Shown here: positions 1 through 64,000 of the stretch, piece by piece
Layout of the letters: each line of letters starts with the position of its first letter
How positions within the stretch are numbered: position 1 is the stretch's first letter
DNA from: Patiriisocius marinistellae
GTDB lineage: Bacteria; Bacteroidota; Bacteroidia; Flavobacteriales; Flavobacteriaceae
Direction of reading: 5' to 3'
DNA: 64,000 nucleotides
Assembly: GCF_009014635.1 (NCBI RefSeq)
Contig: NZ_BKCF01000001.1
Coordinates: 62,001-126,000, forward strand
Notes under the pieces: model-generated
The model's input: the letters and a program-made list of their open reading frames with translations, nothing else
Database searches by the model: none
What the model was told of the DNA's origin: nothing
Made by a program: the position numbers and the translations under genes

Positions 1-2886
1 AAAAACAGTAGGTTTTAACTCCTTCATGTATTTTTGCATTCCAGCGCTTTCATATTGAAATATCCCCACAGTTTCCCCTCGCTGGAACAACTCATACGTC
101 TTTACATCATCTAACGGAAATGTATCTGGGTCAAGTGTAATATTATGTTTGTGCTTTACAATTTTGACCGTATCTTTAATCAAAGTTAATGTTTTTAAGC
201 CCAAAAAATCCATTTTCAACAATCCCGCACTTTCTACTACAGAGTTATCAAATTGGGTTACATACAAATCACTATCCTTTGCAAGTGCTACAGGGACAAA
301 ATTTGTTATATCACTAGGGGTAATAATTACACCACAGGCATGAATTCCTGTATTTCTAACAGATCCTTCTAAAATTTTTGCTTGATTTATAGTTTCTGAA
401 GTTAAATCTGTACCCTCAGCAAGATTTATTAATTCTTGAACTTTAGGCAATTCATCACTTCTAAATTTTCTTCTTAGATCCTGTTCACTGAGTCCAAAAA
501 CCTTGTTTAGCTTAGTCATATTAGGAATCAACTTTGCTATTCTATCAGCATCAAATAATGGCAAGTCTAATACACGTGCAGTATCTCTAATTGCAGATTT
601 AGCCGCCATTGTACCGTACGTAATGATTTGAGCAACTTGATTACTACCATATTTATCTATCACATAATCCATTACACGACTACGACCTTCATCATCAAAA
701 TCAATATCAATATCAGGCATGCTCACACGATCTGGATTTAAAAAACGCTCAAAAAGCAAGTCATACTTTATTGGGTCAATATTGGTAATCCACAAACAAT
801 ACGCCACAACCGAACCTGCCGCCGAACCACGGCCGGGACCAACCGAAACATCCATATTACGAGCTTCTCTAATAAAATCTTCTGTAATTAGAAAGTAGCC
901 TGGGTAGCCCGTTTTTTCAATAACATCAAGCTCAAAGTCAAGCCGCTCTTTTATAGCTTGCAGCTCTTTTTGCTTTTCCTTTCTTAATTCTTCCTCAACG
1001 GTTTCATCTTCTGAAATTTTAAAAGCATCATACCTTTTTGCTGCGCCAACATATGTGAGGTGTCTTAAAAATTTATTCTCCCCTCTTTTTCCACCATCAA
1101 CATCATCTTCTGTAACTTTAAATTCATTGGGGATATCAAATTTTGGCAATAAGACATCCCGTGCTAAACTAAAGGGTTCCACCTTTTCAATTACACTACT
1201 AATATTTGCAATGGCATCTGGCAAGTCTTTAAACAATGCCTTCATTTCGGCTTGAGACTTAAAATAATATTCTTGGTTTGGTAAGCCATATCTATAACCA
1301 CGACCTCTACCTATAGGTGTTGCTTGCTTTTCTCCATCCTTTACACAAAGCAAAATATCATGTGCATTTGCACTTTCTTTTCCTATATAATACGTGTTAT
1401 TTGCTGCGACTAATTTTACATCATGCTTTCTAGAAAAATCTATTAACGTTTGATTTATTCGGTCCTCATCTTCTTGATTATGACGCATGATCTCAAGATA
1501 AAAATCGTTGCCAAATGCTTCTTTCCACCACAATAATGCTTCCTCAGCTTGATTTTCTCCTATATTTAAAATCTTACTTGAAACCTCTCCATATATACTT
1601 CCAGAAAGGACCATCACATCTTCTTTGTATTTTTTTATTACCTCACGATCTATGCGCGGCACATAATAAAAACCCTCTGTATATGCAATACTTGCCATCT
1701 TGGCCAAGTTATGATATCCATTTTTATTTTTTGCAATGAGCACAATTTGATAACCATTGTCCTTTTGAGTTTTATCGTTATGGTCATTGCAGACAAAAAA
1801 TTCGCAACCCACAACTGCCTTTAAATACTGCGGCTCCTCTGGTTTGTCTGGCATGACACCATCAAAATCTGTTGCAGTATCATCAAAGTCTTCATATTCT
1901 TTAAGTGCTATTTCATAAGCAGATTTTAAACTAGCGTTATGATTATTCACTGCGCGAGTAAAATGAAATGCTCCCATCATATTTCCAGTATCTGTAATTG
2001 CAACAGCTGGTTGCTTATCTGCAACAGCGGCATTCACCAAATCCTGAGTGGAAGAAGTTGACTGTAATATTGAATATTGAGAGTGGTTGTGCAAATGAGC
2101 GAAAGGTGCATCTTGCAACACCTCAAGGTTTTCCTTTATTTCTTCTTTAGATATTTCAACGGTTTGTTGAGACGCTTCTAATTGCTTTCTTATTTTCTCT
2201 GACGCCTTTTTTAAATTGATGTGTTTAAGACCAATCAGCTCAATTTCAACAGGATTTTCTCTACTAAAATTTTCAAAATAATCTGGCTGTACATCTAGTT
2301 CCTCTATAGTAAAAATTTGACGGCGAACTAGTTCTAAAAAACAACGCGTAGTTGCCTCCACATCTGCCGTTGCATTGTGCGCTTCTCCAAAAGGCTCTCC
2401 AAATAAATACTGGTGGAGCTCTGTCAAAGTAGGCAACTTAAATTTACCTCCACGTCCTCCGGGAATTTGACAAAGTGTTGCTGTTGTCTCTGTACACGTA
2501 TCTAAAACCTTAAAACTAGGTAAAACATTTTCTTGCCCCAATCGCAACAACTCCGCCCCCATTATATTTAAATCAAAACCTACATTTTGTCCAACGATAA
2601 ATTTGGTTTTTCCTAAAACTTCAATAAACTTTTCAACCATTGCCTCAAGTGTTACACCTTCGGCTTGGGCAAGTTCAGTTGAGATTCCGTGTATTTTTTC
2701 TGCATCAAAAGGAATATTAAAACCCTCTGGCTGCACTAGATAATCTTGACTTTCTACAACATTACCCATTGCATCATGCAATTGCCAAGCTATTTGAATA
2801 CACCTAGGCCAATTATCACTATCACTAAGTGGTGCATTCCAGTTGCGAGGGAGTCCAGTTGTTTCGGTGTCGAAGATTAAATACAT
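1..2886 (-). CDS. dnaE: DNA polymerase III alpha subunit with fused N-terminal DEDDh proofreading exonuclease (C-terminal part outside window)
   Basis: Replicative polymerase catalytic subunit; 962 codons are open from ATG at 2886 to the window edge, so the C-terminal part is missing. Residues 1-190 form a DnaQ-type exonuclease: D6 and E8 in DTETTG, D105 in the second motif, H170 and D175 in HNATAD. A PHP domain follows from about residue 262 (HLHNH), then the polymerase palm with GPGRGSAAGS and PDIDIDF (D725, D727). In the PHP domain several usual metal ligands look replaced: Q380 where His is common (NGYQIVL), and N497/Y499 where Asp/His are common (NNTYY). Seen: fusion and substitutions. 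Inferred: proofreading is done by the fused exonuclease and the PHP site is inactive. The family call is secure. Confidence 0.95.
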   Translation of the reverse strand, partial: MYLIFDTETTGLPRNWNAPLSDSDNWPRCIQIAWQLHDAMGNVVESQDYLVQPEGFNIPFDAEKIHGISTELAQAEGVTLEAMVEKFIEVLGKTKFIVGQNVGFDLNIMGAELLRLGQENVLPSFKVLDTCTETTATLCQIPGGRGGKFKLPTLTELHQYLFGEPFGEAHNATADVEATTRCFLELVRRQIFTIEELDVQPDYFENFSRENPVEIELIGLKHINLKKASEKIRKQLEASQQTVEISKEEIKENLEVLQDAPFAHLHNHSQYSILQSTSSTQDLVNAAVADKQPAVAITDTGNMMGAFHFTRAVNNHNASLKSAYEIALKEYEDFDDTATDFDGVMPDKPEEPQYLKAVVGCEFFVCNDHNDKTQKDNGYQIVLIAKNKNGYHNLAKMASIAYTEGFYYVPRIDREVIKKYKEDVMVLSGSIYGEVSSKILNIGENQAEEALLWWKEAFGNDFYLEIMRHNQEDEDRINQTLIDFSRKHDVKLVAANNTYYIGKESANAHDILLCVKDGEKQATPIGRGRGYRYGLPNQEYYFKSQAEMKALFKDLPDAIANISSVIEKVEPFSLARDVLLPKFDIPNEFKVTEDDVDGGKRGENKFLRHLTYVGAAKRYDAFKISEDETVEEELRKEKQKELQAIKERLDFELDVIEKTGYPGYFLITEDFIREARNMDVSVGPGRGSAAGSVVAYCLWITNIDPIKYDLLFERFLNPDRVSMPDIDIDFDDEGRSRVMDYVIDKYGSNQVAQIITYGTMAAKSAIRDTARVLDLPLFDADRIAKLIPNMTKLNKVFGLSEQDLRRKFRSDELPKVQELINLAEGTDLTSETINQAKILEGSVRNTGIHACGVIITPSDITNFVPVALAKDSDLYVTQFDNSVVESAGLLKMDFLGLKTLTLIKDTVKIVKHKHNITLDPDTFPLDDVKTYELFQRGETVGIFQYESAGMQKYMKELKPTVF

Positions 2887-2953
2887 GGTTCAATTGTGGA
2901 TTAAAAGTTCAGAATTATAAAATTCTAGAAATTAAAAAAATTCTAAATTATGG

Positions 2954-3037
2954 CTTCGGAAATGAGCTGTTCATCTTTGATATTGCTATAAAAATAGCAT
3001 CAAACTAGATATTACAAATGCATGGGAATTTCCGAAG
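2954..3037. repeat. Inverted pair of the CTTCGGAAAT motif with inner hairpin
   Basis: The two arms are perfect 10-base complements, 64 bases apart. The interior can fold by itself. The same arrangement recurs at 14232-14392 and, with one mismatch, at 32555-32683. Confidence 0.6.
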
Positions 3038-3150
3038 TAAAAATAGAAAAAATCATCCCAAAACTGTAGTTGATTTTATAATGAGTTGTTCACATTTAGA
3101 AAATGAAAATATTCAATTAATACGAAATTAATAATTTTGTTTTAAAGCAA

Positions 3151-3187
3151 AAAAAAGCACAGTTTAATAGTTTTAAACTGTGCTTTT
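3151..3187 (-). terminator. Rho-independent terminator of the first DUF2383 gene
   Basis: A stem of about 13 bp (AAGCACAGTTTAA with its complement) is followed on the minus strand by a run of T, just after the stop codon at 3205. Confidence 0.85.
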
Positions 3188-3204
3188 ATATACGTATTGT
3201 AAAA

Positions 3205-3660
3205 TTATTCTTTTCCAGCCCAAGCATCAAGTGATCTTGCACTTGCTAGCGCTTCTTGAATACTACTCACTTGTTTTTGAATTAGCTTTTGCGTTGTTGG
3301 CGCCAATGTAGCTTCTTTTAAAATCTCCTGGTACTCTGCTACTGCAGCTTCTTCTCCACGAACGACCTCTTCTAACATAGCTTTATTATCAGTGCCAGAA
3401 AAAGTGTCTTTAATACTCATCCATGTGCGGTGCGCATCTCCTTTTAAACTAGTCCCCTTATCAACGTCTCCACCAACTCCCTTAATTTCTGCTTTTAAGG
3501 AATGTCCAAAATCGTAGCGATTTTGAGCTTGAGATTGAAAATAAGATTTTAACTGCGTTCCTTCTACAAGTTCAGCTGCTTTTTTATATCCTGCTTCAGC
3601 ATCATAATTTTTAGTCAGCAATTCGTTTAATTGATTGGTTAATTTTTTTACATTATCCAT
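3205..3660 (-). CDS. PA2169 family four-helix-bundle protein (DUF2383)
   Basis: A 151-residue protein with a ferritin-like helical-bundle pattern: NELLTKNYDAEAGYKKAAEL near the N terminus, then QNRYDFGHSLKAEI and GDAHRTWMSIKD. I place the start at ATG 3660 (MDNVKKL) because the longer open frame adds a hydrophobic, non-homologous stretch, and the neighbouring paralogue aligns only from here. Family members are small stress-associated cytosolic proteins; their biochemical activity is not established. It is one of two adjacent paralogues, each with its own promoter and terminator. Upstream lie four TTAAC repeats (3758-3793), which suggests shared control. Confidence 0.88.
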   Translation of the reverse strand: MDNVKKLTNQLNELLTKNYDAEAGYKKAAELVEGTQLKSYFQSQAQNRYDFGHSLKAEIKGVGGDVDKGTSLKGDAHRTWMSIKDTFSGTDNKAMLEEVVRGEEAAVAEYQEILKEATLAPTTQKLIQKQVSSIQEALASARSLDAWAGKE

Positions 3661-3721
3661 AGTTTCTTTTTTTAGTTTGAGACATTTTTCACTTGTGAAG
3701 AGCTGCCTCTTTATTACATTA

Positions 3722-3752
3722 TAAATATACAGTTGAAATAAACAATAAAAAA
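3722..3752 (-). promoter_or_regulatory. Putative promoter of the first DUF2383 gene
   Basis: On the minus strand TTTT, a 19-base spacer and TATATTTA resemble the Bacteroidetes -33/-7 pair (TTTG, TAnnTTTG). It lies just downstream of the TTAAC array. Confidence 0.45.
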
Positions 3753-3757
3753 TCACT

Positions 3758-3793
3758 TTAACCACGTCTTAACTTCTATTAACACAGTTTAAC
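3758..3793 (-). promoter_or_regulatory. Four-copy TTAAC operator array (copy A)
   Basis: TTAAC starts at 3758, 3769, 3779 and 3789 (spacing 11, 10, 10), that is, GTTAA direct repeats about one helical turn apart when read toward the gene. The last repeat ends about 5 bases before the putative -33 box. Identical spacing is seen at 4442-4477. Confidence 0.65.
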
Positions 3794-3805
3794 GCATCTA
3801 TAAAT

Positions 3806-3840
3806 AAAAGAGACCAAATATTACATATTTGGTCTCTTTT
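3806..3840 (-). terminator. Terminator of the second DUF2383 gene
   Basis: A perfect 15-bp stem (AAAAGAGACCAAATA with its complement) has a 5-base loop and is T-rich on the minus-strand 3' side. It separates the two paralogues. Confidence 0.85.
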
Positions 3841-3873
3841 ATTGATTAACTTTATGTGATTGATGTTTGAAAT

Positions 3874-4332
3874 TTACGCCATAACTACTTCAAAATTTTG
3901 CGCATTTCGTAAAGCATTTTCAATCTGAGTTACTTGCTTAGTAATTAATGTTGCGGTTGAGGGCGGCAACGTTGTGTCATTAATAATTTCGCGGTATTCG
4001 CTAATCGTAGCTTTCTCTCCTTTTTTTACCTCTGTTAAGATTGTTCCTTCATTCTTAGAAGTAAAGGCGCTCTTCATTCCCATCCAAGCTCTATGAGCAT
4101 CACCTGTGAAGCTTGTACCTTTATCTGGATTTTCGCCATAGTTTTTAATTTCAGATTTTAGCTCGTGACCAAAATCGTATCGCTTTTGAGCTTCAGCTTC
4201 AAAAAATCTTTTAAGTTTTGGATTATCCACAATTTCAGCTGCTTTTTTGTAACCTGCTTCAGCGTCGTAATTTTTAGTTAATAATTCATTTAAATTTTTA
4301 GACATTTCTTCTGTATACTTCATCTTCTTCAT
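3874..4332 (-). CDS. PA2169 family four-helix-bundle protein (DUF2383), second paralogue
   Basis: A 152-residue paralogue of the gene at 3205-3660, sharing NELLTKNYDAEAGYKKAAE, QKRYDFGHELKSEI and GDAHRAWMGMK. The open frame extends further upstream, but those residues do not match the paralogue. Plausible starts are ATG 4332 (MKKMKYTEEM), 4323 or 4305; I chose 4332 with low certainty. The pair looks like a local duplication. Both copies kept the upstream array of four TTAAC repeats with the same spacing, so both coding and control sequence appear retained. Function of the family is unknown; a stress-response role is inference. Confidence 0.87.
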   Translation of the reverse strand: MKKMKYTEEMSKNLNELLTKNYDAEAGYKKAAEIVDNPKLKRFFEAEAQKRYDFGHELKSEIKNYGENPDKGTSFTGDAHRAWMGMKSAFTSKNEGTILTEVKKGEKATISEYREIINDTTLPPSTATLITKQVTQIENALRNAQNFEVVMA

Positions 4333-4410
4333 TATGTTTAAAATTATGCAGAAATAAAATTTACTAATCGAAGTTACATTTCTGCTTTGCATTATTCGAT
4401 ATACCTTAAT

Positions 4411-4439
4411 ATACCATTATTAAAGAGGATATACCAAAT
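4411..4439 (-). promoter_or_regulatory. Putative promoter of the second DUF2383 gene
   Basis: On the minus strand TTTG, a 21-base spacer and TATATTAA fit the Bacteroidetes -33/-7 layout loosely at -7. The TTAAC array ends 3 bases before TTTG. Confidence 0.5.
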
Positions 4440-4441
4440 AA

Positions 4442-4477
4442 TTAACCCAAGCTTAACGCGGTTTAACAACCTTTAAC
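4442..4477 (-). promoter_or_regulatory. Four-copy TTAAC operator array (copy B)
   Basis: TTAAC starts at 4442, 4453, 4463 and 4473 (spacing 11, 10, 10), the same as the array before the neighbouring paralogue. An additional inverted repeat CCCAAGC / GCTTGGG (about 4446-4489) spans it. Confidence 0.65.
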
Positions 4478-4518
4478 GTCACGCTTGGGATAAGAATAAT
4501 ACTGCTAATTTTTTTAAC

Positions 4519-5361
4519 TTATTGATAGGTTACGTCAAAATTACCAATGGTAATTTCTTCAATGCCAGTATTAAAAGTAAAGTTGGCTCTAATTAAGTTT
4601 GAGGTTTGATTATGTATTGAAATAAAAATCGCTCCTGTTTGAGCTTCTCTAGTTTCACCTGTAGCTAAGTCTGTATACGAAGCTAAGAAATTATCTTCTG
4701 GAAGAGAAACACTACCTTCTAGCACATTTATAGGAAGTCTTACTTGTATTTCTTCATCAGCATCTGTCGCTGTGACTACAATTTGGTTTTGAAATATTAC
4801 TGCCATAACGCAAAGATTTGCAGACGTACTTATAGGCTCTCCATCAACATTAGCTACAAATGTTCCTGCATTACACGGTCCCGCAGGAAGGGTTGGATCT
4901 ACTATAATAGGTTCAATTTCCTGAGCAAAAGGAACTTGAAAAAAGACCCCGTTTTTTACAACAATACTATCAAGGCCAGTTTGAATTGCCTTGTAATTAA
5001 AATTTCCTGAAATATAACTTTCTTCGACGTTTAACTCTGTTACAACAACTTGACCCTCTCCATTAGGGTTTGTAAAATAGCTGTTGCCATTTTTATCACT
5101 AAAAGTTGCAGTGTTCAAGGAAGCTCCTCCTAAATTATAAACGCCCGGCGTCCCTGCTGTAATATTTATTTTCAATGCCTCAAGCTGTGTAAGCCCTTCT
5201 ATTAAAAATGCACCATCCAGCTTTCTAGTTGCATTTACACCTGTTGCTCTATATAGTTCATTATTAACAAATCCTTGAATTGCAGGACTATAATCTTGTA
5301 TGTCTTCTGCACAAGAAAAAACAAAAATTGTTGCAACTAACAGTAAAAAAACTTTTCTCAT
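4519..5361 (-). CDS. Lipoprotein, DUF6252-like
   Basis: A 280-residue protein with a lipoprotein signal (MRKVFLLLVATIFVFSC, lipid-bearing Cys at about residue 17). The rest is beta-rich with repeated short strands. The stretch around TFSDKNGNSYF and SYISGNFNYKA resembles Flavobacteria lipoproteins annotated DUF6252. Probably attached to the outer membrane or periplasmic face; no enzymatic motif is visible. It stands alone, divergent from rpsP. The family match is from memory of the pattern and is moderate. Confidence 0.65.
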   Translation of the reverse strand: MRKVFLLLVATIFVFSCAEDIQDYSPAIQGFVNNELYRATGVNATRKLDGAFLIEGLTQLEALKINITAGTPGVYNLGGASLNTATFSDKNGNSYFTNPNGEGQVVVTELNVEESYISGNFNYKAIQTGLDSIVVKNGVFFQVPFAQEIEPIIVDPTLPAGPCNAGTFVANVDGEPISTSANLCVMAVIFQNQIVVTATDADEEIQVRLPINVLEGSVSLPEDNFLASYTDLATGETREAQTGAIFISIHNQTSNLIRANFTFNTGIEEITIGNFDVTYQ

Positions 5362-5431
5362 AGCTTAAAATAGGGGGTGACAAATGTATAAAAATTAATA
5401 CAAACACTTGAGTTACAAATATATTTTACAG

Positions 5432-5439
5432 TATCTTTG
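5432..5439 (+). promoter_or_regulatory. Promoter -7 box of rpsP-rimM
   Basis: TATCTTTG matches TAnnTTTG, with TTG at 5408-5410, 21 bases upstream. It implies a leader of about 110 bases before rpsP. Confidence 0.65.
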
Positions 5440-5445
5440 CAGACC

Positions 5446-5556
5446 CAAAAACAGAGAACCATTATTTGGGAATCACAATTGTTATGTATAACACTAGAGT
5501 GATCATAGGTTTTCAACAAATTAGAACCGGAGTCGCGTACTCCAAAAATTAATTAT
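5446..5556 (+). promoter_or_regulatory. Long structured leader of rpsP
   Basis: Between promoter and start codon lie three possible hairpins: CCCAAA..TTTGGG, the palindrome TGTTATGTATAACA, and GGAGT-CGCGT-ACTCC at 5529-5543 just before the AT-rich start region. This could be an autoregulatory ribosomal-protein leader; structure is visible, function is inferred. Confidence 0.35.
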
Positions 5557-6063
5557 ATGCCTGTTAAAATTAGATTACAGAGACACGGTAAAAAAGGAAA
5601 ACCTTTTTACTGGATCGTAGCGGCAGATGCTCGCTCAAAAAGAGATGGTAAATACCTTGAAAAATTAGGTACTTATAATCCAAACATGAACCCAGCACAA
5701 ATCAATCTTGATATTGATGGTGCGGTTAAATGGCTTCAAAATGGAGCACAACCTACTGATACCGCAAGAGCAATCTTGTCTTATAGAGGTGTAATGATGA
5801 AAAATCACCTTGCTGGTGGTGTACGTAAAGGTGCATTCACTGAGGAGCAGGCTGAAGAAAAATTTAACGCTTGGTTAGAAGAAAAGTCTAAAGCTGTTGA
5901 CGGTAAGAAAACTAAACTTGCTGACGCTAAAGACAAAGCAAAAGCTGATGCTCTTGCTGCTGAAAAAGCAACAAACGAAGCCCGTATTGCTGCAAACGCT
6001 CCTGTAGTTGAAGAAGCTGTTGAAGTTGCCGGTGATGCTGACGCAAGTAAAGAAGAAGAATAA
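5557..6063 (+). CDS. rpsP: 30S ribosomal protein S16
   Basis: Small-subunit ribosomal protein needed for 30S assembly. The N-terminal 80 residues are a canonical S16 (MPVKIRLQRHGKKGKPFYWI, then LGTYNP). At 168 residues it is about twice the length of E. coli S16: the C-terminal half (from about residue 85) is a low-complexity Ala/Lys/Glu-rich tail, an extension common in Bacteroidetes. It is first in a two-gene operon with rimM, 12 bases downstream, the usual processing-factor pairing. Identification is certain. Confidence 0.98.
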   Translation: MPVKIRLQRHGKKGKPFYWIVAADARSKRDGKYLEKLGTYNPNMNPAQINLDIDGAVKWLQNGAQPTDTARAILSYRGVMMKNHLAGGVRKGAFTEEQAEEKFNAWLEEKSKAVDGKKTKLADAKDKAKADALAAEKATNEARIAANAPVVEEAVEVAGDADASKEEE

Positions 6064-6075
6064 AACTGAAGACTA

Positions 6076-6600
6076 ATGCAAAAGGAAGACTGTTTCTTTG
6101 TTGGCAAGGTCGTTAAAAAATACAGTTTTAAAGGTGAGTTACTAGTTAAACTAGATACAGACGAACCCGAATTATTTTTAGAAATGGAATCGGTTTTTGT
6201 GGAACAACACAAAAACTTGATTCCATTTTTTATTGAAAGTAGCTCATTACATAAATCTACACTGTTAAGAGTTCAATTTGAGGACGTCTATGATGAAGCT
6301 ACCGCAGACACCCTCTTAGGCACAGAATTATTTTTACCCCTTTCATTTCTTCCACCACTTACTGGAACAAAATTTTATTACCACGAAGTTATAGGGTTTA
6401 CAATAAGGGACAAGGCTTATGGGAACGCTGGGACTATCTCACATATAAATGACCATACTGCACAGCACTTATTTGTATCTATCCTTAACGGAAACGAGGT
6501 GCTAATTCCTATTAGTGACGAATTCATTAAAGAGATTGACCGGGAAAACAAAGTGATTATTATGGATTTACCTGAAGGGTTAATTGATCTTTACTTGTAA
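6076..6600 (+). CDS. rimM: 16S rRNA processing protein RimM
   Basis: Ribosome maturation factor acting on the 30S head together with S19. At 174 residues it has the expected length. The N-terminal beta-barrel begins with CFFVGKVVKKYSFKGELLVK, and the C-terminal PRC-barrel carries YYHEVIGFTI and ends with MDLPEGLIDLYL, the typical RimM ending. It sits directly behind rpsP. trmD, which follows rimM in many bacteria, is not here. Confidence 0.97.
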   Translation: MQKEDCFFVGKVVKKYSFKGELLVKLDTDEPELFLEMESVFVEQHKNLIPFFIESSSLHKSTLLRVQFEDVYDEATADTLLGTELFLPLSFLPPLTGTKFYYHEVIGFTIRDKAYGNAGTISHINDHTAQHLFVSILNGNEVLIPISDEFIKEIDRENKVIIMDLPEGLIDLYL

Positions 6601-6638
6601 TCAATAATTAAACGTATTAAATTGTAGTATTTATTTTT

Positions 6639-6648
6639 CTTCGGAAAT
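6639..6648 (+). repeat. CTTCGGAAAT motif copy
   Basis: A single intergenic copy between rimM and trmN6. See the window-wide finding. Confidence 0.6.
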
Positions 6649-6685
6649 AGTAGTCAATTAAAATTCAATCTTCTCATTAAGCTTT

Positions 6686-7414
6686 ATGAGTCAACCATTT
6701 AAATTTAAGCAATTTTCGGTCTCACAGAATCGCTGTGCTATGAAAATAGGAACTGATGGGGTTTTGCTCGGCGCTTGGACTTCTATTGAACAACAACCGC
6801 AAACTATTCTTGATATTGGCAGTGGAACTGGGGTTATTGCACTACAACTTGCCCAACGCAGCTTTGCCGAAACTATTGACGCTATCGAAATAGATAGCAA
6901 TGCTTTTGAACAATGCACAGAGAATTTTGAAAACTCACCTTGGGGAGATCGCCTGTATTGTTATCACGCTTCCATTCAAGAATTTACCCAAGAAATTGTT
7001 GAAGAAAATGATTTTGAAGGATATGATTTAATTGTTTCAAATCCTCCATTTTATACAGATGACTATAAATCTGAAAACAAGGAAAGAGATATAGCGAGAT
7101 TTGAGGATTCCTTACCTTTTCAGCATTTATTGGTTTGCGCTTCGAATTTACTTACAGAAGACGGGGTTTTTTCTGTTGTTCTTCCTAAAAAAGAAGAAAA
7201 TTCATTCATTACTTTGGCCGCAACGGTTGGTTTATTTCCTAAGAGAATATGCAACATACGCGGCACTGAAACTTCTGCAGTAAAAAGAAGTTTAATGGAA
7301 TTTACATTTCAGCAGAAAAAAATAGAAAATGAATCACTTGTCATTGAAAAAGAACGACATGATTATACCGAAGAATACATTGGTCTCTTGAAAGATTTCT
7401 ATCTTAAAATGTAG
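6686..7414 (+). CDS. trmN6: tRNA1(Val) (adenine37-N6)-methyltransferase
   Basis: Class I SAM-dependent methyltransferase of 242 residues. The SAM-binding loop DIGSGTGVIALQLA (about residues 43-56) and the N6-adenine motif NPPF (in LIVSNPPFYTDDY, about residues 116-119) are both present. The N terminus (FKFKQFSVSQNRCAMKIGTD) is characteristic of the YfiC/TrmN6 group, which modifies A37 of tRNA-Val. Probably its own unit, with 85 bases separating it from rimM. Confidence 0.9.
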   Translation: MSQPFKFKQFSVSQNRCAMKIGTDGVLLGAWTSIEQQPQTILDIGSGTGVIALQLAQRSFAETIDAIEIDSNAFEQCTENFENSPWGDRLYCYHASIQEFTQEIVEENDFEGYDLIVSNPPFYTDDYKSENKERDIARFEDSLPFQHLLVCASNLLTEDGVFSVVLPKKEENSFITLAATVGLFPKRICNIRGTETSAVKRSLMEFTFQQKKIENESLVIEKERHDYTEEYIGLLKDFYLKM

Positions 7415-7434
7415 GAAACTAATGGTGTGATATT

Positions 7435-7442
7435 TACCTTTA
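7435..7442 (+). promoter_or_regulatory. Putative -7 box of the acyl-CoA dehydrogenase gene
   Basis: TACCTTTA is close to TAnnTTTG, 22 bases before the start codon. Confidence 0.4.
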
Positions 7443-7464
7443 CATTACAATTAAAAATTACACG

Positions 7465-8643
7465 ATGAAACCAGATTTATTCGAATCTCCAGATTATTAC
7501 AATATAGACGATTTATTAACTGATGAGCACAAGTTAATTCGTGATGCTGCTCGGGAATGGGTAAAGCGCGATGTTTCTCCTATTATTGAAGAAGCTGCTC
7601 AGGATGCAAAGTTTCCTAAATCTATCATTCCAGGACTAGCGTCTATTGGTGCTTTTGGCCCTTATATTCCTGAGGAATATGGTGGTGCTGGATTAGACCA
7701 AATTAGTTATGGTCTTATCATGCAAGAAATTGAACGTGGTGATAGTGGCGTTCGTTCTACAGCATCTGTGCAATCATCATTAGTAATGTATCCTATATGG
7801 AAATACGGAAATGAAGCACAACGAAAAAAATATTTACCAAAATTAGCCTCTGGAGAATGGATGGGTTCTTTTGGACTAACGGAACCAGACCACGGAAGTA
7901 ACCCAAGTGGAATGGTAACAAACTTTAAAGACAAAGGAGACCATTATTTATTGAATGGAGCAAAACTTTGGATATCAAATTCACCATTTTGTGACGTAGC
8001 CGTTGTTTGGGCTAAAAACGAAGAAGGTCGTATCCATGGCCTCGTTGTTGAGCGTGGAATGGAAGGATTTTCTACACCAGAAACTCACAACAAATGGTCA
8101 TTAAGAGCAAGTGCTACTGGAGAGTTAATATTTCAGGATGTAAAAGTTCCTAAAGAAAATTTATTACCTAACAAATCTGGACTTGGAGCACCTCTTGGTT
8201 GTTTAGACTCGGCTCGTTATGGTATTGCTTGGGGAGTAATTGGTGCTGCGATGGATTGTTATGACACTGCATTGCGTTATTCAAAAGAGCGTATACAGTT
8301 TGGGAAACCTATAGGTGGATTCCAATTACAGCAAAAGAAACTTGCTGAGATGATTACCGAAATCACTAAAGCTCAATTACTTTGCTTACGTTTAGGTCAA
8401 TTGAAAAATGAAAACAGAGCAACTTCTGCACAAATTTCAATGGCAAAAAGAAATAATGTAGATATGGCATTGAAAATTGCAAGAGACGCAAGACAAATGC
8501 TTGGTGGAATGGGAATTACGGGAGAATACCCAATTATGCGACACATGATGAACCTTGAGAGTGTAGTAACATACGAAGGAACACATGACATTCACTTATT
8601 AATCACAGGCCTTGATATAACAGGGTTAAACGCTTTTAAATAA
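7465..8643 (+). CDS. gcdH: Glutaryl-CoA dehydrogenase-like acyl-CoA dehydrogenase
   Basis: FAD flavoprotein of 392 residues that oxidises and decarboxylates glutaryl-CoA to crotonyl-CoA in lysine/tryptophan breakdown. The catalytic base E371 lies in TYEGTHDIH. GVRSTASVQSSLVMYPI (about residues 91-107) contains the Arg typical of the glutaryl-CoA subgroup. FGLTEPDHGSNP and LWISNSPFCD are the FAD- and substrate-binding stretches. Followed by a strong terminator, so monocistronic. A saccharopine dehydrogenase at 33178 could feed the same pathway, but is distant. Subfamily is likely; general class is certain. Confidence 0.9.
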   Translation: MKPDLFESPDYYNIDDLLTDEHKLIRDAAREWVKRDVSPIIEEAAQDAKFPKSIIPGLASIGAFGPYIPEEYGGAGLDQISYGLIMQEIERGDSGVRSTASVQSSLVMYPIWKYGNEAQRKKYLPKLASGEWMGSFGLTEPDHGSNPSGMVTNFKDKGDHYLLNGAKLWISNSPFCDVAVVWAKNEEGRIHGLVVERGMEGFSTPETHNKWSLRASATGELIFQDVKVPKENLLPNKSGLGAPLGCLDSARYGIAWGVIGAAMDCYDTALRYSKERIQFGKPIGGFQLQQKKLAEMITEITKAQLLCLRLGQLKNENRATSAQISMAKRNNVDMALKIARDARQMLGGMGITGEYPIMRHMMNLESVVTYEGTHDIHLLITGLDITGLNAFK

Positions 8644-8667
8644 AAAGTACATTTAAATATTTTAACC

Positions 8668-8704
8668 AAAGGCGTTACTATTCCAAGTAACGCCTTTATT
8701 TTGT
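8668..8704 (+). terminator. Terminator of the glutaryl-CoA dehydrogenase gene
   Basis: A perfect 12-bp stem AAAGGCGTTACT / AGTAACGCCTTT with a 6-base loop is followed by ATTTTGT. Confidence 0.85.
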
Positions 8705-8712
8705 AATAAAAT

Positions 8713-9498
8713 ATGATTTCAGATATAATTTCCGCTATTAAAGCACATCAAAATAAATTACTCAATCACCCTTTATATACGTTAATAAACACGCCCAAAG
8801 ACTTGCAAATTTTCATGGAACATCATGTATTTGCTGTTTGGGATTTCATGTCTTTATTAAAAGCACTTCAAAGTAATCTCACATGTACCTCTATTCCTTG
8901 GGTTCCTGTTGGAAATCCAAATACACGTTATTTAATAAACGAAATTGTCCTTGCTGAGGAAACTGACCTTAATCAATTAGGGGAACGTCAAAGTCATTTT
9001 GAAATGTACCTTGATGCTATGAAAAAAGCAGGTGCAAAAACATCTAATGTTAACGAGTTAATGGATAGTATTACTTTGGGAACTGAAGTTTTTGAGGCAA
9101 TTGAAAATTTGGAGGTACAACAATCAATTAAAGATTTCCTAAGATTTACATTTAGCACTATTAAAGAGGGAAAACCACATTCAATAGCAGCTGCTTTTAC
9201 CTTTGGCCGAGAGGATTTAATTCCTCAATTATTTACATCCATTATTAATGAAATTCAACAGCACTTTCCAGAAAAGGATTTAATTGATTTTAAATATTAT
9301 TTTGATCGTCATATTGAACTTGATGGTGACGAACATGGCCCTATGGCTCTAAAAATGATCGATGAGTTATGTGGAAAAGATGAAATAAAATGGAAAGAGG
9401 TGGAGGAAATTTCAATAGCAGCACTAAACGCACGAATATTACTTTGGGATGGTATTGAAGCAGCTATCAAAGAACAAACTACAACTATTATCGATTAA
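8713..9498 (+). CDS. DUF3050 protein (heme-oxygenase-like fold)
   Basis: A 261-residue all-helical protein matching DUF3050: IFMEHHVFAVWDFMSLLKAL near residue 40, CTSIPWVP, and DEHGPMALKM near residue 210. The conserved His/Glu residues suggest a metal or cofactor site in a heme-oxygenase-like bundle, but no activity is known. It starts 9 bases after the preceding terminator and ends with its own terminator. Confidence 0.85.
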   Translation: MISDIISAIKAHQNKLLNHPLYTLINTPKDLQIFMEHHVFAVWDFMSLLKALQSNLTCTSIPWVPVGNPNTRYLINEIVLAEETDLNQLGERQSHFEMYLDAMKKAGAKTSNVNELMDSITLGTEVFEAIENLEVQQSIKDFLRFTFSTIKEGKPHSIAAAFTFGREDLIPQLFTSIINEIQQHFPEKDLIDFKYYFDRHIELDGDEHGPMALKMIDELCGKDEIKWKEVEEISIAALNARILLWDGIEAAIKEQTTTIID

Positions 9499-9557
9499 TA
9501 AATTTATAATAGGATTTTTTTATTTATTAGAAAATAGATGCTACATATAGTATTCTT

Positions 9558-9586
9558 AGCCTTGCTTTTAGTAAGGCTTTTTTTTC
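9558..9586 (+). terminator. Terminator of the DUF3050 gene
   Basis: AGCCTT / AAGGCT stem followed by a run of eight or more T. Confidence 0.8.
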
Positions 9587-9611
9587 TTCTGAAATTTTAA
9601 AAATCAAATAG

Positions 9612-9619
9612 TATCTTTA
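9612..9619 (+). promoter_or_regulatory. Putative -7 box of the metallophosphoesterase gene
   Basis: TATCTTTA, 14 bases before the start codon, implies a short leader. Confidence 0.4.
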
Positions 9620-9633
9620 AGCAAAGAAAAATC

Positions 9634-10530
9634 ATGTCCTCTCAAACTAGAATTAGTAATGCTTATAAAACCGCTCATAGAGTAGTTTTTAATGATGATT
9701 CTAAATTTGTTATTTTTAGTGACGTGCATCGTGGAGACAATAGTTTTGCTGATGATTTTGCTAACAATCGAAACATCTATTACCACGCATTAAAACACTA
9801 CTATACAGAGGGCTTCACGTATTGCGAAGTGGGTGATGGCGATGAGCTTTGGGAAAATATAGAGTTTAAATCTATCCTCGAAGCGCATAAAAATGTGTTT
9901 AATCTCATGAAACTTTTTTATGCCGAAGGTAGACTTCACAGACTCCTTGGCAACCATGATATGGTTTATAGAAATCAAAGCTATGTTGAGAAAAATCTCT
10001 TTAGTTATTTTGACAAAGTCGACAATGAAGACAAACCTCTTTTCCCTGGCATTACTTTTACCGAAGGACTTATACTTGAACATGAAACATCAAAACAAGA
10101 AATTTTTATGCTTCATGGCCATCAAGCAGACTGGATGAATTACCGGGGATGGAAATTCAACAGATTTATGGTAAGGGCACTATGGCGGCAATTACAAATC
10201 TTTGGAATTGGAGACCCTACAAGTCCTGCGAAAAACTATAAAGAACTAATAAAAGTAGAACGACGTACTAAAAAATGGATTACAGACAATAAGAATATTT
10301 TCACTATTACAGGGCATACACACAGACCAAGATTTCCAGAACCTGGAGACATTGCTTTTTTTAATGATGGAAGCTGTGTTCACCCCAGAAGCATTACGGG
10401 TCTTGAAATTGAAAACGGTACAATCTCATTAATAAAATGGCAAATTTCTACCTTCGAAGATGGTTCATTAAGAGTTATAAGGGTATTATTAGAAGGACCT
10501 CAAAAAATAATCGACTATAAAACTGAATAA
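9634..10530 (+). CDS. Calcineurin-like metallophosphoesterase
   Basis: A 298-residue two-metal phosphoesterase. Ligand motifs appear in order: FSDVHRGD (D30, H32), VGDGDELWEN (about residues 66-75), LGNHD (about 107), HGHQ (about 166) and TGHTHRP (about 229). No signal peptide, so cytosolic. The substrate cannot be told from sequence; the family includes UDP-diacylglucosamine hydrolases and protein phosphatases, and this one matches neither exactly. The next gene starts 22 bases later on the same strand. Confidence 0.88.
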   Translation: MSSQTRISNAYKTAHRVVFNDDSKFVIFSDVHRGDNSFADDFANNRNIYYHALKHYYTEGFTYCEVGDGDELWENIEFKSILEAHKNVFNLMKLFYAEGRLHRLLGNHDMVYRNQSYVEKNLFSYFDKVDNEDKPLFPGITFTEGLILEHETSKQEIFMLHGHQADWMNYRGWKFNRFMVRALWRQLQIFGIGDPTSPAKNYKELIKVERRTKKWITDNKNIFTITGHTHRPRFPEPGDIAFFNDGSCVHPRSITGLEIENGTISLIKWQISTFEDGSLRVIRVLLEGPQKIIDYKTE

Positions 10531-10552
10531 ATTAGTCTAACGTATATTTAGT

Positions 10553-11245
10553 ATGCAGATAATAAAAAGTTTAACAATCCTCGTACTGTCTATTTTTTTA
10601 ATTACGGGATGCAGCTCGATAAAATTTAAAAATAAAGACCTCAACGACAAGTCTCAAAATTTTAAATATTTAGCGTTGGGAGACAGTTACACAAAGGGAG
10701 AAAGCGTATGCAGTACCTGTGGCTTTCCCATTATAATTACTAAAGCTATTGAATTAAAATTACAACAACCAGTTTCGTTAAAACAAATTGCACAAACTGG
10801 TTGGACAACTACACAACTACTTGATGCGATAAGCAAAGAAGAAATAAAACAGGACTATAACCTTGTAACTTTATTAATAGGAGTTAATAATCAATTTCAA
10901 GGTAAACCATTTTCTTTATTTGAAACCGAATTTCTATCGCTTATTAACAGTGCTATTAAATATGCGAATGGAGATGCTTCTAAAGTTATTATTTTATCAA
11001 TCCCTGATTATGGACATACACCTTATGGTAGTGGTAAAATGAAAGAAATTTCAAAAGAGATAGACATCTATAACAACTACATTAAAACAGCCGCAGCATC
11101 TAAAAATATTGAATACATAAATATCACAGACATCACGCGTAAGGGATTATTAAATCCTGAGTTAGTTGCAAGTGACGGTTTACACCCATCTAAAGAAGTG
11201 TATAAATTAGTTGCCAAAAAATTATTAAAACAACTTAAATATTAA
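10553..11245 (+). CDS. SGNH/GDSL-type esterase lipoprotein
   Basis: A 230-residue protein with lipobox ITGC (Cys20). Block I is ALGDSYTKGE (nucleophile Ser45), GVNNQ is the SGNH block III (about residue 109), and DGLHPS carries the catalytic Asp/His near residue 214. It therefore acts as a lipase/esterase anchored to the cell envelope; substrate unknown. Its stop codon lies 3 bases from that of the convergent ferredoxin gene. Confidence 0.88.
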   Translation: MQIIKSLTILVLSIFLITGCSSIKFKNKDLNDKSQNFKYLALGDSYTKGESVCSTCGFPIIITKAIELKLQQPVSLKQIAQTGWTTTQLLDAISKEEIKQDYNLVTLLIGVNNQFQGKPFSLFETEFLSLINSAIKYANGDASKVIILSIPDYGHTPYGSGKMKEISKEIDIYNNYIKTAAASKNIEYINITDITRKGLLNPELVASDGLHPSKEVYKLVAKKLLKQLKY

Positions 11246-11248
11246 CAG

Positions 11249-11578
11249 CTATTCCTCTGGAGCCAGTGTAATTTTTAATCCATCCAAATTGTCTTTGACA
11301 AAAACCTGGCAACCTAATCTACTATTGTCTTTTACGTGAAAAGCTTCAGCGAGCATCGCATCTTCATCGTATGACATTTCAGGCAACTCATGCTTACTTT
11401 CAATATAGCATTGACAAGAAGCGCACATAGCCATTCCACCACAAATACCTATGGTGCCCTCAGGAGCTAATTCAAAAGAACGAATTACTTCCATAAGATT
11501 CATATTCATATCTGTAGGAGCATCCACGTTATGAGTTACCCCTTCCCTATCTGTAATATGAAGTTTAATATCCTGCAT
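11249..11578 (-). CDS. 2Fe-2S ferredoxin (adrenodoxin type)
   Basis: A 109-residue ferredoxin with cluster ligands C46, C52, C55 and C90 (CGGMAMCASC, then LGCQV), the C-x5-C-x2-C..C spacing of the adrenodoxin/Isc type. It is the last gene of the operon running from 14094. Its ATG shares one base with the stop of the reductase gene (TAATG), so translation is probably coupled and the reductase is its likely electron donor. Confidence 0.92.
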   Translation of the reverse strand: MQDIKLHITDREGVTHNVDAPTDMNMNLMEVIRSFELAPEGTIGICGGMAMCASCQCYIESKHELPEMSYDEDAMLAEAFHVKDNSRLGCQVFVKDNLDGLKITLAPEE

Positions 11579-12636
11579 TATGTTATGGCTTTAACAACCG
11601 CTTTTGGTGCTTCTTTTTTAGTACCATCAAATCCTTCAACACCACCTACAGTCGTGTATTTCATTACATAACGCTTTTCAGGAAAAATACGTTGATAAGC
11701 GCTTTGACACATTAGGGTTGCTTCATGGAATCCACAAAGAATAAGTTTTAATTTTCCTGGATATGTATTTACATCGCCAATGGCATAAATACCAGGAATA
11801 TTTGTTTGATAATCCAAACTATTATTTACAACAATAGCGTTTTTTTCAATTTCTAATCCCCAATCTGCAATGGGTCCTAATTTAGGTGCTAATCCAAATA
11901 ATGGAATAAAATGATCGCATGCTTTATTAAAAACCTCAGCTCCTCTTTTAATACTTACTCCTTTGACATTTCCCTCTCCAATAACATCAACTACATCAGC
12001 TGGTGTAATCAATTCAATCTTTCCTTCATTTTTTAATTCTTGAACTTTTTCTACAGAGTCAAGCGCTCCTCTAAATTCATTACGTCTGTGGACTAAAGTT
12101 ACACTTTTTGCAACATCAGTTAAAAAAATACTCCAGTCTAAGGCAGAATCTCCACCTCCAGCAATTATTACGTCTTTATCACGGTATAATTCTGGATCGC
12201 GTATAATATATTCTACACCATTGTCTTCATAATTTGCAATCCCAGTAATAGGAGGTTTCCTTGGTTCAAAACTTCCTAATCCGCCTGCAATAGCCACTAC
12301 TGGAGCATGATGCTTTGTACCTTTATTTGTCGTTACAATAAAAGTATCGTCTTCTAGTTTTTCAATTGTTTGCGCCCGTTCTCCTAATGTAAAACCAGGT
12401 TGAAAAGGCTCTATTTGTTTCATTAAATTGCTGACTAAGTCACCCGCTAGTACTTCTGGAAATGCTGGAATGTCATAAATGGGTTTCTTTGGGTAAATCT
12501 CACTACACTGTCCGCCGGGTTGCGGTAATGCGTCAATTAAATGGCATTTCAATTTTAAGAGTCCTGCTTCAAAAACGGTAAATAAACCTGTAGGACCTGC
12601 TCCTATAATAAGTATATCTGTCTTAATCATATTCAT
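11578..12636 (-). CDS. NAD(P)/FAD oxidoreductase, type-2 ferredoxin-NADP reductase-like
   Basis: A 352-residue flavoprotein of the thioredoxin-reductase-like ferredoxin-NADP+ reductase group. The FAD loop IIGAGPTGLF is at residues 10-19, the NAD(P) loop IIAGGGDSALDW near 156, and GIYAIGDVNTYPGK near 289. The CxxC of thioredoxin reductases is absent, consistent with a ferredoxin reductase. Start ATG 12636 or 12630. It overlaps the ferredoxin start by one base. Inferred role: supply electrons through that ferredoxin, possibly for Fe-S assembly, given the Mrp and NifU genes upstream. Confidence 0.9.
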   Translation of the reverse strand: MNMIKTDILIIGAGPTGLFTVFEAGLLKLKCHLIDALPQPGGQCSEIYPKKPIYDIPAFPEVLAGDLVSNLMKQIEPFQPGFTLGERAQTIEKLEDDTFIVTTNKGTKHHAPVVAIAGGLGSFEPRKPPITGIANYEDNGVEYIIRDPELYRDKDVIIAGGGDSALDWSIFLTDVAKSVTLVHRRNEFRGALDSVEKVQELKNEGKIELITPADVVDVIGEGNVKGVSIKRGAEVFNKACDHFIPLFGLAPKLGPIADWGLEIEKNAIVVNNSLDYQTNIPGIYAIGDVNTYPGKLKLILCGFHEATLMCQSAYQRIFPEKRYVMKYTTVGGVEGFDGTKKEAPKAVVKAIT

Positions 12637-12710
12637 TACCCATGAAAAGGGTATCTTTTTTATTACACCGCTGCTAGCTGTGCAACTTTTACTTTAAAAA
12701 TTTAATCTTG

Positions 12711-12953
12711 TTACGCTTCAACGTTAATAACACGCTCAATTTGTGGCGCGTGTTTTTTAATTGTCATTTCTACGCCACTTTTTAAAGTCATTTGATTTAC
12801 ACTACAACCCACACAAGCACCCTGTAGTTGAACGCGTACGATTGTTCCCTCATCAACTCCCAATAATGAAATATCACCCCCATCACTTTGAAGGAAAGGG
12901 CGAATCTCATCTAGAGCAATTTCAATTTTTGATATTAATTCTTCTTGACTCAT
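12711..12953 (-). CDS. NifU-like Fe-S scaffold protein (NifU C-terminal domain only)
   Basis: An 80-residue protein consisting only of the NifU C-terminal domain, with the cluster-binding C47-x-x-C50 in GACVGCSVNQMTL. It serves as a scaffold or carrier for Fe-S clusters. It lies 4 bases after mrp, so the two are co-transcribed. Confidence 0.93.
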   Translation of the reverse strand: MSQEELISKIEIALDEIRPFLQSDGGDISLLGVDEGTIVRVQLQGACVGCSVNQMTLKSGVEMTIKKHAPQIERVINVEA

Positions 12954-12957
12954 CGTA

Positions 12958-14094
12958 TTATTTTACAGCGCTACAACCCGCCATTGTTGTTATTTTTATA
13001 GCTTCAGTAGGTGGTAAAGATTCGTTTCTACGTACTGTTTCACTCACTACATTTTTAGTGATTTCTATAAAAGCATCTTCTATAATAGTCCCAGTTTGTA
13101 AAGCTGCTGGATGACCTGCATCACCAGCTTCACGAATACTTTGAACTAAAGGAAGCCCTCCTAAGAAAGGCACATTCAAATCTTCTGCAAGGTTTTTAGC
13201 TCCTTCTTTTCCGAAGATATAATATTTATTTTCAGGAAGTTCCGCTGGTGTAAAGTAACTCATGTTTTCTATCACTCCAAGCACTGGTACATCAATACTT
13301 TCTTGTTGAAACATAGCAACACCTTTTTTAGCATCTGCAAGTGCTACTGTTTGAGGTGTACTCACAATTACAGCACCCGTAATAGGTAACGATTGCATAA
13401 TACTTAAATGAATATCACCCGTTCCTGGAGGCAAATCAAGCAACATAAAATCTAGTTCTCCCCAATCTGCATCAAAAATCAACTGGTTTAACGCCTTGGC
13501 TGCCATTGGACCTCTCCAGATTACAGCTTGATCTGGTTTAGTAAAAAACCCAATAGACAATACTTTTACACCATAATTTTCAACAGGTTTCATTTTACTT
13601 TTGCCATCCACAGTAACCGAAAGTGGTCGCTCCATTGCTACATCAAACATAATAGGAATAGATGGCCCGTAAATATCTGCATCAAGAATCCCTACTTTAA
13701 ATCCCATTTTTGACAATGTAATTGCCAAGTTTGCCGTTACTGTAGATTTTCCAACACCACCTTTACCAGATGCTACAGCGACAATATTTTGAATTCCTGG
13801 GATTGCCTTCCCTTTAATTAAATTGGGGTTTGCAGGTTTCTCTGATGCTTCAACTTTAATATTTACTTGTACTTTAGCATCAGCATTTACATGTTGATGT
13901 ATTGCTTTTATTACATCTGTCTCAGCACGTTTTTTTATGTGCATTGCAGGTGTAGCCATTGTCAAATCTACCACAACTTCATCTGCAAACGTCATCACAT
14001 TTTTTACTGCACCACTCTCCACCATGTTCTTTCCTTCACCCGCAACACTAATAGTTTCAAGGGCTTTTAGTATATCTTCTTTAATTAATTTCAT
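12958..14094 (-). CDS. mrp: Mrp/NBP35-type P-loop ATPase, Fe-S carrier
   Basis: A 378-residue protein: an N-terminal MIP18/DUF59 domain (about residues 1-95), then a MinD-like ATPase with SGKGGVGKS (about 109-117) and DLPPGTGD. Mrp proteins carry Fe-S clusters on a dimer-bridging CxxC after ENMS. Here that segment reads ENMSYFTPAELPENKYY with no cysteine; the only late cysteine is in AGCSAVK at the C terminus. Bacteroidetes versions often look this way, so it may be a lineage trait. First gene of the Fe-S/ferredoxin operon. Confidence 0.93.
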   Translation of the reverse strand: MKLIKEDILKALETISVAGEGKNMVESGAVKNVMTFADEVVVDLTMATPAMHIKKRAETDVIKAIHQHVNADAKVQVNIKVEASEKPANPNLIKGKAIPGIQNIVAVASGKGGVGKSTVTANLAITLSKMGFKVGILDADIYGPSIPIMFDVAMERPLSVTVDGKSKMKPVENYGVKVLSIGFFTKPDQAVIWRGPMAAKALNQLIFDADWGELDFMLLDLPPGTGDIHLSIMQSLPITGAVIVSTPQTVALADAKKGVAMFQQESIDVPVLGVIENMSYFTPAELPENKYYIFGKEGAKNLAEDLNVPFLGGLPLVQSIREAGDAGHPAALQTGTIIEDAFIEITKNVVSETVRRNESLPPTEAIKITTMAGCSAVK

Positions 14095-14131
14095 GAATTG
14101 AATTACATTGGATTTAGAATCATTCTAAACG

Positions 14132-14139
14132 CAAAGATA
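14132..14139 (-). promoter_or_regulatory. Promoter -7 box of the mrp operon
   Basis: TATCTTTG on the minus strand, 37 bases before the start codon. Confidence 0.6.
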
Positions 14140-14231
14140 CTGCTTAGACTTTGGATTTAAAAGGCTGAGTATCGAAATGATTTATAACATTATAACTGGG
14201 ATTCTAAAAATTTATTTTCAACCTAGTTATT

Positions 14232-14392
14232 CTTCGGAAATTCTAAGGCTGATCCTTATTCTATTGTTTGAAACAAATGTTTATAATCTATTTAGAAAAG
14301 AATATTATTAAGATAGGGATTACAAAAAACTAAAATTTAAACTGATATTTTTTATTGTCTAAATATTTAAATCAAAAGCCACATTTCCGAAG
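14232..14392. repeat. Intergenic inverted pair of CTTCGGAAAT
   Basis: The gene-free stretch 14095-14416 holds the mrp promoter plus CTTCGGAAAT at 14232-14241 and its complement at 14383-14392. The interior has a palindrome TTGTTTGAAACAA and weaker pairing. No open frame or known RNA recognised. Confidence 0.55.
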
Positions 14393-14416
14393 CTTTTAAA
14401 ATTTCAGAAATAAAAA

Positions 14417-14746
14417 CTAAAGAAGTTCTTTTGCTGGGTCCCAAAATAAAATTTCTAGGTTTTGAATTTTGTTATTGACAACCAAAATACCTTCAGATTC
14501 TAATAATTGTTGCATCAAATTTGTACCATCAAAATGATGTTTTCCAGTAAGTAACCCTTGTTTATTGACCACTCTATGTGCGGGAACGTTTTCATTTAAT
14601 TTACTCGCATTCATTGCCCAACCTACCATGCGAGCACTTCCTGCTGCACCTAAATATTTAGCTATTGCACCGTAGCTAGTTACTCTTCCATGGGGGATTT
14701 GCTGTGCTACTTTGTAGACCTTTTCAAAAAAACCATCGTTTGACAT
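14417..14746 (-). CDS. Alkyltransferase-like protein (MGMT fold without acceptor Cys)
   Basis: A 109-residue protein with the C-terminal domain of O6-alkylguanine-DNA alkyltransferases: helix-turn-helix with GRVTSYGAIAKYLG and Arg finger R39 (SARMVGWAM). The active-site PCHR is PAHR here (P55-A56-H57-R58), so it cannot accept alkyl groups. This defines alkyltransferase-like (ATL) proteins, which bind alkylated guanine and flag it for nucleotide excision repair. Most studied ATLs have Trp at that position; Ala is less usual. Its start overlaps the LysE stop by one base. Confidence 0.88.
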   Translation of the reverse strand: MSNDGFFEKVYKVAQQIPHGRVTSYGAIAKYLGAAGSARMVGWAMNASKLNENVPAHRVVNKQGLLTGKHHFDGTNLMQQLLESEGILVVNNKIQNLEILFWDPAKELL

Positions 14747-15381
14747 TATACGATAGAATTTAAAATTTTTACTGCAGTAACGATAGCTATAACAGCAGTT
14801 ATTGCGCCTATTACATAATTCATATTTATGGTATTCTTCTTCTGGATTTTTTTTGGTTTTAGTTTAAAAAACTGTATATAAATCATAAGCATTGCAAAGG
14901 TCCCTAGACCAGATGCTACTACCGCTATCCACAAATCTAATTGCTCAAAGCTAAACCAACCAAAAGCTGAAAATGTAATACTTATGTACACCCAATATGG
15001 TAAGGGCAGTAAATTAAGTGCCGCAATGAACATCCCTTTGAAAAACCTATTTGTTTTAGATTTCTTTATTTCGGCACGGGTTTCTCTTCTTGTATCTTTT
15101 GCAATAAAAAAGAAAAAAATAGTTAGACAGATAAAAATACCTAATGCAACTTTTTGTAATGCATCAATTATATCTGGGTTTTTATCTAAATAGCGAGCAA
15201 GAACAAGCGCTACAAAAGTTTGAATCATTACGGTAACGCAAACACCCACAGAAAATAAAGTTGCTACCTTGCGCCCCTCTTTCATGCTAATCTTTGCTGC
15301 AGACATATTAAGTAACCCTGGTGGTATCACTCCTATAAAGGAAGCTAAAAAACCAATAATAAAATTTGTAACTAGGGTCAT
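14746..15381 (-). CDS. LysE family amino-acid exporter
   Basis: A 211-residue inner-membrane protein with about six hydrophobic helices, beginning with FIIGFLASFIGVIPPGLLNM, the proline-rich first helix typical of LysE/RhtB exporters. A Lys/Arg-rich cytosolic loop (KDTRRETRAEIKKSK) lies mid-protein. Substrate unknown. Translationally coupled to the downstream ATL gene; 33 bases separate it from trmB on the same strand. Confidence 0.85.
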   Translation of the reverse strand: MTLVTNFIIGFLASFIGVIPPGLLNMSAAKISMKEGRKVATLFSVGVCVTVMIQTFVALVLARYLDKNPDIIDALQKVALGIFICLTIFFFFIAKDTRRETRAEIKKSKTNRFFKGMFIAALNLLPLPYWVYISITFSAFGWFSFEQLDLWIAVVASGLGTFAMLMIYIQFFKLKPKKIQKKNTINMNYVIGAITAVIAIVTAVKILNSIV

Positions 15382-15414
15382 AAAATAGCATTACATGGTG
15401 AAGATACTTAAATT

Positions 15415-16095
15415 TTAGGAACGAAACTTAAATCTAATATATGTGATTTTCTTTCCTACTTCTAAGTATTGACTTTCGTAATAGGTTTGAATTCCCGTGA
15501 CTTGAGCAGGTGCTTCATCTCCTATTCCATATACATCGTGGTGTGCAAATTCAATCTTTTCTTTTAAGCCATGTAACAAACCAAGTGTATAACCGTGCAT
15601 AAATTCGCTATCTGTTTTTAAATGCACGACACCGTCTTTTTTTAAAATTTTCTTATATTTTTTTAAAAAGTCTTCGTTTGTTAATCGATGCTTTGTTCGT
15701 TTAAACTTAATTTGAGGATCTGGAAAGGTTATCCAAATTTCATCAACTTCATTTTCTGCAAAAAGATTGTCAATAAGTTCAATCTGGGTTCTTAAAAAGC
15801 CCACATTAGTCATATTTTCTTCGAGTGCTGTTTTTGCGCCTCTCCAAAAGCGAGCTCCTTTTATATCAACTCCAAGAAAATTTTTGTCTGATGACTGCTT
15901 TGCAAGCCCCACGGAGTATTCTCCTTTACCACAACCCAATTCTAAAACAATGGGATTGTCATTTTTAAAGAAATTTTTATTCCAATTCCCTTTCAAATTT
16001 AGTCCGTCATTAACGGCTTCTTCTCTAGTAGGTTGAACCACATTTGAAAAATTATCGTTTTCTCTAAATCGCTTAAGTTTGTTTTTGCTACCCAA
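15415..16095 (-). CDS. trmB: tRNA (guanine46-N7)-methyltransferase
   Basis: A 226-residue SAM methyltransferase that makes m7G46 in tRNA. SAM loop LELGCGKGEYSVGLA (about residues 51-65) and the TrmB signature ITFPDPQIKFKRTKHRL (about 121-137), plus the C-terminal TYYESQYLEVGKKI. First gene of a probable trmB-lysE-ATL operon, divergent from the glycosyltransferase. Confidence 0.95.
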   Translation of the reverse strand: MGSKNKLKRFRENDNFSNVVQPTREEAVNDGLNLKGNWNKNFFKNDNPIVLELGCGKGEYSVGLAKQSSDKNFLGVDIKGARFWRGAKTALEENMTNVGFLRTQIELIDNLFAENEVDEIWITFPDPQIKFKRTKHRLTNEDFLKKYKKILKKDGVVHLKTDSEFMHGYTLGLLHGLKEKIEFAHHDVYGIGDEAPAQVTGIQTYYESQYLEVGKKITYIRFKFRS

Positions 16096-16147
16096 AATTT
16101 AATTTTTTGGTAAAATTAAGGAAATATAGCGCAGTTACAATTATTAG

Positions 16148-16155
16148 TACTTTTG
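16148..16155 (+). promoter_or_regulatory. Promoter -7 box very close to the glycosyltransferase start
   Basis: TACTTTTG ends 4 bases before ATG 16160 (a second ATG follows at 16163), which predicts an almost leaderless transcript. Confidence 0.5.
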
Positions 16156-16159
16156 ATTT

Positions 16160-17221
16160 ATGATGCAACGCAAAACAATTTTAGTCGCTCCCTTAAATTG
16201 GGGTCTTGGTCACGCTACGCGATGCATTCCCATTATTAACGAACTTATCATTCACGGTTTTAAGGTTATTGTTGCTGGAGATGGGGCAGCACTATTGTTA
16301 TTGCAAAAGGAATTTCCGAAGTTAGAACACATTGAGCTTCCTTCTTATAACATTACGTATCCTAGGAAGGGTAATAAATTTAGATGGAATTTATTATTAA
16401 AAGTTCCGCATATTTTAAAAACTATTGCTGCTGAAAAAAGGCGAGTGTCAAAAATTGTTGAGGAGTATAATATTAAAGGTATTATAAGCGACAATCGCTG
16501 GGGAGTTATTAGTAAAAAAGTACCTTCTGTTTTTGTAACACACCAGTTACATGTTTTAAGTGGTAGTACTACATCAATTACGAGCAAATTACATCAAAAT
16601 ATTATTAGAAAATTTACGGAGTGTTGGATTCCAGATTTTAAGGGGCCAAGAAACTTAAGTGGGAAATTGGGGCATATTAATGATCTAGATTTTCCTGTTA
16701 AATATATTGGTACGCTTAGTAGATTAAGACAAGAAGAAATCACCAAAAATTATGATATTCTTATTTTACTTTCAGGTCCAGAACCTCAACGAACGATGCT
16801 AGAAAAACGTTTATTAGCGGAATTTAAAGATGATGCACGAAATATTTTATTAGTGAGAGGTGTTGTCGAAAATGAAGAAACTGTTAGTTATTTTGGGAAT
16901 ATAAAAATCATCAATTATTTAAAGACTGATGCATTAAGCCAAGCTATTAACGAAAGCGAATTAGTTGTGGCGCGCTCAGGCTATACAACAATTATGGACC
17001 TTGCCGCACTTGAAAAAAAGTGTTTCTTCATCCCAACACCAGGGCAATATGAACAAAAATATTTAGCAAAAAGATTAAAAGAAAAAGGTATTGTTGCCTC
17101 ATGTAAGCAAAGAAGTTTTACAAAGAAAAAACTTTTAAGTGTTACCTTATATTCTGGGCTCTCAAAAGAGAAGCATACTCAGGACTATGGAAAACTATTT
17201 AGCCTTTTCCATAGTAAATGA
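16160..17221 (+). CDS. Glycosyltransferase, MurG/GT28-like
   Basis: A 353-residue protein with an N-terminal PLNWGLGHATRCIPI (residues 11-25), the nucleotide-sugar glycosyltransferase fold seen in MurG-like enzymes, and a C-terminal donor-site stretch VARSGYTTIMDLAAL followed by FIPTPGQYEQ. It is not MurG itself; the acceptor is unknown, probably an envelope lipid or glycan. Its 3' end overlaps the convergent histidine-kinase gene by 27 bases. Confidence 0.82.
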   Translation: MMQRKTILVAPLNWGLGHATRCIPIINELIIHGFKVIVAGDGAALLLLQKEFPKLEHIELPSYNITYPRKGNKFRWNLLLKVPHILKTIAAEKRRVSKIVEEYNIKGIISDNRWGVISKKVPSVFVTHQLHVLSGSTTSITSKLHQNIIRKFTECWIPDFKGPRNLSGKLGHINDLDFPVKYIGTLSRLRQEEITKNYDILILLSGPEPQRTMLEKRLLAEFKDDARNILLVRGVVENEETVSYFGNIKIINYLKTDALSQAINESELVVARSGYTTIMDLAALEKKCFFIPTPGQYEQKYLAKRLKEKGIVASCKQRSFTKKKLLSVTLYSGLSKEKHTQDYGKLFSLFHSK

Positions 17222-18244
17222 AAACTCTGAACCTACGCCATACTGACTCTCAACATAAATTTTTTCACTGTGAGCTTCTAAAATATGTTTAACAATAGAT
17301 AAACCAAGACCACTCCCACCTTCTTTTCTAGAACCACTTTTATCAACTCTATAAAAACGCTCAAACACTCTATTTATATGTTGAGCTTCAATACCTTCTC
17401 CATTATCGGTGACTCTAACAATTACTTTATTTTTAATGAGGTCTTCTACACTTACCTCAATGCTACCATTATTTTTTCCATACTTAATAGAGTTTACTAT
17501 TAGATTTGTAACTACTTGCTGTATCCTTTCTTGATCTGCATAAACCTCTATTGGGCCAGTACTTTTGTAATCAATATCAAAAATTAAATTTATTTTTTTC
17601 TTGGCAGCTTTCATCTCTAAAAGGTCAAATACATTTTGAATAAGCTTAATGATATTAAAGCGCTCTTTTTGCAATTGTAAACCACCAACCTCAAGTTTCG
17701 AAATCATATCCAAATCTTTGACGATGTAAATAAGCCGTTCAACCCCTTTATTTGCTCTTTTAAGGTATTTTTTTCTAACAGACTTGTCTTTCATTGCGCC
17801 ATCTAGCAATGTTAAAATGTATCCTTGAACTGTAAATAGAGGTGTTTTTAATTCGTGTGAAACGTTTCCTATAAATTCTTTCCTATAGTTTTCACGAATT
17901 TTAAGTGTTTCGATCTCAAGTTTTTTGTTTTCAGCAAAACGCCCTATTTGTTTTGTAAGCGTTTTCATATCTGTAGAAACTTGTTGTTGACTTAATGAAG
18001 AAGCATCTAGCAATGTAACTTCATCATATATTTCTTTAATTCTACGATAGATTAACTTCTCTATTCTTAGCTGAATCATTAAAAAGCATGTTATAAAACA
18101 TACAATAAAATTTAAAATTAAATAAGTGACATTTATTGCACCTTGAAAATAAAAAAAACTACCAAGAATAATTGTTAAAATAATTGATATGTAGCCAGCT
18201 GAAAAACCCGCAAAACGATATGATTTTTCTAATTTTTTAGACAT
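17195..18244 (-). CDS. Sensor histidine kinase, PhoR-like
   Basis: A 349-residue membrane kinase: two hydrophobic helices within residues 15-60 with almost no periplasmic loop, then DHp domain with phospho-acceptor H130 (SHELKTPLFTVQGYI), and ATPase boxes NLIVNSIKYG, DNGEGI and GGSGLGLSIVKH. The very short external loop argues against sensing a soluble ligand directly; PhoR of many bacteria is built alike. Its start overlaps the regulator stop by one base, so they are partners. Confidence 0.92.
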   Translation of the reverse strand: MSKKLEKSYRFAGFSAGYISIILTIILGSFFYFQGAINVTYLILNFIVCFITCFLMIQLRIEKLIYRRIKEIYDEVTLLDASSLSQQQVSTDMKTLTKQIGRFAENKKLEIETLKIRENYRKEFIGNVSHELKTPLFTVQGYILTLLDGAMKDKSVRKKYLKRANKGVERLIYIVKDLDMISKLEVGGLQLQKERFNIIKLIQNVFDLLEMKAAKKKINLIFDIDYKSTGPIEVYADQERIQQVVTNLIVNSIKYGKNNGSIEVSVEDLIKNKVIVRVTDNGEGIEAQHINRVFERFYRVDKSGSRKEGGSGLGLSIVKHILEAHSEKIYVESQYGVGSEFSFTMEKAK

Positions 18245-18927
18245 TAAACTACAAATTTATAACCCACACCTTTAATTGTTTTAAATTTTTTATCTCCAAT
18301 TTTCTCTCTTAATTTTCTAATGTGCACATCAATCGTTCTTCCTCCTACAATTACTTCATTTCCCCAAACCCTGTCAAGTATATCTTCTCTTGTAAATACT
18401 TTACCAGGTTTTGAAGCTAATAATGAAAGCAACTCAAATTCTTTTCTAGGCAATATCATTTCCTCTTTACCTACAACAATCTTATACTCCTCTCTATTTA
18501 TTGTAATATTACCAAGCTTTATATTTTGAACCGCAGCATCTACTTCCTTAAATCTACGAAGCAAAGACTTTACTTTGCTTATTAGTACTTTTGGTTTTAT
18601 AGGTTTTGTAATATAATCATCTGCTCCAGCTTCAAAACCAGCGACTTGTGAATAATCCTCATCTCTTGCAGTTAAGAATGTAATAACAGTCTCAGATAAT
18701 TCTGGAATTTCACGAAGTTTTTCACAAGCTTCCATTCCATCCATTTCTGGCATCATTACATCTAGCACTATTAACTTTGGTTTATGTTTTAAAGCCATTG
18801 CTATGGCTTCAACTCCATTTTTTGCCGTTACTACTTGATAGCCTTCTGAGGTTAAATTATAACCAATGATTTCTAAGATATCCGGCTCATCATCTACTAG
18901 CAGAATAATAGTGTCTTTTTTTTTCAT
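18244..18927 (-). CDS. OmpR/PhoB-family response regulator
   Basis: A 227-residue regulator: receiver with VDDEPDI, phospho-acceptor D56 in VLDVMMPEMDG, switch Thr in FLTARDED, and Lys in DYITKPIKP; then a winged-helix domain ending RTIDVHIRKLREKIGDKKFKTIKGVGYKF. The close fit to PhoB-type regulators and the partner kinase suggest phosphate or envelope control, which is inference. OmpR-family proteins bind direct repeats spaced 10-11 bases, the form of the arrays at 3758 and 4442. Confidence 0.94.
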   Translation of the reverse strand: MKKKDTIILLVDDEPDILEIIGYNLTSEGYQVVTAKNGVEAIAMALKHKPKLIVLDVMMPEMDGMEACEKLREIPELSETVITFLTARDEDYSQVAGFEAGADDYITKPIKPKVLISKVKSLLRRFKEVDAAVQNIKLGNITINREEYKIVVGKEEMILPRKEFELLSLLASKPGKVFTREDILDRVWGNEVIVGGRTIDVHIRKLREKIGDKKFKTIKGVGYKFVV

Positions 18928-18959
18928 TTTTATTTAATTTTATTCAATCCTAACACATA

Positions 18960-18967
18960 CAAAAGTA
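18960..18967 (-). promoter_or_regulatory. Promoter -7 box of the two-component operon
   Basis: TACTTTTG on the minus strand, 32 bases before the start codon. Confidence 0.5.
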
Positions 18968-19078
18968 ACAAACCTTCATTCATTGTGTACAGATTTTAAA
19001 GATATATACTTACTTCATACCCAATATTAAGTGATTGTTAAATTATTATTCTAACAATCTATAACTATAACTATTATG

Positions 19079-19086
19079 TATCTTTG
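19079..19086 (+). promoter_or_regulatory. Promoter -7 box of the T9SS protein gene
   Basis: TATCTTTG matches TAnnTTTG, 24 bases before the start codon. Confidence 0.6.
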
Positions 19087-19110
19087 CGCAAGAAAATTTA
19101 AAATTTTATC

Positions 19111-20043
19111 ATGAAAAAAATTACTTTACTTTTTGCTCTTTCAATAAGCGCTGTTTCTTTTGCTCAAATCGCAAAAACCAGTTTCGAAAACCCTACACTT
19201 GGCACACAGTATATGGATACTGGTGATGCTACTGTAGCGCATGATTTAGTTAACAATACAGACCAAGCCGTTGTTGACTTTACTGCTGATGCTACCGAAA
19301 TAGGTTTTAATGCTCGTTACGAGCCATTTGACACACCAGATGTAGGTCTTACAGATGGAGACTTCGTAGGTGTTACAGATTTTGCCCCTGGTGTAGACTT
19401 TCCCTATACAGATGGTACACAAGGATATCAAATTAGTGATGCTGATGGAAACTTTATTCTTGAATTTGATACAGTAGATTTAACCGGAGCTACAACTCCT
19501 GGTTTAACGATGGATTATTTTCTTGCTGAAACTGGATATGAAGGTGACGGCACTGTAAATGAATCTTCTTCAGACAGATTACGTATTTACGTAAAAGATT
19601 TAACAAACAATACTGAAATTGACATTCTTAATACTACAGGTAATGATATTAATGATTTAGGTATAGAAGGTGCTTGGAATAATGGAGTAGCTGCTTTATT
19701 ACCTAACACAATGGTACAACTTGTAATCGAAGCAAGAATGAATGCTGGAGCAGAAGCTTTCTTTTTTGACAACATTGTATTTGACGGTACATTAGGTATT
19801 AACAACGTTGCTGCAGATACTTTTTCTATATTCCCTAACCCTGCAACTTCAGGAGTTTTAAACATAACTTCTAAAAATACAGGAGTACTTAACGTTGCTA
19901 TTTTTGACGTATTAGGAAAGAAAGTTCTTAACGGAAATGTAACTAATAAAACAATGAATATCAGCTCATTAAACAGCGGTGTTTATATTGTAAAAATTAC
20001 ACAAGATAACGTAACTGCTACAAAAAAATTAATTGTTAAATAG
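19111..20043 (+). CDS. T9SS-secreted protein of unknown function
   Basis: A 310-residue protein with signal peptide MKKITLLFALSISAVSFA, a beta-rich acidic body (residues 20-235) with repeated Asp/Thr/Gly, and a type A T9SS sorting domain from about residue 240: FSIFPNPATSG, IFDVLGKKV, and LNSGVYIVKI near the end, finishing KKLIVK. It is thus exported by the type IX system and attached to the surface or released. The body resembles a carbohydrate- or calcium-binding jelly roll but I cannot name the family. Confidence 0.85.
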   Translation: MKKITLLFALSISAVSFAQIAKTSFENPTLGTQYMDTGDATVAHDLVNNTDQAVVDFTADATEIGFNARYEPFDTPDVGLTDGDFVGVTDFAPGVDFPYTDGTQGYQISDADGNFILEFDTVDLTGATTPGLTMDYFLAETGYEGDGTVNESSSDRLRIYVKDLTNNTEIDILNTTGNDINDLGIEGAWNNGVAALLPNTMVQLVIEARMNAGAEAFFFDNIVFDGTLGINNVAADTFSIFPNPATSGVLNITSKNTGVLNVAIFDVLGKKVLNGNVTNKTMNISSLNSGVYIVKITQDNVTATKKLIVK

Positions 20044-20067
20044 TCAATTTAATTTTTGAACATACTC

Positions 20068-20100
20068 AAAAAAGGCTCCCATACGGGAGCCTTTTTTTGT
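20068..20100. terminator. Bidirectional terminator between convergent genes
   Basis: A 13-bp stem AAAAAAGGCTCCC / GGGAGCCTTTTTT with loop ATAC, with T-runs on both strands. It serves the T9SS gene (+) and the lipoprotein gene (-). Confidence 0.9.
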
Positions 20101-20115
20101 CATTAACAAAAATTT

Positions 20116-21078
20116 CTATTCTAATAAAGCAGTCCCTATTGAGCCTGTTGCTGTTGACCAAGTAGCAGATGTAGCTTCCTCACATATATTATCATAATAA
20201 ACATTTCCAGCTCCTTTACTAAAACTAAAATTCCAATTAACTGTTATCGCACCAAATTGTGAAGTTTGATCAGGTATTGTAAACTCATGAATTGGTACCT
20301 CATAAACAAACGGCGGAAAAGGAATGGGAATACTCAGCGTTTCATCATTTGTAAAAAATGGTAATCTTTCACCAAGAGGAAGTGAAAATCCTTCATCAGG
20401 TGAACACCCTGGGTAATCTGCTGGGTCAAAAAGTTCTATATTAGTGTCCATATACGTACCCCCACCATTTTTCATAACCACTAAACTTGAAAGTTCGTTT
20501 ACTACAATCTCAAAATTTCCAATAGGGGTACCTAACGGTAAAATGGTAGATGAATTACTTATCAAATCCCAAGTGCCAAAATGATTAGCATTGTTACTAT
20601 CTTGATATGAACCCATTCTAACTTCAACCATGCTTGCTGAATTTTCTTTTAAAACTCTAGCATCACCTGCAATACCAGCAATAGTTAAATTTCTTATAAT
20701 GGGATTTTGTGGCTCATTTACATCAATTGTAAAACTACTGTTTCTGTTTTTTAAAGTATAAACATTAATATCTTTAGCAACTTGATTTTGTAAAACAAAG
20801 CCCATACTTCTACCGTTAACCAATTGTAATATTGCATTATAATTACCATCATTTCCTAAATTAATAGTCAACTCACCGTGGTAAGAAATATCCTCAGTAG
20901 CTACTACGCCGCGATAAATCCCCTTTGATTGGGTGTCATATTGCGCTGCCGCTCTTGCAGTTTCAGGTTGTACAATTGTGCTAAGGTCAATTTCTTGAAT
21001 TTGATTTTCTTCAAGTGACGTATCCTGGCTGCAACCTAGCATTAACAGTGTAGCAGCAATAATAATTGGGTTTTTCAT
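20116..21078 (-). CDS. Lipoprotein of unknown function
   Basis: A 320-residue protein with lipoprotein signal (MKNPIIIAATLLMLGC, Cys16) followed by an acidic linker rich in Gln/Glu. The rest is predicted beta-rich, with IYRGVVATEDISYHGELTIN and a C-terminal FGAITVNWNFSFSKGAGNVYYD. No recognised domain or catalytic motif. It is anchored in the envelope. The next gene upstream is divergent, so it is monocistronic. Confidence 0.75.
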   Translation of the reverse strand: MKNPIIIAATLLMLGCSQDTSLEENQIQEIDLSTIVQPETARAAAQYDTQSKGIYRGVVATEDISYHGELTINLGNDGNYNAILQLVNGRSMGFVLQNQVAKDINVYTLKNRNSSFTIDVNEPQNPIIRNLTIAGIAGDARVLKENSASMVEVRMGSYQDSNNANHFGTWDLISNSSTILPLGTPIGNFEIVVNELSSLVVMKNGGGTYMDTNIELFDPADYPGCSPDEGFSLPLGERLPFFTNDETLSIPIPFPPFVYEVPIHEFTIPDQTSQFGAITVNWNFSFSKGAGNVYYDNICEEATSATWSTATGSIGTALLE

Positions 21079-21316
21079 AATTAAAGGTTTAGTTAAAATG
21101 CAATATCGGAAACTGACAACTTAAAATTTTGAAAATTAGACAATACGCTTATTTATAAGATAAAAAACCGCAAAATGTTGATATACATTATTTTATAAAA
21201 TTTAGAATACATATAAATACTCAGTCCTTTCAATAGCTTAAAAATTTGAAAACAATAACATTTTTAAATTCTACAAAACCAGATATTTTTATATTGCTTA
21301 TTTTTGATACATATTA

Positions 21317-21326
21317 CTTCGGAAAT
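21317..21326 (+). repeat. CTTCGGAAAT motif copy before a start codon
   Basis: Ends 6 bases before ATG 21333, in the position normally used by a ribosome-binding site. Confidence 0.55.
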
Positions 21327-21332
21327 ATTAAT

Positions 21333-22307
21333 ATGTCCATACCCTCTATTTTTGAAATTAAAAACGCAGATGATTTTGAAGCTGCCGCGCTTGAAACATT
21401 TAGACATCAATACAGCACTATCGATGTATACCAAAGGTTTTGTAATTACCTCAATATAAAATCGGAAACAGTAAAAAAAGTTTCAGAAATTCCGTTTTTG
21501 CCAATTGAATTTTTTAAATCCCACCAGCTCATTTCCGAAGTTAATACTACCGAAAAAATATTTTTAAGTAGTGGGACAACGGGTTCAATTACTAGTAAAC
21601 ACCATGTTGCAAATATTGCGCTTTATGAAGAAAGCTTTTTAAAAGGTTTTGAGCTTGCTTATGGTGCTATTCAACAATATACTATACTCGCTCTTTTACC
21701 GGCATATTTAGAGCGTGAAGGGTCTTCTCTCGTATATATGGTGGATACGCTAATTAAAAAAAGTAAAAATTCAAAAAGTGGTTTTTATCTCCATAATCTT
21801 ACTGATCTAGCCTCAACTTTAATTGAACAAGAAAAAAAAGGAAAGAAAACAATATTACTTGGCGTTTCGTACGCGCTTTTAGATTTGATTGAAATGCAAA
21901 AATTTCAACTCAAACACACTATTGTTATGGAAACAGGTGGTATGAAAGGGCGTAGAAAAGAAATGATAAAACAAGAATTGCATAAAGTACTTACTGCTGG
22001 CTTTGGTGTTTCAAAAATACACAGTGAATATGGTATGACAGAGCTTTTATCTCAAGCATATTCAATTGGAAAAGGGATTTTTAATTGTCCGCCGTGGATG
22101 CAAATATTAACTCGTGACACGGAAGACCCACTAACTTTAATTGAAAACAAAACAGGTGGAATAAATGTAATCGACCTCGCTAATTATCATTCCTGCTCCT
22201 TTATCGCAACACAAGATTTAGGTAAAAAATTTAAGGATGGAAGTTTTGAAATTTTAGGTAGATTTGACTCAAGTGATATTAGAGGTTGTAATTTAATGGT
22301 ACTGTAA
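21333..22307 (+). CDS. LuxE/PaaK-like acyl-protein synthetase or acyltransferase
   Basis: A 324-residue member of the acyl-adenylate ligase-like LuxE group. SSGTTGS (about residues 77-83) is the phosphate-binding loop, METGGMKGRRKE and SEYGMTELLSQAY are the later core motifs. I start at ATG 21333 (MSIPSIFEIKN), since the longer frame to 21246 adds a hydrophobic stretch unlike the family. It likely activates a carboxylic acid and passes it on; substrate unknown. Its TAA is followed immediately by the ATG of the next gene, so the three genes to 23862 form an operon. Confidence 0.8.
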   Translation: MSIPSIFEIKNADDFEAAALETFRHQYSTIDVYQRFCNYLNIKSETVKKVSEIPFLPIEFFKSHQLISEVNTTEKIFLSSGTTGSITSKHHVANIALYEESFLKGFELAYGAIQQYTILALLPAYLEREGSSLVYMVDTLIKKSKNSKSGFYLHNLTDLASTLIEQEKKGKKTILLGVSYALLDLIEMQKFQLKHTIVMETGGMKGRRKEMIKQELHKVLTAGFGVSKIHSEYGMTELLSQAYSIGKGIFNCPPWMQILTRDTEDPLTLIENKTGGINVIDLANYHSCSFIATQDLGKKFKDGSFEILGRFDSSDIRGCNLMVL

Positions 22308-23339
22308 ATGGAATCAAAAAAGGAAGGGTTGAGCAATGGCTGTCTGTGGATTTTCCTCACGTTTATTCTCACCGTTGTAGCTTTTGGAGTAATCAAATTT
22401 GCTATTAATCTTCCTAATCTCATTACCCTATTTATTGCCATATTATTATCCCTAACACTTACTTTTAAAATACTGGGAAAACCTTCTATAAAATCTATCC
22501 TTTTTAATGTCACAATTCTCATAATTGTTTTTAGCGGACTTAATTATTTAGGCGGATTTTGGAACGAAATAATACATCAAAACGACACTGCCGTTTTTAC
22601 AGAGGAAGAGTCTGTAGCGACAGATACTATTTTTGAAAATAACAACATAATTCCAGTATTTACAAGTCGTCGTAATTGGAAAGATAACTACGGAAATCCA
22701 TACACTGGAAATCTTACCGTGCGTCAAAAAGATTATGACCGCCTTAAAAATCACATAGCAACTTTTCGGTATGGAAATGAACCTAATTTCTGGGGAAATC
22801 TCTACAATTATATTGATGAAAAAGATACGCCAAGTCTAGATTTAGTAATGAATACTTTTAAAGAAATCCATGCTGAAAAGAAACTTAACCAAATGGAGTT
22901 TGCAGAGATGGTAGTTAGTTGTATTCAAGACATACCGTACTCTTTTGTATTTCAAGATGACTGTTTGCCTGCAGATAACTATGAAGATGCTATTAAAGAT
23001 ATTCTTAAAGACTGCCCAGACTGCTGCATAGGCGATGTGCTTTACGGAGTTCAAAATCCTGTATCATTTATTAAAAATTTAAAAGGAGATTGTGACACGC
23101 GGACAATGCTTATCTATTCCATTTTAAACTATTTTAATTACGATGTTGCTATTGCTAATAGCGATTTTTATCGTCATTCTATTATTGGAATCAACATAGC
23201 CGCCACTGGAAAAAACAAAAAATATAAAGGCAAAACATATATGCTTTGGGAAACAACATCAAAGCATTTTAAAATAGGGGTACTTCCCGCAACATCTAGC
23301 GATGTAAAACACTGGAATATTGTATTAACAAGTAAATAA
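22308..23339 (+). CDS. Membrane-anchored transglutaminase-like protein
   Basis: A 343-residue protein. Residues 10-90 contain three hydrophobic segments; the remainder faces the periplasm. Near the C terminus are a Cys in KGDCDTRTML (C262), a His in YRHSIIGIN (H290) and an acidic residue in MLWETTSKHF (E315), the order and context of a transglutaminase-like Cys-His-Asp/Glu triad, so it may be a peptidase or cross-linking enzyme. That call is my reading of the motifs. It abuts the LuxE-like gene and precedes a DUF350-like gene. Confidence 0.65.
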   Translation: MESKKEGLSNGCLWIFLTFILTVVAFGVIKFAINLPNLITLFIAILLSLTLTFKILGKPSIKSILFNVTILIIVFSGLNYLGGFWNEIIHQNDTAVFTEEESVATDTIFENNNIIPVFTSRRNWKDNYGNPYTGNLTVRQKDYDRLKNHIATFRYGNEPNFWGNLYNYIDEKDTPSLDLVMNTFKEIHAEKKLNQMEFAEMVVSCIQDIPYSFVFQDDCLPADNYEDAIKDILKDCPDCCIGDVLYGVQNPVSFIKNLKGDCDTRTMLIYSILNYFNYDVAIANSDFYRHSIIGINIAATGKNKKYKGKTYMLWETTSKHFKIGVLPATSSDVKHWNIVLTSK

Positions 23340-23346
23340 AAACCGT

Positions 23347-23862
23347 ATGAACTCACAACTATTTACACTCGCACTATTAGAAATTATTCTTTCAATAATC
23401 ATCGCCATAGTTATCATGTTTGCGTCTTACAAAGTGCTTATAAAGCTATTTTTTAAGGACGGAAACCTAAATGGGGAAAATCTAGCCTTTACAATTTTCA
23501 CTTCTGGAATTGTATTGTCAATTGGTTTAATACTTTCTGAAATTTTACCATCAATCACTAACGTAATACGTATAGCAATGGCAGATAGCGAAGCCATTGA
23601 TGTTGTTGAAATACTCACCTATTCTGGGCTCTATCTCTTCATAGGTTTTCTAGCAGCAGCACTTATAAATGGAGCTGTATTTTTACTTTTTTCTCTTTTC
23701 ACAAAAGGCATCAATGAGTTTAAAGAAATACAGCAAAACAATACATCTGTTGCAATTCTAGTAGTAGCGATTATGATTAGTATTACATTGATTGTTAAAG
23801 ACAGCATCGCATTACTTATCAGTGCATTAGTGCCATATCCTACAGTCACAAATTTTATGTAA
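23347..23862 (+). CDS. DUF350-like integral membrane protein
   Basis: A 171-residue protein with four to five hydrophobic helices arranged as two similar halves (GENLAFTIFTSGIVLSIGL in the first, NTSVAILVVAIMISITLI in the second), the layout of DUF350/YjfL proteins. It begins 7 bases after the transglutaminase-like gene. DUF350 genes elsewhere often neighbour genes for amide-bond or polyamine enzymes, so the association fits a membrane module, but the role is unknown. Confidence 0.65.
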   Translation: MNSQLFTLALLEIILSIIIAIVIMFASYKVLIKLFFKDGNLNGENLAFTIFTSGIVLSIGLILSEILPSITNVIRIAMADSEAIDVVEILTYSGLYLFIGFLAAALINGAVFLLFSLFTKGINEFKEIQQNNTSVAILVVAIMISITLIVKDSIALLISALVPYPTVTNFM

Positions 23863-23972
23863 AAAAGATTTATTTTTTGTAAGCCGAAATATAATAAACC
23901 GACTATTAGTACAATTGTTATGAAAAAGGAGATGATAACTCCCATTCATAGTTGGTTGGTTAGTTAATGAAG

Positions 23973-24006
23973 AAAATCCCCAAGCGTTATGTTTGGGGAT
24001 TTTTGA
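23973..24006. terminator. Bidirectional terminator before tyrS end
   Basis: AAAATCCCCAA / TTTGGGGATTTTT stem with an 8-base loop; it serves both the DUF350-like gene (+) and tyrS (-). Confidence 0.85.
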
Positions 24007-24017
24007 TTTTGAGATTG

Positions 24018-25361
24018 TTATAAAGTCAATAAATTCTTTGGGTCGGGTTTATCACCTCCATCCTTGGTAACTCGTATAACAAAATAATTTTTCTTTCCTC
24101 TTTGCAATAACACAAAAGCACCGTTGATCAAATCTGTTTCGGTTATTTTGTAGCTGTCTTTTACTTTCTCTTTGTTTACCGAAATTGAGTTTTCTTTCAA
24201 TGCACGCCTTGCTTCACCGTTTGATTTTAAGAATCCTGTTTTTTCGGCAAGCGCACTAATAATATCGAGTCCGTTTTTGATGTCTTCCCTTGTAACTTCA
24301 GCTTGAGGTACGCCTTCAAAGATATCAAGAAATGTTTCCGAATCTAATTTTTTCAAATCGGCAGACGTTGATTTCCCGAATAATATTTCCGAAGCCGCTA
24401 CCGCCTTTTCATATTCCTCTTCATTATGGACCGTTGTGGTTACTTCTTGCGCTAGTCTTTTTTGTAACGCACGCACGTGGGGTGCTTTTTCATGAGCTGT
24501 AATAATACTCTCAATTGTTGCTTTGTCTAAGAATGTAAAAATTTTAATATACTTAGCAGCATCTTCATCACTAGTGTTCAACCAGTACTGATAAAATTTG
24601 TATGGCGAAGTCCTTTTTGGATCTAACCACACGTTACCACCCTCACTTTTACCAAATTTACTTCCGTCACTCTTTGTAATTAACGGACAAGTTAAGGCAT
24701 ATCCTTTTCCGCCGCCAATACGACGAATCATCTCTGTTCCCGTGGTAATATTTCCCCACTGGTCACTTCCTCCCATTTGTAGAGTACAGTCATGATTTTT
24801 ATAAAGGTGTAAAAAATCATACCCCTGCACCATCTGGTAGGTAAACTCAGTAAAGGACATTCCATCAACATTCTCTCCTGTCAATCTATTCTTTACACTA
24901 TCCTTCGCCATCATATAATTTACAGTAATATGTTTACCCACATCACGTATAAAATCTAAGAAAGAAAACTCCTTCATCCAGTCGTAGTTATTTACTAATA
25001 CGGCTGCGTTCTTAGTTTCGGGAGCAAAATCTAAAAACTGTGATAGCTGTTTACGCACACATTCTTGATTATGACGTAAGGTTTTTTCATCAAGAAAATT
25101 ACGCTCAGTTGATTTTCCAGAAGGATCACCAATCATTCCTGTGGCTCCTCCAACTAATGCATAAGGTTTGTGCCCACTGCGCTGAAAAAACGACAATATC
25201 ATTATAGGTACTAAATTACCTATATGTAATGAATCTGCCGTAGGATCAAACCCTATATAGGCGCTTCGCATTTTTACTAGTAAGTGCGCTTCTGTGTCTG
25301 GCATCACGTCGTGTACCATCCCTCTCCATTGTAATTCTTCAACAAAATTTTGTAACTGCAT
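24018..25361 (-). CDS. tyrS: Tyrosyl-tRNA synthetase
   Basis: Class I synthetase of 447 residues, full length. The HIGH-type motif is HIGNL (about residue 46), the KMSKS-type motif is KFGKS (about 237), and the C-terminal S4-like RNA-binding domain runs from about residue 375 ([19 protein letters not shown]). The [11 protein letters not shown] stretch shows the tyrosine pocket. Single gene. Confidence 0.98.
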
Positions 25362-25377
25362 TTCAATAAATTTTCAG

Positions 25378-25385
25378 CAAAATTA
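25378..25385 (-). promoter_or_regulatory. Promoter -7 box of tyrS
   Basis: TAATTTTG on the minus strand, 16 bases before the start codon. Confidence 0.55.
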
Positions 25386-25431
25386 CATTATTTTTTAGCC
25401 ATTTAAAGTCTTAAAAACGTATTTTAGTCCT

Positions 25432-26448
25432 ATGATTTTAGTTACGGGAGGCACAGGTTTAGTGGGCAGTCATTTGCTCTATTTTCTTCTTCAAGAACAC
25501 AATGCAGTACGAGCAATCTATCGTGAGAGTAGCGATAGAGAAAAGTTAAAACAAATCTTTTCTTACTATTCTTCTGAAATTTCTGAAATTGAAAAAATGT
25601 ACAGTCGTATTGAATGGGTAGTAGCTAACATTAATGATATCCCTGCCCTCGAAACTGCTTTTAAAGGAATAACTCGTGTCTATCATGCTGCTGCTTTTAT
25701 AAGTTTTAACTCTAAAGATTTTAGAAAGCTTAAAAAAATAAATATTGAAGGGACGGCAAATATTGTCAATCAATGTTTGCTACATAAAGTTGAAAAACTT
25801 TGTTACGTTAGTACAATTGCCACACTGGGAAGTACCGTTGACAGCTCGCTTATCAATGAAAAAAGTGACTGGAATCCTGAAGCAAAAAATAGTGTTTATG
25901 CAATTACAAAGTATGGCGCGGAGATGGAAGTATGGCGAGGAACTCAAGAAGGCCTAAATGCTGTAATTGTTAATCCAGGTGTAATTTTTGGCGAGGGGTT
26001 TTGGAGCACAGGCAGTGGTATAATAATGAATATAGGCTCACGCGGAATCCCAATTTACACTAGTGGCGGCGTAGGTCTTGTCGATGTACGAGACGTGGTA
26101 AGCGTAATGATAAAATTAACGCAAAGCGAAATTAAAAATGAACGTTATATCCTAGTCTCAAAAAATATTTTTTATAAAGATTTAATGACAACACTCGCAT
26201 TAGCTTTTAATAAAAAACCACCACGAAAATCCATCCAAAAATGGAAGCTAATGATGGTTAGTAATGTTGATTGGTTTTTTAATTTGATTTTTAGAACAAA
26301 ACGAAAGTTATTAAAGGCTACCGTACACTCACTTTATGACACATCATTTTATGATAGTTCAAAAGTTAAAAATGAGCTTGTTCTAAATTTTATTCCTTTT
26401 GAAGACACGCTAAGTCGCGTCACAGAAAGCTATAAAATTGAATCTTGA
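25432..26448 (+). CDS. NAD-dependent epimerase/dehydratase
   Basis: A 338-residue extended short-chain dehydrogenase. The Rossmann loop TGGTGLVGSH is at residues 5-14 and the catalytic YAITK (Tyr-x3-Lys) near residue 154, preceded by VSTIATLG. Substrates in this group include nucleotide sugars and dihydroflavonol-type compounds; none can be chosen here. Its 3' end overlaps the convergent DUF4296 gene by 19 bases. Confidence 0.85.
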   Translation: MILVTGGTGLVGSHLLYFLLQEHNAVRAIYRESSDREKLKQIFSYYSSEISEIEKMYSRIEWVVANINDIPALETAFKGITRVYHAAAFISFNSKDFRKLKKINIEGTANIVNQCLLHKVEKLCYVSTIATLGSTVDSSLINEKSDWNPEAKNSVYAITKYGAEMEVWRGTQEGLNAVIVNPGVIFGEGFWSTGSGIIMNIGSRGIPIYTSGGVGLVDVRDVVSVMIKLTQSEIKNERYILVSKNIFYKDLMTTLALAFNKKPPRKSIQKWKLMMVSNVDWFFNLIFRTKRKLLKATVHSLYDTSFYDSSKVKNELVLNFIPFEDTLSRVTESYKIES

Positions 26449-26966
26449 GAAACTACACTATCGTCTGTAATTCCTGTTTCGGAGGTCTTTAGCTTAGCAT
26501 TTTCAGCATCTAATAATATTTCAAGACTATCTCTTGAAACAGCAGGCATTTCAACAGCCATACTATCTATCTTTGCTTTGTAAATACTATCTAATCTTTT
26601 TAATTCTTCTTTTCCCTCTTTAAAGATTTCATAAAGACTGTCTCTTTTTGTTTTTTCAGTAATAAGCTTTTGCTCTACTTTTGTAATCAAATCATTGTAA
26701 GTATTTAAGTTATTTGTGTAGTAAGCATTACTCTTAGCAAATTGCAGACTATCAATTTTATGAGTTGCATAAATAATTGAGTCTAAATAAATCCCTTCTT
26801 TTCTAATCTTTCTAATATCAATACTTCTGGCGGCATTCATTAAATATGCATCCGTCAACACAGCTACCATTTGCGTTTCAGAAATTAAGTTTTCTGGAGC
26901 TTCAGGACGTTTAACATCTTGGCAAGATGCTAATAGCAACAATAGTATAACGGTGACATATTTCAT
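26430..26966 (-). CDS. DUF4296 lipoprotein
   Basis: A 178-residue lipoprotein (lipobox LLASC, Cys15) matching the Bacteroidetes family DUF4296: ENLISETQMVAVLTDAYLMN and DSLQFAKSNAYYTNNLN. The C-terminal part is helical and charged, and probably extended. It follows dihydroorotase by 15 bases, as in many Flavobacteria, where the order GT2-pyrC-DUF4296 recurs. Function unknown. Confidence 0.88.
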   Translation of the reverse strand: MKYVTVILLLLLASCQDVKRPEAPENLISETQMVAVLTDAYLMNAARSIDIRKIRKEGIYLDSIIYATHKIDSLQFAKSNAYYTNNLNTYNDLITKVEQKLITEKTKRDSLYEIFKEGKEELKRLDSIYKAKIDSMAVEMPAVSRDSLEILLDAENAKLKTSETGITDDSVVSQDSIL

Positions 26967-26981
26967 AAATTTTGGAAAATT

Positions 26982-28322
26982 TTATCTATTAAACGTAAGT
27001 CTTTCCCCAACAGAATGTTCTGTTAAAACACCATTATCATATACTAAATTACCATTAACAAACGTATGTGTAATTCTAGACCTAAATGTACTTCCCTCAA
27101 AAGGAGACCACTCACATTTATAGGCAGTATTCTCTTTTGTAACAGTCCAAGGAGCGTTAGGGTTTATCAAAACTAAATCTGCTTTGTAACCCTTTCTAAT
27201 ATAACCACGGTCTTTAATCTCAAACAAGATGGCTGGATTATGCGCCATTTTCTGCACTAATTTTTCAACGGTCACAAAGCCTTTATGGTGCATTTCAAAT
27301 AATGCCTCTACAGCATGTTGCACTAGAGGTCCTCCGCTAGGTGCTTTTGTATATATATTATTTTTTTCTTCAATAGTGTGAGGTGCGTGGTCTGTTGCTA
27401 TAACGTCAATACGATCATCGTTAAGTGCTTTCCATAAACCTTTTTTATCAGCCGCTGTTTTTACTGCGGGATTCCATTTTATCTTTGTGCCTTTTACTGC
27501 ATAGTCTTCATCAGTAAACCATAAATGGTGTACACAAACCTCGGCTGTAATTTTTTTATCTTTTAAGGGTATTTTATTACTAAAAAGTGCTGTTTCCTTT
27601 GCTGTTGACAAATGAAAAACGTGTAATCTTGCACCCGTTTTCTTTGCTAATTCAATAGCTCTTGAGGAAGAAATATAGCATGCTTCTTCACTACGTATAT
27701 TAGGATGTTCACTAATAGGAATATCTTCTCCATATTTTGCGAGTGCTTTCTCCATATTAGCTTTGATAGTTGCTTCATCCTCACAATGTGCAGAAATCAA
27801 CAAATCTGTCTTACTAAAAATACTCTCAAGAGTGTTCAAATCATCCACGAGCATATCTCCAGTCGATGATCCTAAAAACAATTTAAGTCCAGCTACTTTT
27901 GTTTTATCTATTTTAAGAATTTCATTTAAGTTAGTGTTTGTTCCACCAAACATGAATGAATAATTTACAAAGCTATCTTTTGAAGCAGTAGTGAATTTCT
28001 CCTCTAGTAATTCAACAGTTGTAGCTTGAGGAACTGTATTTGGCATTTCTATAAAAGTTGTAATTCCTCCAGCAGCAGCAGCACGTGACTCTGTAAATAT
28101 AGTAGCTTTATGAGTTAAACCAGGCTCTCTAAAATGCACTTGATCGTCAATCATTCCCGGGATTAAATAACTATCATCTGCGTCTATAACCTTTGTTTCT
28201 GCAGATTTTACACTAATGCTCTCTGAAATTTCGGCAATACGGTCACCTTCTATTAAGACGTCACCCTTAAATATCTTGCCTTCGTTAACAATGTTTGCGT
28301 TTTTTATTAAATAATTACTCAT
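26982..28322 (-). CDS. pyrC: Dihydroorotase
   Basis: A 446-residue amidohydrolase that closes carbamoyl-aspartate to dihydroorotate in pyrimidine synthesis. Metal ligands appear in DQVHFREPG (H63 and neighbours), SAHCEDEAT, VFHLSTAKE, and ATDHAPHT (catalytic Asp). The length and PGMIDDQVHFREPG fit the class I dihydroorotase/allantoinase branch. The start overlaps the glycosyltransferase stop by one base. Confidence 0.93.
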   Translation of the reverse strand: MSNYLIKNANIVNEGKIFKGDVLIEGDRIAEISESISVKSAETKVIDADDSYLIPGMIDDQVHFREPGLTHKATIFTESRAAAAGGITTFIEMPNTVPQATTVELLEEKFTTASKDSFVNYSFMFGGTNTNLNEILKIDKTKVAGLKLFLGSSTGDMLVDDLNTLESIFSKTDLLISAHCEDEATIKANMEKALAKYGEDIPISEHPNIRSEEACYISSSRAIELAKKTGARLHVFHLSTAKETALFSNKIPLKDKKITAEVCVHHLWFTDEDYAVKGTKIKWNPAVKTAADKKGLWKALNDDRIDVIATDHAPHTIEEKNNIYTKAPSGGPLVQHAVEALFEMHHKGFVTVEKLVQKMAHNPAILFEIKDRGYIRKGYKADLVLINPNAPWTVTKENTAYKCEWSPFEGSTFRSRITHTFVNGNLVYDNGVLTEHSVGERLTFNR

Positions 28323-29053
28323 TAGATTTCTAAGCGATTAAAGCTATTTTTTAATTTCATTCTTAAAACCCCAAAAATGGCTTCGGAAATTATTCCTGAA
28401 CTCATTTTTGATTCTCCCTTTGTCCTATCTGTAAAAACGACAGGAACTTCTCTTATTTTAAATTTACTTAAGTAAGCTTTATATTTCATTTCAATCTGAA
28501 ATGCATACCCAACAAATTTTATTTTATCTAAATTAATTTTTGATAACACCTCATTTCGGTAACAAATAAAACCCGCAGTGGTATCATATATATCCATTCC
28601 TGTTACAAATTGAACGTATTTTGATGCTCCCCAAGACATTAACACCCTACTCATAGGCCAGTTTACAACATTCACACCTGTGACATAACGGGATCCAATT
28701 GCAACATCAAATCCATCTTTATCACAAGCATTATATAACCTTATGAGATCATTAGGGTTATGAGAGAAGTCTGCATCCATCTCAAATATGTATGCATATT
28801 CTTTTTCAAGGGCCCATTTAAAGCCTGCAATATATGCTGTCCCTAATCCAAGTTTTCCCTTTCGCTCTAATATGAAGAGTTTATCTGGGAATACTAACTG
28901 CAAATTTTTTACTAAATCTGCAGTTCCATCAGGCGAATTATCATCAACAACTAGGATATCAAAACTACGCTGCAATGAAAATACATTGCGAATGAGTCGC
29001 TCTATGTTTTCAATTTCATTGTAGGTAGGTATGACCACCAAGGCATTTGGCAT
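28322..29053 (-). CDS. Polyprenol-phosphate mannosyltransferase-like GT2
   Basis: A 243-residue family 2 glycosyltransferase. VVIPTYNEIENI (residues 5-16), VVDDNSPDGTADL and EMDADFSHNP (the DxD metal site) match polyprenyl-monophosphomannose/dolichyl-phosphate synthases. No C-terminal membrane domain, so a soluble enzyme acting at the inner membrane. It makes a lipid-linked sugar for periplasmic glycosylation (family knowledge). Coupled to pyrC. Confidence 0.9.
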   Translation of the reverse strand: MPNALVVIPTYNEIENIERLIRNVFSLQRSFDILVVDDNSPDGTADLVKNLQLVFPDKLFILERKGKLGLGTAYIAGFKWALEKEYAYIFEMDADFSHNPNDLIRLYNACDKDGFDVAIGSRYVTGVNVVNWPMSRVLMSWGASKYVQFVTGMDIYDTTAGFICYRNEVLSKINLDKIKFVGYAFQIEMKYKAYLSKFKIREVPVVFTDRTKGESKMSSGIISEAIFGVLRMKLKNSFNRLEI

Positions 29054-29069
29054 CCGATTTCTTTTTTGG

Positions 29070-29077
29070 CAAATGTA
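29070..29077 (-). promoter_or_regulatory. Promoter -7 box of the GT2-pyrC-DUF4296 operon
   Basis: TACATTTG on the minus strand, 16 bases before the start codon. Confidence 0.5.
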
Positions 29078-29168
29078 CCCATTTTGAACAAGATTGTAAT
29101 TGCAAAAATGTGTTAAGGTTACTTTTTAGAGGTTGTTAATTGCAGTACCTTTATCAACAAAAAATTAC

Positions 29169-29822
29169 GTGGAGTACGCAGACAGACTTATAACTTCAGA
29201 TAACTGGATTACACTAGTAATTATGAGTTGTATTGCACTATATACATTTGCTAAATACTTATACCCTAATCGATTTCAAGAATTTATAAGATTACCACTT
29301 TCAAATAAATATTTTTTAGTACATGGAAAGGTGGATACAATTATCCACCCTTTTAATATTATTTTGTTCGTTGCTCAGTTACTTAGTGTTTCATTAGTTA
29401 TTTATTTTTTTTTATTATGGCAAATTCCTGAAAAGGTAATAGTGAACAAATGGATTTATGTACAAATTTGCACCTTATATTCTGTTTTTGTTTTCGTAAA
29501 ATTTGCAATTGAAAAAATTATAGGAAACATACTTAACCTTGAATCACTCATAAACAGTTATTTATATCAAAAATTAAGTTATAGAAATATTTTAGGCCTT
29601 TTGTTTTTCTTTATCGCTGTTATTTCGGCTTATTTCACTCCTCTAAATGGAATTTCATTCACGATATTTTTTGTACTTATCCTTGTTCTTAACGGCATTG
29701 CTCTGTTTTCCAGCTACAAAACGCATGGAAAAATTATTTTAACAAATTTCTTCTATTTTATTTTATATCTTTGCGCGCTTGAAATTTCCCCCTACATTAT
29801 TCTATATAAGGTAATAACGTAG
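29169..29822 (+). CDS. DUF4271 membrane protein
   Basis: A Flavobacteria family protein with five to six hydrophobic helices, matching DUF4271. I take GTG 29169 (residues then VEYADRLITSDNWITL) as start because this fits the usual N terminus; TTG 29133 would add 12 residues. It lies 27 bases before hemD, a pairing common in this group, but its own role is unknown. Confidence 0.78.
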   Translation: MEYADRLITSDNWITLVIMSCIALYTFAKYLYPNRFQEFIRLPLSNKYFLVHGKVDTIIHPFNIILFVAQLLSVSLVIYFFLLWQIPEKVIVNKWIYVQICTLYSVFVFVKFAIEKIIGNILNLESLINSYLYQKLSYRNILGLLFFFIAVISAYFTPLNGISFTIFFVLILVLNGIALFSSYKTHGKIILTNFFYFILYLCALEISPYIILYKVIT

Positions 29823-29849
29823 TTTAAGTTTTAACAAAAAAAAAGGCTT

Positions 29850-30596
29850 ATGAAAGTGAAAACTATTTTAGTTTCTCAACCTGAACCAAAGGTTGAAAAC
29901 TCTCCCTATTTTGATTTGATTGACAGACAAAAGGTGAAGATAGACTTTGTTCCTTTTATTCATGTTGAAGGAGTAGATGGCAAGGAAGTAAGAGCGCAAA
30001 AAATTGATCTTAAAGATTTTACAGCAATTATTTTGACAAGCCGTAATTCTGTAGACCACTTTTTTAGGATTGCTGACGAATTACGATTTAAAGTACCAGA
30101 CTCTATGAAATACTTTTGTCAAAGTGAGGCTGTTGCTTATTATTTGCAAAAATATGTGGTGTACAGAAAGCGTAAGATTTATGTAGGTAAGAGAACATTT
30201 ACAGAGCTTTCACCTCTTATTAAAAAATATAAAACTGAAAAGTTTTTACTTCCTGCTAGTGACAAATTAAAACCAGAAGTACCTAAGGTTCTTAATGACT
30301 TAAAAGTAAGCTGGACAGAATCTGTTTTTTATCGTACCGTTGTAAGCGACTTAAGTGGATTAAGAAATGTTTACTACGACATACTGGTTTTCTTTAGCCC
30401 TAGTGGAATAGAATCTCTTTTTGAAAACTTTCCAGATTTTGAACAAAATGACACACGTATTGCTGTATTTGGTAACACTACAGTAAAAGCTGCTACCGAA
30501 AAAGGATTACGTGTTGACATACAAGCTCCAACGCCAGAGATGCCATCTATGACAATGGCTCTAGAAAAGTATATTAAGGAGATGAACAAGAAATAA
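29850..30596 (+). CDS. hemD: Uroporphyrinogen-III synthase
   Basis: A 248-residue enzyme that closes and rearranges the linear tetrapyrrole to uroporphyrinogen III for heme. The family is poorly conserved, but ILTSRNSVDHFF (about residue 60), FLLPASDKLKP, and VFFSPSGIESLF with AVFGNTTVKAATEKGLRV are typical of HemD. The gene ends in a strong terminator. Other heme genes are not in the window. Confidence 0.92.
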   Translation: MKVKTILVSQPEPKVENSPYFDLIDRQKVKIDFVPFIHVEGVDGKEVRAQKIDLKDFTAIILTSRNSVDHFFRIADELRFKVPDSMKYFCQSEAVAYYLQKYVVYRKRKIYVGKRTFTELSPLIKKYKTEKFLLPASDKLKPEVPKVLNDLKVSWTESVFYRTVVSDLSGLRNVYYDILVFFSPSGIESLFENFPDFEQNDTRIAVFGNTTVKAATEKGLRVDIQAPTPEMPSMTMALEKYIKEMNKK

Positions 30597-30645
30597 TTTA
30601 AATATTACTTATCCATCACTTAAAAAGTATTCATTATAAAAAATT

Positions 30646-30686
30646 AAAGCTCCCGTTTCAACGTTGAAAATAGGGAGCTTTTTTTA
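30646..30686 (+). terminator. Terminator of hemD
   Basis: AAAGCTCCC / GGGAGCTTT stem enclosing a second palindrome TTTCAACGTTGAAA, then a T-run. Confidence 0.85.
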
Positions 30687-30703
30687 TTATGTAAATCATT
30701 ACT

Positions 30704-30744
30704 GCACAAAAAAAACCGTACTAACAAAATGCTAGCACGGCTTT
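30704..30744 (-). terminator. Terminator of pckA
   Basis: An 8-bp stem (one G-T pair), CCGTGCTA / TAGTACGG on the minus strand, is followed by a run of eight T. Confidence 0.75.
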
Positions 30745-30765
30745 TAAATATTTCAAAACTACAGT

Positions 30766-32376
30766 TTAACCCTTTAAAGGAGCTCCCGCCATAATTTCTT
30801 CATTTGCATATTCTTCAAACTTTTTAAAGTTTGTTTTAAATGAACTTGCTAATTTATGAGCTGTTTCATAATATCCTTCATCATTATTCCATGTTCCTCT
30901 TGGGCTTAAAACCTCAGACGGCACATTAGGACATGTTCTAGGTTGATTTAAACCAAATACAGAGTGCACGTGGTAATTATCTTTGTTAGCTGCCTCTAAG
31001 CTTCCATCCATCGCCGCAGATATCATTGCACGAGTGTATTTCAGCTTCATACGGCTACCTACTCCATAAGGACCTCCAGTCCAACCTGTATTTACTAACC
31101 ATACAGTAACACCTGCATCTTTCATTTTCTTACTCAACATCTCAGCATATTTTGTAGGATGTAAAGGCATAAATGGCGCTCCAAAACAAGCAGAAAAACT
31201 TGGTGTTGGCTTATCAACACCAGCTTCAGTACCTGCTACTTTTGCTGTATACCCACTAATAAAGTGATATGCAGCTTGACCAGGTGTTAACTTTGAAATA
31301 GGAGGCAAAACTCCAAAAGCATCTGCAGTTAAGAAAAATATATTTTTAGGGTTTTTGCCCACACTTGGCTCCTGTATATTATCAATATGAAAAATAGGGT
31401 AACTCACACGAGTGTTTTGAGTTACAGAAGTATCTGCAAAATCAACGTCACCATTTTCATCCATTACTACATTTTCAAGTATAGCTCCAGGTTTGATTGC
31501 ATTATAAATATCTGGTTCGTTCTCTGCAGATAGGTTAATTACCTTTGCATAACAACCTCCTTCAAAATTAAAAATAGTATTTTCAGAAGTCCAACCGTGC
31601 TCATCATCACCTATCAATTTACGTTCTGGATCTGCGGACAAGGTTGTTTTTCCTGTTCCACTTAACCCAAAGAAAATAGCTGTCTCACCATCATCACCTA
31701 CATTCGCAGAACAATGCATAGGTAATGTGTTTTTAAACACAGGAAGAATAAAATTTAAAGCAGAAAAAATTCCTTTTTTAATTTCTCCAGTATATCCTGT
31801 TCCCCCTATTAATGCAATCTTTTTTTCAAAATTAAGAATCGCAAAGTTATGTTGACGTGTTCCATCTACAGCAGCATCTGCCATAAAACCTGGTGCATTA
31901 ACAATAAGCCATTCTGGATCAAACCCCTCAAGCTCAGCATCTGTAGGTCTTAAAAACATATTATAAGCAAACATGTTTGACCATGGATACTCATTAATGA
32001 CTCTAATGTTTAGTTTATAATCCTTATCTGCACAAGCATAACTATCACGCACATATACTTCCTTTTCAGAAAGATAGTTCGTCACCTTGTCATAAAGCGC
32101 ATCAAATTTATCCGCTTCAAAAGGGATGTTTATATTTCCCCACCATACTTTATCCTCGGTAATCTTGTCCTTTACAATAAAACGATCCATAGGAGAACGC
32201 CCAGTAAACTCGCCAGTATTTACTGCAAGTGCACCACTGTTCGCTTCTTTCCCTTGTCCTTTTTGTAATGTTTCTTGGTGTAGATTTTCCGCAGAAAGTT
32301 GGTAGTTAACTTTTGCATTTTTGATTCCGTATTTATCTATCGAAATCGTTTTCGTAGTTTGGTTATTAGCCGCCAT
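30766..32376 (-). CDS. pckA: Phosphoenolpyruvate carboxykinase (ATP)
   Basis: A 536-residue ATP-type PEPCK that converts oxaloacetate and ATP to PEP. P-loop GLSGTGKTTLSAD (about residues 238-250), GDDEHGW, substrate-binding FTGRSPMDRF near residue 55, and NTGWTGGPYG near 455. Gluconeogenic and anaplerotic role. Monocistronic. Confidence 0.97.
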   Translation of the reverse strand: MAANNQTTKTISIDKYGIKNAKVNYQLSAENLHQETLQKGQGKEANSGALAVNTGEFTGRSPMDRFIVKDKITEDKVWWGNINIPFEADKFDALYDKVTNYLSEKEVYVRDSYACADKDYKLNIRVINEYPWSNMFAYNMFLRPTDAELEGFDPEWLIVNAPGFMADAAVDGTRQHNFAILNFEKKIALIGGTGYTGEIKKGIFSALNFILPVFKNTLPMHCSANVGDDGETAIFFGLSGTGKTTLSADPERKLIGDDEHGWTSENTIFNFEGGCYAKVINLSAENEPDIYNAIKPGAILENVVMDENGDVDFADTSVTQNTRVSYPIFHIDNIQEPSVGKNPKNIFFLTADAFGVLPPISKLTPGQAAYHFISGYTAKVAGTEAGVDKPTPSFSACFGAPFMPLHPTKYAEMLSKKMKDAGVTVWLVNTGWTGGPYGVGSRMKLKYTRAMISAAMDGSLEAANKDNYHVHSVFGLNQPRTCPNVPSEVLSPRGTWNNDEGYYETAHKLASSFKTNFKKFEEYANEEIMAGAPLKG

Positions 32377-32399
32377 ACTTTAATTTAATTGTTGTTCGG

Positions 32400-32407
32400 C
32401 AAAAGTA
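32400..32407 (-). promoter_or_regulatory. Promoter -7 box of pckA
   Basis: TACTTTTG on the minus strand, 23 bases before the start codon. Confidence 0.5.
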
Positions 32408-32554
32408 ACAAAACATCAACACTTAAAGCATTAAACTCTCCTTAATTATCCTCTCAAATTGTTAATAACCTCAACTAAATTTTATACTAAAACATAAAAA
32501 TAAAAAGTTGCATAGTTTTTTTGACTTTTAAAAATTCAAAAAATTAGATGCTTA

Positions 32555-32683
32555 CTTCAGAAATATTAAGTCATCAACCACTTTACTGGCTCATTAAACT
32601 TACGCTTTTGTATAATCAAAATACAATACTGGCTTTTATGAAGTATTGTCTAATTATTAGTAATATGTGGTACATTTCCGAAG
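32555..32683. repeat. Intergenic inverted pair of CTTCGGAAAT-type motif with inner hairpin
   Basis: The gene-free stretch 32377-32708 holds the pckA promoter and CTTCAGAAAT at 32555 (one mismatch) with ATTTCCGAAG at 32674-32683. Between them is a perfect 8-bp hairpin ACAATACT / AGTATTGT (32623-32649). Nothing else recognised. Confidence 0.55.
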
Positions 32684-32708
32684 TTATTAAATTTAGCACA
32701 CACAAGTT

Positions 32709-33107
32709 TTAACTATTTTTTGACTTCCAAATCCCAAAACCTAAACGCAACCACCCCGCCATAAACAACAATCCACCAATAGGAGTTATGGGACCTAAAA
32801 AAGAAACACTGAAAGAAAAAACGTCTTTTAATGCTAAAATATAAATAGAACCAGAAAATAATAGCATTCCTAATAATAGGAGTACAAAAACCCATTTTTT
32901 AGTTTTCATATCAATAGGTTTTGCAAAACCTATAACGAGTAATGCAAGAACGTGATACATTTGATAACGCACTCCTGTTTCAAATGTGGCAAGCGACTGC
33001 GCTTTAACAAGTTGCTTTAGTCCATGTGCACCAAAAGCACCAATGGCAATCGTAACTGCACCAATAATACATGCTGTCATCACTATTTTTTTATCAAGAA
33101 TATCCAT
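32709..33107 (-). CDS. DUF423 membrane protein (YgdD-like)
   Basis: A 132-residue protein with four hydrophobic helices matching DUF423: AIGAFGAHGLKQLV (about residues 22-35) and TGVRYQMYHVLALL are the family signature. The C-terminal GPITPIGGLLFMAGW also fits. Inner-membrane protein of unknown function. Divergent from the saccharopine dehydrogenase gene, whose promoter lies between them. Confidence 0.9.
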   Translation of the reverse strand: MDILDKKIVMTACIIGAVTIAIGAFGAHGLKQLVKAQSLATFETGVRYQMYHVLALLVIGFAKPIDMKTKKWVFVLLLLGMLLFSGSIYILALKDVFSFSVSFLGPITPIGGLLFMAGWLRLGFGIWKSKNS

Positions 33108-33127
33108 AAAATGTATCTACAAATTTG

Positions 33128-33135
33128 TACTTTCG
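33128..33135 (+). promoter_or_regulatory. Putative -7 box of the saccharopine dehydrogenase gene
   Basis: TACTTTCG differs from TAnnTTTG at one base, 42 bases before the start codon. Confidence 0.4.
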
Positions 33136-33177
33136 TCAACGTATTTTCTACAGTTAAAGATAAATAAAAACCCCTTC

Positions 33178-34548
33178 ATGAGAAACATTTTAATCATTGG
33201 CGCAGGACGTTCAGCAACTAGTTTAATCAAGTATTTATTAGATAAAAGTGAGACTGAAGAGTTGTTCATAACTATAGGTGACCTCAACGTTCAAAATGCA
33301 CAAAAATTTACAAGTGATCACCCCAATGGTCGTGGTATTTTATTAGATGTTTTTAATGATAAGCAACGTAAAGAGGCTGTTGAAAATAGTGATTTAGTAA
33401 TCTCTATGCTACCTGCAAGGTATCATATTGAAGTGGCGAGAGATTGTATTGAGTTTGGAAAGCATCTTGTAACAGCATCATACATTAGTGATGAAATGCA
33501 ACTCCTTGATCCAATGGCAAAAGCAAAAGGATTAGTGTTTATGAACGAGATTGGGCTTGATCCAGGTATTGACCACATGAGCGCAATGCAAATAATTGAC
33601 CGTATTAAGGAGCAAGGTGGAAAAATGTTATTGTTTGAAAGTTTTACTGGTGGCCTTGTTGCTCCAGAGAGTGACACAAATCTTTGGAATTATAAATTTA
33701 CATGGAATCCTCGTAACGTAGTATTAGCAGGGCAAGGTGGAGCAGCAGAGTTTATCCAAGAAGGAAAATATAAGTATATACCTTATAATAGATTATTTCG
33801 TCGCACTGAATTTATCGAAGTTGAAGACTATGGAAAATTTGAAGTGTACGCTAATAGAAATAGTCTAAAATACCAGAGTGTTTATGGACTAAAAGACGTT
33901 CTTACATTATACCGAGGAACCATTCGTAGAGTGGGTTATAGCAAGGCTTGGAATATGTTTGTGCAACTAGGATTGACAGATGATACTTATACATTACCAG
34001 ATAGCGAGACACTAACCTATCGAGAATTTGTAAACTGCTTTTTACCGTATTCACCTACAGATAGTATAGAGTTAAAACTACGCCACAATCTTAAGATTGA
34101 CCAAGATGATTTGATGTGGGAAAAAATACTTGACCTTGATATTTTAAGTAATAAAAAAACAATAGGTATTAAAGATGCAACTCCTGCACAAGCGCTTCAA
34201 AAAATATTAGAAGACAGCTGGACATTATCTCCTGAGGATAAAGATATGATAGTGATGTATCATAAATTTGGTTATGAACTCGATGGCAAAAAACATCAAA
34301 TAGACAGCAAAATGGTAGCTATTGGTGATGACCAGACATACACCGCAATGGCAAAAACCGTGGGGCTTCCTGTTGCAATGGCAGCGTTGAAAATATTAAA
34401 TGAAGAAATCACAACACCCGGTGTTCAACTGCCAATAAATAAAGAAGTTTACGAACCCATTTTAAAAGAGCTTGAAAACTTTGACATCAACTTTAAAGAG
34501 ACTGAAGTTGAATACCTTGGGTATAACCCATTAACTGTTGTAGGGTAA
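33178..34548 (+). CDS. Saccharopine dehydrogenase family protein
   Basis: A 456-residue NAD(P) enzyme. I start at ATG 33178 (MRNILIIGAGRSATS) because the Rossmann loop GAGRSA begins at residue 8; the longer frame runs backward through the DUF423 gene. Core motifs include LVTASYISDEM and MNEIGLDPGIDHMSAM. The C-terminal domain is the saccharopine dehydrogenase Lys9-like type that yields glutamate and aminoadipate semialdehyde. Lysine catabolism is likely, with the glutaryl-CoA dehydrogenase at 7465 perhaps downstream. Confidence 0.88.
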   Translation: MRNILIIGAGRSATSLIKYLLDKSETEELFITIGDLNVQNAQKFTSDHPNGRGILLDVFNDKQRKEAVENSDLVISMLPARYHIEVARDCIEFGKHLVTASYISDEMQLLDPMAKAKGLVFMNEIGLDPGIDHMSAMQIIDRIKEQGGKMLLFESFTGGLVAPESDTNLWNYKFTWNPRNVVLAGQGGAAEFIQEGKYKYIPYNRLFRRTEFIEVEDYGKFEVYANRNSLKYQSVYGLKDVLTLYRGTIRRVGYSKAWNMFVQLGLTDDTYTLPDSETLTYREFVNCFLPYSPTDSIELKLRHNLKIDQDDLMWEKILDLDILSNKKTIGIKDATPAQALQKILEDSWTLSPEDKDMIVMYHKFGYELDGKKHQIDSKMVAIGDDQTYTAMAKTVGLPVAMAALKILNEEITTPGVQLPINKEVYEPILKELENFDINFKETEVEYLGYNPLTVVG

Positions 34549-34606
34549 ACAAATTGAAGATCAACATATTTATTTAGATTGTTGATTTCAAAATAACATA
34601 GCATAC

Positions 34607-34668
34607 ATAAAGGCTTTTTTGTCAGGTTAAGCGAAGTCGAAACCACTGACAAAAAAGCCTTTATTTTT
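34607..34668. terminator. Bidirectional terminator with 19-bp perfect stem and repeat-like loop
   Basis: ATAAAGGCTTTTTTGTCAG pairs perfectly with 34646-34664. The loop (34626-34645) contains GCGAAGTCGAAACC, a sequence related to the AGTCGAG repeat at 53963. It sits between convergent genes. Confidence 0.85.
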
Positions 34669-34682
34669 TTATATCTTTTACT

Positions 34683-35372
34683 CTATCTCCTGTTAAAAAA
34701 CATCATAATAAAGTAAAGCAATGTAGCTAATGAACCCAAAGCCGCTACTAAATATGTTCTTGCTGCCCATTTTAAAGCATCCTTAGCTCCAGCGTGTTCT
34801 TCTGGCGTAGTCATGTTTGCACTTTCTAGCCAAGCCAATGCTCTTTTACTCGCATCATACTCAACTGGTAAAGTTATAAATGCAAACGCTGTTGTTATTG
34901 CAAATAAAATGATACCTACTAAAAATATATTAGTACCAAAAGCAGAACCTCCAACAGACAAAGCCAAACCTGCCATAATAACAATATTTGACAATTTACT
35001 CGCAATCCCCACTGCAGGAACAATTTTACTTCGCATAGTTAACCAGCTATATGCCGTTGCATGTTGCACAGCATGTCCTACTTCGTGAGAGGCGACTGCT
35101 GCAGCTGCTGCATTACGTTGCATATATACACCTTCGCTAAGATTTACTGTTTTGTTGGCTGGGTTGTAATGGTCGGTCAACATCCCTTTAACACTAATCA
35201 CCTCAACATCATAAATATTATTATCTGCCAGCATTTTCTCGGCAATTTCTTTACCACTCATACCGTTTTTTAGATGCACATTTGAGTAATGTTTAAATTT
35301 ACTTTTTAACTTATTACTTACATAGCTACTTATTAAAAATATAGCTCCGGCAATTATATAGTATCCAATCAT
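34683..35372 (-). CDS. Zinc metallopeptidase, YugP-like
   Basis: A 229-residue membrane protease-like protein with HExxH motif in VASHEVGHAVQH (about residues 92-103), N-terminal hydrophobic helix and two further helices after the motif. It matches the YugP-type neutral zinc metallopeptidase family (PF04298). Substrate unknown. Single gene; the 3' side shares the terminator with the saccharopine dehydrogenase gene. Confidence 0.88.
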   Translation of the reverse strand: MIGYYIIAGAIFLISSYVSNKLKSKFKHYSNVHLKNGMSGKEIAEKMLADNNIYDVEVISVKGMLTDHYNPANKTVNLSEGVYMQRNAAAAAVASHEVGHAVQHATAYSWLTMRSKIVPAVGIASKLSNIVIMAGLALSVGGSAFGTNIFLVGIILFAITTAFAFITLPVEYDASKRALAWLESANMTTPEEHAGAKDALKWAARTYLVAALGSLATLLYFIMMFFNRR

Positions 35373-35730
35373 AGTTTAAAAAATTGTATCGCTTTCGCGG
35401 AAATTTTAATCATTTAATATTTCAAGATTAAAGATAACAAAAAGCGTGCAAAATTTTTAAGTGGCAGATTGCATAATATACAACTCACAATTATTCATTT
35501 AAACTTAGTGGAGAACTATGTAATGTAAAATAACCGTTCGGGAAACTAATAAAGATTCCAAATAGATCATTAAATATAGCTCGTAAGGTTCTTGCTTGCA
35601 AATAGTTTTATCACAAAATGTACAAATTTAACAAGCAAAACAATCACCTATTTGAGTTGATGATTGATATAATTAGAATAATTGAGGTTTAAAATTTATT
35701 TTACAGGTATATATGAAACGAGATATTAAA
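35373..35730. other. Intergenic region with an inverted repeat
   Basis: No gene seen. It contains a GCTTTCGCGGAA stretch at 35391-35402 and an inverted repeat TTGCTTG (35592-35598) / CAAGCAA (35632-35638). No recognised RNA. Confidence 0.5.
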
Positions 35731-35889
35731 CTATAAAATTTTAGAAGTCGGGAATTGTTTTCTCGCCTTTTTATTTCTAGTACTTCTAAAATTTCTGCTA
35801 CGCTTAGTTATGTAATTAACTAAAACCATTGCAACTGAAATTAAAATTACTGCTATTATTATTTCGTATGCTTCGCTTGGTAAATTCAT
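35731..35889 (-). CDS. Small single-pass membrane protein
   Basis: A 52-residue frame: MNLPSEAYEI, then one hydrophobic helix (about residues 9-26, IIIAVILISVAMVLV), then a strongly basic tail (KRSRNFRSTRNKKARK). The helix with positive-inside tail is the normal look of a real small membrane protein. A TACCTTTA box stands close before the start. It is below common length limits, so it may be unannotated. Function unknown. Confidence 0.55.
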   Translation of the reverse strand: MNLPSEAYEIIIAVILISVAMVLVNYITKRSRNFRSTRNKKARKQFPTSKIL

Positions 35890-36014
35890 ATATTAAAGGT
35901 ACAAAAAAAACACCTAACAAATACATTTTCAATTACATACCCAACTTAAAAACGCAAATCACAACCTAAATTTATACTAATTCAAAAATCGTAAAATAAA
36001 GATCTACAATCGCT

Positions 36015-39000
36015 CTAGCCCACTATGTTTACAATCTTACCAGGAACAACAATTACTTTCTTCGGCTCGCGACCATTTAAGTATTTTTGAGTATCCTCAC
36101 TTGCCATTACGGCAGCTTCAATTTCGTCTTTACTTAAATCTAGAGGTAGCTCCATAGTAAATTTCATCTTTCCATTAAACGAAATAGGATAATTCTTACT
36201 ACTCTCTACTAAATGACTTGCTTCAAACTTAGGAAATGGCGCTGTTGAAATACTTGTTGTATGCCCCAATTTACTCCAAAGTTCCTCAGCAATATGTGGT
36301 GCGTAAGGAGAAACTAAAATAGCTAGTGGCTCAAGAATTTCTTTCGCATTACATTTTTGTGCCGTCAACTCATTTGCCGCAATCATAAATGTAGAAACCG
36401 ATGTATTAAAACTAAAGTTCTCAATATCTTCTTCTACCTTTTTTATTGTTTTGTGTAATGTTTTCAACGCATCTTTTGAAGGTGCCTCGTCGCTTACACT
36501 AAAACTTTCATCAGCACCGCCGTGGTATAATTTCCATAGTTTTTTTAAGAAAGAATGCACACCACTTAGTCCGGCGGTGTTCCATGGCTTTGCCTGCTCT
36601 AAAGGCCCCAAAAACATTTCATACAATCGTAAACTATCTGCCCCATATTCATCACATATCTGGTCTGGATTGACCACATTGTATTTTGACTTAGACATTT
36701 TCTCGACTTCGCGAATTACTTTAAATGTGCCGTCTTCTTCAGTTATAAACTCAGCATCTTTAAATTCTTCTCTCCATATCCGAAGTGCATCCACATCAAC
36801 CTCATCTGAGGTATTTACTAATGAAACATCTATATGGATTTTTTGTGTAGTAAAATTAATTAAGCTTAAATGTTCTTCTGCTGATGATTTATCTTTATTT
36901 AACCATTCAAAAATTGGCTTACAAGCAGTTCTAAATTGTGTTTCAAAATCTTTGCTAAATTCTTCGTTCTTAATATAATTAGACGAAACAAAAATCTCTT
37001 TTGGATATTTGCTTAAATCAACTATTCCAGTTGGATTAATACTAATCATTTCTGGAAGAATTTTATATACAAAAGCACTCGTTCCCAAAATCATCCCTTG
37101 GTTTATCAACTTCTTAAAAGGCTCATCGACTTTTACAAACCCTCTGTCTTTCATAAACTTTACCCAGAAACGGCTGTACAACAAATGGCCTGTTGCGTGT
37201 TCGCTACCGCCTATATACAAGTCAACATTCTCCCAATAGTTGAGTGCATCTTCGCTAGCAAATTCACCATCGCGCATAGCGTCTTCCATGTATCTAAAAA
37301 AGTACCAGCTACTTCCTGCCCACCCTGGCATTGTATTTAATTCTAGAGAAAATACAGTTTCATTATCAATTAACTGATTACTGACTACTGCGCATTTTTT
37401 TGTGTCCCATGCCCATACATCTGCACGGCCTAATGGTGGTTCGCCTTCTTCTGTGGGGAGGTATTTTTCTACTTCGGGTAATCTAATTGGTAAGTGTTCT
37501 TTTGCTATCATTTGCGGCATTCCGTCCACATAATACACTGGAAACGGCTCTCCCCAATAACGTTGTCTTGAAAATACAGCGTCACGTAATCTATAATTTG
37601 TCTTGCCTTCTCCCGCACCTAGTTTTTCTAACTCATAAATAGCAAGTTTTACAGCTTTTTTATATTTCAATCCATTTAAGAAATCACTATTTGCGATTAC
37701 AGTTCCTTCTTTATCTGCATGTGCTGCTTCACTAATATCAACTCCTTCAAATACATTAGGAATTGGGATTCCAAACTTAGTTGCAAAATCATAATCACGC
37801 TGGTCACCACATGGTACAGCCATAACGGCTCCTGTTCCATATCCTGCAAGTACATAATCTCCTATCCAAACTGGAATAGGTTCTTTTGTAAAAGGATGCT
37901 CTGCATACGCTCCTGTAAATACACCGCTAATTGTTTTAACATCTGCCATACGCTCACGCTCACTTCGTTTTGAAGTAGCCTCCACATATTCATTTACAGC
38001 GGCTTTTTGATCATCAGTCGTGATTTTTGAAACTAACTCGTGTTCTGGAGCTAGCGTCATAAATGAGACTCCAAAAATAGTATCGGGTCTTGTAGTAAAT
38101 ACTGGGATTTTTTCGCTGTGTTCTTTTAAATCAAATGAAATCATCGCACCTACAGATTTTCCAATCCAATTGCGCTGTGTTTCTTTTAATGATTCTGGCC
38201 AATCGATGGTTTCTAACCCTTGCAGCAAACGCTCCGCGTAGGCTGAAATTCGCATGCTCCATTGTGTCATTTTTTTACGAACCACGGTATGCCCACCACG
38301 TTCTGACACCCCATTGACAATTTCGTCGTTAGCTAACACTGTTCCTAGTGCTGGACACCAATTTACTTCTGTTTCGGCTAAGTAGGTTAGCCTGTATTTC
38401 AACAAAATTTGTTGTTGTTCCGTTTCAGAAAAACTGTTCCACATTTCCGCAGAAAAAACATTAATGTTTTCATCGCTTATTGCGTTAATTTTTGCATTTC
38501 CATCTTTTTTAAAAATTGAAATCAATGTGGCAACATCTTCAGCCTTATCACTATCCTTGTTGTACCAACTATTAAAAAGTTGGATAAATATCCATTGCGT
38601 CCATTTGTAATATTCTGGATTTGATGTACGAACCTCGCGTGACCAATCGAACGAAAACCCAATTTTATCAAGCTGTTTTCTATACCCTTCAATTTTATTT
38701 CCAGCTTTGTCTACACCTCCTTCAATATTTACTTTAGTAGTATCTGCCGGGTGCTGTCCAGTTTGTATTGCATACTGCTCAGCTGGCAACCCAAAACTAT
38801 CGTATCCCTGTGGATGCAATACATTAAAACCTTTATGACGCTTGTATCTCGCATAAATATCACTCGCAATATAACCCAGCGGATGCCCTACGTGTAATCC
38901 CGCACCTGAAGGATAAGGAAACATATCTAGCACATAATACTTAGGTTTTTCACTAGTATTTGAAGCTTTAAATGTTTGGTTTTTTTCCCAGTATTGTTGC

Positions 39001-39038
39001 CACTTGGCTTCTATATCGTTGAAATGATATTTACTCAT
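36015..39038 (-). CDS. leuS: Leucyl-tRNA synthetase
   Basis: Class I synthetase of 1007 residues; HIGH-type HVGHPLGY (about residues 48-55) and KMSKS in EKMSKSKYNVVNPD (about 782-795). E. coli LeuRS has about 860 residues. The excess is in two insertions: one near residues 160-215 (DKAEDVATLISIFKKDG) and one near 660-770, between the zinc/editing region and KMSKS (KYPKEIFVSSNYIKNEEF). The editing domain (TRPDTIFGVSF) is present. Bacteroidetes LeuRS are often long, so the insertions may be lineage-typical. Confidence 0.97.
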   Translation of the reverse strand: MSKYHFNDIEAKWQQYWEKNQTFKASNTSEKPKYYVLDMFPYPSGAGLHVGHPLGYIASDIYARYKRHKGFNVLHPQGYDSFGLPAEQYAIQTGQHPADTTKVNIEGGVDKAGNKIEGYRKQLDKIGFSFDWSREVRTSNPEYYKWTQWIFIQLFNSWYNKDSDKAEDVATLISIFKKDGNAKINAISDENINVFSAEMWNSFSETEQQQILLKYRLTYLAETEVNWCPALGTVLANDEIVNGVSERGGHTVVRKKMTQWSMRISAYAERLLQGLETIDWPESLKETQRNWIGKSVGAMISFDLKEHSEKIPVFTTRPDTIFGVSFMTLAPEHELVSKITTDDQKAAVNEYVEATSKRSERERMADVKTISGVFTGAYAEHPFTKEPIPVWIGDYVLAGYGTGAVMAVPCGDQRDYDFATKFGIPIPNVFEGVDISEAAHADKEGTVIANSDFLNGLKYKKAVKLAIYELEKLGAGEGKTNYRLRDAVFSRQRYWGEPFPVYYVDGMPQMIAKEHLPIRLPEVEKYLPTEEGEPPLGRADVWAWDTKKCAVVSNQLIDNETVFSLELNTMPGWAGSSWYFFRYMEDAMRDGEFASEDALNYWENVDLYIGGSEHATGHLLYSRFWVKFMKDRGFVKVDEPFKKLINQGMILGTSAFVYKILPEMISINPTGIVDLSKYPKEIFVSSNYIKNEEFSKDFETQFRTACKPIFEWLNKDKSSAEEHLSLINFTTQKIHIDVSLVNTSDEVDVDALRIWREEFKDAEFITEEDGTFKVIREVEKMSKSKYNVVNPDQICDEYGADSLRLYEMFLGPLEQAKPWNTAGLSGVHSFLKKLWKLYHGGADESFSVSDEAPSKDALKTLHKTIKKVEEDIENFSFNTSVSTFMIAANELTAQKCNAKEILEPLAILVSPYAPHIAEELWSKLGHTTSISTAPFPKFEASHLVESSKNYPISFNGKMKFTMELPLDLSKDEIEAAVMASEDTQKYLNGREPKKVIVVPGKIVNIVG

Positions 39039-39059
39039 CGCGTCTATTTATTTAAGCGG

Positions 39060-39067
39060 CAAATTTA
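39060..39067 (-). promoter_or_regulatory. Promoter -7 box of leuS
   Basis: TAAATTTG on the minus strand, 21 bases before the start codon. Confidence 0.5.
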
Positions 39068-39182
39068 ACAGTTATGTACGAAAGAGAAAACTTTAAACGT
39101 TCAATCATTGTAGCTTGAAAATTCCTCGTATTTTTACCAATGGAAGCGCATTTAAGCAACCACTAAATCCTATAAAATAAAC

Positions 39183-40061
39183 ATGGCAGCATCCTTTGAT
39201 AAATTTCAGAAACGCAGATTAATTTCTTCTTATTTTTCAGTGGTGTTGAGTATTTCATTAGTGCTGTTTTTACTAGGGTTATTAGGGCTTTTAATTCTTA
39301 ACGGGAAAAAAGTAGGCGACTATTTTAAAGAACAAATACCCATTGTGGTCTTTATGAAAGACACTGCAAAAGAGGTAGAAATGGAGCAATTAAAACAAAG
39401 TCTTGCGCTGGCTGAGTACACAAAAGACGCCATTTACGTTTCAAAAGAACAAGCTGCCGAAGAGCACAGCGCAACCATAGGCGAAGATTTTATGGAATAT
39501 TTAGGAGATAATCCACTACAAAATAGTATTGATGTACGCCTTAACGCAAACTATGTTACACCTGAAAAAATTGAAGAAATTGTAAGCGAACTCAAAGCAA
39601 AAGATTTTGTGGATGATGTGGTTTATGATAAACCGTTAATTGAAAAATTGACAGATAATGTAAAGAAAATAAGCCTTTGGATTCTCATTATAGCTTCGCT
39701 TTTTTTATTCATTGCAGTGTTGCTTATTAATAGCTCTATACGACTTTCGGTCTACGCTAAAAGATTTACAATCAAAACAATGCAAATGGTAGGCGCAACT
39801 AAACGCTTTATTCGACGTCCTTTTATATGGAAAAGTGTTCGATTGGGAATCATAGGTGCTTTTGTTGCAATGGCAGGAATGGCAGGTGTATTATATTATA
39901 TTAATAAAAGCTTTCCAGATTTACAATTATTGAATGACAAAATGATGCTTGGCGCTGTCTTTTTGTTTGTCTTTTTAATGGGACTTTTCATCACGTGGTT
40001 GAGCACTTATTTTGCCACACAACGTTTTTTAAATCTAAGAACAGATGACTTGTACTATTAA
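39183..40061 (+). CDS. ftsX: Cell division protein FtsX
   Basis: A 292-residue inner-membrane protein with the FtsX plan: a cytosolic start, TM1 at about residues 18-42, a periplasmic domain (45-165), then TM2-4, with VGATKRFIRRPF before TM3. With FtsE it controls peptidoglycan hydrolases during division; ftsE is not in the window. It begins a co-directional set of envelope genes. Confidence 0.92.
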   Translation: MAASFDKFQKRRLISSYFSVVLSISLVLFLLGLLGLLILNGKKVGDYFKEQIPIVVFMKDTAKEVEMEQLKQSLALAEYTKDAIYVSKEQAAEEHSATIGEDFMEYLGDNPLQNSIDVRLNANYVTPEKIEEIVSELKAKDFVDDVVYDKPLIEKLTDNVKKISLWILIIASLFLFIAVLLINSSIRLSVYAKRFTIKTMQMVGATKRFIRRPFIWKSVRLGIIGAFVAMAGMAGVLYYINKSFPDLQLLNDKMMLGAVFLFVFLMGLFITWLSTYFATQRFLNLRTDDLYY

Positions 40062-40386
40062 AATTTCAGCAGGAATTTGCAGCCTTTTATTATTTACAAG
40101 CTGTATCATTCAAAATCCAGATGCAGAAGACTGCACGTTTAAAGAAATTACCGTAGCACGTGTTTACGAGGGAGGTGTTAAAGATATTGTCTTTGCAGAA
40201 AGTGACGGGAGTTTTTACTATATAAACAGGGGCTTAGAAAATGGAATGACCCTAGAAAAAATGGCAGAAAAAACTGTAGGCAAAAAAGTAAAACTACACT
40301 TAGCTAAAACAATTTTTATGTCTTCGGAAACCAACCATATTTCACAACTTGTCGTTGCGAATGATACGCTCTTTTCAGAATTATAA
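40045..40386 (+). CDS. Small lipoprotein of unknown function
   Basis: A 113-residue protein with a signal stretch and lipobox LLLFTSC (Cys20). The body contains EITVARVYEGGVKDIVFAESDGSFYYINRG, a small beta-rich fold not recognised. Its ATG lies inside ftsX (17-base overlap), so translation is coupled to FtsX; this argues that it is expressed, perhaps with a role near division. Confidence 0.75.
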   Translation: MTCTIKISAGICSLLLFTSCIIQNPDAEDCTFKEITVARVYEGGVKDIVFAESDGSFYYINRGLENGMTLEKMAEKTVGKKVKLHLAKTIFMSSETNHISQLVVANDTLFSEL

Positions 40387-40435
40387 TTCCATTATATTTG
40401 CAGGCATAAAGCCGAAATCTTAAAAAATTCAAACC

Positions 40436-40702
40436 TTGGGAGAGAAAAAAAGAAAAACCGAAAGCGAAGCAAAGCATTACTTTATGTTTGAGCGTAAAAA
40501 CTACAAATTTATGCTCATAGGTGTTGCCTTTATCGCACTAGGCTTCATTTTGATGTCTGGTGGTGGTAGCGATGACCCCAACGTTTTTAATCCCGAAATC
40601 TACAACTGGAGGCGCATACGTCTTGCTCCGGCATTAATTTTAATAGGATTTGGTATTGAGGTCTATGCAATTTTATTGAATCCACATAAAGACAAAAAAT
40701 AA
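40436..40702 (+). CDS. DUF3098 membrane protein
   Basis: An 88-residue Bacteroidetes protein with two hydrophobic helices; LMSGGGSDDPNVFNPEIY between them is the DUF3098 signature. The start is TTG 40436 (GEKKRKTESE), with ATG 40484 as alternative. The stop overlaps the uppP start (TAATG). It commonly stands between ftsX and uppP in this group; function unknown. Confidence 0.88.
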   Translation: MGEKKRKTESEAKHYFMFERKNYKFMLIGVAFIALGFILMSGGGSDDPNVFNPEIYNWRRIRLAPALILIGFGIEVYAILLNPHKDKK

Positions 40703-41496
40703 TGACAATTTGGGATTCAATTATACTCGGTGTCATACAAGGTTTCACCGAATTTTTACCCGTATCCTCTAGTGGACACTTAGAATTAGGAAAAGCTATT
40801 CTTGGAGATAGCTCTGTTCCAGAAGAAAGTTTACTTTTTACTGTGGTTTTGCATTTTGCAACAGCATTGAGTACCATAGTGGTTTTTAGAAAAGATATTA
40901 TCGAAATTATCACCGCTCTGTTCAAATTTGAGTGGAATGAAGAAACACAGTTTATTGTAAAAATTATTGTTTCTATGTTGCCAGCAGTAATTGTGGGTTT
41001 ACTTTTTGAAGAACAATTAGAAGCATTTTTTGGAGGTAATATAGCTTTTGTAGGAGCTATGTTAATTGTAACAGCAGTATTATTATGGTTTGCTGATCGT
41101 TCAAAAAACACAGGAAAACCTGTTACTTTTAAAGATGCATTTATCATTGGTATCTCACAGGCAATCGCAATGCTCCCAGGTATTTCTAGAAGTGGTGCTA
41201 CCATCTCCACATCAGTTTTATTAGGTAATGATAAAAGCAAAGCAGCCCGATTTTCGTTTTTAATGGTTGTGCCATTAATCTTTGGAAAAATAGCAAAAGA
41301 CCTTCTTGGAGGAGAGTTAACTAGCGATGCGACTAACTTTACCACACTAGGCGCAGGATTTATCGCAGCGTTTATTTGTGGCTTGATTGCATGTACTTGG
41401 ATGATTAGTTTGGTAAAGAAAAGTAAGTTAAAATACTTTGCTATTTATTGTTTAATCGTCGGTATTATTGCTATTGGCGTAGGACTTTATCTTTAA
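40702..41496 (+). CDS. uppP: Undecaprenyl-diphosphatase
   Basis: A 264-residue membrane enzyme of the BacA type that recycles C55-PP to C55-P for peptidoglycan and O-antigen synthesis. Motif 1 GVIQGFTEFLPVSSSGH (residues 10-26) and motif 2 MLPGISRSGATIS (about 156-168) are both complete. About seven hydrophobic helices. Confidence 0.97.
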   Translation: MTIWDSIILGVIQGFTEFLPVSSSGHLELGKAILGDSSVPEESLLFTVVLHFATALSTIVVFRKDIIEIITALFKFEWNEETQFIVKIIVSMLPAVIVGLLFEEQLEAFFGGNIAFVGAMLIVTAVLLWFADRSKNTGKPVTFKDAFIIGISQAIAMLPGISRSGATISTSVLLGNDKSKAARFSFLMVVPLIFGKIAKDLLGGELTSDATNFTTLGAGFIAAFICGLIACTWMISLVKKSKLKYFAIYCLIVGIIAIGVGLYL

Positions 41497-41506
41497 TTTT
41501 TGAGCT

Positions 41507-42250
41507 ATGCTAACTAAAGAAGAGTACCTCGACGGTCAAGTTATTCTCATAGACAAACCACTTGGGTGGACCTCATTTCAAGTAGTCAACAAAGTACGAT
41601 GGTTGATTAGAAAACAATTTGATTTAAAGAAAATAAAAGTTGGACATGCAGGAACACTTGATCCACTTGCATCTGGACTACTCATTTTGTGCACTGGAAA
41701 ATTCACAAAACAAATTGAAACTTATCAAGCACAGCATAAAGAATACACGGGCACAATTACACTAGGTGCAACTACTCCAAGTTATGATTTAGAAACCGAA
41801 ATAGATAACACCTACGATTTCACTACGATTTCAAACAAAGCGATTCATGAAGCTACCAAACAATTTGTTGGCGATATCATGCAACAACCGCCAGTCTTTT
41901 CAGCATTGAAAAAAGAAGGAAAACGTTTATACGAATATGCGCGTGCTGGAGAAGAAGTTGAAATCCCTAAACGTGCAATTCACATTTCAGCATTCGAAAT
42001 TACAACTATTGATTTACCTAATATTGACTTTAGAGTTGCTTGTAGTAAAGGAACTTATATCCGTTCACTTGCGCACGATTTTGGCAAAGCCTTAAACAAC
42101 GGGGGGCATTTGAGTGCGTTGCGCCGAACTAAAATTGGAGATTTGGATGTCAAAGACGCCATCTCTATTGAAGATTTTGAAGCTAAATTTATTGAAGAAA
42201 AACATCATTCCCCAACCTTTTCTTCAAAAGAAAGGAGCAAAAATTTATAA
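41507..42250 (+). CDS. truB: tRNA pseudouridine55 synthase
   Basis: A 247-residue enzyme that makes pseudouridine 55 in the T-loop of tRNA. Signature KPLGWTSFQVV near residue 17 and catalytic Asp in VGHAGTLDPLASGLL (about residues 45-59). It follows uppP by 10 bases; ends with a Lys/Ser-rich tail. Confidence 0.97.
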   Translation: MLTKEEYLDGQVILIDKPLGWTSFQVVNKVRWLIRKQFDLKKIKVGHAGTLDPLASGLLILCTGKFTKQIETYQAQHKEYTGTITLGATTPSYDLETEIDNTYDFTTISNKAIHEATKQFVGDIMQQPPVFSALKKEGKRLYEYARAGEEVEIPKRAIHISAFEITTIDLPNIDFRVACSKGTYIRSLAHDFGKALNNGGHLSALRRTKIGDLDVKDAISIEDFEAKFIEEKHHSPTFSSKERSKNL

Positions 42251-42265
42251 TAAAATCATATAAAT

Positions 42266-42442
42266 ATGTCAAATATTGAAGGAGTCGAACCAGAAAGACA
42301 AACGAAAGATAAACCTAAAACAAACCCTTTAGAATCTATAGCTAAAGATGTGAAAGTTATTAAATACTGGATTATATTCTTCGGTATCATTACATTGTTA
42401 TCAATAATAATGTATGCCGTATTGATTGAAAAAGTTTTATGA
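42266..42442 (+). CDS. Small C-terminally anchored membrane protein
   Basis: A 58-residue frame 15 bases after truB. A charged, polar N-terminal half (SNIEGVEPERQTKDKPKTN) is followed by a hydrophobic helix at about residues 34-53 (WIIFFGIITLLSIIMYAVLI). The spacing, same strand and clean topology support a real gene, though it is short and of unknown function. Confidence 0.6.
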   Translation: MSNIEGVEPERQTKDKPKTNPLESIAKDVKVIKYWIIFFGIITLLSIIMYAVLIEKVL

Positions 42443-42504
42443 TTTAAATTGCTCTTAACATATCTCAATAATTAATATTTCCTAAGTTATTGTAAATTTA
42501 TATT

Positions 42505-43221
42505 GTGAACTTTAATTATTCATATCGCGCGTTTCTAATTACTAGTTTGCTTTTTGGCATTTTAGTGCTAACGTTGTGGAGTATAAAAATATCTTCAGAA
42601 AATATACTCGAAGAAGAAACTACTCCAATTGAATATGAAGATCTTATTATTGAAGAAGCCGAAGAAAAGCTCGCACAACAAACTCCAAAAAGAGTTAGAA
42701 TAAAAACTAACAGAGCCTATAATGAAGCGGAGAAATTTATTGAAGAATTAGAAAACGATAGACTCGAGGACGCAGAAACAACCCAAACACCTCCAAGCGA
42801 AAAAACTATTGAAAATACAGAAAGTCTCGAAACACAAAACGCACTAGCCGAAGCAAAAAAGAGAATTGCAGCTCAAAGAAAAAAAGCTGCGGCTGCCCAA
42901 GCTTCAAAACCAACTACATCTTCTACAAAAGGAGCAATAACAAGAACAACAATAAGTTATAGCCTAAAAGAACGGACAGCAATGCGACTGCCAAACCCCG
43001 TTTTCACATGTGAAGGTGGTGGAAAAGTTGTGATTACCATTGAGGTAAATAAGCTAGGCAATGTTGTAAAAGCAAATTATAACAGAAGCGCTTCAACAAC
43101 TAGAAATGGTTGTTTAATAGATAGCGCTTTAGATTATGCGCAACGTTCTAGGTTTAACACAAAAGCCGATATTGAAGAGCAAGAGGGCACAATAACCTAT
43201 AATTTTCCAGGACAATATTAA
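42505..43221 (+). CDS. Energy-transducer TonB-like protein
   Basis: A 238-residue protein starting at GTG 42505. An N-terminal membrane anchor (residues 8-28), an acidic and Gln/Lys-rich periplasmic spacer with coiled-coil character (residues 35-145), and a C-terminal TonB-like domain with GGGKVVITIEVNKLGNVVKAN. Such proteins transmit proton-motive force to TonB-dependent receptors. No exbB/exbD nearby. A separate TonB-like function cannot be excluded. Confidence 0.75.
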   Translation: MNFNYSYRAFLITSLLFGILVLTLWSIKISSENILEEETTPIEYEDLIIEEAEEKLAQQTPKRVRIKTNRAYNEAEKFIEELENDRLEDAETTQTPPSEKTIENTESLETQNALAEAKKRIAAQRKKAAAAQASKPTTSSTKGAITRTTISYSLKERTAMRLPNPVFTCEGGGKVVITIEVNKLGNVVKANYNRSASTTRNGCLIDSALDYAQRSRFNTKADIEEQEGTITYNFPGQY

Positions 43222-43225
43222 GCTA

Positions 43226-43846
43226 TTATAACAACTCTAGAGCATCTTCCATTATTGAAGTCGCCTTATCTTTAGTGTACCACACTTGCAAATCTTGTTT
43301 AAACGCTGGTGTTAGCATTCCATGCTCCGCTTTATAATCTGAAACCATTTTTGTTGCTACTGTAGGTCTTGGACCCCACTCCCCTATTACTTTATTAGTT
43401 ATCTCGTCAATAGCAACTAATTTAGGGATAGACATCCCTCCATTTGTTAAAAAATATTGCATTGTTTCAATATTATCATCTCTCAATGCAACTTTAACTT
43501 TAATATTTGAGTTAAGTTGTTCTATCTTATGAAAAACAGGCATAGACTGTGCTGCATCACCACACCAGCTTTCTGTTAAAATAAGCCAAGTTACTTTCTT
43601 GTCATAATTTAATGCAGCATTATTTAACGCTTTGCTAATTTTTATAGTTTTATCTAACCTTCGCATACGAGCATCACTTAATTTAGTATAGTTAACGTAT
43701 GCTTCACTTTGATTAGGTCCAGTACTCGACTTTGATGCAACTTTCTCGGCTACTAAAATTCTATATTCTTCATAGCTCATTGATGAAGCAATAGTTTCTT
43801 TTAATGATGCTGTTCTTGATTTTTCCACTGTGGTTTCTATATTCAT
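43226..43846 (-). CDS. Thioredoxin-family protein
   Basis: A 206-residue thioredoxin-fold protein. The active-site position reads LTESWCGDAAQSMP, so only one cysteine of CxxC is kept (CGDA). This monothiol form is common in a Bacteroidetes thioredoxin-like family (PF14595) and suggests a role other than dithiol reduction. No signal peptide. Divergent from tag. Confidence 0.8.
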   Translation of the reverse strand: MNIETTVEKSRTASLKETIASSMSYEEYRILVAEKVASKSSTGPNQSEAYVNYTKLSDARMRRLDKTIKISKALNNAALNYDKKVTWLILTESWCGDAAQSMPVFHKIEQLNSNIKVKVALRDDNIETMQYFLTNGGMSIPKLVAIDEITNKVIGEWGPRPTVATKMVSDYKAEHGMLTPAFKQDLQVWYTKDKATSIMEDALELL

Positions 43847-43871
43847 AATGCATAAGACGCAATAGGTTTTG

Positions 43872-43887
43872 CAAACTTACTATCTTT
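43872..43887. promoter_or_regulatory. Divergent promoter pair for thioredoxin-like gene and tag
   Basis: TAAGTTTG (minus strand, 43872-43879) serves the thioredoxin-like gene; TATCTTTA (plus strand, 43880-43887) may serve tag. Confidence 0.45.
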
Positions 43888-43918
43888 AAATTCTAACGAA
43901 AAAATTCTTCAATATGTA

Positions 43919-43928
43919 CTTCGGAAAT
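43919..43928 (+). repeat. CTTCGGAAAT motif copy before tag
   Basis: Ends 16 bases before the tag start codon. Confidence 0.55.
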
Positions 43929-43944
43929 ATTAAACTTTAAGAAA

Positions 43945-44511
43945 ATGGAAAAAAAAAGATGCGAATGGTGCGGTAATGATCCTTTATATATGGCATACCA
44001 CGATGAGGAATGGGGAGTACCCGTTTATGATGATAAAACGTTGTTTGAATTTCTTTTATTGGAGACATTTCAGGCGGGGTTAAGCTGGATTACTATTCTT
44101 AGAAAACGCGAAAATTTCAGAAATGCTTTTGATGGATTTGATTATAAAAAAATTGCGAAGTATGATGAAACTAAAATTTCGGCTTTGCTTGAAGATACTG
44201 GGATTATTCGTAATAAATTAAAAGTGCGAAGTGCCGTTACTAATGCGCAAGCTTTTATGGAGATTCAAAAAGAGTTTGGGAGTTTTAGCAACTACATTTG
44301 GAAATTTACAGATGGAAACCCTATAATAAATAATTTTAAATCTATGAAAGAGGTTCCTGCAAACACAGCTTTGAGCGATGCAATAAGTAAAGATTTAAAG
44401 AAGCGTGGTTTTAAATTTGTAGGCTCAACAGTTATTTATGCAAATATGCAAGCAACGGGAATGGTTAATGACCATGCTGTTTATTGTTTTAGACATAATG
44501 AAGTACGATAA
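43945..44511 (+). CDS. tag: DNA-3-methyladenine glycosylase I
   Basis: A 188-residue base-excision enzyme that removes 3-methyladenine. RCEWCGNDPLYMAYHDEEWG at the start and NDHAVYCFRH near the end hold the zinc ligands, and LETFQAGLSW carries the catalytic Glu (about residue 37). Ends in a strong palindromic terminator. Confidence 0.97.
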   Translation: MEKKRCEWCGNDPLYMAYHDEEWGVPVYDDKTLFEFLLLETFQAGLSWITILRKRENFRNAFDGFDYKKIAKYDETKISALLEDTGIIRNKLKVRSAVTNAQAFMEIQKEFGSFSNYIWKFTDGNPIINNFKSMKEVPANTALSDAISKDLKKRGFKFVGSTVIYANMQATGMVNDHAVYCFRHNEVR

Positions 44512-44520
44512 TTTTCAAAC

Positions 44521-44552
44521 AAAAAGCCAACTCAATTGAGTTGGCTTTTTGT
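44521..44552. terminator. Perfect palindrome terminator
   Basis: AAAAAGCCAACTCAA pairs with TTGAGTTGGCTTTTT without a free loop in the palindrome; T-runs on both strands. Serves tag (+) and the deiminase gene (-). Confidence 0.85.
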
Positions 44553-44580
44553 TTGAAGTAAAATTCTTTTTATTTAGAGT

Positions 44581-46308
44581 TTAGTACTTAAGTATTTTTT
44601 TAGTCACTTTTCCGAAGTCACCAATAAACGTTGCAAACAATGTTCCGTTCCAATCATCTTGTAGGTCTAAAATAATAGTCCCATTCCCGTTTTCAAGAGT
44701 ATTACTATATAATTCCTGCCCAAGAATATTTGTTATAGTAACTGTTATGTTTCCTCTAAGGTTACCCATTTTAAAGGTAACATCTCCATTAGTGGGATTA
44801 GGATATGGACCTGCAATCGCATTTTTTAGAAAATTATTTGTAGAAAGCTGCCCTACTTGAACGGTCCAAAAACCCTCTGGAGCAACAATTGGCCTTGCCA
44901 AAGATTTACCAGAATTTGATGTCCCAGAAATATAGTATTCCACATTATTTGCTACAACAGGAATGTCTGCCGTCCAAATATCATTTCCTGCATTAGTCAT
45001 CATTGTTTGGGTAAAATCTACAGCTCCTTCTTCTCTCCAAAAAATAGTTCCGTTTGCAATACCACTATTGTGTTTTATAGAAGCTTCAATTGTTATGGTC
45101 GTATTTTCAACAGATTCAGTAATTGGCTGATGTACAATCCACAATGGGTCTGCAACTCCAATAGTATGGGTGATACAATGAATTGCTCCAACTAATGAAA
45201 TTAAATTTTCTCCTGGATTGTCAACATCAATCCCTACAATATTGTAACCAGGCATCATTTCTTGCCATAATGCTAATGCTGGTGTATCTACATTTTCTCT
45301 ATATGTAGGCACTAAAATTGTTTTATTTAAGAACAATGCATTAGTATATGTTCTATAAGACCCGTTGCTATCAGGATATGCGCCACTTGTACTTGGCGGT
45401 GCAGGAATACGTTTAATTTTATATGGTGTGCCAAAAGGTGTTTGAAAGTTGTCTAATATGTAATCAATATTCTCATTAATCTGAGGACCATCTGCAACAC
45501 CCTCTGGATAACTACTCAACACTAATGTTTCTTCATCAAGCAATTTCATGTGCATATCAATATGATTGATAACATCAAACGGCATAGGGGTCATCTTTAT
45601 ATAGTTTTGAATCCCCATATAATCTCCCATAATTTGATCTATTTGAGCTTCGGTTTTTGGTGATACACCGTATGGATTTCCAGGTTCGTTTTCTTCTAAA
45701 ATAAGCTCAGAAGCAAAAGCGTTTCCAAGACCGTCACTCATATAATTTCCACCAGTATTTACTAAATCGTTTGTACCTGTATTTGTAATATAAATAGGTA
45801 ATCCCAATAATGCTGCATGTGCTTCTGGCACTACATTATCATTTGGTCTTGGCCTATTGTAAATCCAATCTGTCAATCCCCGCTCGCCTACTTCGTTTTC
45901 ATAAACTGTATTTCCAGCGTAGTCTCTAATCCAGATACTATCCCAATCTGCATCCATAAAGATTACATTTGTCAAATCTACTCCTCCGCTTGTTAAATAA
46001 TTTGCAACGTTATTTTGATTTTGAGTTGTAATAATTACTTTACATTCTTCTACTCCAGCAGCGACAATTTGACGTAAAATTCCTTGAAAATTGGACTCCC
46101 AAGTCACCACTAAATATTCAACTTCTTCCCACTCAGCAGCAGCACGCACTGGCACCGCTGGCGGAGGTGTCATTCTAGTTGTAGAAAATTGAAAATCTGC
46201 TACAAGCCCTTGTTCTGCTTCGGAAATGTAACTTGGTAATTGACCAAATGTGATGTTTGAAATAAGTAATATTAAAGCAACTGGAAGTAGTTGTATAATC
46301 TTTTTCAT
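44581..46308 (-). CDS. T9SS-secreted peptidylarginine/agmatine deiminase-family protein (PPAD-like)
   Basis: A 575-residue secreted enzyme. Signal peptide about residues 1-22; catalytic domain to about 405 with D129 (IWIRDY), R152 and R154 (YNRPRP), GGNYMSDG near 187, H249 and D251 (NHIDMHM), N323 and C378 (AIHCITHTIG). An Ig-like domain follows (about 410-490), then a type A T9SS sorting domain (GPYPNPTNGDV, ending KKILKY). Porphyromonas PPAD has the same order, and its reported catalytic set includes Asp130, Arg152, Arg154, His236, Asp238, Asn297 and Cys351. The usual label agmatine deiminase may be misleading: a secreted citrullinating enzyme is likely. Not shown. Confidence 0.85.
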   Translation of the reverse strand: MKKIIQLLPVALILLISNITFGQLPSYISEAEQGLVADFQFSTTRMTPPPAVPVRAAAEWEEVEYLVVTWESNFQGILRQIVAAGVEECKVIITTQNQNNVANYLTSGGVDLTNVIFMDADWDSIWIRDYAGNTVYENEVGERGLTDWIYNRPRPNDNVVPEAHAALLGLPIYITNTGTNDLVNTGGNYMSDGLGNAFASELILEENEPGNPYGVSPKTEAQIDQIMGDYMGIQNYIKMTPMPFDVINHIDMHMKLLDEETLVLSSYPEGVADGPQINENIDYILDNFQTPFGTPYKIKRIPAPPSTSGAYPDSNGSYRTYTNALFLNKTILVPTYRENVDTPALALWQEMMPGYNIVGIDVDNPGENLISLVGAIHCITHTIGVADPLWIVHQPITESVENTTITIEASIKHNSGIANGTIFWREEGAVDFTQTMMTNAGNDIWTADIPVVANNVEYYISGTSNSGKSLARPIVAPEGFWTVQVGQLSTNNFLKNAIAGPYPNPTNGDVTFKMGNLRGNITVTITNILGQELYSNTLENGNGTIILDLQDDWNGTLFATFIGDFGKVTKKILKY

Positions 46309-46394
46309 AAAATGAATTTTTTATAAAGTTCTGAAAACTTTAGAAACAATAGTACAAAATAGGATATTAATATGAGAAATTTAACGCCTGAACG

Positions 46395-47039
46395 CTACTC
46401 ACCATTGAGATAAGTCAAAAATTCTTTTCTTGAAATTTCATACGCACCCAAGGATTCTAAATGCTCATTATAGACTTGGCAATCTATAATTTTGTAGTCT
46501 TTTTCAATCAAGTATTGCGCTAAATAATAAAACCCCACTTTTGAAGCGTCACTTACTCTACTAAACATACTCTCCCCGCAAAATACCTTTTTGTCCTTTA
46601 AATCCACCCCATAAAGTCCGCCCACTAATTCATCATCCTGCCACACTTCAATCGACATTGCCTTACCATTTTTGTGTAAATTAATATATGCATTTTTCAT
46701 AGCATTTGTAATCCAAGTACCACCTTGACCATCTCTTTTTATTGTTGCGCAATTTTTTATGACTTCGGGAAAAGCTGTATTAAAAGTGACTTTAAAAACT
46801 TCCTTTTTAATAGTTCTCTTAAGGCTTTTTGTAATTCTCATTTCCGAAGGAAGCAACACCATTCTTGGGTCTGGTGACCACCACAATATAGGCTGGTTAT
46901 CTTCGTACCAAGGAAAGATTCCAGAGTTATAAGCCAACAATAATCGCTCCATGGTTAAGTCTCCACCCACGGCTAGAATACCGTCTTCGTTTGCTTGACT
47001 TGGGTGTGGAAACCAAAATATGTTATCAATTAAATACAT
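46395..47039 (-). CDS. aat: Leucyl/phenylalanyl-tRNA-protein transferase
   Basis: A 214-residue enzyme that attaches Leu or Phe to N-terminal Arg/Lys of proteins, marking them for ClpAP (N-end rule). FPHPSQANEDGILAVGGDL, GIFPWYEDNQPILWWSPDPR and GGLYGVDL are the Aat signatures. Single gene, separated from its neighbour by a terminator. Confidence 0.96.
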   Translation of the reverse strand: MYLIDNIFWFPHPSQANEDGILAVGGDLTMERLLLAYNSGIFPWYEDNQPILWWSPDPRMVLLPSEMRITKSLKRTIKKEVFKVTFNTAFPEVIKNCATIKRDGQGGTWITNAMKNAYINLHKNGKAMSIEVWQDDELVGGLYGVDLKDKKVFCGESMFSRVSDASKVGFYYLAQYLIEKDYKIIDCQVYNEHLESLGAYEISRKEFLTYLNGE

Positions 47040-47093
47040 TAGGTAATGTAATTTTAAAAGTGAATGTGGAGTAAAGCTTGTTGCTAAAATAAA

Positions 47094-47117
47094 AAATCCC
47101 GCAATAATGCGGGATTT
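47094..47117 (-). terminator. Terminator of the DUF3127 gene
   Basis: AAATCCCGC / GCGGGATTT stem with loop AATAAT; on the minus strand a T-rich tail follows. Confidence 0.8.
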
Positions 47118-47137
47118 ATAAAATTTAAAAACGCCTT

Positions 47138-47521
47138 TTAAAAAGGCAAATCGTCTTCTTGATTATCATTTAAATCGCTCACTGGCTCAAAGGCATCTGC
47201 AGGTGGCATAGGTGGCATTCCTGCTCCAGAAGGCGCCCCTTGGCTTACATTTTCAATTCTCCAGCCTTGAACAGAGTTAAAATATCTATTTGTATTTGTT
47301 TTTGGGTCCAACCATTCACGACCTCTTAAATTGATGCTTACTTTTACATCTTGTCCTGGCGCAACACTATTCAATAAGTCTGTTTTATCTTGCACAAACT
47401 CAATCATAATATGCTGTGGGTATTGCTCCTCTGTAGTTACAACCAATTCTCTTTTGCGAAAACCATTGCTGCCAAATGTTTGTGTTTCTCCAACTAGTTT
47501 TACTTTTCCTTGTACTTCCAT
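47138..47521 (-). CDS. DUF3127 protein (OB-fold-like)
   Basis: A 127-residue protein matching DUF3127: the start EVQGKVKLVGETQTFGSNGF and VQGWRIENV near residue 90. The tail is acidic and ends DDLPF, like the protein-interaction tip of single-strand DNA-binding proteins. The beta-rich OB-like body and SSB-like tail make a nucleic-acid role plausible. That is inference; the family function is unknown. Confidence 0.85.
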   Translation of the reverse strand: MEVQGKVKLVGETQTFGSNGFRKRELVVTTEEQYPQHIMIEFVQDKTDLLNSVAPGQDVKVSINLRGREWLDPKTNTNRYFNSVQGWRIENVSQGAPSGAGMPPMPPADAFEPVSDLNDNQEDDLPF

Positions 47522-47631
47522 AATCTGTAATTTTCCATCGTAAGCCTTTGTTTTAATGACTTTAATGGCAATCGTTTTAAATTAATTAATGTAGGGTTTT
47601 CCCCGTTATATATAAATGCGAATGTACGCTA

Positions 47632-48465
47632 TTATTTTGTTTTGATTAATTTTTGCCATGCCTTTTCAACAGCATCTAGTAATAAAAATTGTTGAACTTC
47701 CTCGTGGATAGTTTCGTCAATTTCAATGCCATTTATAATGTTGTTAGGCAATGTTTCAATATTTGCAAGCATCGCTAAATCGTTACCCGTAAATACTTTA
47801 CTGTTTTTAACGGCATCTGGCAAATTGTCAATACCTATTCCTAAGGTTGAAAGTGGTTTAGGGACTTCAAACATACCTTCTTTTGCTCTCCCGTACCAAT
47901 TGCCTCCCATTCTTGAAACTGCATCAAGTTTTACTGGGTCAATTTTTCCATCGCTATCTAAAATGGCTTCACTTACGTGTGCTTTTAAAACTTCGCAAAT
48001 AACTAAATTTCCCGCACCACCTTCGTTTCCTAATGCAACAACATCATTTACTTTACACTCAAATTGTACAGGTGCCTCTGCTACGCGCGGAGGTTGTACC
48101 GTTTCAGAAGCAAGCTCGGTAAATCCTGCTTTTTTAAATTCATTTATTCCTTGTGCATATTCTGTAGAGGCTAACGACATTTGTTGTACCATTGCGTAGT
48201 TACATATATTGATGACAACTTCTTTAACTTCAAGCACGTTTTCTAATGTGTGTTTAGTAGTATTATCCCGAACGCGCCTTGCTGGTGAAAAAATCATTAT
48301 TGGCGGGTTTGCACTAAAGACATTAAAAAAGCTAAATGGTGACAAATTGATATTACCTTTTGCATCTACAGTACTTGCAAAAGCGATAGGTCTTGGTGCA
48401 ACTGCTCCTAGCATATAGCCGTGTAATTGAGCAGTTGAAACTTGTTTTGGGTCTATTGTTATCAT
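47632..48465 (-). CDS. Flavin reductase family protein
   Basis: A 277-residue FMN-binding split-barrel protein. AFASTVDAKGNINLSPFSFFNVFSANPP near residues 28-55 is the flavin-binding signature of the flavin reductase-like family, and RDNTTKHTLENV follows. It may reduce flavin or act as a flavoenzyme on an unknown substrate. Single gene with a promoter box only 5 bases upstream. Confidence 0.88.
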   Translation of the reverse strand: MITIDPKQVSTAQLHGYMLGAVAPRPIAFASTVDAKGNINLSPFSFFNVFSANPPIMIFSPARRVRDNTTKHTLENVLEVKEVVINICNYAMVQQMSLASTEYAQGINEFKKAGFTELASETVQPPRVAEAPVQFECKVNDVVALGNEGGAGNLVICEVLKAHVSEAILDSDGKIDPVKLDAVSRMGGNWYGRAKEGMFEVPKPLSTLGIGIDNLPDAVKNSKVFTGNDLAMLANIETLPNNIINGIEIDETIHEEVQQFLLLDAVEKAWQKLIKTK

Positions 48466-48470
48466 TGTTA

Positions 48471-48478
48471 CAAAGATA
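48471..48478 (-). promoter_or_regulatory. Promoter -7 box adjacent to the flavin reductase start
   Basis: TATCTTTG on the minus strand ends 5 bases before ATG, which predicts a leaderless or nearly leaderless transcript. Confidence 0.5.
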
Positions 48479-48564
48479 CACTAACCCGTGTGGGGTTTGA
48501 ATAAGACGCACACAATAATATTAACATATTTACATTATATTTATCATATTAACCATTTACAGTT

Positions 48565-49725
48565 ATGCAGCAAAATGCCTCGGTTGGTCGAATTGTTTTT
48601 TTAATTAGTTCGGTAATAATAATTAGCCTTATTCTTTGGAACACATTTACTTTTTTTAACCAATTAAAAAATAATGAACGTACCAAAATGCAAATTTGGG
48701 CAGCAGCACAACAAGAAATCGCATCATCTGAAGTTGATATTAATGCAAACCTTAGCGAAACAGCCCTACGAGTAATTCAAGGAAATACTACAACCCCAAT
48801 GGTAAGGTATAGTCATAGTGATAATGAATATGACTCAAGAAACATTGACTCACTAACGTTTAATAATTTAAAAAAAAGAGAGAAATTAATTGCCCAGTTT
48901 ACATCTGAGTATAAACCCTTAGAAATTAAATATGGCGGACAAATCATTCAGACTATTTACTACGGAAATTCGCCATTAATTAACAAGCTTAAATATTATC
49001 CAGCTATACTTATTCTTATTTTATTATTGCTGAGCATTGCTATTTATTACTTTAATCAAACAGCAAAATCTGCCGAACAAAACAAACTCTGGGCGGGTAT
49101 GGCTAAAGAAACGGCTCACCAAATAGGCACACCACTTTCTTCCTTAGTAGGGTGGACCGAAATACTTAAGAGTGAAGATGTCAATCCAGAATATATTGAA
49201 GAAATGGATAAAGACATTAAACGGTTAGAAATAATTACAGATAGGTTTTCAAAAGTAGGCTCGATGCCAAAGCTTAAAAAAACAGATATCGTAGCTGAAA
49301 CTCACGATGCCTACGATTATCTTAAAAGTAGAAGTTCAAAACTTATCAATTTTAGCATTAAAGTTCCTACAAACCCTATCTATGTAAATCTTAATAGTCA
49401 ACTCTTTGGTTGGACCATTGAAAATCTTGTAAAAAATGGGATTGACGCTATGAAAGGAAAAGGAGATATTAGTGTGGTTGTAGAAATGACAGGTGATAAT
49501 GCCCTTGTTTATGTAACTGATACTGGAAAAGGAATTCCTAAGCGTAATCACAAAAAAATATTCACTCCAGGTTTTACAACCAAAAAGAGAGGATGGGGAT
49601 TAGGACTATCACTCGCTAAGCGTATTGTTGAAGAATACCATAATGGAAAAATACGTGTACTTAAAAGCAACCCTAAAGAAGGAACTACATTTTTAATTGC
49701 TATTAAATTAAGTGATACCATATGA
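48565..49725 (+). CDS. Orphan sensor histidine kinase
   Basis: A 386-residue membrane kinase. TM1 at residues 8-28, a periplasmic or juxtamembrane region (30-140), TM2 about 145-165, then DHp box with the His in KETAHQIGTPLSSLVGW (about 190) and ATPase boxes ENLVKNGIDAM, TDTGKGIP and GWGLGLSLAKRI. No response regulator is adjacent. The next gene overlaps its stop by 4 bases (ATGA). Signal unknown. Confidence 0.88.
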   Translation: MQQNASVGRIVFLISSVIIISLILWNTFTFFNQLKNNERTKMQIWAAAQQEIASSEVDINANLSETALRVIQGNTTTPMVRYSHSDNEYDSRNIDSLTFNNLKKREKLIAQFTSEYKPLEIKYGGQIIQTIYYGNSPLINKLKYYPAILILILLLLSIAIYYFNQTAKSAEQNKLWAGMAKETAHQIGTPLSSLVGWTEILKSEDVNPEYIEEMDKDIKRLEIITDRFSKVGSMPKLKKTDIVAETHDAYDYLKSRSSKLINFSIKVPTNPIYVNLNSQLFGWTIENLVKNGIDAMKGKGDISVVVEMTGDNALVYVTDTGKGIPKRNHKKIFTPGFTTKKRGWGLGLSLAKRIVEEYHNGKIRVLKSNPKEGTTFLIAIKLSDTI

Positions 49726-50072
49726 CCACAAATCATACACTACATACCGCTAAAATTAAAAATAACTGTCCCACTTGTTTTGCAAACAATGGACTAGAAT
49801 TTTCATTTACTCAAGAAGAAACTTCTAAAAAACTTTATTCAAAAGCAGACAAGAATATTATTGAAAAACTTTACTGCACAAGCTGTAACACTCAAATATT
49901 TCCAGTAAGTTGGGATGATAATATTGAGCGTGTTTATGAATACAATAAAAAACAAGTAATCCCAAAAAAGACATCTATAAGATTGACTTCATTGGGATAT
50001 ATAATAATTTTAATATGTATTGTTGCTGTAGCTGCCTTAGCTTACGGAGTTATTTATTTAAGTACGCTATAG
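49722..50072 (+). CDS. Zinc-ribbon membrane protein
   Basis: A 116-residue protein with two CxxC knuckles (CPTC near residue 17, CTSC near 51) that could hold zinc, followed by a C-terminal hydrophobic helix (about residues 90-112). It overlaps the preceding kinase by 4 bases, so it is probably co-expressed and could modulate it. Unknown family. Its end overlaps the convergent HIT gene by 6 bases. Confidence 0.65.
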   Translation: MTTNHTLHTAKIKNNCPTCFANNGLEFSFTQEETSKKLYSKADKNIIEKLYCTSCNTQIFPVSWDDNIERVYEYNKKQVIPKKTSIRLTSLGYIIILICIVAVAALAYGVIYLSTL

Positions 50073-50456
50073 CTTAGAGTTAATACTTTTAGCAAGAGTT
50101 ATAAACTCATTCTCTGTCATTTTAACTTTATGTTGAAAAGTCATTTCTTTCATATCATTTAATGGAATTAAATGCACATGTACATGAGGAACTTCAAGAC
50201 CGACAACACTCACTCCAACTCTTTTACAAGAAACTGCTTTTTCTAAACCAATTGCTACTTTTCTTGAAAATTGCATTAATTCCAAATATGCTTGTTCACC
50301 CATATCAAAAATACGATTGGTTTCTTCCTTAGGAATACACAAAGTATGTCCTTTTGCATTAGGATTTATGTCTAAAAAGGCTATGTGTTTTGAATCCTCA
50401 GCAACTTTGTAACAAGGTATTTCTCCATTTATAATTTTAGTGAAAATTGTGGCCAT
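50067..50456 (-). CDS. HIT family nucleotide hydrolase
   Basis: A 129-residue histidine-triad protein. The triad HVHVHLIPL near residue 98 is complete, and FLDINPNAKGHTLCIPKEE is typical of HINT-type proteins, which hydrolyse AMP-linked substrates. It lies 11 bases after greA on the same strand, a common pairing in Bacteroidetes. Confidence 0.94.
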   Translation of the reverse strand: MATIFTKIINGEIPCYKVAEDSKHIAFLDINPNAKGHTLCIPKEETNRIFDMGEQAYLELMQFSRKVAIGLEKAVSCKRVGVSVVGLEVPHVHVHLIPLNDMKEMTFQHKVKMTENEFITLAKSINSKL

Positions 50457-50467
50457 ATTAAATTAAT

Positions 50468-50944
50468 TTAAGTCCTTGAAATCTCTAAAATTTCAAATTT
50501 CATCGTTCCCGCAGGCACAACCACATCTGCTACATCACCCACTTCGCACCCCAATAGACCTTTACCTATAGGAGAATCTACAGATATTTTTCCTGTTTTT
50601 AAATCGGCTTCACTTTGCGCTACTAATTTGTATGTCATTTGTGTGCCGTTTGATTGATTTTTTATTTTTACCGTTGAATGAATTAACACTTTTGATGTAT
50701 CTAATTGCGACTCGTCAATAACACGTGCATTAGCAACTACTTCTTCAAGTTTTGAAATACGCATTTCTAACATTCCTTGTGCTTCTTTTGCTGCATCATA
50801 TTCTGCGTTTTCACTTAAATCTCCTTTATCACGAGCCTCTGCAATTGCATTTGATGCCTTAGGGCGTTCAATGTCTTTAAGTTGAGCTAATTCTGCTCTT
50901 AGTTTTTTTAAACCTTCATCTGTATAATAAGATACTTTACTCAT
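50468..50944 (-). CDS. greA: Transcription elongation factor GreA
   Basis: A 158-residue factor that rescues backtracked RNA polymerase by stimulating transcript cleavage. The N-terminal coiled coil carries RDKGDLSENAEYDAAKEAQ (about residues 38-56, with the acidic tip DLSENAEY), and the C-terminal FKBP-like domain has SPIGKGLLGCEVGD. First gene of greA-HIT. Confidence 0.97.
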   Translation of the reverse strand: MSKVSYYTDEGLKKLRAELAQLKDIERPKASNAIAEARDKGDLSENAEYDAAKEAQGMLEMRISKLEEVVANARVIDESQLDTSKVLIHSTVKIKNQSNGTQMTYKLVAQSEADLKTGKISVDSPIGKGLLGCEVGDVADVVVPAGTMKFEILEISRT

Positions 50945-51157
50945 TTTAATTTCGTTTTAGTTTTTAATAATCCTAAAGTCTCCATCATTTTCTGTCGTGA
51001 CCTTAGAACAAGAAACCCGCCTCTAGCTATTAATTATAAACCAGCGGGCAGGAATAGAAAAATCCCATAGATTACGGGATTTGCCTAACAAATATACTAA
51101 AAAATAAACAGTTGCGTAATTTTTTATAATTTCGCTTTGCGTAAATATCGCTTCCCT

Positions 51158-51589
51158 ATGAAAAAAATACTTTTAACCATTATGGCTATTGCAACATTAT
51201 TTGCATGCAAATCTGATGACGAGATAAACCAGAATAATCCTAATTATCCTAACGCATTTGTACAGCTCAGCCTTAACCTCAATTTACCAGAATATAATAA
51301 TTTGCGTTTTCCAGGAGGTTCTTTCATAACCACCACTCAAGGCACAAAAGGTGTGGTTGTTTATAATGTAAATAATGATTTATATACTGCCTTTGAGTTG
51401 ACAGACCCTAATCATCCACCAAGTACATGCTCACGCATGACACTCAATGGCATAATTACGAGTTGTTCTTGCGGGGATGGAAACACCTATGATGTTGTAA
51501 CTGGCTCACATCAAACAGATGAAAATTTATTTCCCATGACCCAGTACCGCATTGTAAAGAATGGAAATACACTGCGAATTACAAATTAA
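51158..51589 (+). CDS. Rieske-like lipoprotein with lost cluster ligands
   Basis: A 143-residue lipoprotein (lipobox ATLFAC, Cys16). I start at ATG 51158; an upstream TTG adds unrelated residues. Layout and ending (PMTQYRIVKNGNTLRITN) follow flavobacterial Rieske 2Fe-2S lipoproteins, but the ligand boxes are CSRM and CSCGDG rather than CxH and CxxH, so no normal cluster can form. Possibly a binding protein derived from a Rieske fold. Family link is my judgement. Confidence 0.6.
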   Translation: MKKILLTIMAIATLFACKSDDEINQNNPNYPNAFVQLSLNLNLPEYNNLRFPGGSFITTTQGTKGVVVYNVNNDLYTAFELTDPNHPPSTCSRMTLNGIITSCSCGDGNTYDVVTGSHQTDENLFPMTQYRIVKNGNTLRITN

Positions 51590-51605
51590 AACGGCACACT
51601 ATTTT

Positions 51606-51615
51606 CTTCGGAAAT
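51606..51615 (+). repeat. CTTCGGAAAT motif copy
   Basis: Intergenic, 17 bases after the stop codon of the Rieske-like gene. Confidence 0.55.
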
Positions 51616-51655
51616 TTTAAGGGTGGAACATATTCTATTTCAATCCTAAAAATAG

Positions 51656-51689
51656 AAATGCCCTTTATAATATACAAAAGGGCATTTTC
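51656..51689 (-). terminator. Terminator of the TonB-dependent receptor gene
   Basis: AAATGCCCTTT / AAAGGGCATTT stem, T-rich on the minus-strand side. Confidence 0.8.
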
Positions 51690-51711
51690 TGACTTGAAAA
51701 AAAACTGCTTT

Positions 51712-53895
51712 CTAAAATTTTACCGTTGCCCCTATTAAAAAGTTTGTCGTAGCCTGTGGGTAATACCCTGCTCCCTCTACTGTTGTAACTTCACCTGGGA
51801 CACTAAAATCATCATCAAATGTGAAGAAATAGCCATTTGATACATATTCATTATTGAAAATGTTATTTACTAATCCAGAAAATACTATTTCTTTTACAAC
51901 AGGAATGTTTGTCAAGCGATACACTACATTAAAATCATTCACAAAATAGGCGTCTAGTTTTGAAACATCACTGTCAATATTACCCATAAATTGTTCACTT
52001 ACGTATTTTGACAACAATGAAAATTCTAAATTATTAATAGGATTATAGCTTATAATATTTCCTGCAACTACAGCAGGCGAATAACTTATATCTGTGTTGC
52101 CAAGGTTTTGCAATTCACCATCTCTTTGAAAAAAATAGTCTTTATTTTTATTGATACTCAACGCTACATTAGGACGTACATACAATTTATCAAGCACTTT
52201 AACCTCAGAGTCTATTTCAATACCTGCTCTATAACTATTACCACTTGTACTTCGTAACAAAGCCCCCACATCATCTATACCCGATACTACTAATTGGTTT
52301 TTATATTTCATGTAAAATAAGTTAGTGTTTATTTTGAAATCTTTAGATCCATGACGCCATCCCAATTCAAAATCATCTAAACGCTCTGCGGTAAAAATGC
52401 CTTCTTCAAAATCACTTCGGCGGGGTTCTCGGTTAGCTCTTCCGTAAGAAAAATAGAATTGGTTATTTGTGTTTAATTCGAAAGATGCTCCTGCTTTAGG
52501 ATTAAAGAAATCATATGTAACAGATACATTTAATGGATCTCTATCACTTGTTAATCCAGAGATTCTATGCTGTAAAAAACGACCTTGTAAATCTCCAAAT
52601 ACACTAAACTTATCATTAATTTTATAAGTTGCTTTTGCAAAAACACTTAATTCATTTTTTGTCCCTACACCTTCATAGTACCTTTCTTCATAATCATACC
52701 CTATAGGAAATTCACTCCATAAAACTTCGCCATAATGGTCACCATCGTAATAGCTATAAAAAACACCTGCCGAAATATCAACTTTAGAATCCTTATAATT
52801 AACATTACCGTTTACAGCATAAAAGTCATTATCTAACCAGCGACGACGAATATAGTCTGTTGATGAAATTTCATCTCCATTAATTGTAATGGGAGTAGCT
52901 CCTAAAAAATCAAAATCTTCATCATTTTTATACTGCTCAAAATAACCTCTACCATAAGTGTAATTTAAAGAGAGATTTGTACTCCAGTTATTATCAATAC
53001 GCTCATTCCACAACAACTGATAATGATCCTGCGCATAATTGTCAACTTCGTTTTCATAAAATCTTTCAAAGTTTCCATCGGCATCAAAAATTTGACCTAC
53101 TGGGTTAAATTTTCTGTCACTTTCAAGTGTAGCAAGATCTATTCCTTCATAGGCTTGATAGGTTTCTTCACGCCCACCAAATATAATCCCCTTTATCAAG
53201 GTGTTGTCATCTACGTAAGCTCCTTGTAGGAAATAGGATTTCAAATCTGATGTGGCTCTGTCAATATATCCATCACTTTGAATATTTGAAAGCCTTCCCG
53301 AAATTTCAAAATGGTCACTTAATTTACCTGTGCTAAATTTTACATTGTGCTTTCTAGTATTGTAAGACCCAAAAGAGTTTGCAATCTCGCCGTAGGCATT
53401 TTCACTTACAGCATCTGTAAGTAAATTGAGACTTGCACCAAAAGCACCACTACCATTTGTAGAAGTACCTACACCACGCTGTAATTGTAAACTTTGTACA
53501 GATGATGTGAAATCTGGTAAATTGACAAAAAATGTTCCTTGACTTTCTGCGTCATTAAATGGAATACCGTTGAGAGTCACATTGATTCTTGACCCATCAC
53601 TTCCGCGCACTCGCATATATGTATAACCCACACCAGCGCCAGCATCACTTGTTGTAACAACACTAGGCAAATAGTTTAGCATATAGGGGATGTCCTGTCC
53701 TAAGTTACGAGCTTCTAGATCCTCCGCATCAAGATTAGAGTGTGTAATGGGAGAATCTGCTTTAACACGTATGCTTTGGATTAAAACTTCTTCGAGATTT
53801 TCAACTTTTGTTGAATCTTGAACTTGTTGCTGTACTTGTGCATTCATTGAGCACATACCTAGCAATACAAAAAAAGATGTTGCAATAATTTTCAT
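51712..53895 (-). CDS. TonB-dependent receptor under TPP riboswitch control
   Basis: A 727-residue outer-membrane receptor: signal peptide (about 1-19), plug domain with RVRGSDGSRINVTLNGIPFNDAE (about 93-115), then a 22-strand beta-barrel ending in an aromatic residue (GATVKF). A TPP riboswitch lies in its leader, so the substrate is most likely thiamine or a precursor; receptors of this type in Bacteroidetes have been linked to thiamine uptake. The sequence alone does not fix the substrate. Confidence 0.92.
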   Translation of the reverse strand: MKIIATSFFVLLGMCSMNAQVQQQVQDSTKVENLEEVLIQSIRVKADSPITHSNLDAEDLEARNLGQDIPYMLNYLPSVVTTSDAGAGVGYTYMRVRGSDGSRINVTLNGIPFNDAESQGTFFVNLPDFTSSVQSLQLQRGVGTSTNGSGAFGASLNLLTDAVSENAYGEIANSFGSYNTRKHNVKFSTGKLSDHFEISGRLSNIQSDGYIDRATSDLKSYFLQGAYVDDNTLIKGIIFGGREETYQAYEGIDLATLESDRKFNPVGQIFDADGNFERFYENEVDNYAQDHYQLLWNERIDNNWSTNLSLNYTYGRGYFEQYKNDEDFDFLGATPITINGDEISSTDYIRRRWLDNDFYAVNGNVNYKDSKVDISAGVFYSYYDGDHYGEVLWSEFPIGYDYEERYYEGVGTKNELSVFAKATYKINDKFSVFGDLQGRFLQHRISGLTSDRDPLNVSVTYDFFNPKAGASFELNTNNQFYFSYGRANREPRRSDFEEGIFTAERLDDFELGWRHGSKDFKINTNLFYMKYKNQLVVSGIDDVGALLRSTSGNSYRAGIEIDSEVKVLDKLYVRPNVALSINKNKDYFFQRDGELQNLGNTDISYSPAVVAGNIISYNPINNLEFSLLSKYVSEQFMGNIDSDVSKLDAYFVNDFNVVYRLTNIPVVKEIVFSGLVNNIFNNEYVSNGYFFTFDDDFSVPGEVTTVEGAGYYPQATTNFLIGATVKF

Positions 53896-53962
53896 TCGTA
53901 CAATGGTTATTTGTGACGAATAAAAGGGGCGTTATTCTTTATTAAAATTAAAATGTGTCTAG

Positions 53963-54023
53963 TCGAGCGCAGTCGAGACCTTTGAAGATTTCTCGACTAT
54001 AATTACATCTCGACTGCGCTCGA
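53963..54023. repeat. 16-bp perfect inverted repeat of the AGTCGAG family
   Basis: TCGAGCGCAGTCGAGA at 53963-53978 and its exact complement at 54008-54023, with a further half copy TCTCGACTA at 53991. The loop is 29 bases. Related sequence forms the terminator loop at 34626. It lies in the leader between the TPP riboswitch and the receptor gene. Confidence 0.8.
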
Positions 54024-54032
54024 TGCGACAGT

Positions 54033-54196
54033 ATCATTCCTAAACAGCATTACCTGTTCTAGGTTCTACGGGTATAATCTCAGCCTTAAAAATATTTATT
54101 TAATGATATTAATTTTTAATTATTGAACTATTAGCTCAATAATCTCCAATGTACTATCTTTAATCTCCTATCAAAAAAGCACCCCTTTGAGATGTG
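54033..54196 (-). ncRNA. TPP riboswitch (THI box) before the TonB receptor
   Basis: On the minus strand the core appears in order: GGGGTGC (54179-54185), GGCTGAGA (about 54077-54084), ATACCC (about 54069-54074), GAACCT, ACAGGTAATGCTGT and GGAA, ending about 54036. The stretch between GGGGTGC and CTGAGA is about 100 bases, longer than usual, and holds an extra hairpin (ATTATTGA / TCAATAAT), an extended P3 arm. Recognition rests on conserved core bases; it was not scored. Confidence 0.85.
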
Positions 54197-54199
54197 GCA

Positions 54200-54207
54200 C
54201 AAAGATA
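54200..54207 (-). promoter_or_regulatory. Promoter -7 box of the riboswitch-receptor transcript
   Basis: TATCTTTG on the minus strand, directly before the riboswitch, so transcription starts at its 5' end. Confidence 0.65.
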
Positions 54208-54260
54208 GAAGGGTTTCTGAAATGTAAAACAGAAATTGATTAAAAATTAATTATAATTTT

Positions 54261-54665
54261 TTAATCAATACGGGGTGGTTTTCTATTTACTTTTTTTAAA
54301 GCATTATTTTTCTTTGCTTTAATACGTTTTTCAATAGCTCCCTTTGAAGGTTTTGTTTTTTTTCGCCTTTTTGGAATTTTAATATTTTTCTCCAATAAAA
54401 CTATCAATCTTTGAACAACTAAAGCTTTGTTGCGATGCTGGCTTCGGCTTTCACTGCAAGATAAAGTAAGAATTCCTTCTTGGGAAATTCGGTTGGCTAA
54501 CTTTACTTCGAGTCTGTTTATTTCGGTTTCCGAGAAAGCTTTAGATACACTTATGTTTAAGGATACTTCTACTTTACTAGATGTTTTATTAACGTGCTGT
54601 CCACCAGGCCCACTACTGCGAACTGCCTTAAAAGTAACCTCTTTTAAAAGTTGTTCAGTATTCAT
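54261..54665 (-). CDS. arfB: Alternative ribosome-rescue factor ArfB (peptidyl-tRNA hydrolase)
   Basis: A 134-residue release-factor-like protein with GGQ in SGPGGQHVNKTSSKVEV (about residues 18-34) and a basic helical C-terminal tail rich in Lys (KIPKRRKKTKPSKGAIEKR), which enters the mRNA channel of stalled ribosomes. It frees peptides on non-stop complexes. The start overlaps the DUF4301 stop by one base, so it ends the operon from 57599. Confidence 0.95.
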   Translation of the reverse strand: MNTEQLLKEVTFKAVRSSGPGGQHVNKTSSKVEVSLNISVSKAFSETEINRLEVKLANRISQEGILTLSCSESRSQHRNKALVVQRLIVLLEKNIKIPKRRKKTKPSKGAIEKRIKAKKNNALKKVNRKPPRID

Positions 54666-56194
54666 TATGCATTAGGACGATGTTCATTACGTAATAAATC
54701 ATTAACTGTTTTTACTGGATTAAAAGTGCTTTGCGGGACCTCTACAAAAACAGTATTCCATCGTGCCATTGCGCCATTCCATAATCCCGGAAGTTCAAGA
54801 GCTTTTATAGGTTTCCCATTTAAGGTTTTATTTGAGATAAAGGAGGCTGACTCATCAACAAAATGAGCCAAATTAAAGCAATTACCTTCATAGTCTTTTG
54901 TTGCACAAACAATATCTACTGGATTAAAATGGGTTGCCTCTTTTGCTAGACTAGCTTGCGACGTATCATCAATATTTACTTGGGACATTTCTACGATTTG
55001 AAGCGACATATTGCCTTCTTTGTTTCGTACCCAAAAAGGACCACCTCCAGGTGCTCCAGTATTTTTGACAACTCCACAAACTCGCAATGGTCTGTTTAGA
55101 ACTCCCGCAATTCCTGCTGGGGTCTCAGGGTTTTCTCTTATGTAAAGTTCGTTCCACAAAAATGCTTTCATTTCTGCTAGATTTTCATCAGTTACATTGT
55201 GCTCTATGATAATTTGCAAATATGAAAATATCTTTTTCTGTAATTGCAATAATTTTCCTGCAAGCATTTTTTTGTAAAATGCTATTTCTCTTAAATATTC
55301 CTCAGCAGCAACATTATCAATATTTTTAATAAAAACAATATCTGCATTTACGTTGTTTAGGTTTTTAATCAATGCCCCATGCCCAGACGGTCTCAATAAA
55401 AGATTTCCATCATCTTTACGAACGGGTATGTTTTCATTATCTACTGCTATGGTTTTTGTACTGTCACATTGAAAAGAGTAAGATATTTTTAGTTTTATCT
55501 TTGTTTTACTGGTAATTCTGTTTTGTACTCGCTCATATTCATTTTTAAAAAACTCTAAATGTTCTGGTGAAAATGTAAAATGTAAATGTGCAGTATCATG
55601 AGCAAAAGCATATTGTGTCGCTTCAAATAGTTGCTCCTCATAAGCTGTTTTTACAAATTTTGTATATCGATGAAATGGAATAAGACCTTTAGGTAAGTTA
55701 CTAAAATTAAGCCCCTTTTTACTAAGCATTGTTTTTACTAGCATTTTCATGCGTTGACCTCTGTTTGATTGCTTATAATCTGGATATTTTTTTCGTATTG
55801 CTTTTCTAAGTTCTAAAATGAATGCGAAATCCTTTAAGTTGTCAAAAAACAACTTGAGTTGATCTAGTTTATTAACTTTTATGTAATCGCGTAAAACCTC
55901 TTCTTCTTCATTGTAATCGCTTAAAAATTCATGGAGAAATTTAAACATTCGGGTTGCAGCACCACTCGCAGGAACAAATTTTATAATATCTAATCCCGCT
56001 TTATTTTTTTCGTAGTATGCTACACTTTCTTTTTGAGCATTTTCATCGAGTACTTCTATTCCATTGCCTATTGAAGCTGCGGTAACAATTTTGGCAAATG
56101 GAACTCCATTATTAAATGTATTAAGTTGTTCTTTTACTGCATTTTCATTCAATCCTCTAACCTCTAGATCCTGCAAATCTTGTTTTGTAAACAT
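54665..56194 (-). CDS. DUF4301 family protein
   Basis: A 509-residue protein matching DUF4301 throughout: KIVTAASIGNGIEVL near residue 36, VPASGAATRMFKFL near 77, RPSGHGALIKNLN near 268, and GVLNRPLRVCGVVKNTGAPGG near 365. The pattern GAATR and GHGAL hints at a nucleotidyltransferase-like or phosphotransfer fold, which I cannot confirm. It lies between the kinase (1 base away) and arfB. Function unknown. Confidence 0.88.
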   Translation of the reverse strand: MFTKQDLQDLEVRGLNENAVKEQLNTFNNGVPFAKIVTAASIGNGIEVLDENAQKESVAYYEKNKAGLDIIKFVPASGAATRMFKFLHEFLSDYNEEEEVLRDYIKVNKLDQLKLFFDNLKDFAFILELRKAIRKKYPDYKQSNRGQRMKMLVKTMLSKKGLNFSNLPKGLIPFHRYTKFVKTAYEEQLFEATQYAFAHDTAHLHFTFSPEHLEFFKNEYERVQNRITSKTKIKLKISYSFQCDSTKTIAVDNENIPVRKDDGNLLLRPSGHGALIKNLNNVNADIVFIKNIDNVAAEEYLREIAFYKKMLAGKLLQLQKKIFSYLQIIIEHNVTDENLAEMKAFLWNELYIRENPETPAGIAGVLNRPLRVCGVVKNTGAPGGGPFWVRNKEGNMSLQIVEMSQVNIDDTSQASLAKEATHFNPVDIVCATKDYEGNCFNLAHFVDESASFISNKTLNGKPIKALELPGLWNGAMARWNTVFVEVPQSTFNPVKTVNDLLRNEHRPNA

Positions 56195-56195
56195 G

Positions 56196-56762
56196 TTATT
56201 TTTTATTGAGCAGTTTGTTAATGTGTTTTACTGCAAATTCAAAACGTTGTAATTTTGAACCTTTCAGTGTAATATATGGGAGGTCGTAGTTGATTAATTG
56301 ATTTTCAAACATACGAAACATATTTTCTCTTTCATCGGGTCTATCTCGCAATTTGTCGAATTCCCAAGGAACATCAATATCTGTTAAAAAATAAAAGTCA
56401 TAGGTATGTGTTTTAAATGCTTCGGAAATTTCCGAAGGACAAAAACCATCGTTATAATATTTAGAATAGACCTCAATTTCTAATAAATTGGTATCACAAA
56501 AGAGTACGTTATTTGATTTTAAAACCAATTTATTTTCTGAAGTTATTTGACCTTTAGCAATAGGCAATAAATCATTTTTAACTATTGTTTCCTTATACTT
56601 CTCCCATTTTGCTTCTAAGTAAGTGCGCATATATTCTGGCACCCATTGGGTTTTAAAGTGTTTAGCAAGCTGTTTTGACAAAGTTGTTTTGCCTGTAGAC
56701 TCAGGACCAAACATTACAATTTTCAAGCAATTACTTGGTCGCTGTTTAAGTGTTTCTTCCAT
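56196..56762 (-). CDS. NadR-like P-loop kinase
   Basis: A 188-residue cytosolic ATPase with Walker A GPESTGKT (residues 19-26) and the NadR-like stretch WVPEYMRTYLEAKWEKY and FCDTNLLEIEVYSKYY. The nearest group is the nicotinamide-riboside kinase domain of NadR, so it probably phosphorylates a vitamin-like substrate to trap it after uptake by the PnuC-like neighbour (40-base overlap). Which vitamin is open: nicotinamide riboside by family, thiamine by neighbourhood. It holds the 18-base palindrome at 56420. Confidence 0.82.
   Translation of the reverse strand: MEETLKQRPSNCLKIVMFGPESTGKTTLSKQLAKHFKTQWVPEYMRTYLEAKWEKYKETIVKNDLLPIAKGQITSENKLVLKSNNVLFCDTNLLEIEVYSKYYNDGFCPSEISEAFKTHTYDFYFLTDIDVPWEFDKLRDRPDERENMFRMFENQLINYDLPYITLKGSKLQRFEFAVKHINKLLNKK
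56420..56437. repeat. 18-base perfect palindrome from two overlapping CTTCGGAAAT copies
   Basis: CTTCGGAAATTTCCGAAG inside the NadR-like gene reads the same on both strands; each half is a copy of the repeated motif. Confidence 0.75.
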
Positions 56763-57355
56763 GCTCGATATCCTAAAATTGAAATGCCTATAAATATAAT
56801 ATACAATAAACTACTCAATGTATAACCCTTGTAGAAATACAACGGAACACTTATTATATTTCCTGCTAAAAGATACATCCAGTTAGCAACTTTTCGCTTT
56901 GCAAGCATCCACATTCCCGCAAAGAAAATTGCAGTAGTTAAGGTATCTACATAAGCAGTCCAACTATTCCATTTATCAAATATAGTATAAACAACAAAGA
57001 CACCTAGCAACGCAACGCCGCTTATTAATAATGCCGTTTTGTGGTCTTTTAATGTAGCATTTGTAATTGGTGTATGCTTTTCTGGCGCTACTTTACGTGT
57101 CCAGATATACCAACCATAAATACTCATTATAAAATAATATCCTTGAATTATTAAGTCACCTAACAAACCCCACTGCCAAAGTAAATAAACAAAAATTGAA
57201 GTGCTAATAATCCCTGTGGGATATACCCAAATACTATTACGCCATGAAAATATTGCAGAAATTAATCCAAAAAAAACAGCAATAGATTCTAAAACTATTT
57301 GGTACGTTTCATACTCGGCATATTGACCAAAGAGGAAATCAAAAATGAGGCTCAT
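56723..57355 (-). CDS. PnuC-like vitamin transporter (PnuC or PnuT)
   Basis: A 210-residue membrane protein with seven hydrophobic helices, matching PnuC transporters. Signature WRNSIWVYPTGIISTSIF and the W-x-x-W in GWYIWTRK are visible. PnuC proteins carry nicotinamide riboside, and related PnuT/PnuX carry thiamine/riboflavin. Next to a thiamine-binding protein and near a TPP-controlled receptor, PnuT is my preferred reading. Overlaps both neighbours (17 and 40 bases). Confidence 0.85.
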   Translation of the reverse strand: MSLIFDFLFGQYAEYETYQIVLESIAVFFGLISAIFSWRNSIWVYPTGIISTSIFVYLLWQWGLLGDLIIQGYYFIMSIYGWYIWTRKVAPEKHTPITNATLKDHKTALLISGVALLGVFVVYTIFDKWNSWTAYVDTLTTAIFFAGMWMLAKRKVANWMYLLAGNIISVPLYFYKGYTLSSLLYIIFIGISILGYRAWKKHLNSDQVIA

Positions 57356-57599
57356 AATCGCTTCTATTTGATTTTACAATTTTAATATAAAGCAGTCCAC
57401 GCTCCACAGCTTCTAGTGCTACTTTCATTTCTTTTTGCAGCACATGCATTACAGCATCATATTCACCATACACCTGTGTGCTCAAAGGGTTTTCCAAAAC
57501 TGTTAAACCTGAATTTCTTAAATTTTTAATAAAGTCAATAATAGCAGGTTCGTAATCATCTTGTAAAGGAGTCAATGTCAATTCTACCGAAATATCCAT
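57339..57599 (-). CDS. Thiamine-binding protein, YkoF/MTH1187 type
   Basis: An 86-residue protein with the ferredoxin-like alpha/beta pattern of the thiamine-binding (DUF77) family: DISVELTLTPLQ at the start, DFIKNLRNSGLTVLENPLST and GEYDAVMHVLQKEM in the middle. Family members bind thiamine or related pyrimidine compounds. First of the coupled genes 57599-54261. A soluble carrier or sensor for thiamine is probable. Confidence 0.78.
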   Translation of the reverse strand: MDISVELTLTPLQDDYEPAIIDFIKNLRNSGLTVLENPLSTQVYGEYDAVMHVLQKEMKVALEAVERGLLYIKIVKSNRSDYEPHF

Positions 57600-57687
57600 A
57601 AAAGCTTAAAGTATCTAAATTTTAAGAATCAAAGGTAGAAAAATTGACTGGAGAATATAAATTAAGTTTGAAAATCACCCAAGTACG

Positions 57688-58386
57688 CTACGCTTCAAAT
57701 ACCGTTCCCATCACTACCATGTTTGCTCCCGCATCATACGACAATTTCTTTTGCTCTGCTGTGCGGATACCACCTCCAACAATTAACGGAATTGTTAAAA
57801 CTTGTTTTACCGCGTTAATAACTTGAGCTGAAACAGGAATGTTTGCACCACTTCCTGCTTCAAGATAAATACTTTTAGCGCCCATCAACTCGGCCGCTAA
57901 TGCTGTGTGTACTATACCCTCAATATTTGATTGGGGCATAGGAAGTGTATTTGTCACATTTGCAACTGCAGATTCACTTCCACCATCTATTAACAAATAA
58001 CCCGTAGGAATGACTTCGAGTTTGCTTTTTAGTAATTGAGCTGCACCAGCCTTTTGTTGGCCAATTAAATATTCTGGATTGTTTCCAGAAACGAGCGAAA
58101 GGAACAATAATGCATCTGCTTTTTCTGAAATTTGACTTGCTGCTCCTGGAAAAATAATCAATGGTAACTTTGTATGCATTCTCAACGAATCAATTAAACG
58201 TTCCATTAATTTTTCAGGCACTGTACTTCCACCTAAAAAAAGATGTGTTGTTTGCTTAGGAATAATTTTTAAAAATTTTTCTGAAGTTGTAATATCAAAC
58301 TTTTCTGGGTCAATTAATATTGCTAATAATTTATTGCCTTCCTCAATTTGCCTAATTAAGTTTTTATACTGAAATGAACTACGCAT
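57688..58386 (-). CDS. Geranylgeranylglyceryl phosphate synthase-like protein, group II
   Basis: A 232-residue TIM-barrel prenyltransferase: LAILIDPEKFD (about residues 21-31), FLGGSTVPEKL, YLLIDGGSESAV, YLEAGSGANIPV, VGGGIRTAEQK, MGTVFE. It couples a long isoprenyl diphosphate to glycerol-1-phosphate with an ether bond, a reaction best known from archaea; group II is widespread in Bacteroidetes. The product's role in Flavobacteria is unclear. Lies 10 bases after the phosphopantetheinyl transferase gene. Confidence 0.9.
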   Translation of the reverse strand: MRSSFQYKNLIRQIEEGNKLLAILIDPEKFDITTSEKFLKIIPKQTTHLFLGGSTVPEKLMERLIDSLRMHTKLPLIIFPGAASQISEKADALLFLSLVSGNNPEYLIGQQKAGAAQLLKSKLEVIPTGYLLIDGGSESAVANVTNTLPMPQSNIEGIVHTALAAELMGAKSIYLEAGSGANIPVSAQVINAVKQVLTIPLIVGGGIRTAEQKKLSYDAGANMVVMGTVFEA

Positions 58387-58396
58387 TATAATTACT

Positions 58397-59026
58397 TTAA
58401 GAAATTAACGCATACACTAATGTAAACTCTTCAAATTCTTCAAAAAATATATCGTAAGTTTCACTATCACCATTAAATGAAACTGTTGACTTAGTTTGCG
58501 TTGCATCTAGCCTAAAATCTTCCACATAAATATTTTCTAAAAAACTAACTCCTGGATTTGCAAAGCTTTTATATAGTGACTCTTTTGCTCCCCAAACTAT
58601 GGTTAATTTACGCATGATGGCATCATCATTTGCCAGCGTACGGTATTCTTCTAGCGGTGTAAATTTATGGGCAATTCTAATAATTTTAGGACGCTGTTTT
58701 TCAATATCAATACCCACTTCTGTAGTGCTTATTATTATCGCGGCAAAGTTGTAGCTATGAGTTATAGAAATATGTTTACCGTCGTTTAAATGTGGCTTCC
58801 CATTATCATCGTAGTATAAATCATGGTCTGTGTAATTCATTTGGGCTAATAAATGACGTACACTCATAAAACCGCGCCGGTGTAAATCACTTTTCATTCC
58901 ATCAACTCTATTTTGACAATGCGTTGTAAGTATTATTCCTTTTGCTAATGTATCAAAAGATTCTTCTATCTTCCAAATGAGGAGGTTAGTATTATCTTGT
59001 AGTGTTATAGTTTTGTAAAGAGGCAT
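58397..59026 (-). CDS. 4'-phosphopantetheinyl transferase (Sfp-type)
   Basis: A 209-residue enzyme that loads acyl carrier proteins with phosphopantetheine. The Mg-binding sites GIDIEKQRP (about residues 103-111) and WGAKESLYKSF (about 145-155) are complete. It appears to lead the co-directional run to 54261, and could serve fatty-acid or secondary-metabolite carriers. Confidence 0.92.
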   Translation of the reverse strand: MPLYKTITLQDNTNLLIWKIEESFDTLAKGIILTTHCQNRVDGMKSDLHRRGFMSVRHLLAQMNYTDHDLYYDDNGKPHLNDGKHISITHSYNFAAIIISTTEVGIDIEKQRPKIIRIAHKFTPLEEYRTLANDDAIMRKLTIVWGAKESLYKSFANPGVSFLENIYVEDFRLDATQTKSTVSFNGDSETYDIFFEEFEEFTLVYALIS

Positions 59027-59047
59027 GATTTTCTAAGAGATATTGCT

Positions 59048-59055
59048 TACTTTTG
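59048..59055 (+). promoter_or_regulatory. Putative promoter -7 box far upstream of ahcY
   Basis: TACTTTTG, 218 bases before the ahcY start; it would give a long leader. Confidence 0.4.
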
Positions 59056-59273
59056 CAGTCCGAAATTTTAAGAAATTTGAACCTTTTTTGTTCCTATAAA
59101 AATAGCGAATAAATTTAGAATTAAGGTGGCTTTGCAGGTTTGGTTGTTTTATGAAACAGTAACAGTTTCATTTTAGGCTCATTTTCGCGAAAGCTAGAAA
59201 AAGAAAATACTAAAATATAGTATACACATTAATAAGTTTCCTGCTCGTGCGGGAATATAATTAAATAATTTTT
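59056..59273 (+). promoter_or_regulatory. Long structured leader of ahcY
   Basis: It contains hairpins ATGAAAC / GTTTCAT (about 59150-59175), a TTTTCGCGAAAG stretch, and TTCCTGC-TCGT-GCGGGAA at 59238-59255, 18 bases before the start. No known riboswitch class recognised. Regulation by S-adenosylhomocysteine or related compounds would fit the gene but is speculative. Confidence 0.35.
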
Positions 59274-60584
59274 ATGTCAACAAACACAGTACCTTACACA
59301 GCTAACAAAGTAAAAGACATTTCCCTTGCAGCATGGGGACGTAAAGAAATTGAGCTTGCCGAAGCAGAAATGCCAGGTTTAATGTCTTTGCGTGAAGAAT
59401 ATAAAAATGAGCAACCTTTAAAAGGCGCTCGCATTGCAGGTTGTCTGCATATGACTATCCAGACTGCTGTTTTAATTGAAACATTACAAGCTCTTGGTGC
59501 AGAAGTTACTTGGTCTTCTTGTAATATTTTCTCTACACAAGATCAAGCAGCTGCTGCAATTGCTGCTGCCGGAACTGCCGTTTACGCGTGGAAAGGAATG
59601 AATGAAGAAGAATTTGAGTGGTGTATTGAGCAAACGCTTTTCTTTGGTGAAGATCGTAAGCCTTTAAATATGATTCTTGATGATGGTGGAGATTTAACAA
59701 ATATGGTCTTAGACAAATACCCAGAATTAACTGCTGGGATCAATGGTCTATCTGAAGAAACTACTACTGGTGTTCACCGCTTATACGAACGTGTGAAAAA
59801 TGGAACATTACCAATGCCAGCTATCAATATTAATGATAGTGTTACAAAATCTAAATTTGACAACAAGTATGGATGTCGTGAGAGTGCTGTTGATGCAATA
59901 CGCCGTGCTACCGATGTAATGCTTGCCGGAAAACGTGTTATTGTTTGTGGTTACGGTGATGTTGGAAAAGGTACTGCTGCTTCTTTTAAAGGTGCAGGAT
60001 CAATCGTAACAGTTACAGAAATTGACCCAATTTGTGCATTACAGGCTGCAATGGACGGTTTTGAAGTTAAAAAATTAGAGAATGTTGTAAAAACTGCTGA
60101 TGTAGTAATTACTACAACCGGAAATAAAGACATCGTTCGCGGAGAGCATTTTGAAGCAATGAAAGACAAAACTATTGTTTGTAACATTGGGCATTTTGAT
60201 AATGAAATTGATGTGCCGTGGTTAAACAAAAACGCTACAAAAGACGAAATCAAACCTCAGGTTGACAAATATACTTTTGGTGGAAAAGACATTATTCTTC
60301 TAGCGGAAGGACGTTTAGTAAATTTAGGTTGTGCAACAGGTCACCCAAGTTTTGTAATGAGCAACTCATTTACAAACCAAACCTTAGCACAAATCGAATT
60401 ATGGAACCACGCTGATAAATATGGCAACGAAGTGTATATGTTACCTAAACATCTTGATGAAAAAGTAGCACGTTTACACCTGGAAAAAATAGGTGTTGAG
60501 CTTACCGAATTAAAGCAAGACCAAGCTGAGTACATTGGTGTAACGGTTGAAGGTCCATTTAAACCTGAATATTACAGATACTAG
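59274..60584 (+). CDS. ahcY: S-adenosylhomocysteine hydrolase
   Basis: A 436-residue NAD-dependent enzyme that splits S-adenosylhomocysteine to homocysteine and adenosine in the methyl cycle. [16 protein letters not shown] (about residues 56-71), catalytic stretch [17 protein letters not shown] and NAD loop [18 protein letters not shown] (about 226-243), ending in the typical FKPEYYRY. Full length, single gene. Confidence 0.98.
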
Positions 60585-60619
60585 TCAAAATTTAAGATTA
60601 TTTTTTTGACTTTGATTTT

Positions 60620-60629
60620 CTTCGGAAAT
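60620..60629 (+). repeat. CTTCGGAAAT motif copy after ahcY
   Basis: Intergenic, followed by ATTAAATA. Confidence 0.55.
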
Positions 60630-60671
60630 ATTAAATACTGAAATTCTGAACTAGATTCAGAATCCATTAAA

Positions 60672-60700
60672 GCCCTTGCAGAAATGTAAGGGTTTTTTTG
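60672..60700. terminator. Terminator between ahcY and the convergent secreted-protein gene
   Basis: CCCTTGCA / TGTAAGGG stem followed by a T-run on the plus strand. Confidence 0.75.
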
Positions 60701-60708
60701 TTTTTATT

Positions 60709-61044
60709 CTATTTAGCTTTTTTAAAAATATAACTCATCCATACAGGATCATTATCATCTGAGACAATGGCCTGCCTATCAAGGAACTCCCAATTTGCTC
60801 TATTCATATAATTAAGCAATTGTGCCGTTGTTTCTAAATCTTCAATAGCATCTACAGTTATGTTTTTTCCTTTAATAGATTCTTGCTCTTCAACTCTTAT
60901 GCGTTTTACTTTACCTCTATTATTTGCCTTTTGAACAACGATAACTTCTAAGAAATCATATTGAGTAATATCTTGGGCAATTAAGGTTTCCGTAAATAAT
61001 AGAATTGAAATTAGCGCAAATAGAAAGATTACTTGTTTTTTCAT
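60709..61044 (-). CDS. Small secreted protein of unknown function
   Basis: A 111-residue protein with signal peptide (about residues 1-23, cut after TLIAQ), then a basic and acidic mixed body (NNRGKVKRIRVEEQESIK) and an aromatic C-terminal part. No family recognised. It lies on the same strand as the next gene (77 bases), possibly with its own promoter. Confidence 0.65.
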   Translation of the reverse strand: MKKQVIFLFALISILLFTETLIAQDITQYDFLEVIVVQKANNRGKVKRIRVEEQESIKGKNITVDAIEDLETTAQLLNYMNRANWEFLDRQAIVSDDNDPVWMSYIFKKAK

Positions 61045-61121
61045 GATGGTTGGCTTAAACCACTAAAATAGTAATTTCTGAACTAACACATACATATAAT
61101 AACCTCTTCAAAAAATAGCTT

Positions 61122-61790
61122 TCAATCACATTCAACAACATACTTGTCAATTATAGTTTGAGTAATAGGTTTTAACGTTTTTCCATTTTCTGGATGGATT
61201 CCGTGGATTGAAAAATAAGAAAGTTCCTTATTGGTTTTATCATACCAAATAACCGGTTTGTTATTTTTAAAAAATATTGTTTCATCACAAACTTGAATTT
61301 TTTTAAAATTTTCAAGCTTTTTCTCATTAAAAGAAACTTCTAAACGTGCACCAGAACATGCTGTTTTCTCATAATGATTATCTTTCCAGACCATACATTC
61401 TAATCTCGTATTCCCGAAGAAATTCCAACATAATGAAACTGTTAATATTGTTACCAAAACAAACAACAAAATAGCCGATTTATTCGGTGCCTTTTGTTTG
61501 GGCTCCAAGTCATTATTCAATTGTTTTTTGTTGGCGCCATTATGGCTTTTCATATATAATTCGAAATCATCATAACCAATATATTGAGAGAGTGCTTTTA
61601 ATACTTCGGGTTTTGGCGTTCCTTCTCCTTTTGAATATCGTTTTAAGGATTTAGCCGAAATAGGACATCGATACAATTCCATTAATTGCATTTCTACATG
61701 TTCCGCTTGACCATTTAATGATTTATTTAAAGTTTCGGCTGCTGCCTTTGCCAAAGCTTCGTTAATAAGATTTTTTGCTATTTGTTCCAT
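61122..61790 (-). CDS. Membrane protein with N-terminal helix-turn-helix-like domain
   Basis: A 222-residue protein. Residues 35-80 (CPISAKSLKRYSKGEGTPKP, then LSQYIGYDDFELYM) resemble the helical, HTH-like domain found at the start of many Bacteroidetes proteins. One hydrophobic helix (about 104-124) follows, then a periplasmic part with two or three Cys (ECMVW, ACSGAR, VCDETIF). It could transmit a signal to the cytosolic domain, but DNA binding is not shown. Divergent from the TPR kinase cluster. Confidence 0.65.
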   Translation of the reverse strand: MEQIAKNLINEALAKAAAETLNKSLNGQAEHVEMQLMELYRCPISAKSLKRYSKGEGTPKPEVLKALSQYIGYDDFELYMKSHNGANKKQLNNDLEPKQKAPNKSAILLFVLVTILTVSLCWNFFGNTRLECMVWKDNHYEKTACSGARLEVSFNEKKLENFKKIQVCDETIFFKNNKPVIWYDKTNKELSYFSIHGIHPENGKTLKPITQTIIDKYVVECD

Positions 61791-62131
61791 ACTGATTTAA
61801 AAGTACAGATTATGGACAAATTCTGGACAGCCTTTTTGGACATTCTTTTCCAATTTCTATCCAAAGACTAGCCTCCAATTCTTCCGTATTTAGCACTGTG
61901 AAAATTATATCTCACCTATAAAAATTAAAAAGGTGTAACCCTATTTTCATTTTCTGAAATTTTTCTTGCGACCCGCAAATTGCCACCGGGAAGTAGCATT
62001 AGTAGTCGCAGGATGATTTCAACTTCCCACAAATTGAGTTTTCACTCATTCACGAAATGTTACAAAACAACTAAAGCACAAGCTACGCTTTTACAGCATT
62101 TCTATTGTTCAATTTTTAAATTTTATACACT
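61791..62131 (+). other. Intergenic region with several inverted repeats
   Basis: No gene seen in 341 bases. It shows TGCGAC (61967-61972) / GTCGCA (62005-62010), GGGAAGT (61988-61994) / ACTTCCC (62022-62028) and TGAGT..ACTCA soon after, mutually overlapping. A structured leader or small RNA is possible. Confidence 0.35.
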
Positions 62132-62278
62132 ATGAAAATTATATTTTCTATTTTAATTATGCTCATTCTAAACAGTAGTTTTATATCCTGTACCCCGCAA
62201 GCCATCGAAAACAATATAGACCCTCAAGAGACTGTAGGCGAGGATAGTAACGACAACGAGGATGAAACAGATGAATGA
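62132..62278 (+). CDS. Small acidic lipoprotein
   Basis: A 48-residue frame: hydrophobic signal (MKIIFSILIMLILNSSFISC) with lipobox FISC (Cys20), then an acidic, Asn-rich tail (EDSNDNEDETDE). It lies 51 bases before the TPR kinase on the same strand. The clear lipobox supports a real gene; function unknown, perhaps an accessory of the sensor. Confidence 0.6.
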   Translation: MKIIFSILIMLILNSSFISCTPQAIENNIDPQETVGEDSNDNEDETDE

Positions 62279-62329
62279 TTGTTAGTAATTAGGCTACAAC
62301 CTAGTTAAATCATTTTGTAATTTAGAGGG

Positions 62330-64000
62330 ATGAAAGACATTATTCTATCCCTCTATTTTATTTCTACAATATGCTTTTGCTCTATGAGTTATGGGCAATC
62401 AGATAGTATTTCTCATTATCAAAATCTCGCAAAACAACATAAAAAAAACATCCCATTGGCTATAGAATATTTGAATAAAGCCATGGAAATCTCAATACAA
62501 AATAAGCAAGACTCTTTATACCTAAATTCAATTTCCAGAAAGAGTACGCTCTTCGGAAATTCTAAAGATTATAAAAATGCTATTGAACAAGCAACTTTCC
62601 TAAATGTTGAAGCAAACCAATTAAATGATATTTTTCATATTGCTCGCTCTCATGATAAATTAGGTCGATACTATAGTAAAACAGGAGATTTAACATTAGC
62701 TGTTTCAAATTATCTCCAAGCCATTAGACCATACAAAACGATCAAAGACAGCCTTAAATTAAGCTATGTTTTTGAAAAGATCGCTAACATCCAAAATGAT
62801 CTAGGTGACTTTTTAGGTGCAGAAAAATCTGCTCTTGAAGGCCTTAAATATGCAAAACACAATCCGAAAGGCAATAGCGCCTGGCTTTATAATTGTTTAG
62901 GAAGAGCCTCCAAGGAGCAGTTTCAATTTGATGAAGCTTTAAGTTGGTATGATCGGGGTATATCCAGTACAAACAACCAAAAAATTATTGTTTCATTGAT
63001 ACAAAATCAAGCCGTTGTATTAATGAAACAGCAAAAATATAATGAAGCCCGAAAATTATTAACAGCATTGTTACAAGAATCTGAAGTTAAAAACAGCACC
63101 TATTTAACGTCCAGAATACTCGACAACCTAGGATATGCTAACTTTAAAATAGGAGAACCTAATGCATTGACCGAATTATTAGAAGCATATGCACTACGGC
63201 AAAAAGACGATGACAAAACCGGACTCTTTGCAAGCACTATACATCTCACGGAATATTACCAAGCAAAAGACAGAGAAAAATCTTTGGAATTTGCAAAAGA
63301 CGCTTTTAACCTGTCTAAAATTATTAATAGCCCAGAAGCCCAAATTGAAGCATTATCATATCTTATAGCACTAGAAACCCCAGAAAACACAAAACTTGCT
63401 GCTCTTAGTAGTTTACATCTTAGAGACAGTATAGCTATAGCAACATCAAAACAACGCACAGAGTATTTGAAATTCAAATATAAGACAGACGAAATCTCTC
63501 TTGAAAACAGTTTGTTATTAACCGAAAAGGCACAACAAGAAACTATTATTGCTGAAGAGAAAATCAAAAAGTACATCATAGGTTTTATATCTTTTATATT
63601 ATTTATTACCATAATTGCGCTTTATTATATTTTACGAGAACGTTATAAGAAACAACGTTTAAAAGAGCGCATTGCAACACAACAACATTTTTCTAAACGA
63701 ATCCATGACGAACTTGCCAGTGACATATTTAATATAATGGCTCAAATGGAACAAGCAAATATTCCTGTTGATTATGTGGATGCTTTAGAAAACATCTATG
63801 AACGAACGAGAGACATTAATAGAGAAACTATTTCAATAATTACTAATGAAGATTTCTCAACTACTTTATCAAATCTTATAGAAGGATATTTATCTGAAAA
63901 TGAACGATTAATTTTAAATGGAATTAACGAAGTGGATTGGACTAAAATTTCAGAAGAAAACAAACAGCATCTTAAAAGAATATTGCAAGAGTTGATGACT
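62330..64000 (+). CDS. TPR-containing sensor histidine kinase (C-terminal part outside window)
   Basis: 557 codons visible, open to the window edge. Signal peptide (about 1-22), periplasmic TPR array (about 30-360, e.g. LAIEYLNKAMEIS, LGRYYSKTGDLTLAVSNY, EALSWYDRGI), a coiled coil with one TM helix (about residues 420-440), then a cytosolic HisKA_3-type domain with the phospho-accepting His in KRIHDELASDIFN. The ATPase domain starts at the edge. This architecture is frequent in Flavobacteriaceae. The cognate regulator would lie beyond the window. Confidence 0.88.
   Translation, partial: MKDIILSLYFISTICFCSMSYGQSDSISHYQNLAKQHKKNIPLAIEYLNKAMEISIQNKQDSLYLNSISRKSTLFGNSKDYKNAIEQATFLNVEANQLNDIFHIARSHDKLGRYYSKTGDLTLAVSNYLQAIRPYKTIKDSLKLSYVFEKIANIQNDLGDFLGAEKSALEGLKYAKHNPKGNSAWLYNCLGRASKEQFQFDEALSWYDRGISSTNNQKIIVSLIQNQAVVLMKQQKYNEARKLLTALLQESEVKNSTYLTSRILDNLGYANFKIGEPNALTELLEAYALRQKDDDKTGLFASTIHLTEYYQAKDREKSLEFAKDAFNLSKIINSPEAQIEALSYLIALETPENTKLAALSSLHLRDSIAIATSKQRTEYLKFKYKTDEISLENSLLLTEKAQQETIIAEEKIKKYIIGFISFILFITIIALYYILRERYKKQRLKERIATQQHFSKRIHDELASDIFNIMAQMEQANIPVDYVDALENIYERTRDINRETISIITNEDFSTTLSNLIEGYLSENERLILNGINEVDWTKISEENKQHLKRILQELMT

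What the first reader, a model, noticed from the sequence alone, without database searches (positions are those of the whole stretch)
2954..62560. Strongly over-represented 10-mer CTTCGGAAAT across the window
By hand I count about 19 exact copies: plus strand at 2954, 6639, 14232, 21317, 28381, 43919, 46218, 51606, 56420, 60620, 62551; minus strand at 3028, 14383, 16312, 21531, 24385, 32674, 46840, 56428. By base composition I expect about 0.1-0.2. Copies lie in genes and between genes, in either orientation, with no shared reading frame. Known analogues of such dispersed 10-mers are DNA-uptake sequences (Neisseria, Haemophilus) and Chi-like sites. No such signal is known to me for this group, so this could be an undescribed architectural or uptake motif.
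Basis: partly seen in the sequence, partly recalled or inferred. Interest (0 to 1): 0.75.

Follow-up and report, generated by a model that had tools for sequence, protein, structure and literature searches.

The report
Uptake-signal-like DNA word in Flavobacteriaceae
A ten-letter DNA word is scattered hundreds of times through this marine flavobacterial genome, often in facing pairs, and related words with the same core occur in other genera; it looks like the tags some bacteria use to recognise their own DNA when taking it up, something not described for this group in the papers searched.

Summary
CTTCGGAAAT occurs 19 times in the window (shuffles: 0.12) and 833 times in the genome (428/405 by strand; reversed control 16). 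Codon usage does not explain it (73 in genes vs 1.9 under synonymous shuffling), nor does a mobile repeat: flanks show only weak preferences, and same-genus relatives hold comparable numbers at mostly different sites. There is no clear replichore polarity. The core CTTCGGAA is at least threefold over its control in 28 of 299 Flavobacteriaceae genomes, with genus-specific flanks ('dialects'). An unexpected rule emerged: neighbours within 1 kb face each other (43 of 58 in own DNA). The facing excess recurs in a pool of six other genomes; of 485 equally common own words only the motif and its overlaps show it. Best reading: a DNA-uptake-sequence-like signal, probably evolved apart from the type IV pilus systems of Neisseria and Haemophilus and perhaps read as facing pairs. 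ComEC, DprA and a Riemerella-like outer-membrane competence gene pair are present. Function is inferred; no uptake experiment exists.

The parts
2954..2963 (+). motif copy; convergent pair with 3028; intergenic
3028..3037 (-). motif copy; convergent pair with 2954; intergenic
6639..6648 (+). motif copy; between ORFs of at least 150 aa
14232..14241 (+). motif copy; convergent pair with 14383; intergenic
14383..14392 (-). motif copy; convergent pair with 14232; aligned place in relative G001 reads CTCCGGAAAT (one change)
16312..16321 (-). motif copy inside ORF 16160-17221
21317..21326 (+). motif copy; convergent pair with 21531, both inside ORF 21246-22307
21531..21540 (-). motif copy; convergent pair with 21317
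24385..24394 (-). motif copy inside the class I (W and Y family) tRNA synthetase gene; exact in G009, CTTCTGAAAT in G001 and G002
28381..28390 (+). motif copy inside ORF 28322-29053; exact in G001 and G002, CTTCAGAAAT in G007
32674..32683 (-). motif copy, between ORFs, upstream of PEP carboxykinase
43919..43928 (+). motif copy between ORFs of at least 150 aa
46218..46227 (+). motif copy; convergent pair with 46840 (622 bp), in ORF 44581-46308
46840..46849 (-). motif copy; convergent pair with 46218, in ORF 46395-47039
51606..51615 (+). motif copy between ORFs of at least 150 aa
56420..56429 (+). motif copy overlapping 56428 by 2 bases: an 18-bp perfect palindrome inside ORF 56196-56762
56428..56437 (-). 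other arm of the 18-bp palindrome
60620..60629 (+). motif copy between ORFs of at least 150 aa
62551..62560 (+). motif copy; not in an ORF of at least 150 aa

Best explanation
CTTCGGAAAT is the genus dialect of a dispersed DNA-uptake-sequence-like signal (core CTTCGGAA) found in part of the Flavobacteriaceae. Proposed steps, with their status. (1) A surface or periplasmic receptor of the natural-transformation machinery preferentially binds DNA carrying the word (inferred). The machinery would be the Riemerella-type one: outer-membrane CarboxypepD-reg protein plus DUF5689 protein, then ComEC, then DprA/RecA. Genes for all of these but RecA, which was not searched, are shown by domain; their job in this organism is inferred. 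(2) Alleles that gain the word are over-represented among incoming recombining fragments, so copies accumulate by molecular drive (inferred; turnover of sites is shown, and a minority of homologous places are one change away). (3) Different genera have drifted to different flanks while keeping the core (shown as sequence; its meaning as specificity is inferred). (4) Two facing copies some tens to a few hundred bp apart make a better substrate than one, which would account for the excess of convergent pairs (pattern shown; cause inferred).
For: Excess and strand balance. Not codon usage: 73 vs 1.9 in own genes, and 48-151 vs 4.2-21.7 for CTTCGGAA in five other genomes. 57 of 129 copies are intergenic, although intergenic DNA is 9.3% of bases; they sit in convergent, divergent and co-directional gaps roughly in proportion to length, so no promoter or terminator role for the bulk. 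Flank preference TTn-CTTCGGAAAT-[AGT]TnA. Genus dialects: CTTCGGAA at least 3x the reversed control in 28 of 299 family genomes, 19 of 236 genera (my reading of the table), different 3' flanks but mostly a shared upstream TT. Outside the family, the highest ratio among the genomes of the order larger than 1 Mb is about 2.9. Turnover: in syntenic stretches of 80 kb G001/G009/G002 hold 13/14/10 copies, but of the window copies that align only 1 of 10, 1 of 8 and 1 of 15 are exact. ComEC, DprA, DUF5689 and the CarboxypepD-reg neighbour are present in own genome. The PilB/PilT-type ATPase family has no match in own genome. A 20-kb ribosomal-protein-operon stretch of G250 has 0 copies of CTTCGGAA against a mean of 8.7 per stretch; uptake sequences are reported as rare in strongly constrained genes (PMC7811141, passages). 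Three pairs 25 bp or so apart fold into long hairpins (z -4.0 to -10.0), as USS/DUS pairs do in Haemophilus and Neisseria (passages).
Against: No uptake, binding or transformation data exist for this organism. ComEC and DUF5689 are nearly universal in the family (47 of 50 each; ComEC 266 of 299), so most genomes with the machinery lack the motif, and 6 same-genus MAGs have counts at or within about 2x of the control although ComEC is found in all 6. Among 33 of 299 genomes without a ComEC match, one (G211, 68% complete) is strongly enriched. Of 41 aligned homologous places of window copies, 3 are exact and 5 one change away; the other 33 differ by two or more or are gapped, so origin by point mutation is plausible, not shown. 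In Haemophilus two sites within 100 bp do not detectably raise uptake (PMC7811141 section 19), so the facing-pair rule is not a known property of uptake signals and could point to an intracellular bridging function. Only own DNA shows a large intergenic excess; in five other genomes 2-13% of CTTCGGAA is intergenic. The shortage of same-strand neighbours is seen in own DNA only (76 vs 71.4 expected in the other six genomes). In G250 copies per 20 kb are over-dispersed (variance 19.3, mean 8.7) and the reversed control in genes is itself somewhat raised (38 vs 25.7). One paper says F. johnsoniae has possible type IV pilus homologues (passage), so a pilus-less family is not certain. Depletion in mobile elements was not tested.
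Confidence: 0.6

Rival explanations
1. Architectural or chromosome-maintenance site: an intracellular DNA-binding protein bridges two facing copies, organising or condensing the chromosome; selection keeps about one site per 4 kb.
For: Convergent pairs are 43 of 58 neighbours under 1 kb, also within genes (13 gene/gene convergent pairs vs 0 divergent and 1 tandem in 464 kb), and recur in a pool of six other genomes (91 vs 35.7 expected at 30-600 bp). Own counts per 20 kb are close to Poisson (mean 5.5, variance 6.1).
Against: No helical phasing of pair distances in own exact pairs or in other genomes; a borderline value (6.25) in the own pooled-variant set. 77 of 129 copies are not in a convergent pair under 1 kb. 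Genus dialects, turnover at homologous sites and a patchy distribution (19 of 236 genera) are, in my judgement, unusual for a housekeeping site.
Confidence: 0.19
2. Chi-like recombination hotspot read by an AddAB/RecBCD-type enzyme.
For: Density (1 per 4 kb) is like that recalled for E. coli Chi; non-palindromic; genome-wide.
Against: No clear polarity relative to replication, judged by sign of GC skew: 85 leading vs 89 lagging in complete genome G250, 74 vs 55 in own DNA. Chi gives no reason for facing pairs. 44% of own copies are intergenic. AddAB genes were not searched.
Confidence: 0.06
3. Recognition site of a DNA methyltransferase or modification system whose modified sites are favoured, as proposed for HIP1 in cyanobacteria.
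For: Other genome-wide iterated words have been linked to methyltransferases (PMC4390886, listing and start of abstract only).
Against: The word is 10 bp, non-palindromic and surrounded by graded flank preferences, unlike usual methyltransferase sites (recalled). Some near-matches, one with a changed central base, are enriched too and pair with exact copies in the same facing way. Methylation was not testable.
Confidence: 0.06
4. Ends of a short mobile element (terminal inverted repeats).
For: Facing pairs under 250 bp resemble terminal inverted repeats.
Against: By eye the DNA between the arms differs among the pairs printed, and half of the close pairs lie in genes; no extended shared flank; a few genic sites align with relatives without a gap.
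Confidence: 0.02
5. Codon or composition bias.
For: Some of the six genic frames are favoured.
Against: Synonymous-codon shuffles give 1.9 vs 73 observed; reversed control word 12 vs 10.3 in own genes; 44% intergenic.
Confidence: 0.01

Closest known systems
DUS of Neisseriaceae (GCCGTCTGAA and its dialects; word recalled)
   Same: 10-12 bp non-palindromic word, very many copies, dialects around a conserved core (abstract of PMC3630211), close inverted pairs forming terminators (passages of PMC2397512).
   Different: Unrelated sequence and phylum; PilB/PilT-type ATPase not found in own genome; facing pairs preferred up to 250 bp and again at 600-1000 bp in own DNA; uptake untested.
USS of Pasteurellaceae (AAGTGCGGT)
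   Same: No orientation bias round the chromosome (PMC1939737 passages), rare in constrained genes (PMC7811141 passages), hairpin pairs, AT-rich flanks (recalled).
   Different: In Haemophilus close pairs occur in both inverse orders (69 -/+ and 40 +/- within 14 bp); here the facing order dominates. Different word; pilus-based uptake there (recalled).
Natural transformation system of Riemerella (ComEC, DprA, ComF, outer-membrane gene pair)
   Same: ComEC, DprA and a CarboxypepD-reg/DUF5689 gene pair are present in own genome; R. columbina prefers its own DNA (PMC7965970 section 16).
   Different: No uptake word was identified there; the paper lists only A-rich k-mers by raw count. Competence of this organism unknown; homology to the Riemerella proteins judged by domain only.
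Chi sites
   Same: Dispersed oriented word at about 1 per 4-5 kb (density recalled).
   Different: No clear replichore polarity here; facing pairs.

Membership tests
DNA uptake sequence (DUS/USS) | Strong genome-wide over-representation of a short non-palindromic word | tested here: met
   833 copies vs 16 of reversed control; 129 vs about 1
DNA uptake sequence (DUS/USS) | Both strands, no orientation bias round the chromosome | tested here: met
   428/405; 85 vs 89 in G250; 74 vs 55 in own sample, a mild lean not tested further
DNA uptake sequence (DUS/USS) | Arises by point mutation/recombination, not insertion | tested here: inconclusive
   3 exact and 5 one-change places among 41 aligned; the rest more diverged or gapped; recombination not tested
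DNA uptake sequence (DUS/USS) | Depleted in strongly constrained genes | tested here: inconclusive
   one ribosomal-operon stretch of G250, 0 copies vs mean 8.7
DNA uptake sequence (DUS/USS) | Depleted in recently acquired DNA | not tested
   no mobile element was delimited in the stretches read
DNA uptake sequence (DUS/USS) | Competence machinery present | tested here: met
   ComEC, DprA, DUF5689 gene pair in own genome; ComF and RecA not searched
DNA uptake sequence (DUS/USS) | Type IV pilus receptor (ComP/minor pilin) as in Neisseria | tested here: inconclusive
   no PF00437 match in own genome; 1 of 12 genomes over the cut-off, 8 others with sub-cut-off matches only; pilins themselves not searched
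DNA uptake sequence (DUS/USS) | Experimentally raises DNA uptake or transformation | not testable with these tools
   none
Chi site | Polarity with respect to replication | tested here: not met
Mobile repeat / MITE | Shared sequence inside the repeat and insertion polymorphism | tested here: not met
   no shared flank or interior (the interior by eye); no insertion seen in the few ungapped genic alignments
Intrinsic terminator element | Located 3' of genes as close inverted pair | tested here: not met
   72 of 129 copies are in genes, intergenic copies not concentrated in convergent gaps; a subset of pairs about 25 bp apart does form hairpins

The most novel reading that the evidence does not exclude
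Part of the Flavobacteriaceae carries an independently evolved self-DNA recognition code, with genus dialects around CTTCGGAA, used by a DNA uptake machine without type IV pili and read as pairs of facing sites, a two-site grammar not described for the uptake sequences in the papers read here.
Probability: 0.4. Interest if true: 0.92.

Novelty: new variant of a known kind. Interest (0 to 1): 0.82.

Why it matters
Experimentally known uptake-sequence systems are, to my knowledge, confined to Pasteurellaceae and Neisseriaceae, both using type IV pili. A third case in Bacteroidota with a different machine would allow a comparative test of whether uptake words arise by selfish drive or for mate recognition. 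It might bear on why Riemerella columbina prefers its own DNA, although Riemerella genomes were not examined here, and it would give a practical tag for transforming marine flavobacteria. The facing-pair rule is a sharp new clue to how the word is read.

Tried and rejected
Codon bias was rejected. Mobile repeat rejected. Chi polarity not seen. Helical phasing of facing pairs, as a sign of protein-bridged loops, was not seen in own exact pairs (best 4.85) or other genomes (2.9); the own pooled-variant set was borderline at 6.25 with many periods tried. Association of the motif with ComEC across the family is uninformative: ComEC was found in 266 of 299 genomes; by my reading of the tables 27 of 28 enriched genomes have it, and the miss is 68% complete. 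A hoped-for natural experiment was weak: G040 lacks ComEC and DUF5689, has only a partial DprA match, and shows no enrichment, but its sister G265 is only mildly enriched (23 vs 8.4 in 180 kb). The zero-copy stretch of G250 turned out to be the ribosomal operon region, not a mobile island. Literature: the 10-mer as a string gave 65 papers; by title none of the 20 listed concerns such a motif, and the other 45 were not seen. Searches for uptake sequences with Bacteroidetes, Flavobacteri, Flavobacteriaceae or Bacteroidota gave only PMC7965970 as relevant (one search listed 20 of 30). My first k-mer script read only 2 of 21 records because of file naming and was replaced. A directional-uptake drive model was considered for facing pairs and dropped by argument only: a partner would carry both alleles equally.
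Full report
OBSERVATION. The window lies in a 3,338,299-base genome of 30 contigs with 428 forward and 405 reverse copies; the same letters read backwards occur 4 and 12 times. In 464 kb of own DNA (window plus twenty 20-kb stretches) there are 129 copies against 0.8-1.0 expected from Markov orders 0 to 3; order 4 gives 4.2 and order 5 gives 18.9. It has the highest order-3 score of the 10-mers with at least 12 copies there. One-letter variants are mostly near background, except CTTCTGAAAT (31 vs 2.4), CTACGGAAAT (16 vs 0.9), CTTCGGAAAC (14 vs 0.4), CTTCGGAAAA (14 vs 1.1), CTGCGGAAAT (9 vs 0.8) and CTTCGGCAAT (8 vs 0.4); a few others such as CTTAGGAAAT and CTTCAGAAAT are 2-3x. The flanks are loosely conserved: T at -3 in 87 of 129 and at -2 in 79, C directly after the word in 1 of 129, T at the second place after it in 98, A at the fourth in 82.

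ORGANISM. Counts for genome G001 of the same genus equal those of the genome holding locus L161, titled 'uncultured Ulvibacter sp. isolate 3-376-3Z' (434/431, control 55/65 in both), and the contig lengths agree (426,886), so I infer that the genus is Ulvibacter, family Flavobacteriaceae. By equal counts G017 is Salinimicrobium catena. These names rest on record titles.

NOT CODING, NOT MOBILE. Of 129 copies 72 lie in genes called by my own simple gene finder and 57 between genes, although intergenic DNA is 9.3% of the bases; genic copies run with the gene 40 times and against it 32 times. With codons shuffled among synonymous positions the genic count falls from 73 (one copy counted in two overlapping genes) to 1.9 (60 shuffles; the reversed control is 12 vs 10.3). 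In syntenic stretches of three same-genus genomes (blast alignments at roughly 66-82% identity) there are 13, 14 and 10 copies in 80 kb each. Of the window copies that align, 1 of 10 is exact in G001, 1 of 8 in G009, 1 of 15 in G002 and 0 of 8 in the motif-poor MAG G007; control 10-mers are identical in 5.7-7.6% of cases. Together 3 of 41 places are exact, 5 differ by one letter and 33 by more or by gaps. In reverse, 1 of 6 aligned copies of each of G001, G009 and G002 is exact in the window; four of the remaining G001 and G009 places read CTTCGGAAAA. The word is therefore kept at genome level while individual sites turn over; some sites look one substitution away, but the route of gain is not established.

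DIALECTS. In the genus (11 genomes) 5 are rich (833, 605, 474, 345, and 239 in a 59%-complete genome), and 6 MAGs of 1.7-2.1 Mb have 6-34 copies against 9-18 of the control. In 299 genomes of the family the 8-base core CTTCGGAA reaches at least three times its reversed control in 28 genomes of 19 genera (my reading of the table), up to 2678 vs 245 in G288, with strands near balance. In the larger samples (G000, G001, G002, G250, G288, G022, G049, G110) CTTCGGAA is the first or, in G110, the second most over-represented 8-mer among words with at least 8 copies; in small samples of G293, G037, G009 and G276 (18-40 kb) it ranks first, second, third and fifth. An upstream TT is mostly shared, but the 3' side differs: AT then [AGT]TnA in own genus, mostly A or G without the AT elsewhere. 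Named members are Salinimicrobium catena (1255 vs 298), Psychroserpens sp. SPM9 (958 vs 301) and Salinimicrobium sp. TH3 (688 vs 257); Dokdonia sp. (17 vs 136), Polaribacter sp. WD7 (18 vs 76) and Cellulophaga fucicola (23 vs 112) are below the control (29 of 30 requested genomes searched, one not held). In 127 genomes of the order outside the family the largest ratio in a genome over 1 Mb is about 2.9 (G447), several of family f5 being at 2-2.9.

FACING PAIRS. In 902 kb of own DNA (243 copies, 136 plus and 107 minus) neighbours under 1 kb apart are convergent 43 times, divergent 9, same-strand 6. Over all pairs, convergent ones under 250 bp number 29 against 4.1 expected, with a second excess at 600-1000 bp (15 vs 6.5) and none at 250-600 bp (4 vs 5.8). 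Same-strand pairs at 60-1500 bp number 15 against about 47, divergent 13 against about 24. In the 464-kb sample 13 of the 26 close convergent pairs join two genic copies and 12 two intergenic ones. Near-variants obey the rule: six of the eight variants tested, chosen for enrichment (150 copies), lie within 250 bp of exact copies 21 times convergent, 2 divergent, 6 same-strand (expected 5.2 per inverse class; summed by me). Pooled over six other genomes, convergent CTTCGGAA pairs at 30-600 bp are 91 vs 35.7 expected, divergent 25 vs 35.7, same-strand 76 vs 71.4, with same-strand pairs at 30-100 bp raised (18 vs 8.9). G001 contributes few copies, G049 alone shows no excess under 250 bp, and the small samples of G009 and G002 have 0 and 1 close pairs of the 10-mer. 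Among 485 8-mers with 150-350 copies in 864 kb of own DNA the three most extreme are CTTCGGAA (40 convergent, 8 divergent) and two words overlapping the motif; the next inverse-class count is 13. Exact pairs show no clear helical phase. Three pairs about 25 bp apart make strong hairpins (z -6.7, -10.0, -4.0); two longer ones less so (z -2.5, -1.6).

MACHINERY. Own genome has ComEC, DprA and, adjacent on one strand of contig C1, a 952-aa CarboxypepD-reg protein and a 472-aa DUF5689 protein. By domain this resembles the gene pair RA0C_RS04915/RS04920 that is essential for transformation in Riemerella anatipestifer (PMC8459023, sections 19-21 read); no alignment to the Riemerella proteins was made. 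The authors detected no pilus homologues in Riemerella (passage), though another paper names possible ones in F. johnsoniae (passage). PF00437 (PilB/PilT/VirB11 ATPases) has no match in own genome and is over its cut-off in 1 of 12 genomes searched, with sub-cut-off matches in 8 more. R. columbina prefers its own DNA, and no uptake word was identified (PMC7965970, section 16 read). ComEC and DUF5689 are too common (47 of 50 each; ComEC 266 of 299) to correlate with the motif.

INTERPRETATION. The sum of properties is that of a DNA uptake sequence under molecular drive. It differs from the known ones in sequence, phylum, probable receptor and the facing-pair rule. In Haemophilus close inverse pairs occur in both orders, and two sites within 100 bp do not detectably raise uptake (PMC7811141 section 19). 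The chief rival is an intracellular bridging protein. Chi is disfavoured for want of polarity: 85 leading vs 89 lagging in complete genome G250 and 74 vs 55 in own DNA, by sign of GC skew.

NOVELTY. Within the held library, searches for uptake sequences with Flavobacteri, Flavobacteriaceae, Bacteroidetes or Bacteroidota found no description of such a word; most subscription papers and all bioRxiv preprints are not covered. Uptake itself is untested, so this is filed as a new variant of a known kind, not as a proven member.

Noticed in passing
L047-L066 (G250, same GTDB genus as the Salinimicrobium catena genome): A second dispersed word, CAAAAATGGC / AAATGCCATT...CATTTTTGA-like (CAAAAATG 228 vs 45.7 expected), is strongly over-represented in 400 kb.
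   Followed up: no
own genome, 464-kb and 864-kb samples: GCCGAAAT (53 in genes vs 11.4 under synonymous shuffling) and TTTCTGAAAT (43 vs 10.1) are also over-represented; TTTCTGAAAT lies within 250 bp of exact motif copies 12 times convergent, 1 divergent, 9 same-strand, so they may be weak forms of the signal.
   Followed up: partly
window, and G001 L021-L025: A GC-rich word, CGACTGCGCTCGA-like, occurs twice in this AT-rich window, and related words (GCGCAGTCGA, CTGCGCTCGA) recur in G001.
   Followed up: no
G040: A family genome rated 100% complete with no ComEC or DUF5689 match and only a partial DprA match: perhaps a lineage that lost transformation; motif core at background (4 vs 4.9).
   Followed up: partly
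G265:C1:2481091-2482200: The only PilB/PilT/VirB11-type ATPase over the cut-off among 12 genomes searched.
   Followed up: no
window 44581-46308: Porphyromonas-type peptidyl-arginine deiminase family protein with a C-terminal secretion sorting domain.
   Followed up: no
window 36015-39038: Leucyl-tRNA synthetase is closer to Dokdonia and Bizionia loci (74-75%) than to the same-genus Ulvibacter locus L161 (72%), hinting at gene transfer.
   Followed up: no
G003, G004, G006, G007, G008, G010: Small-genome MAGs (1.7-2.1 Mb) of the same genus lack the motif excess although ComEC is found in all six.
   Followed up: no
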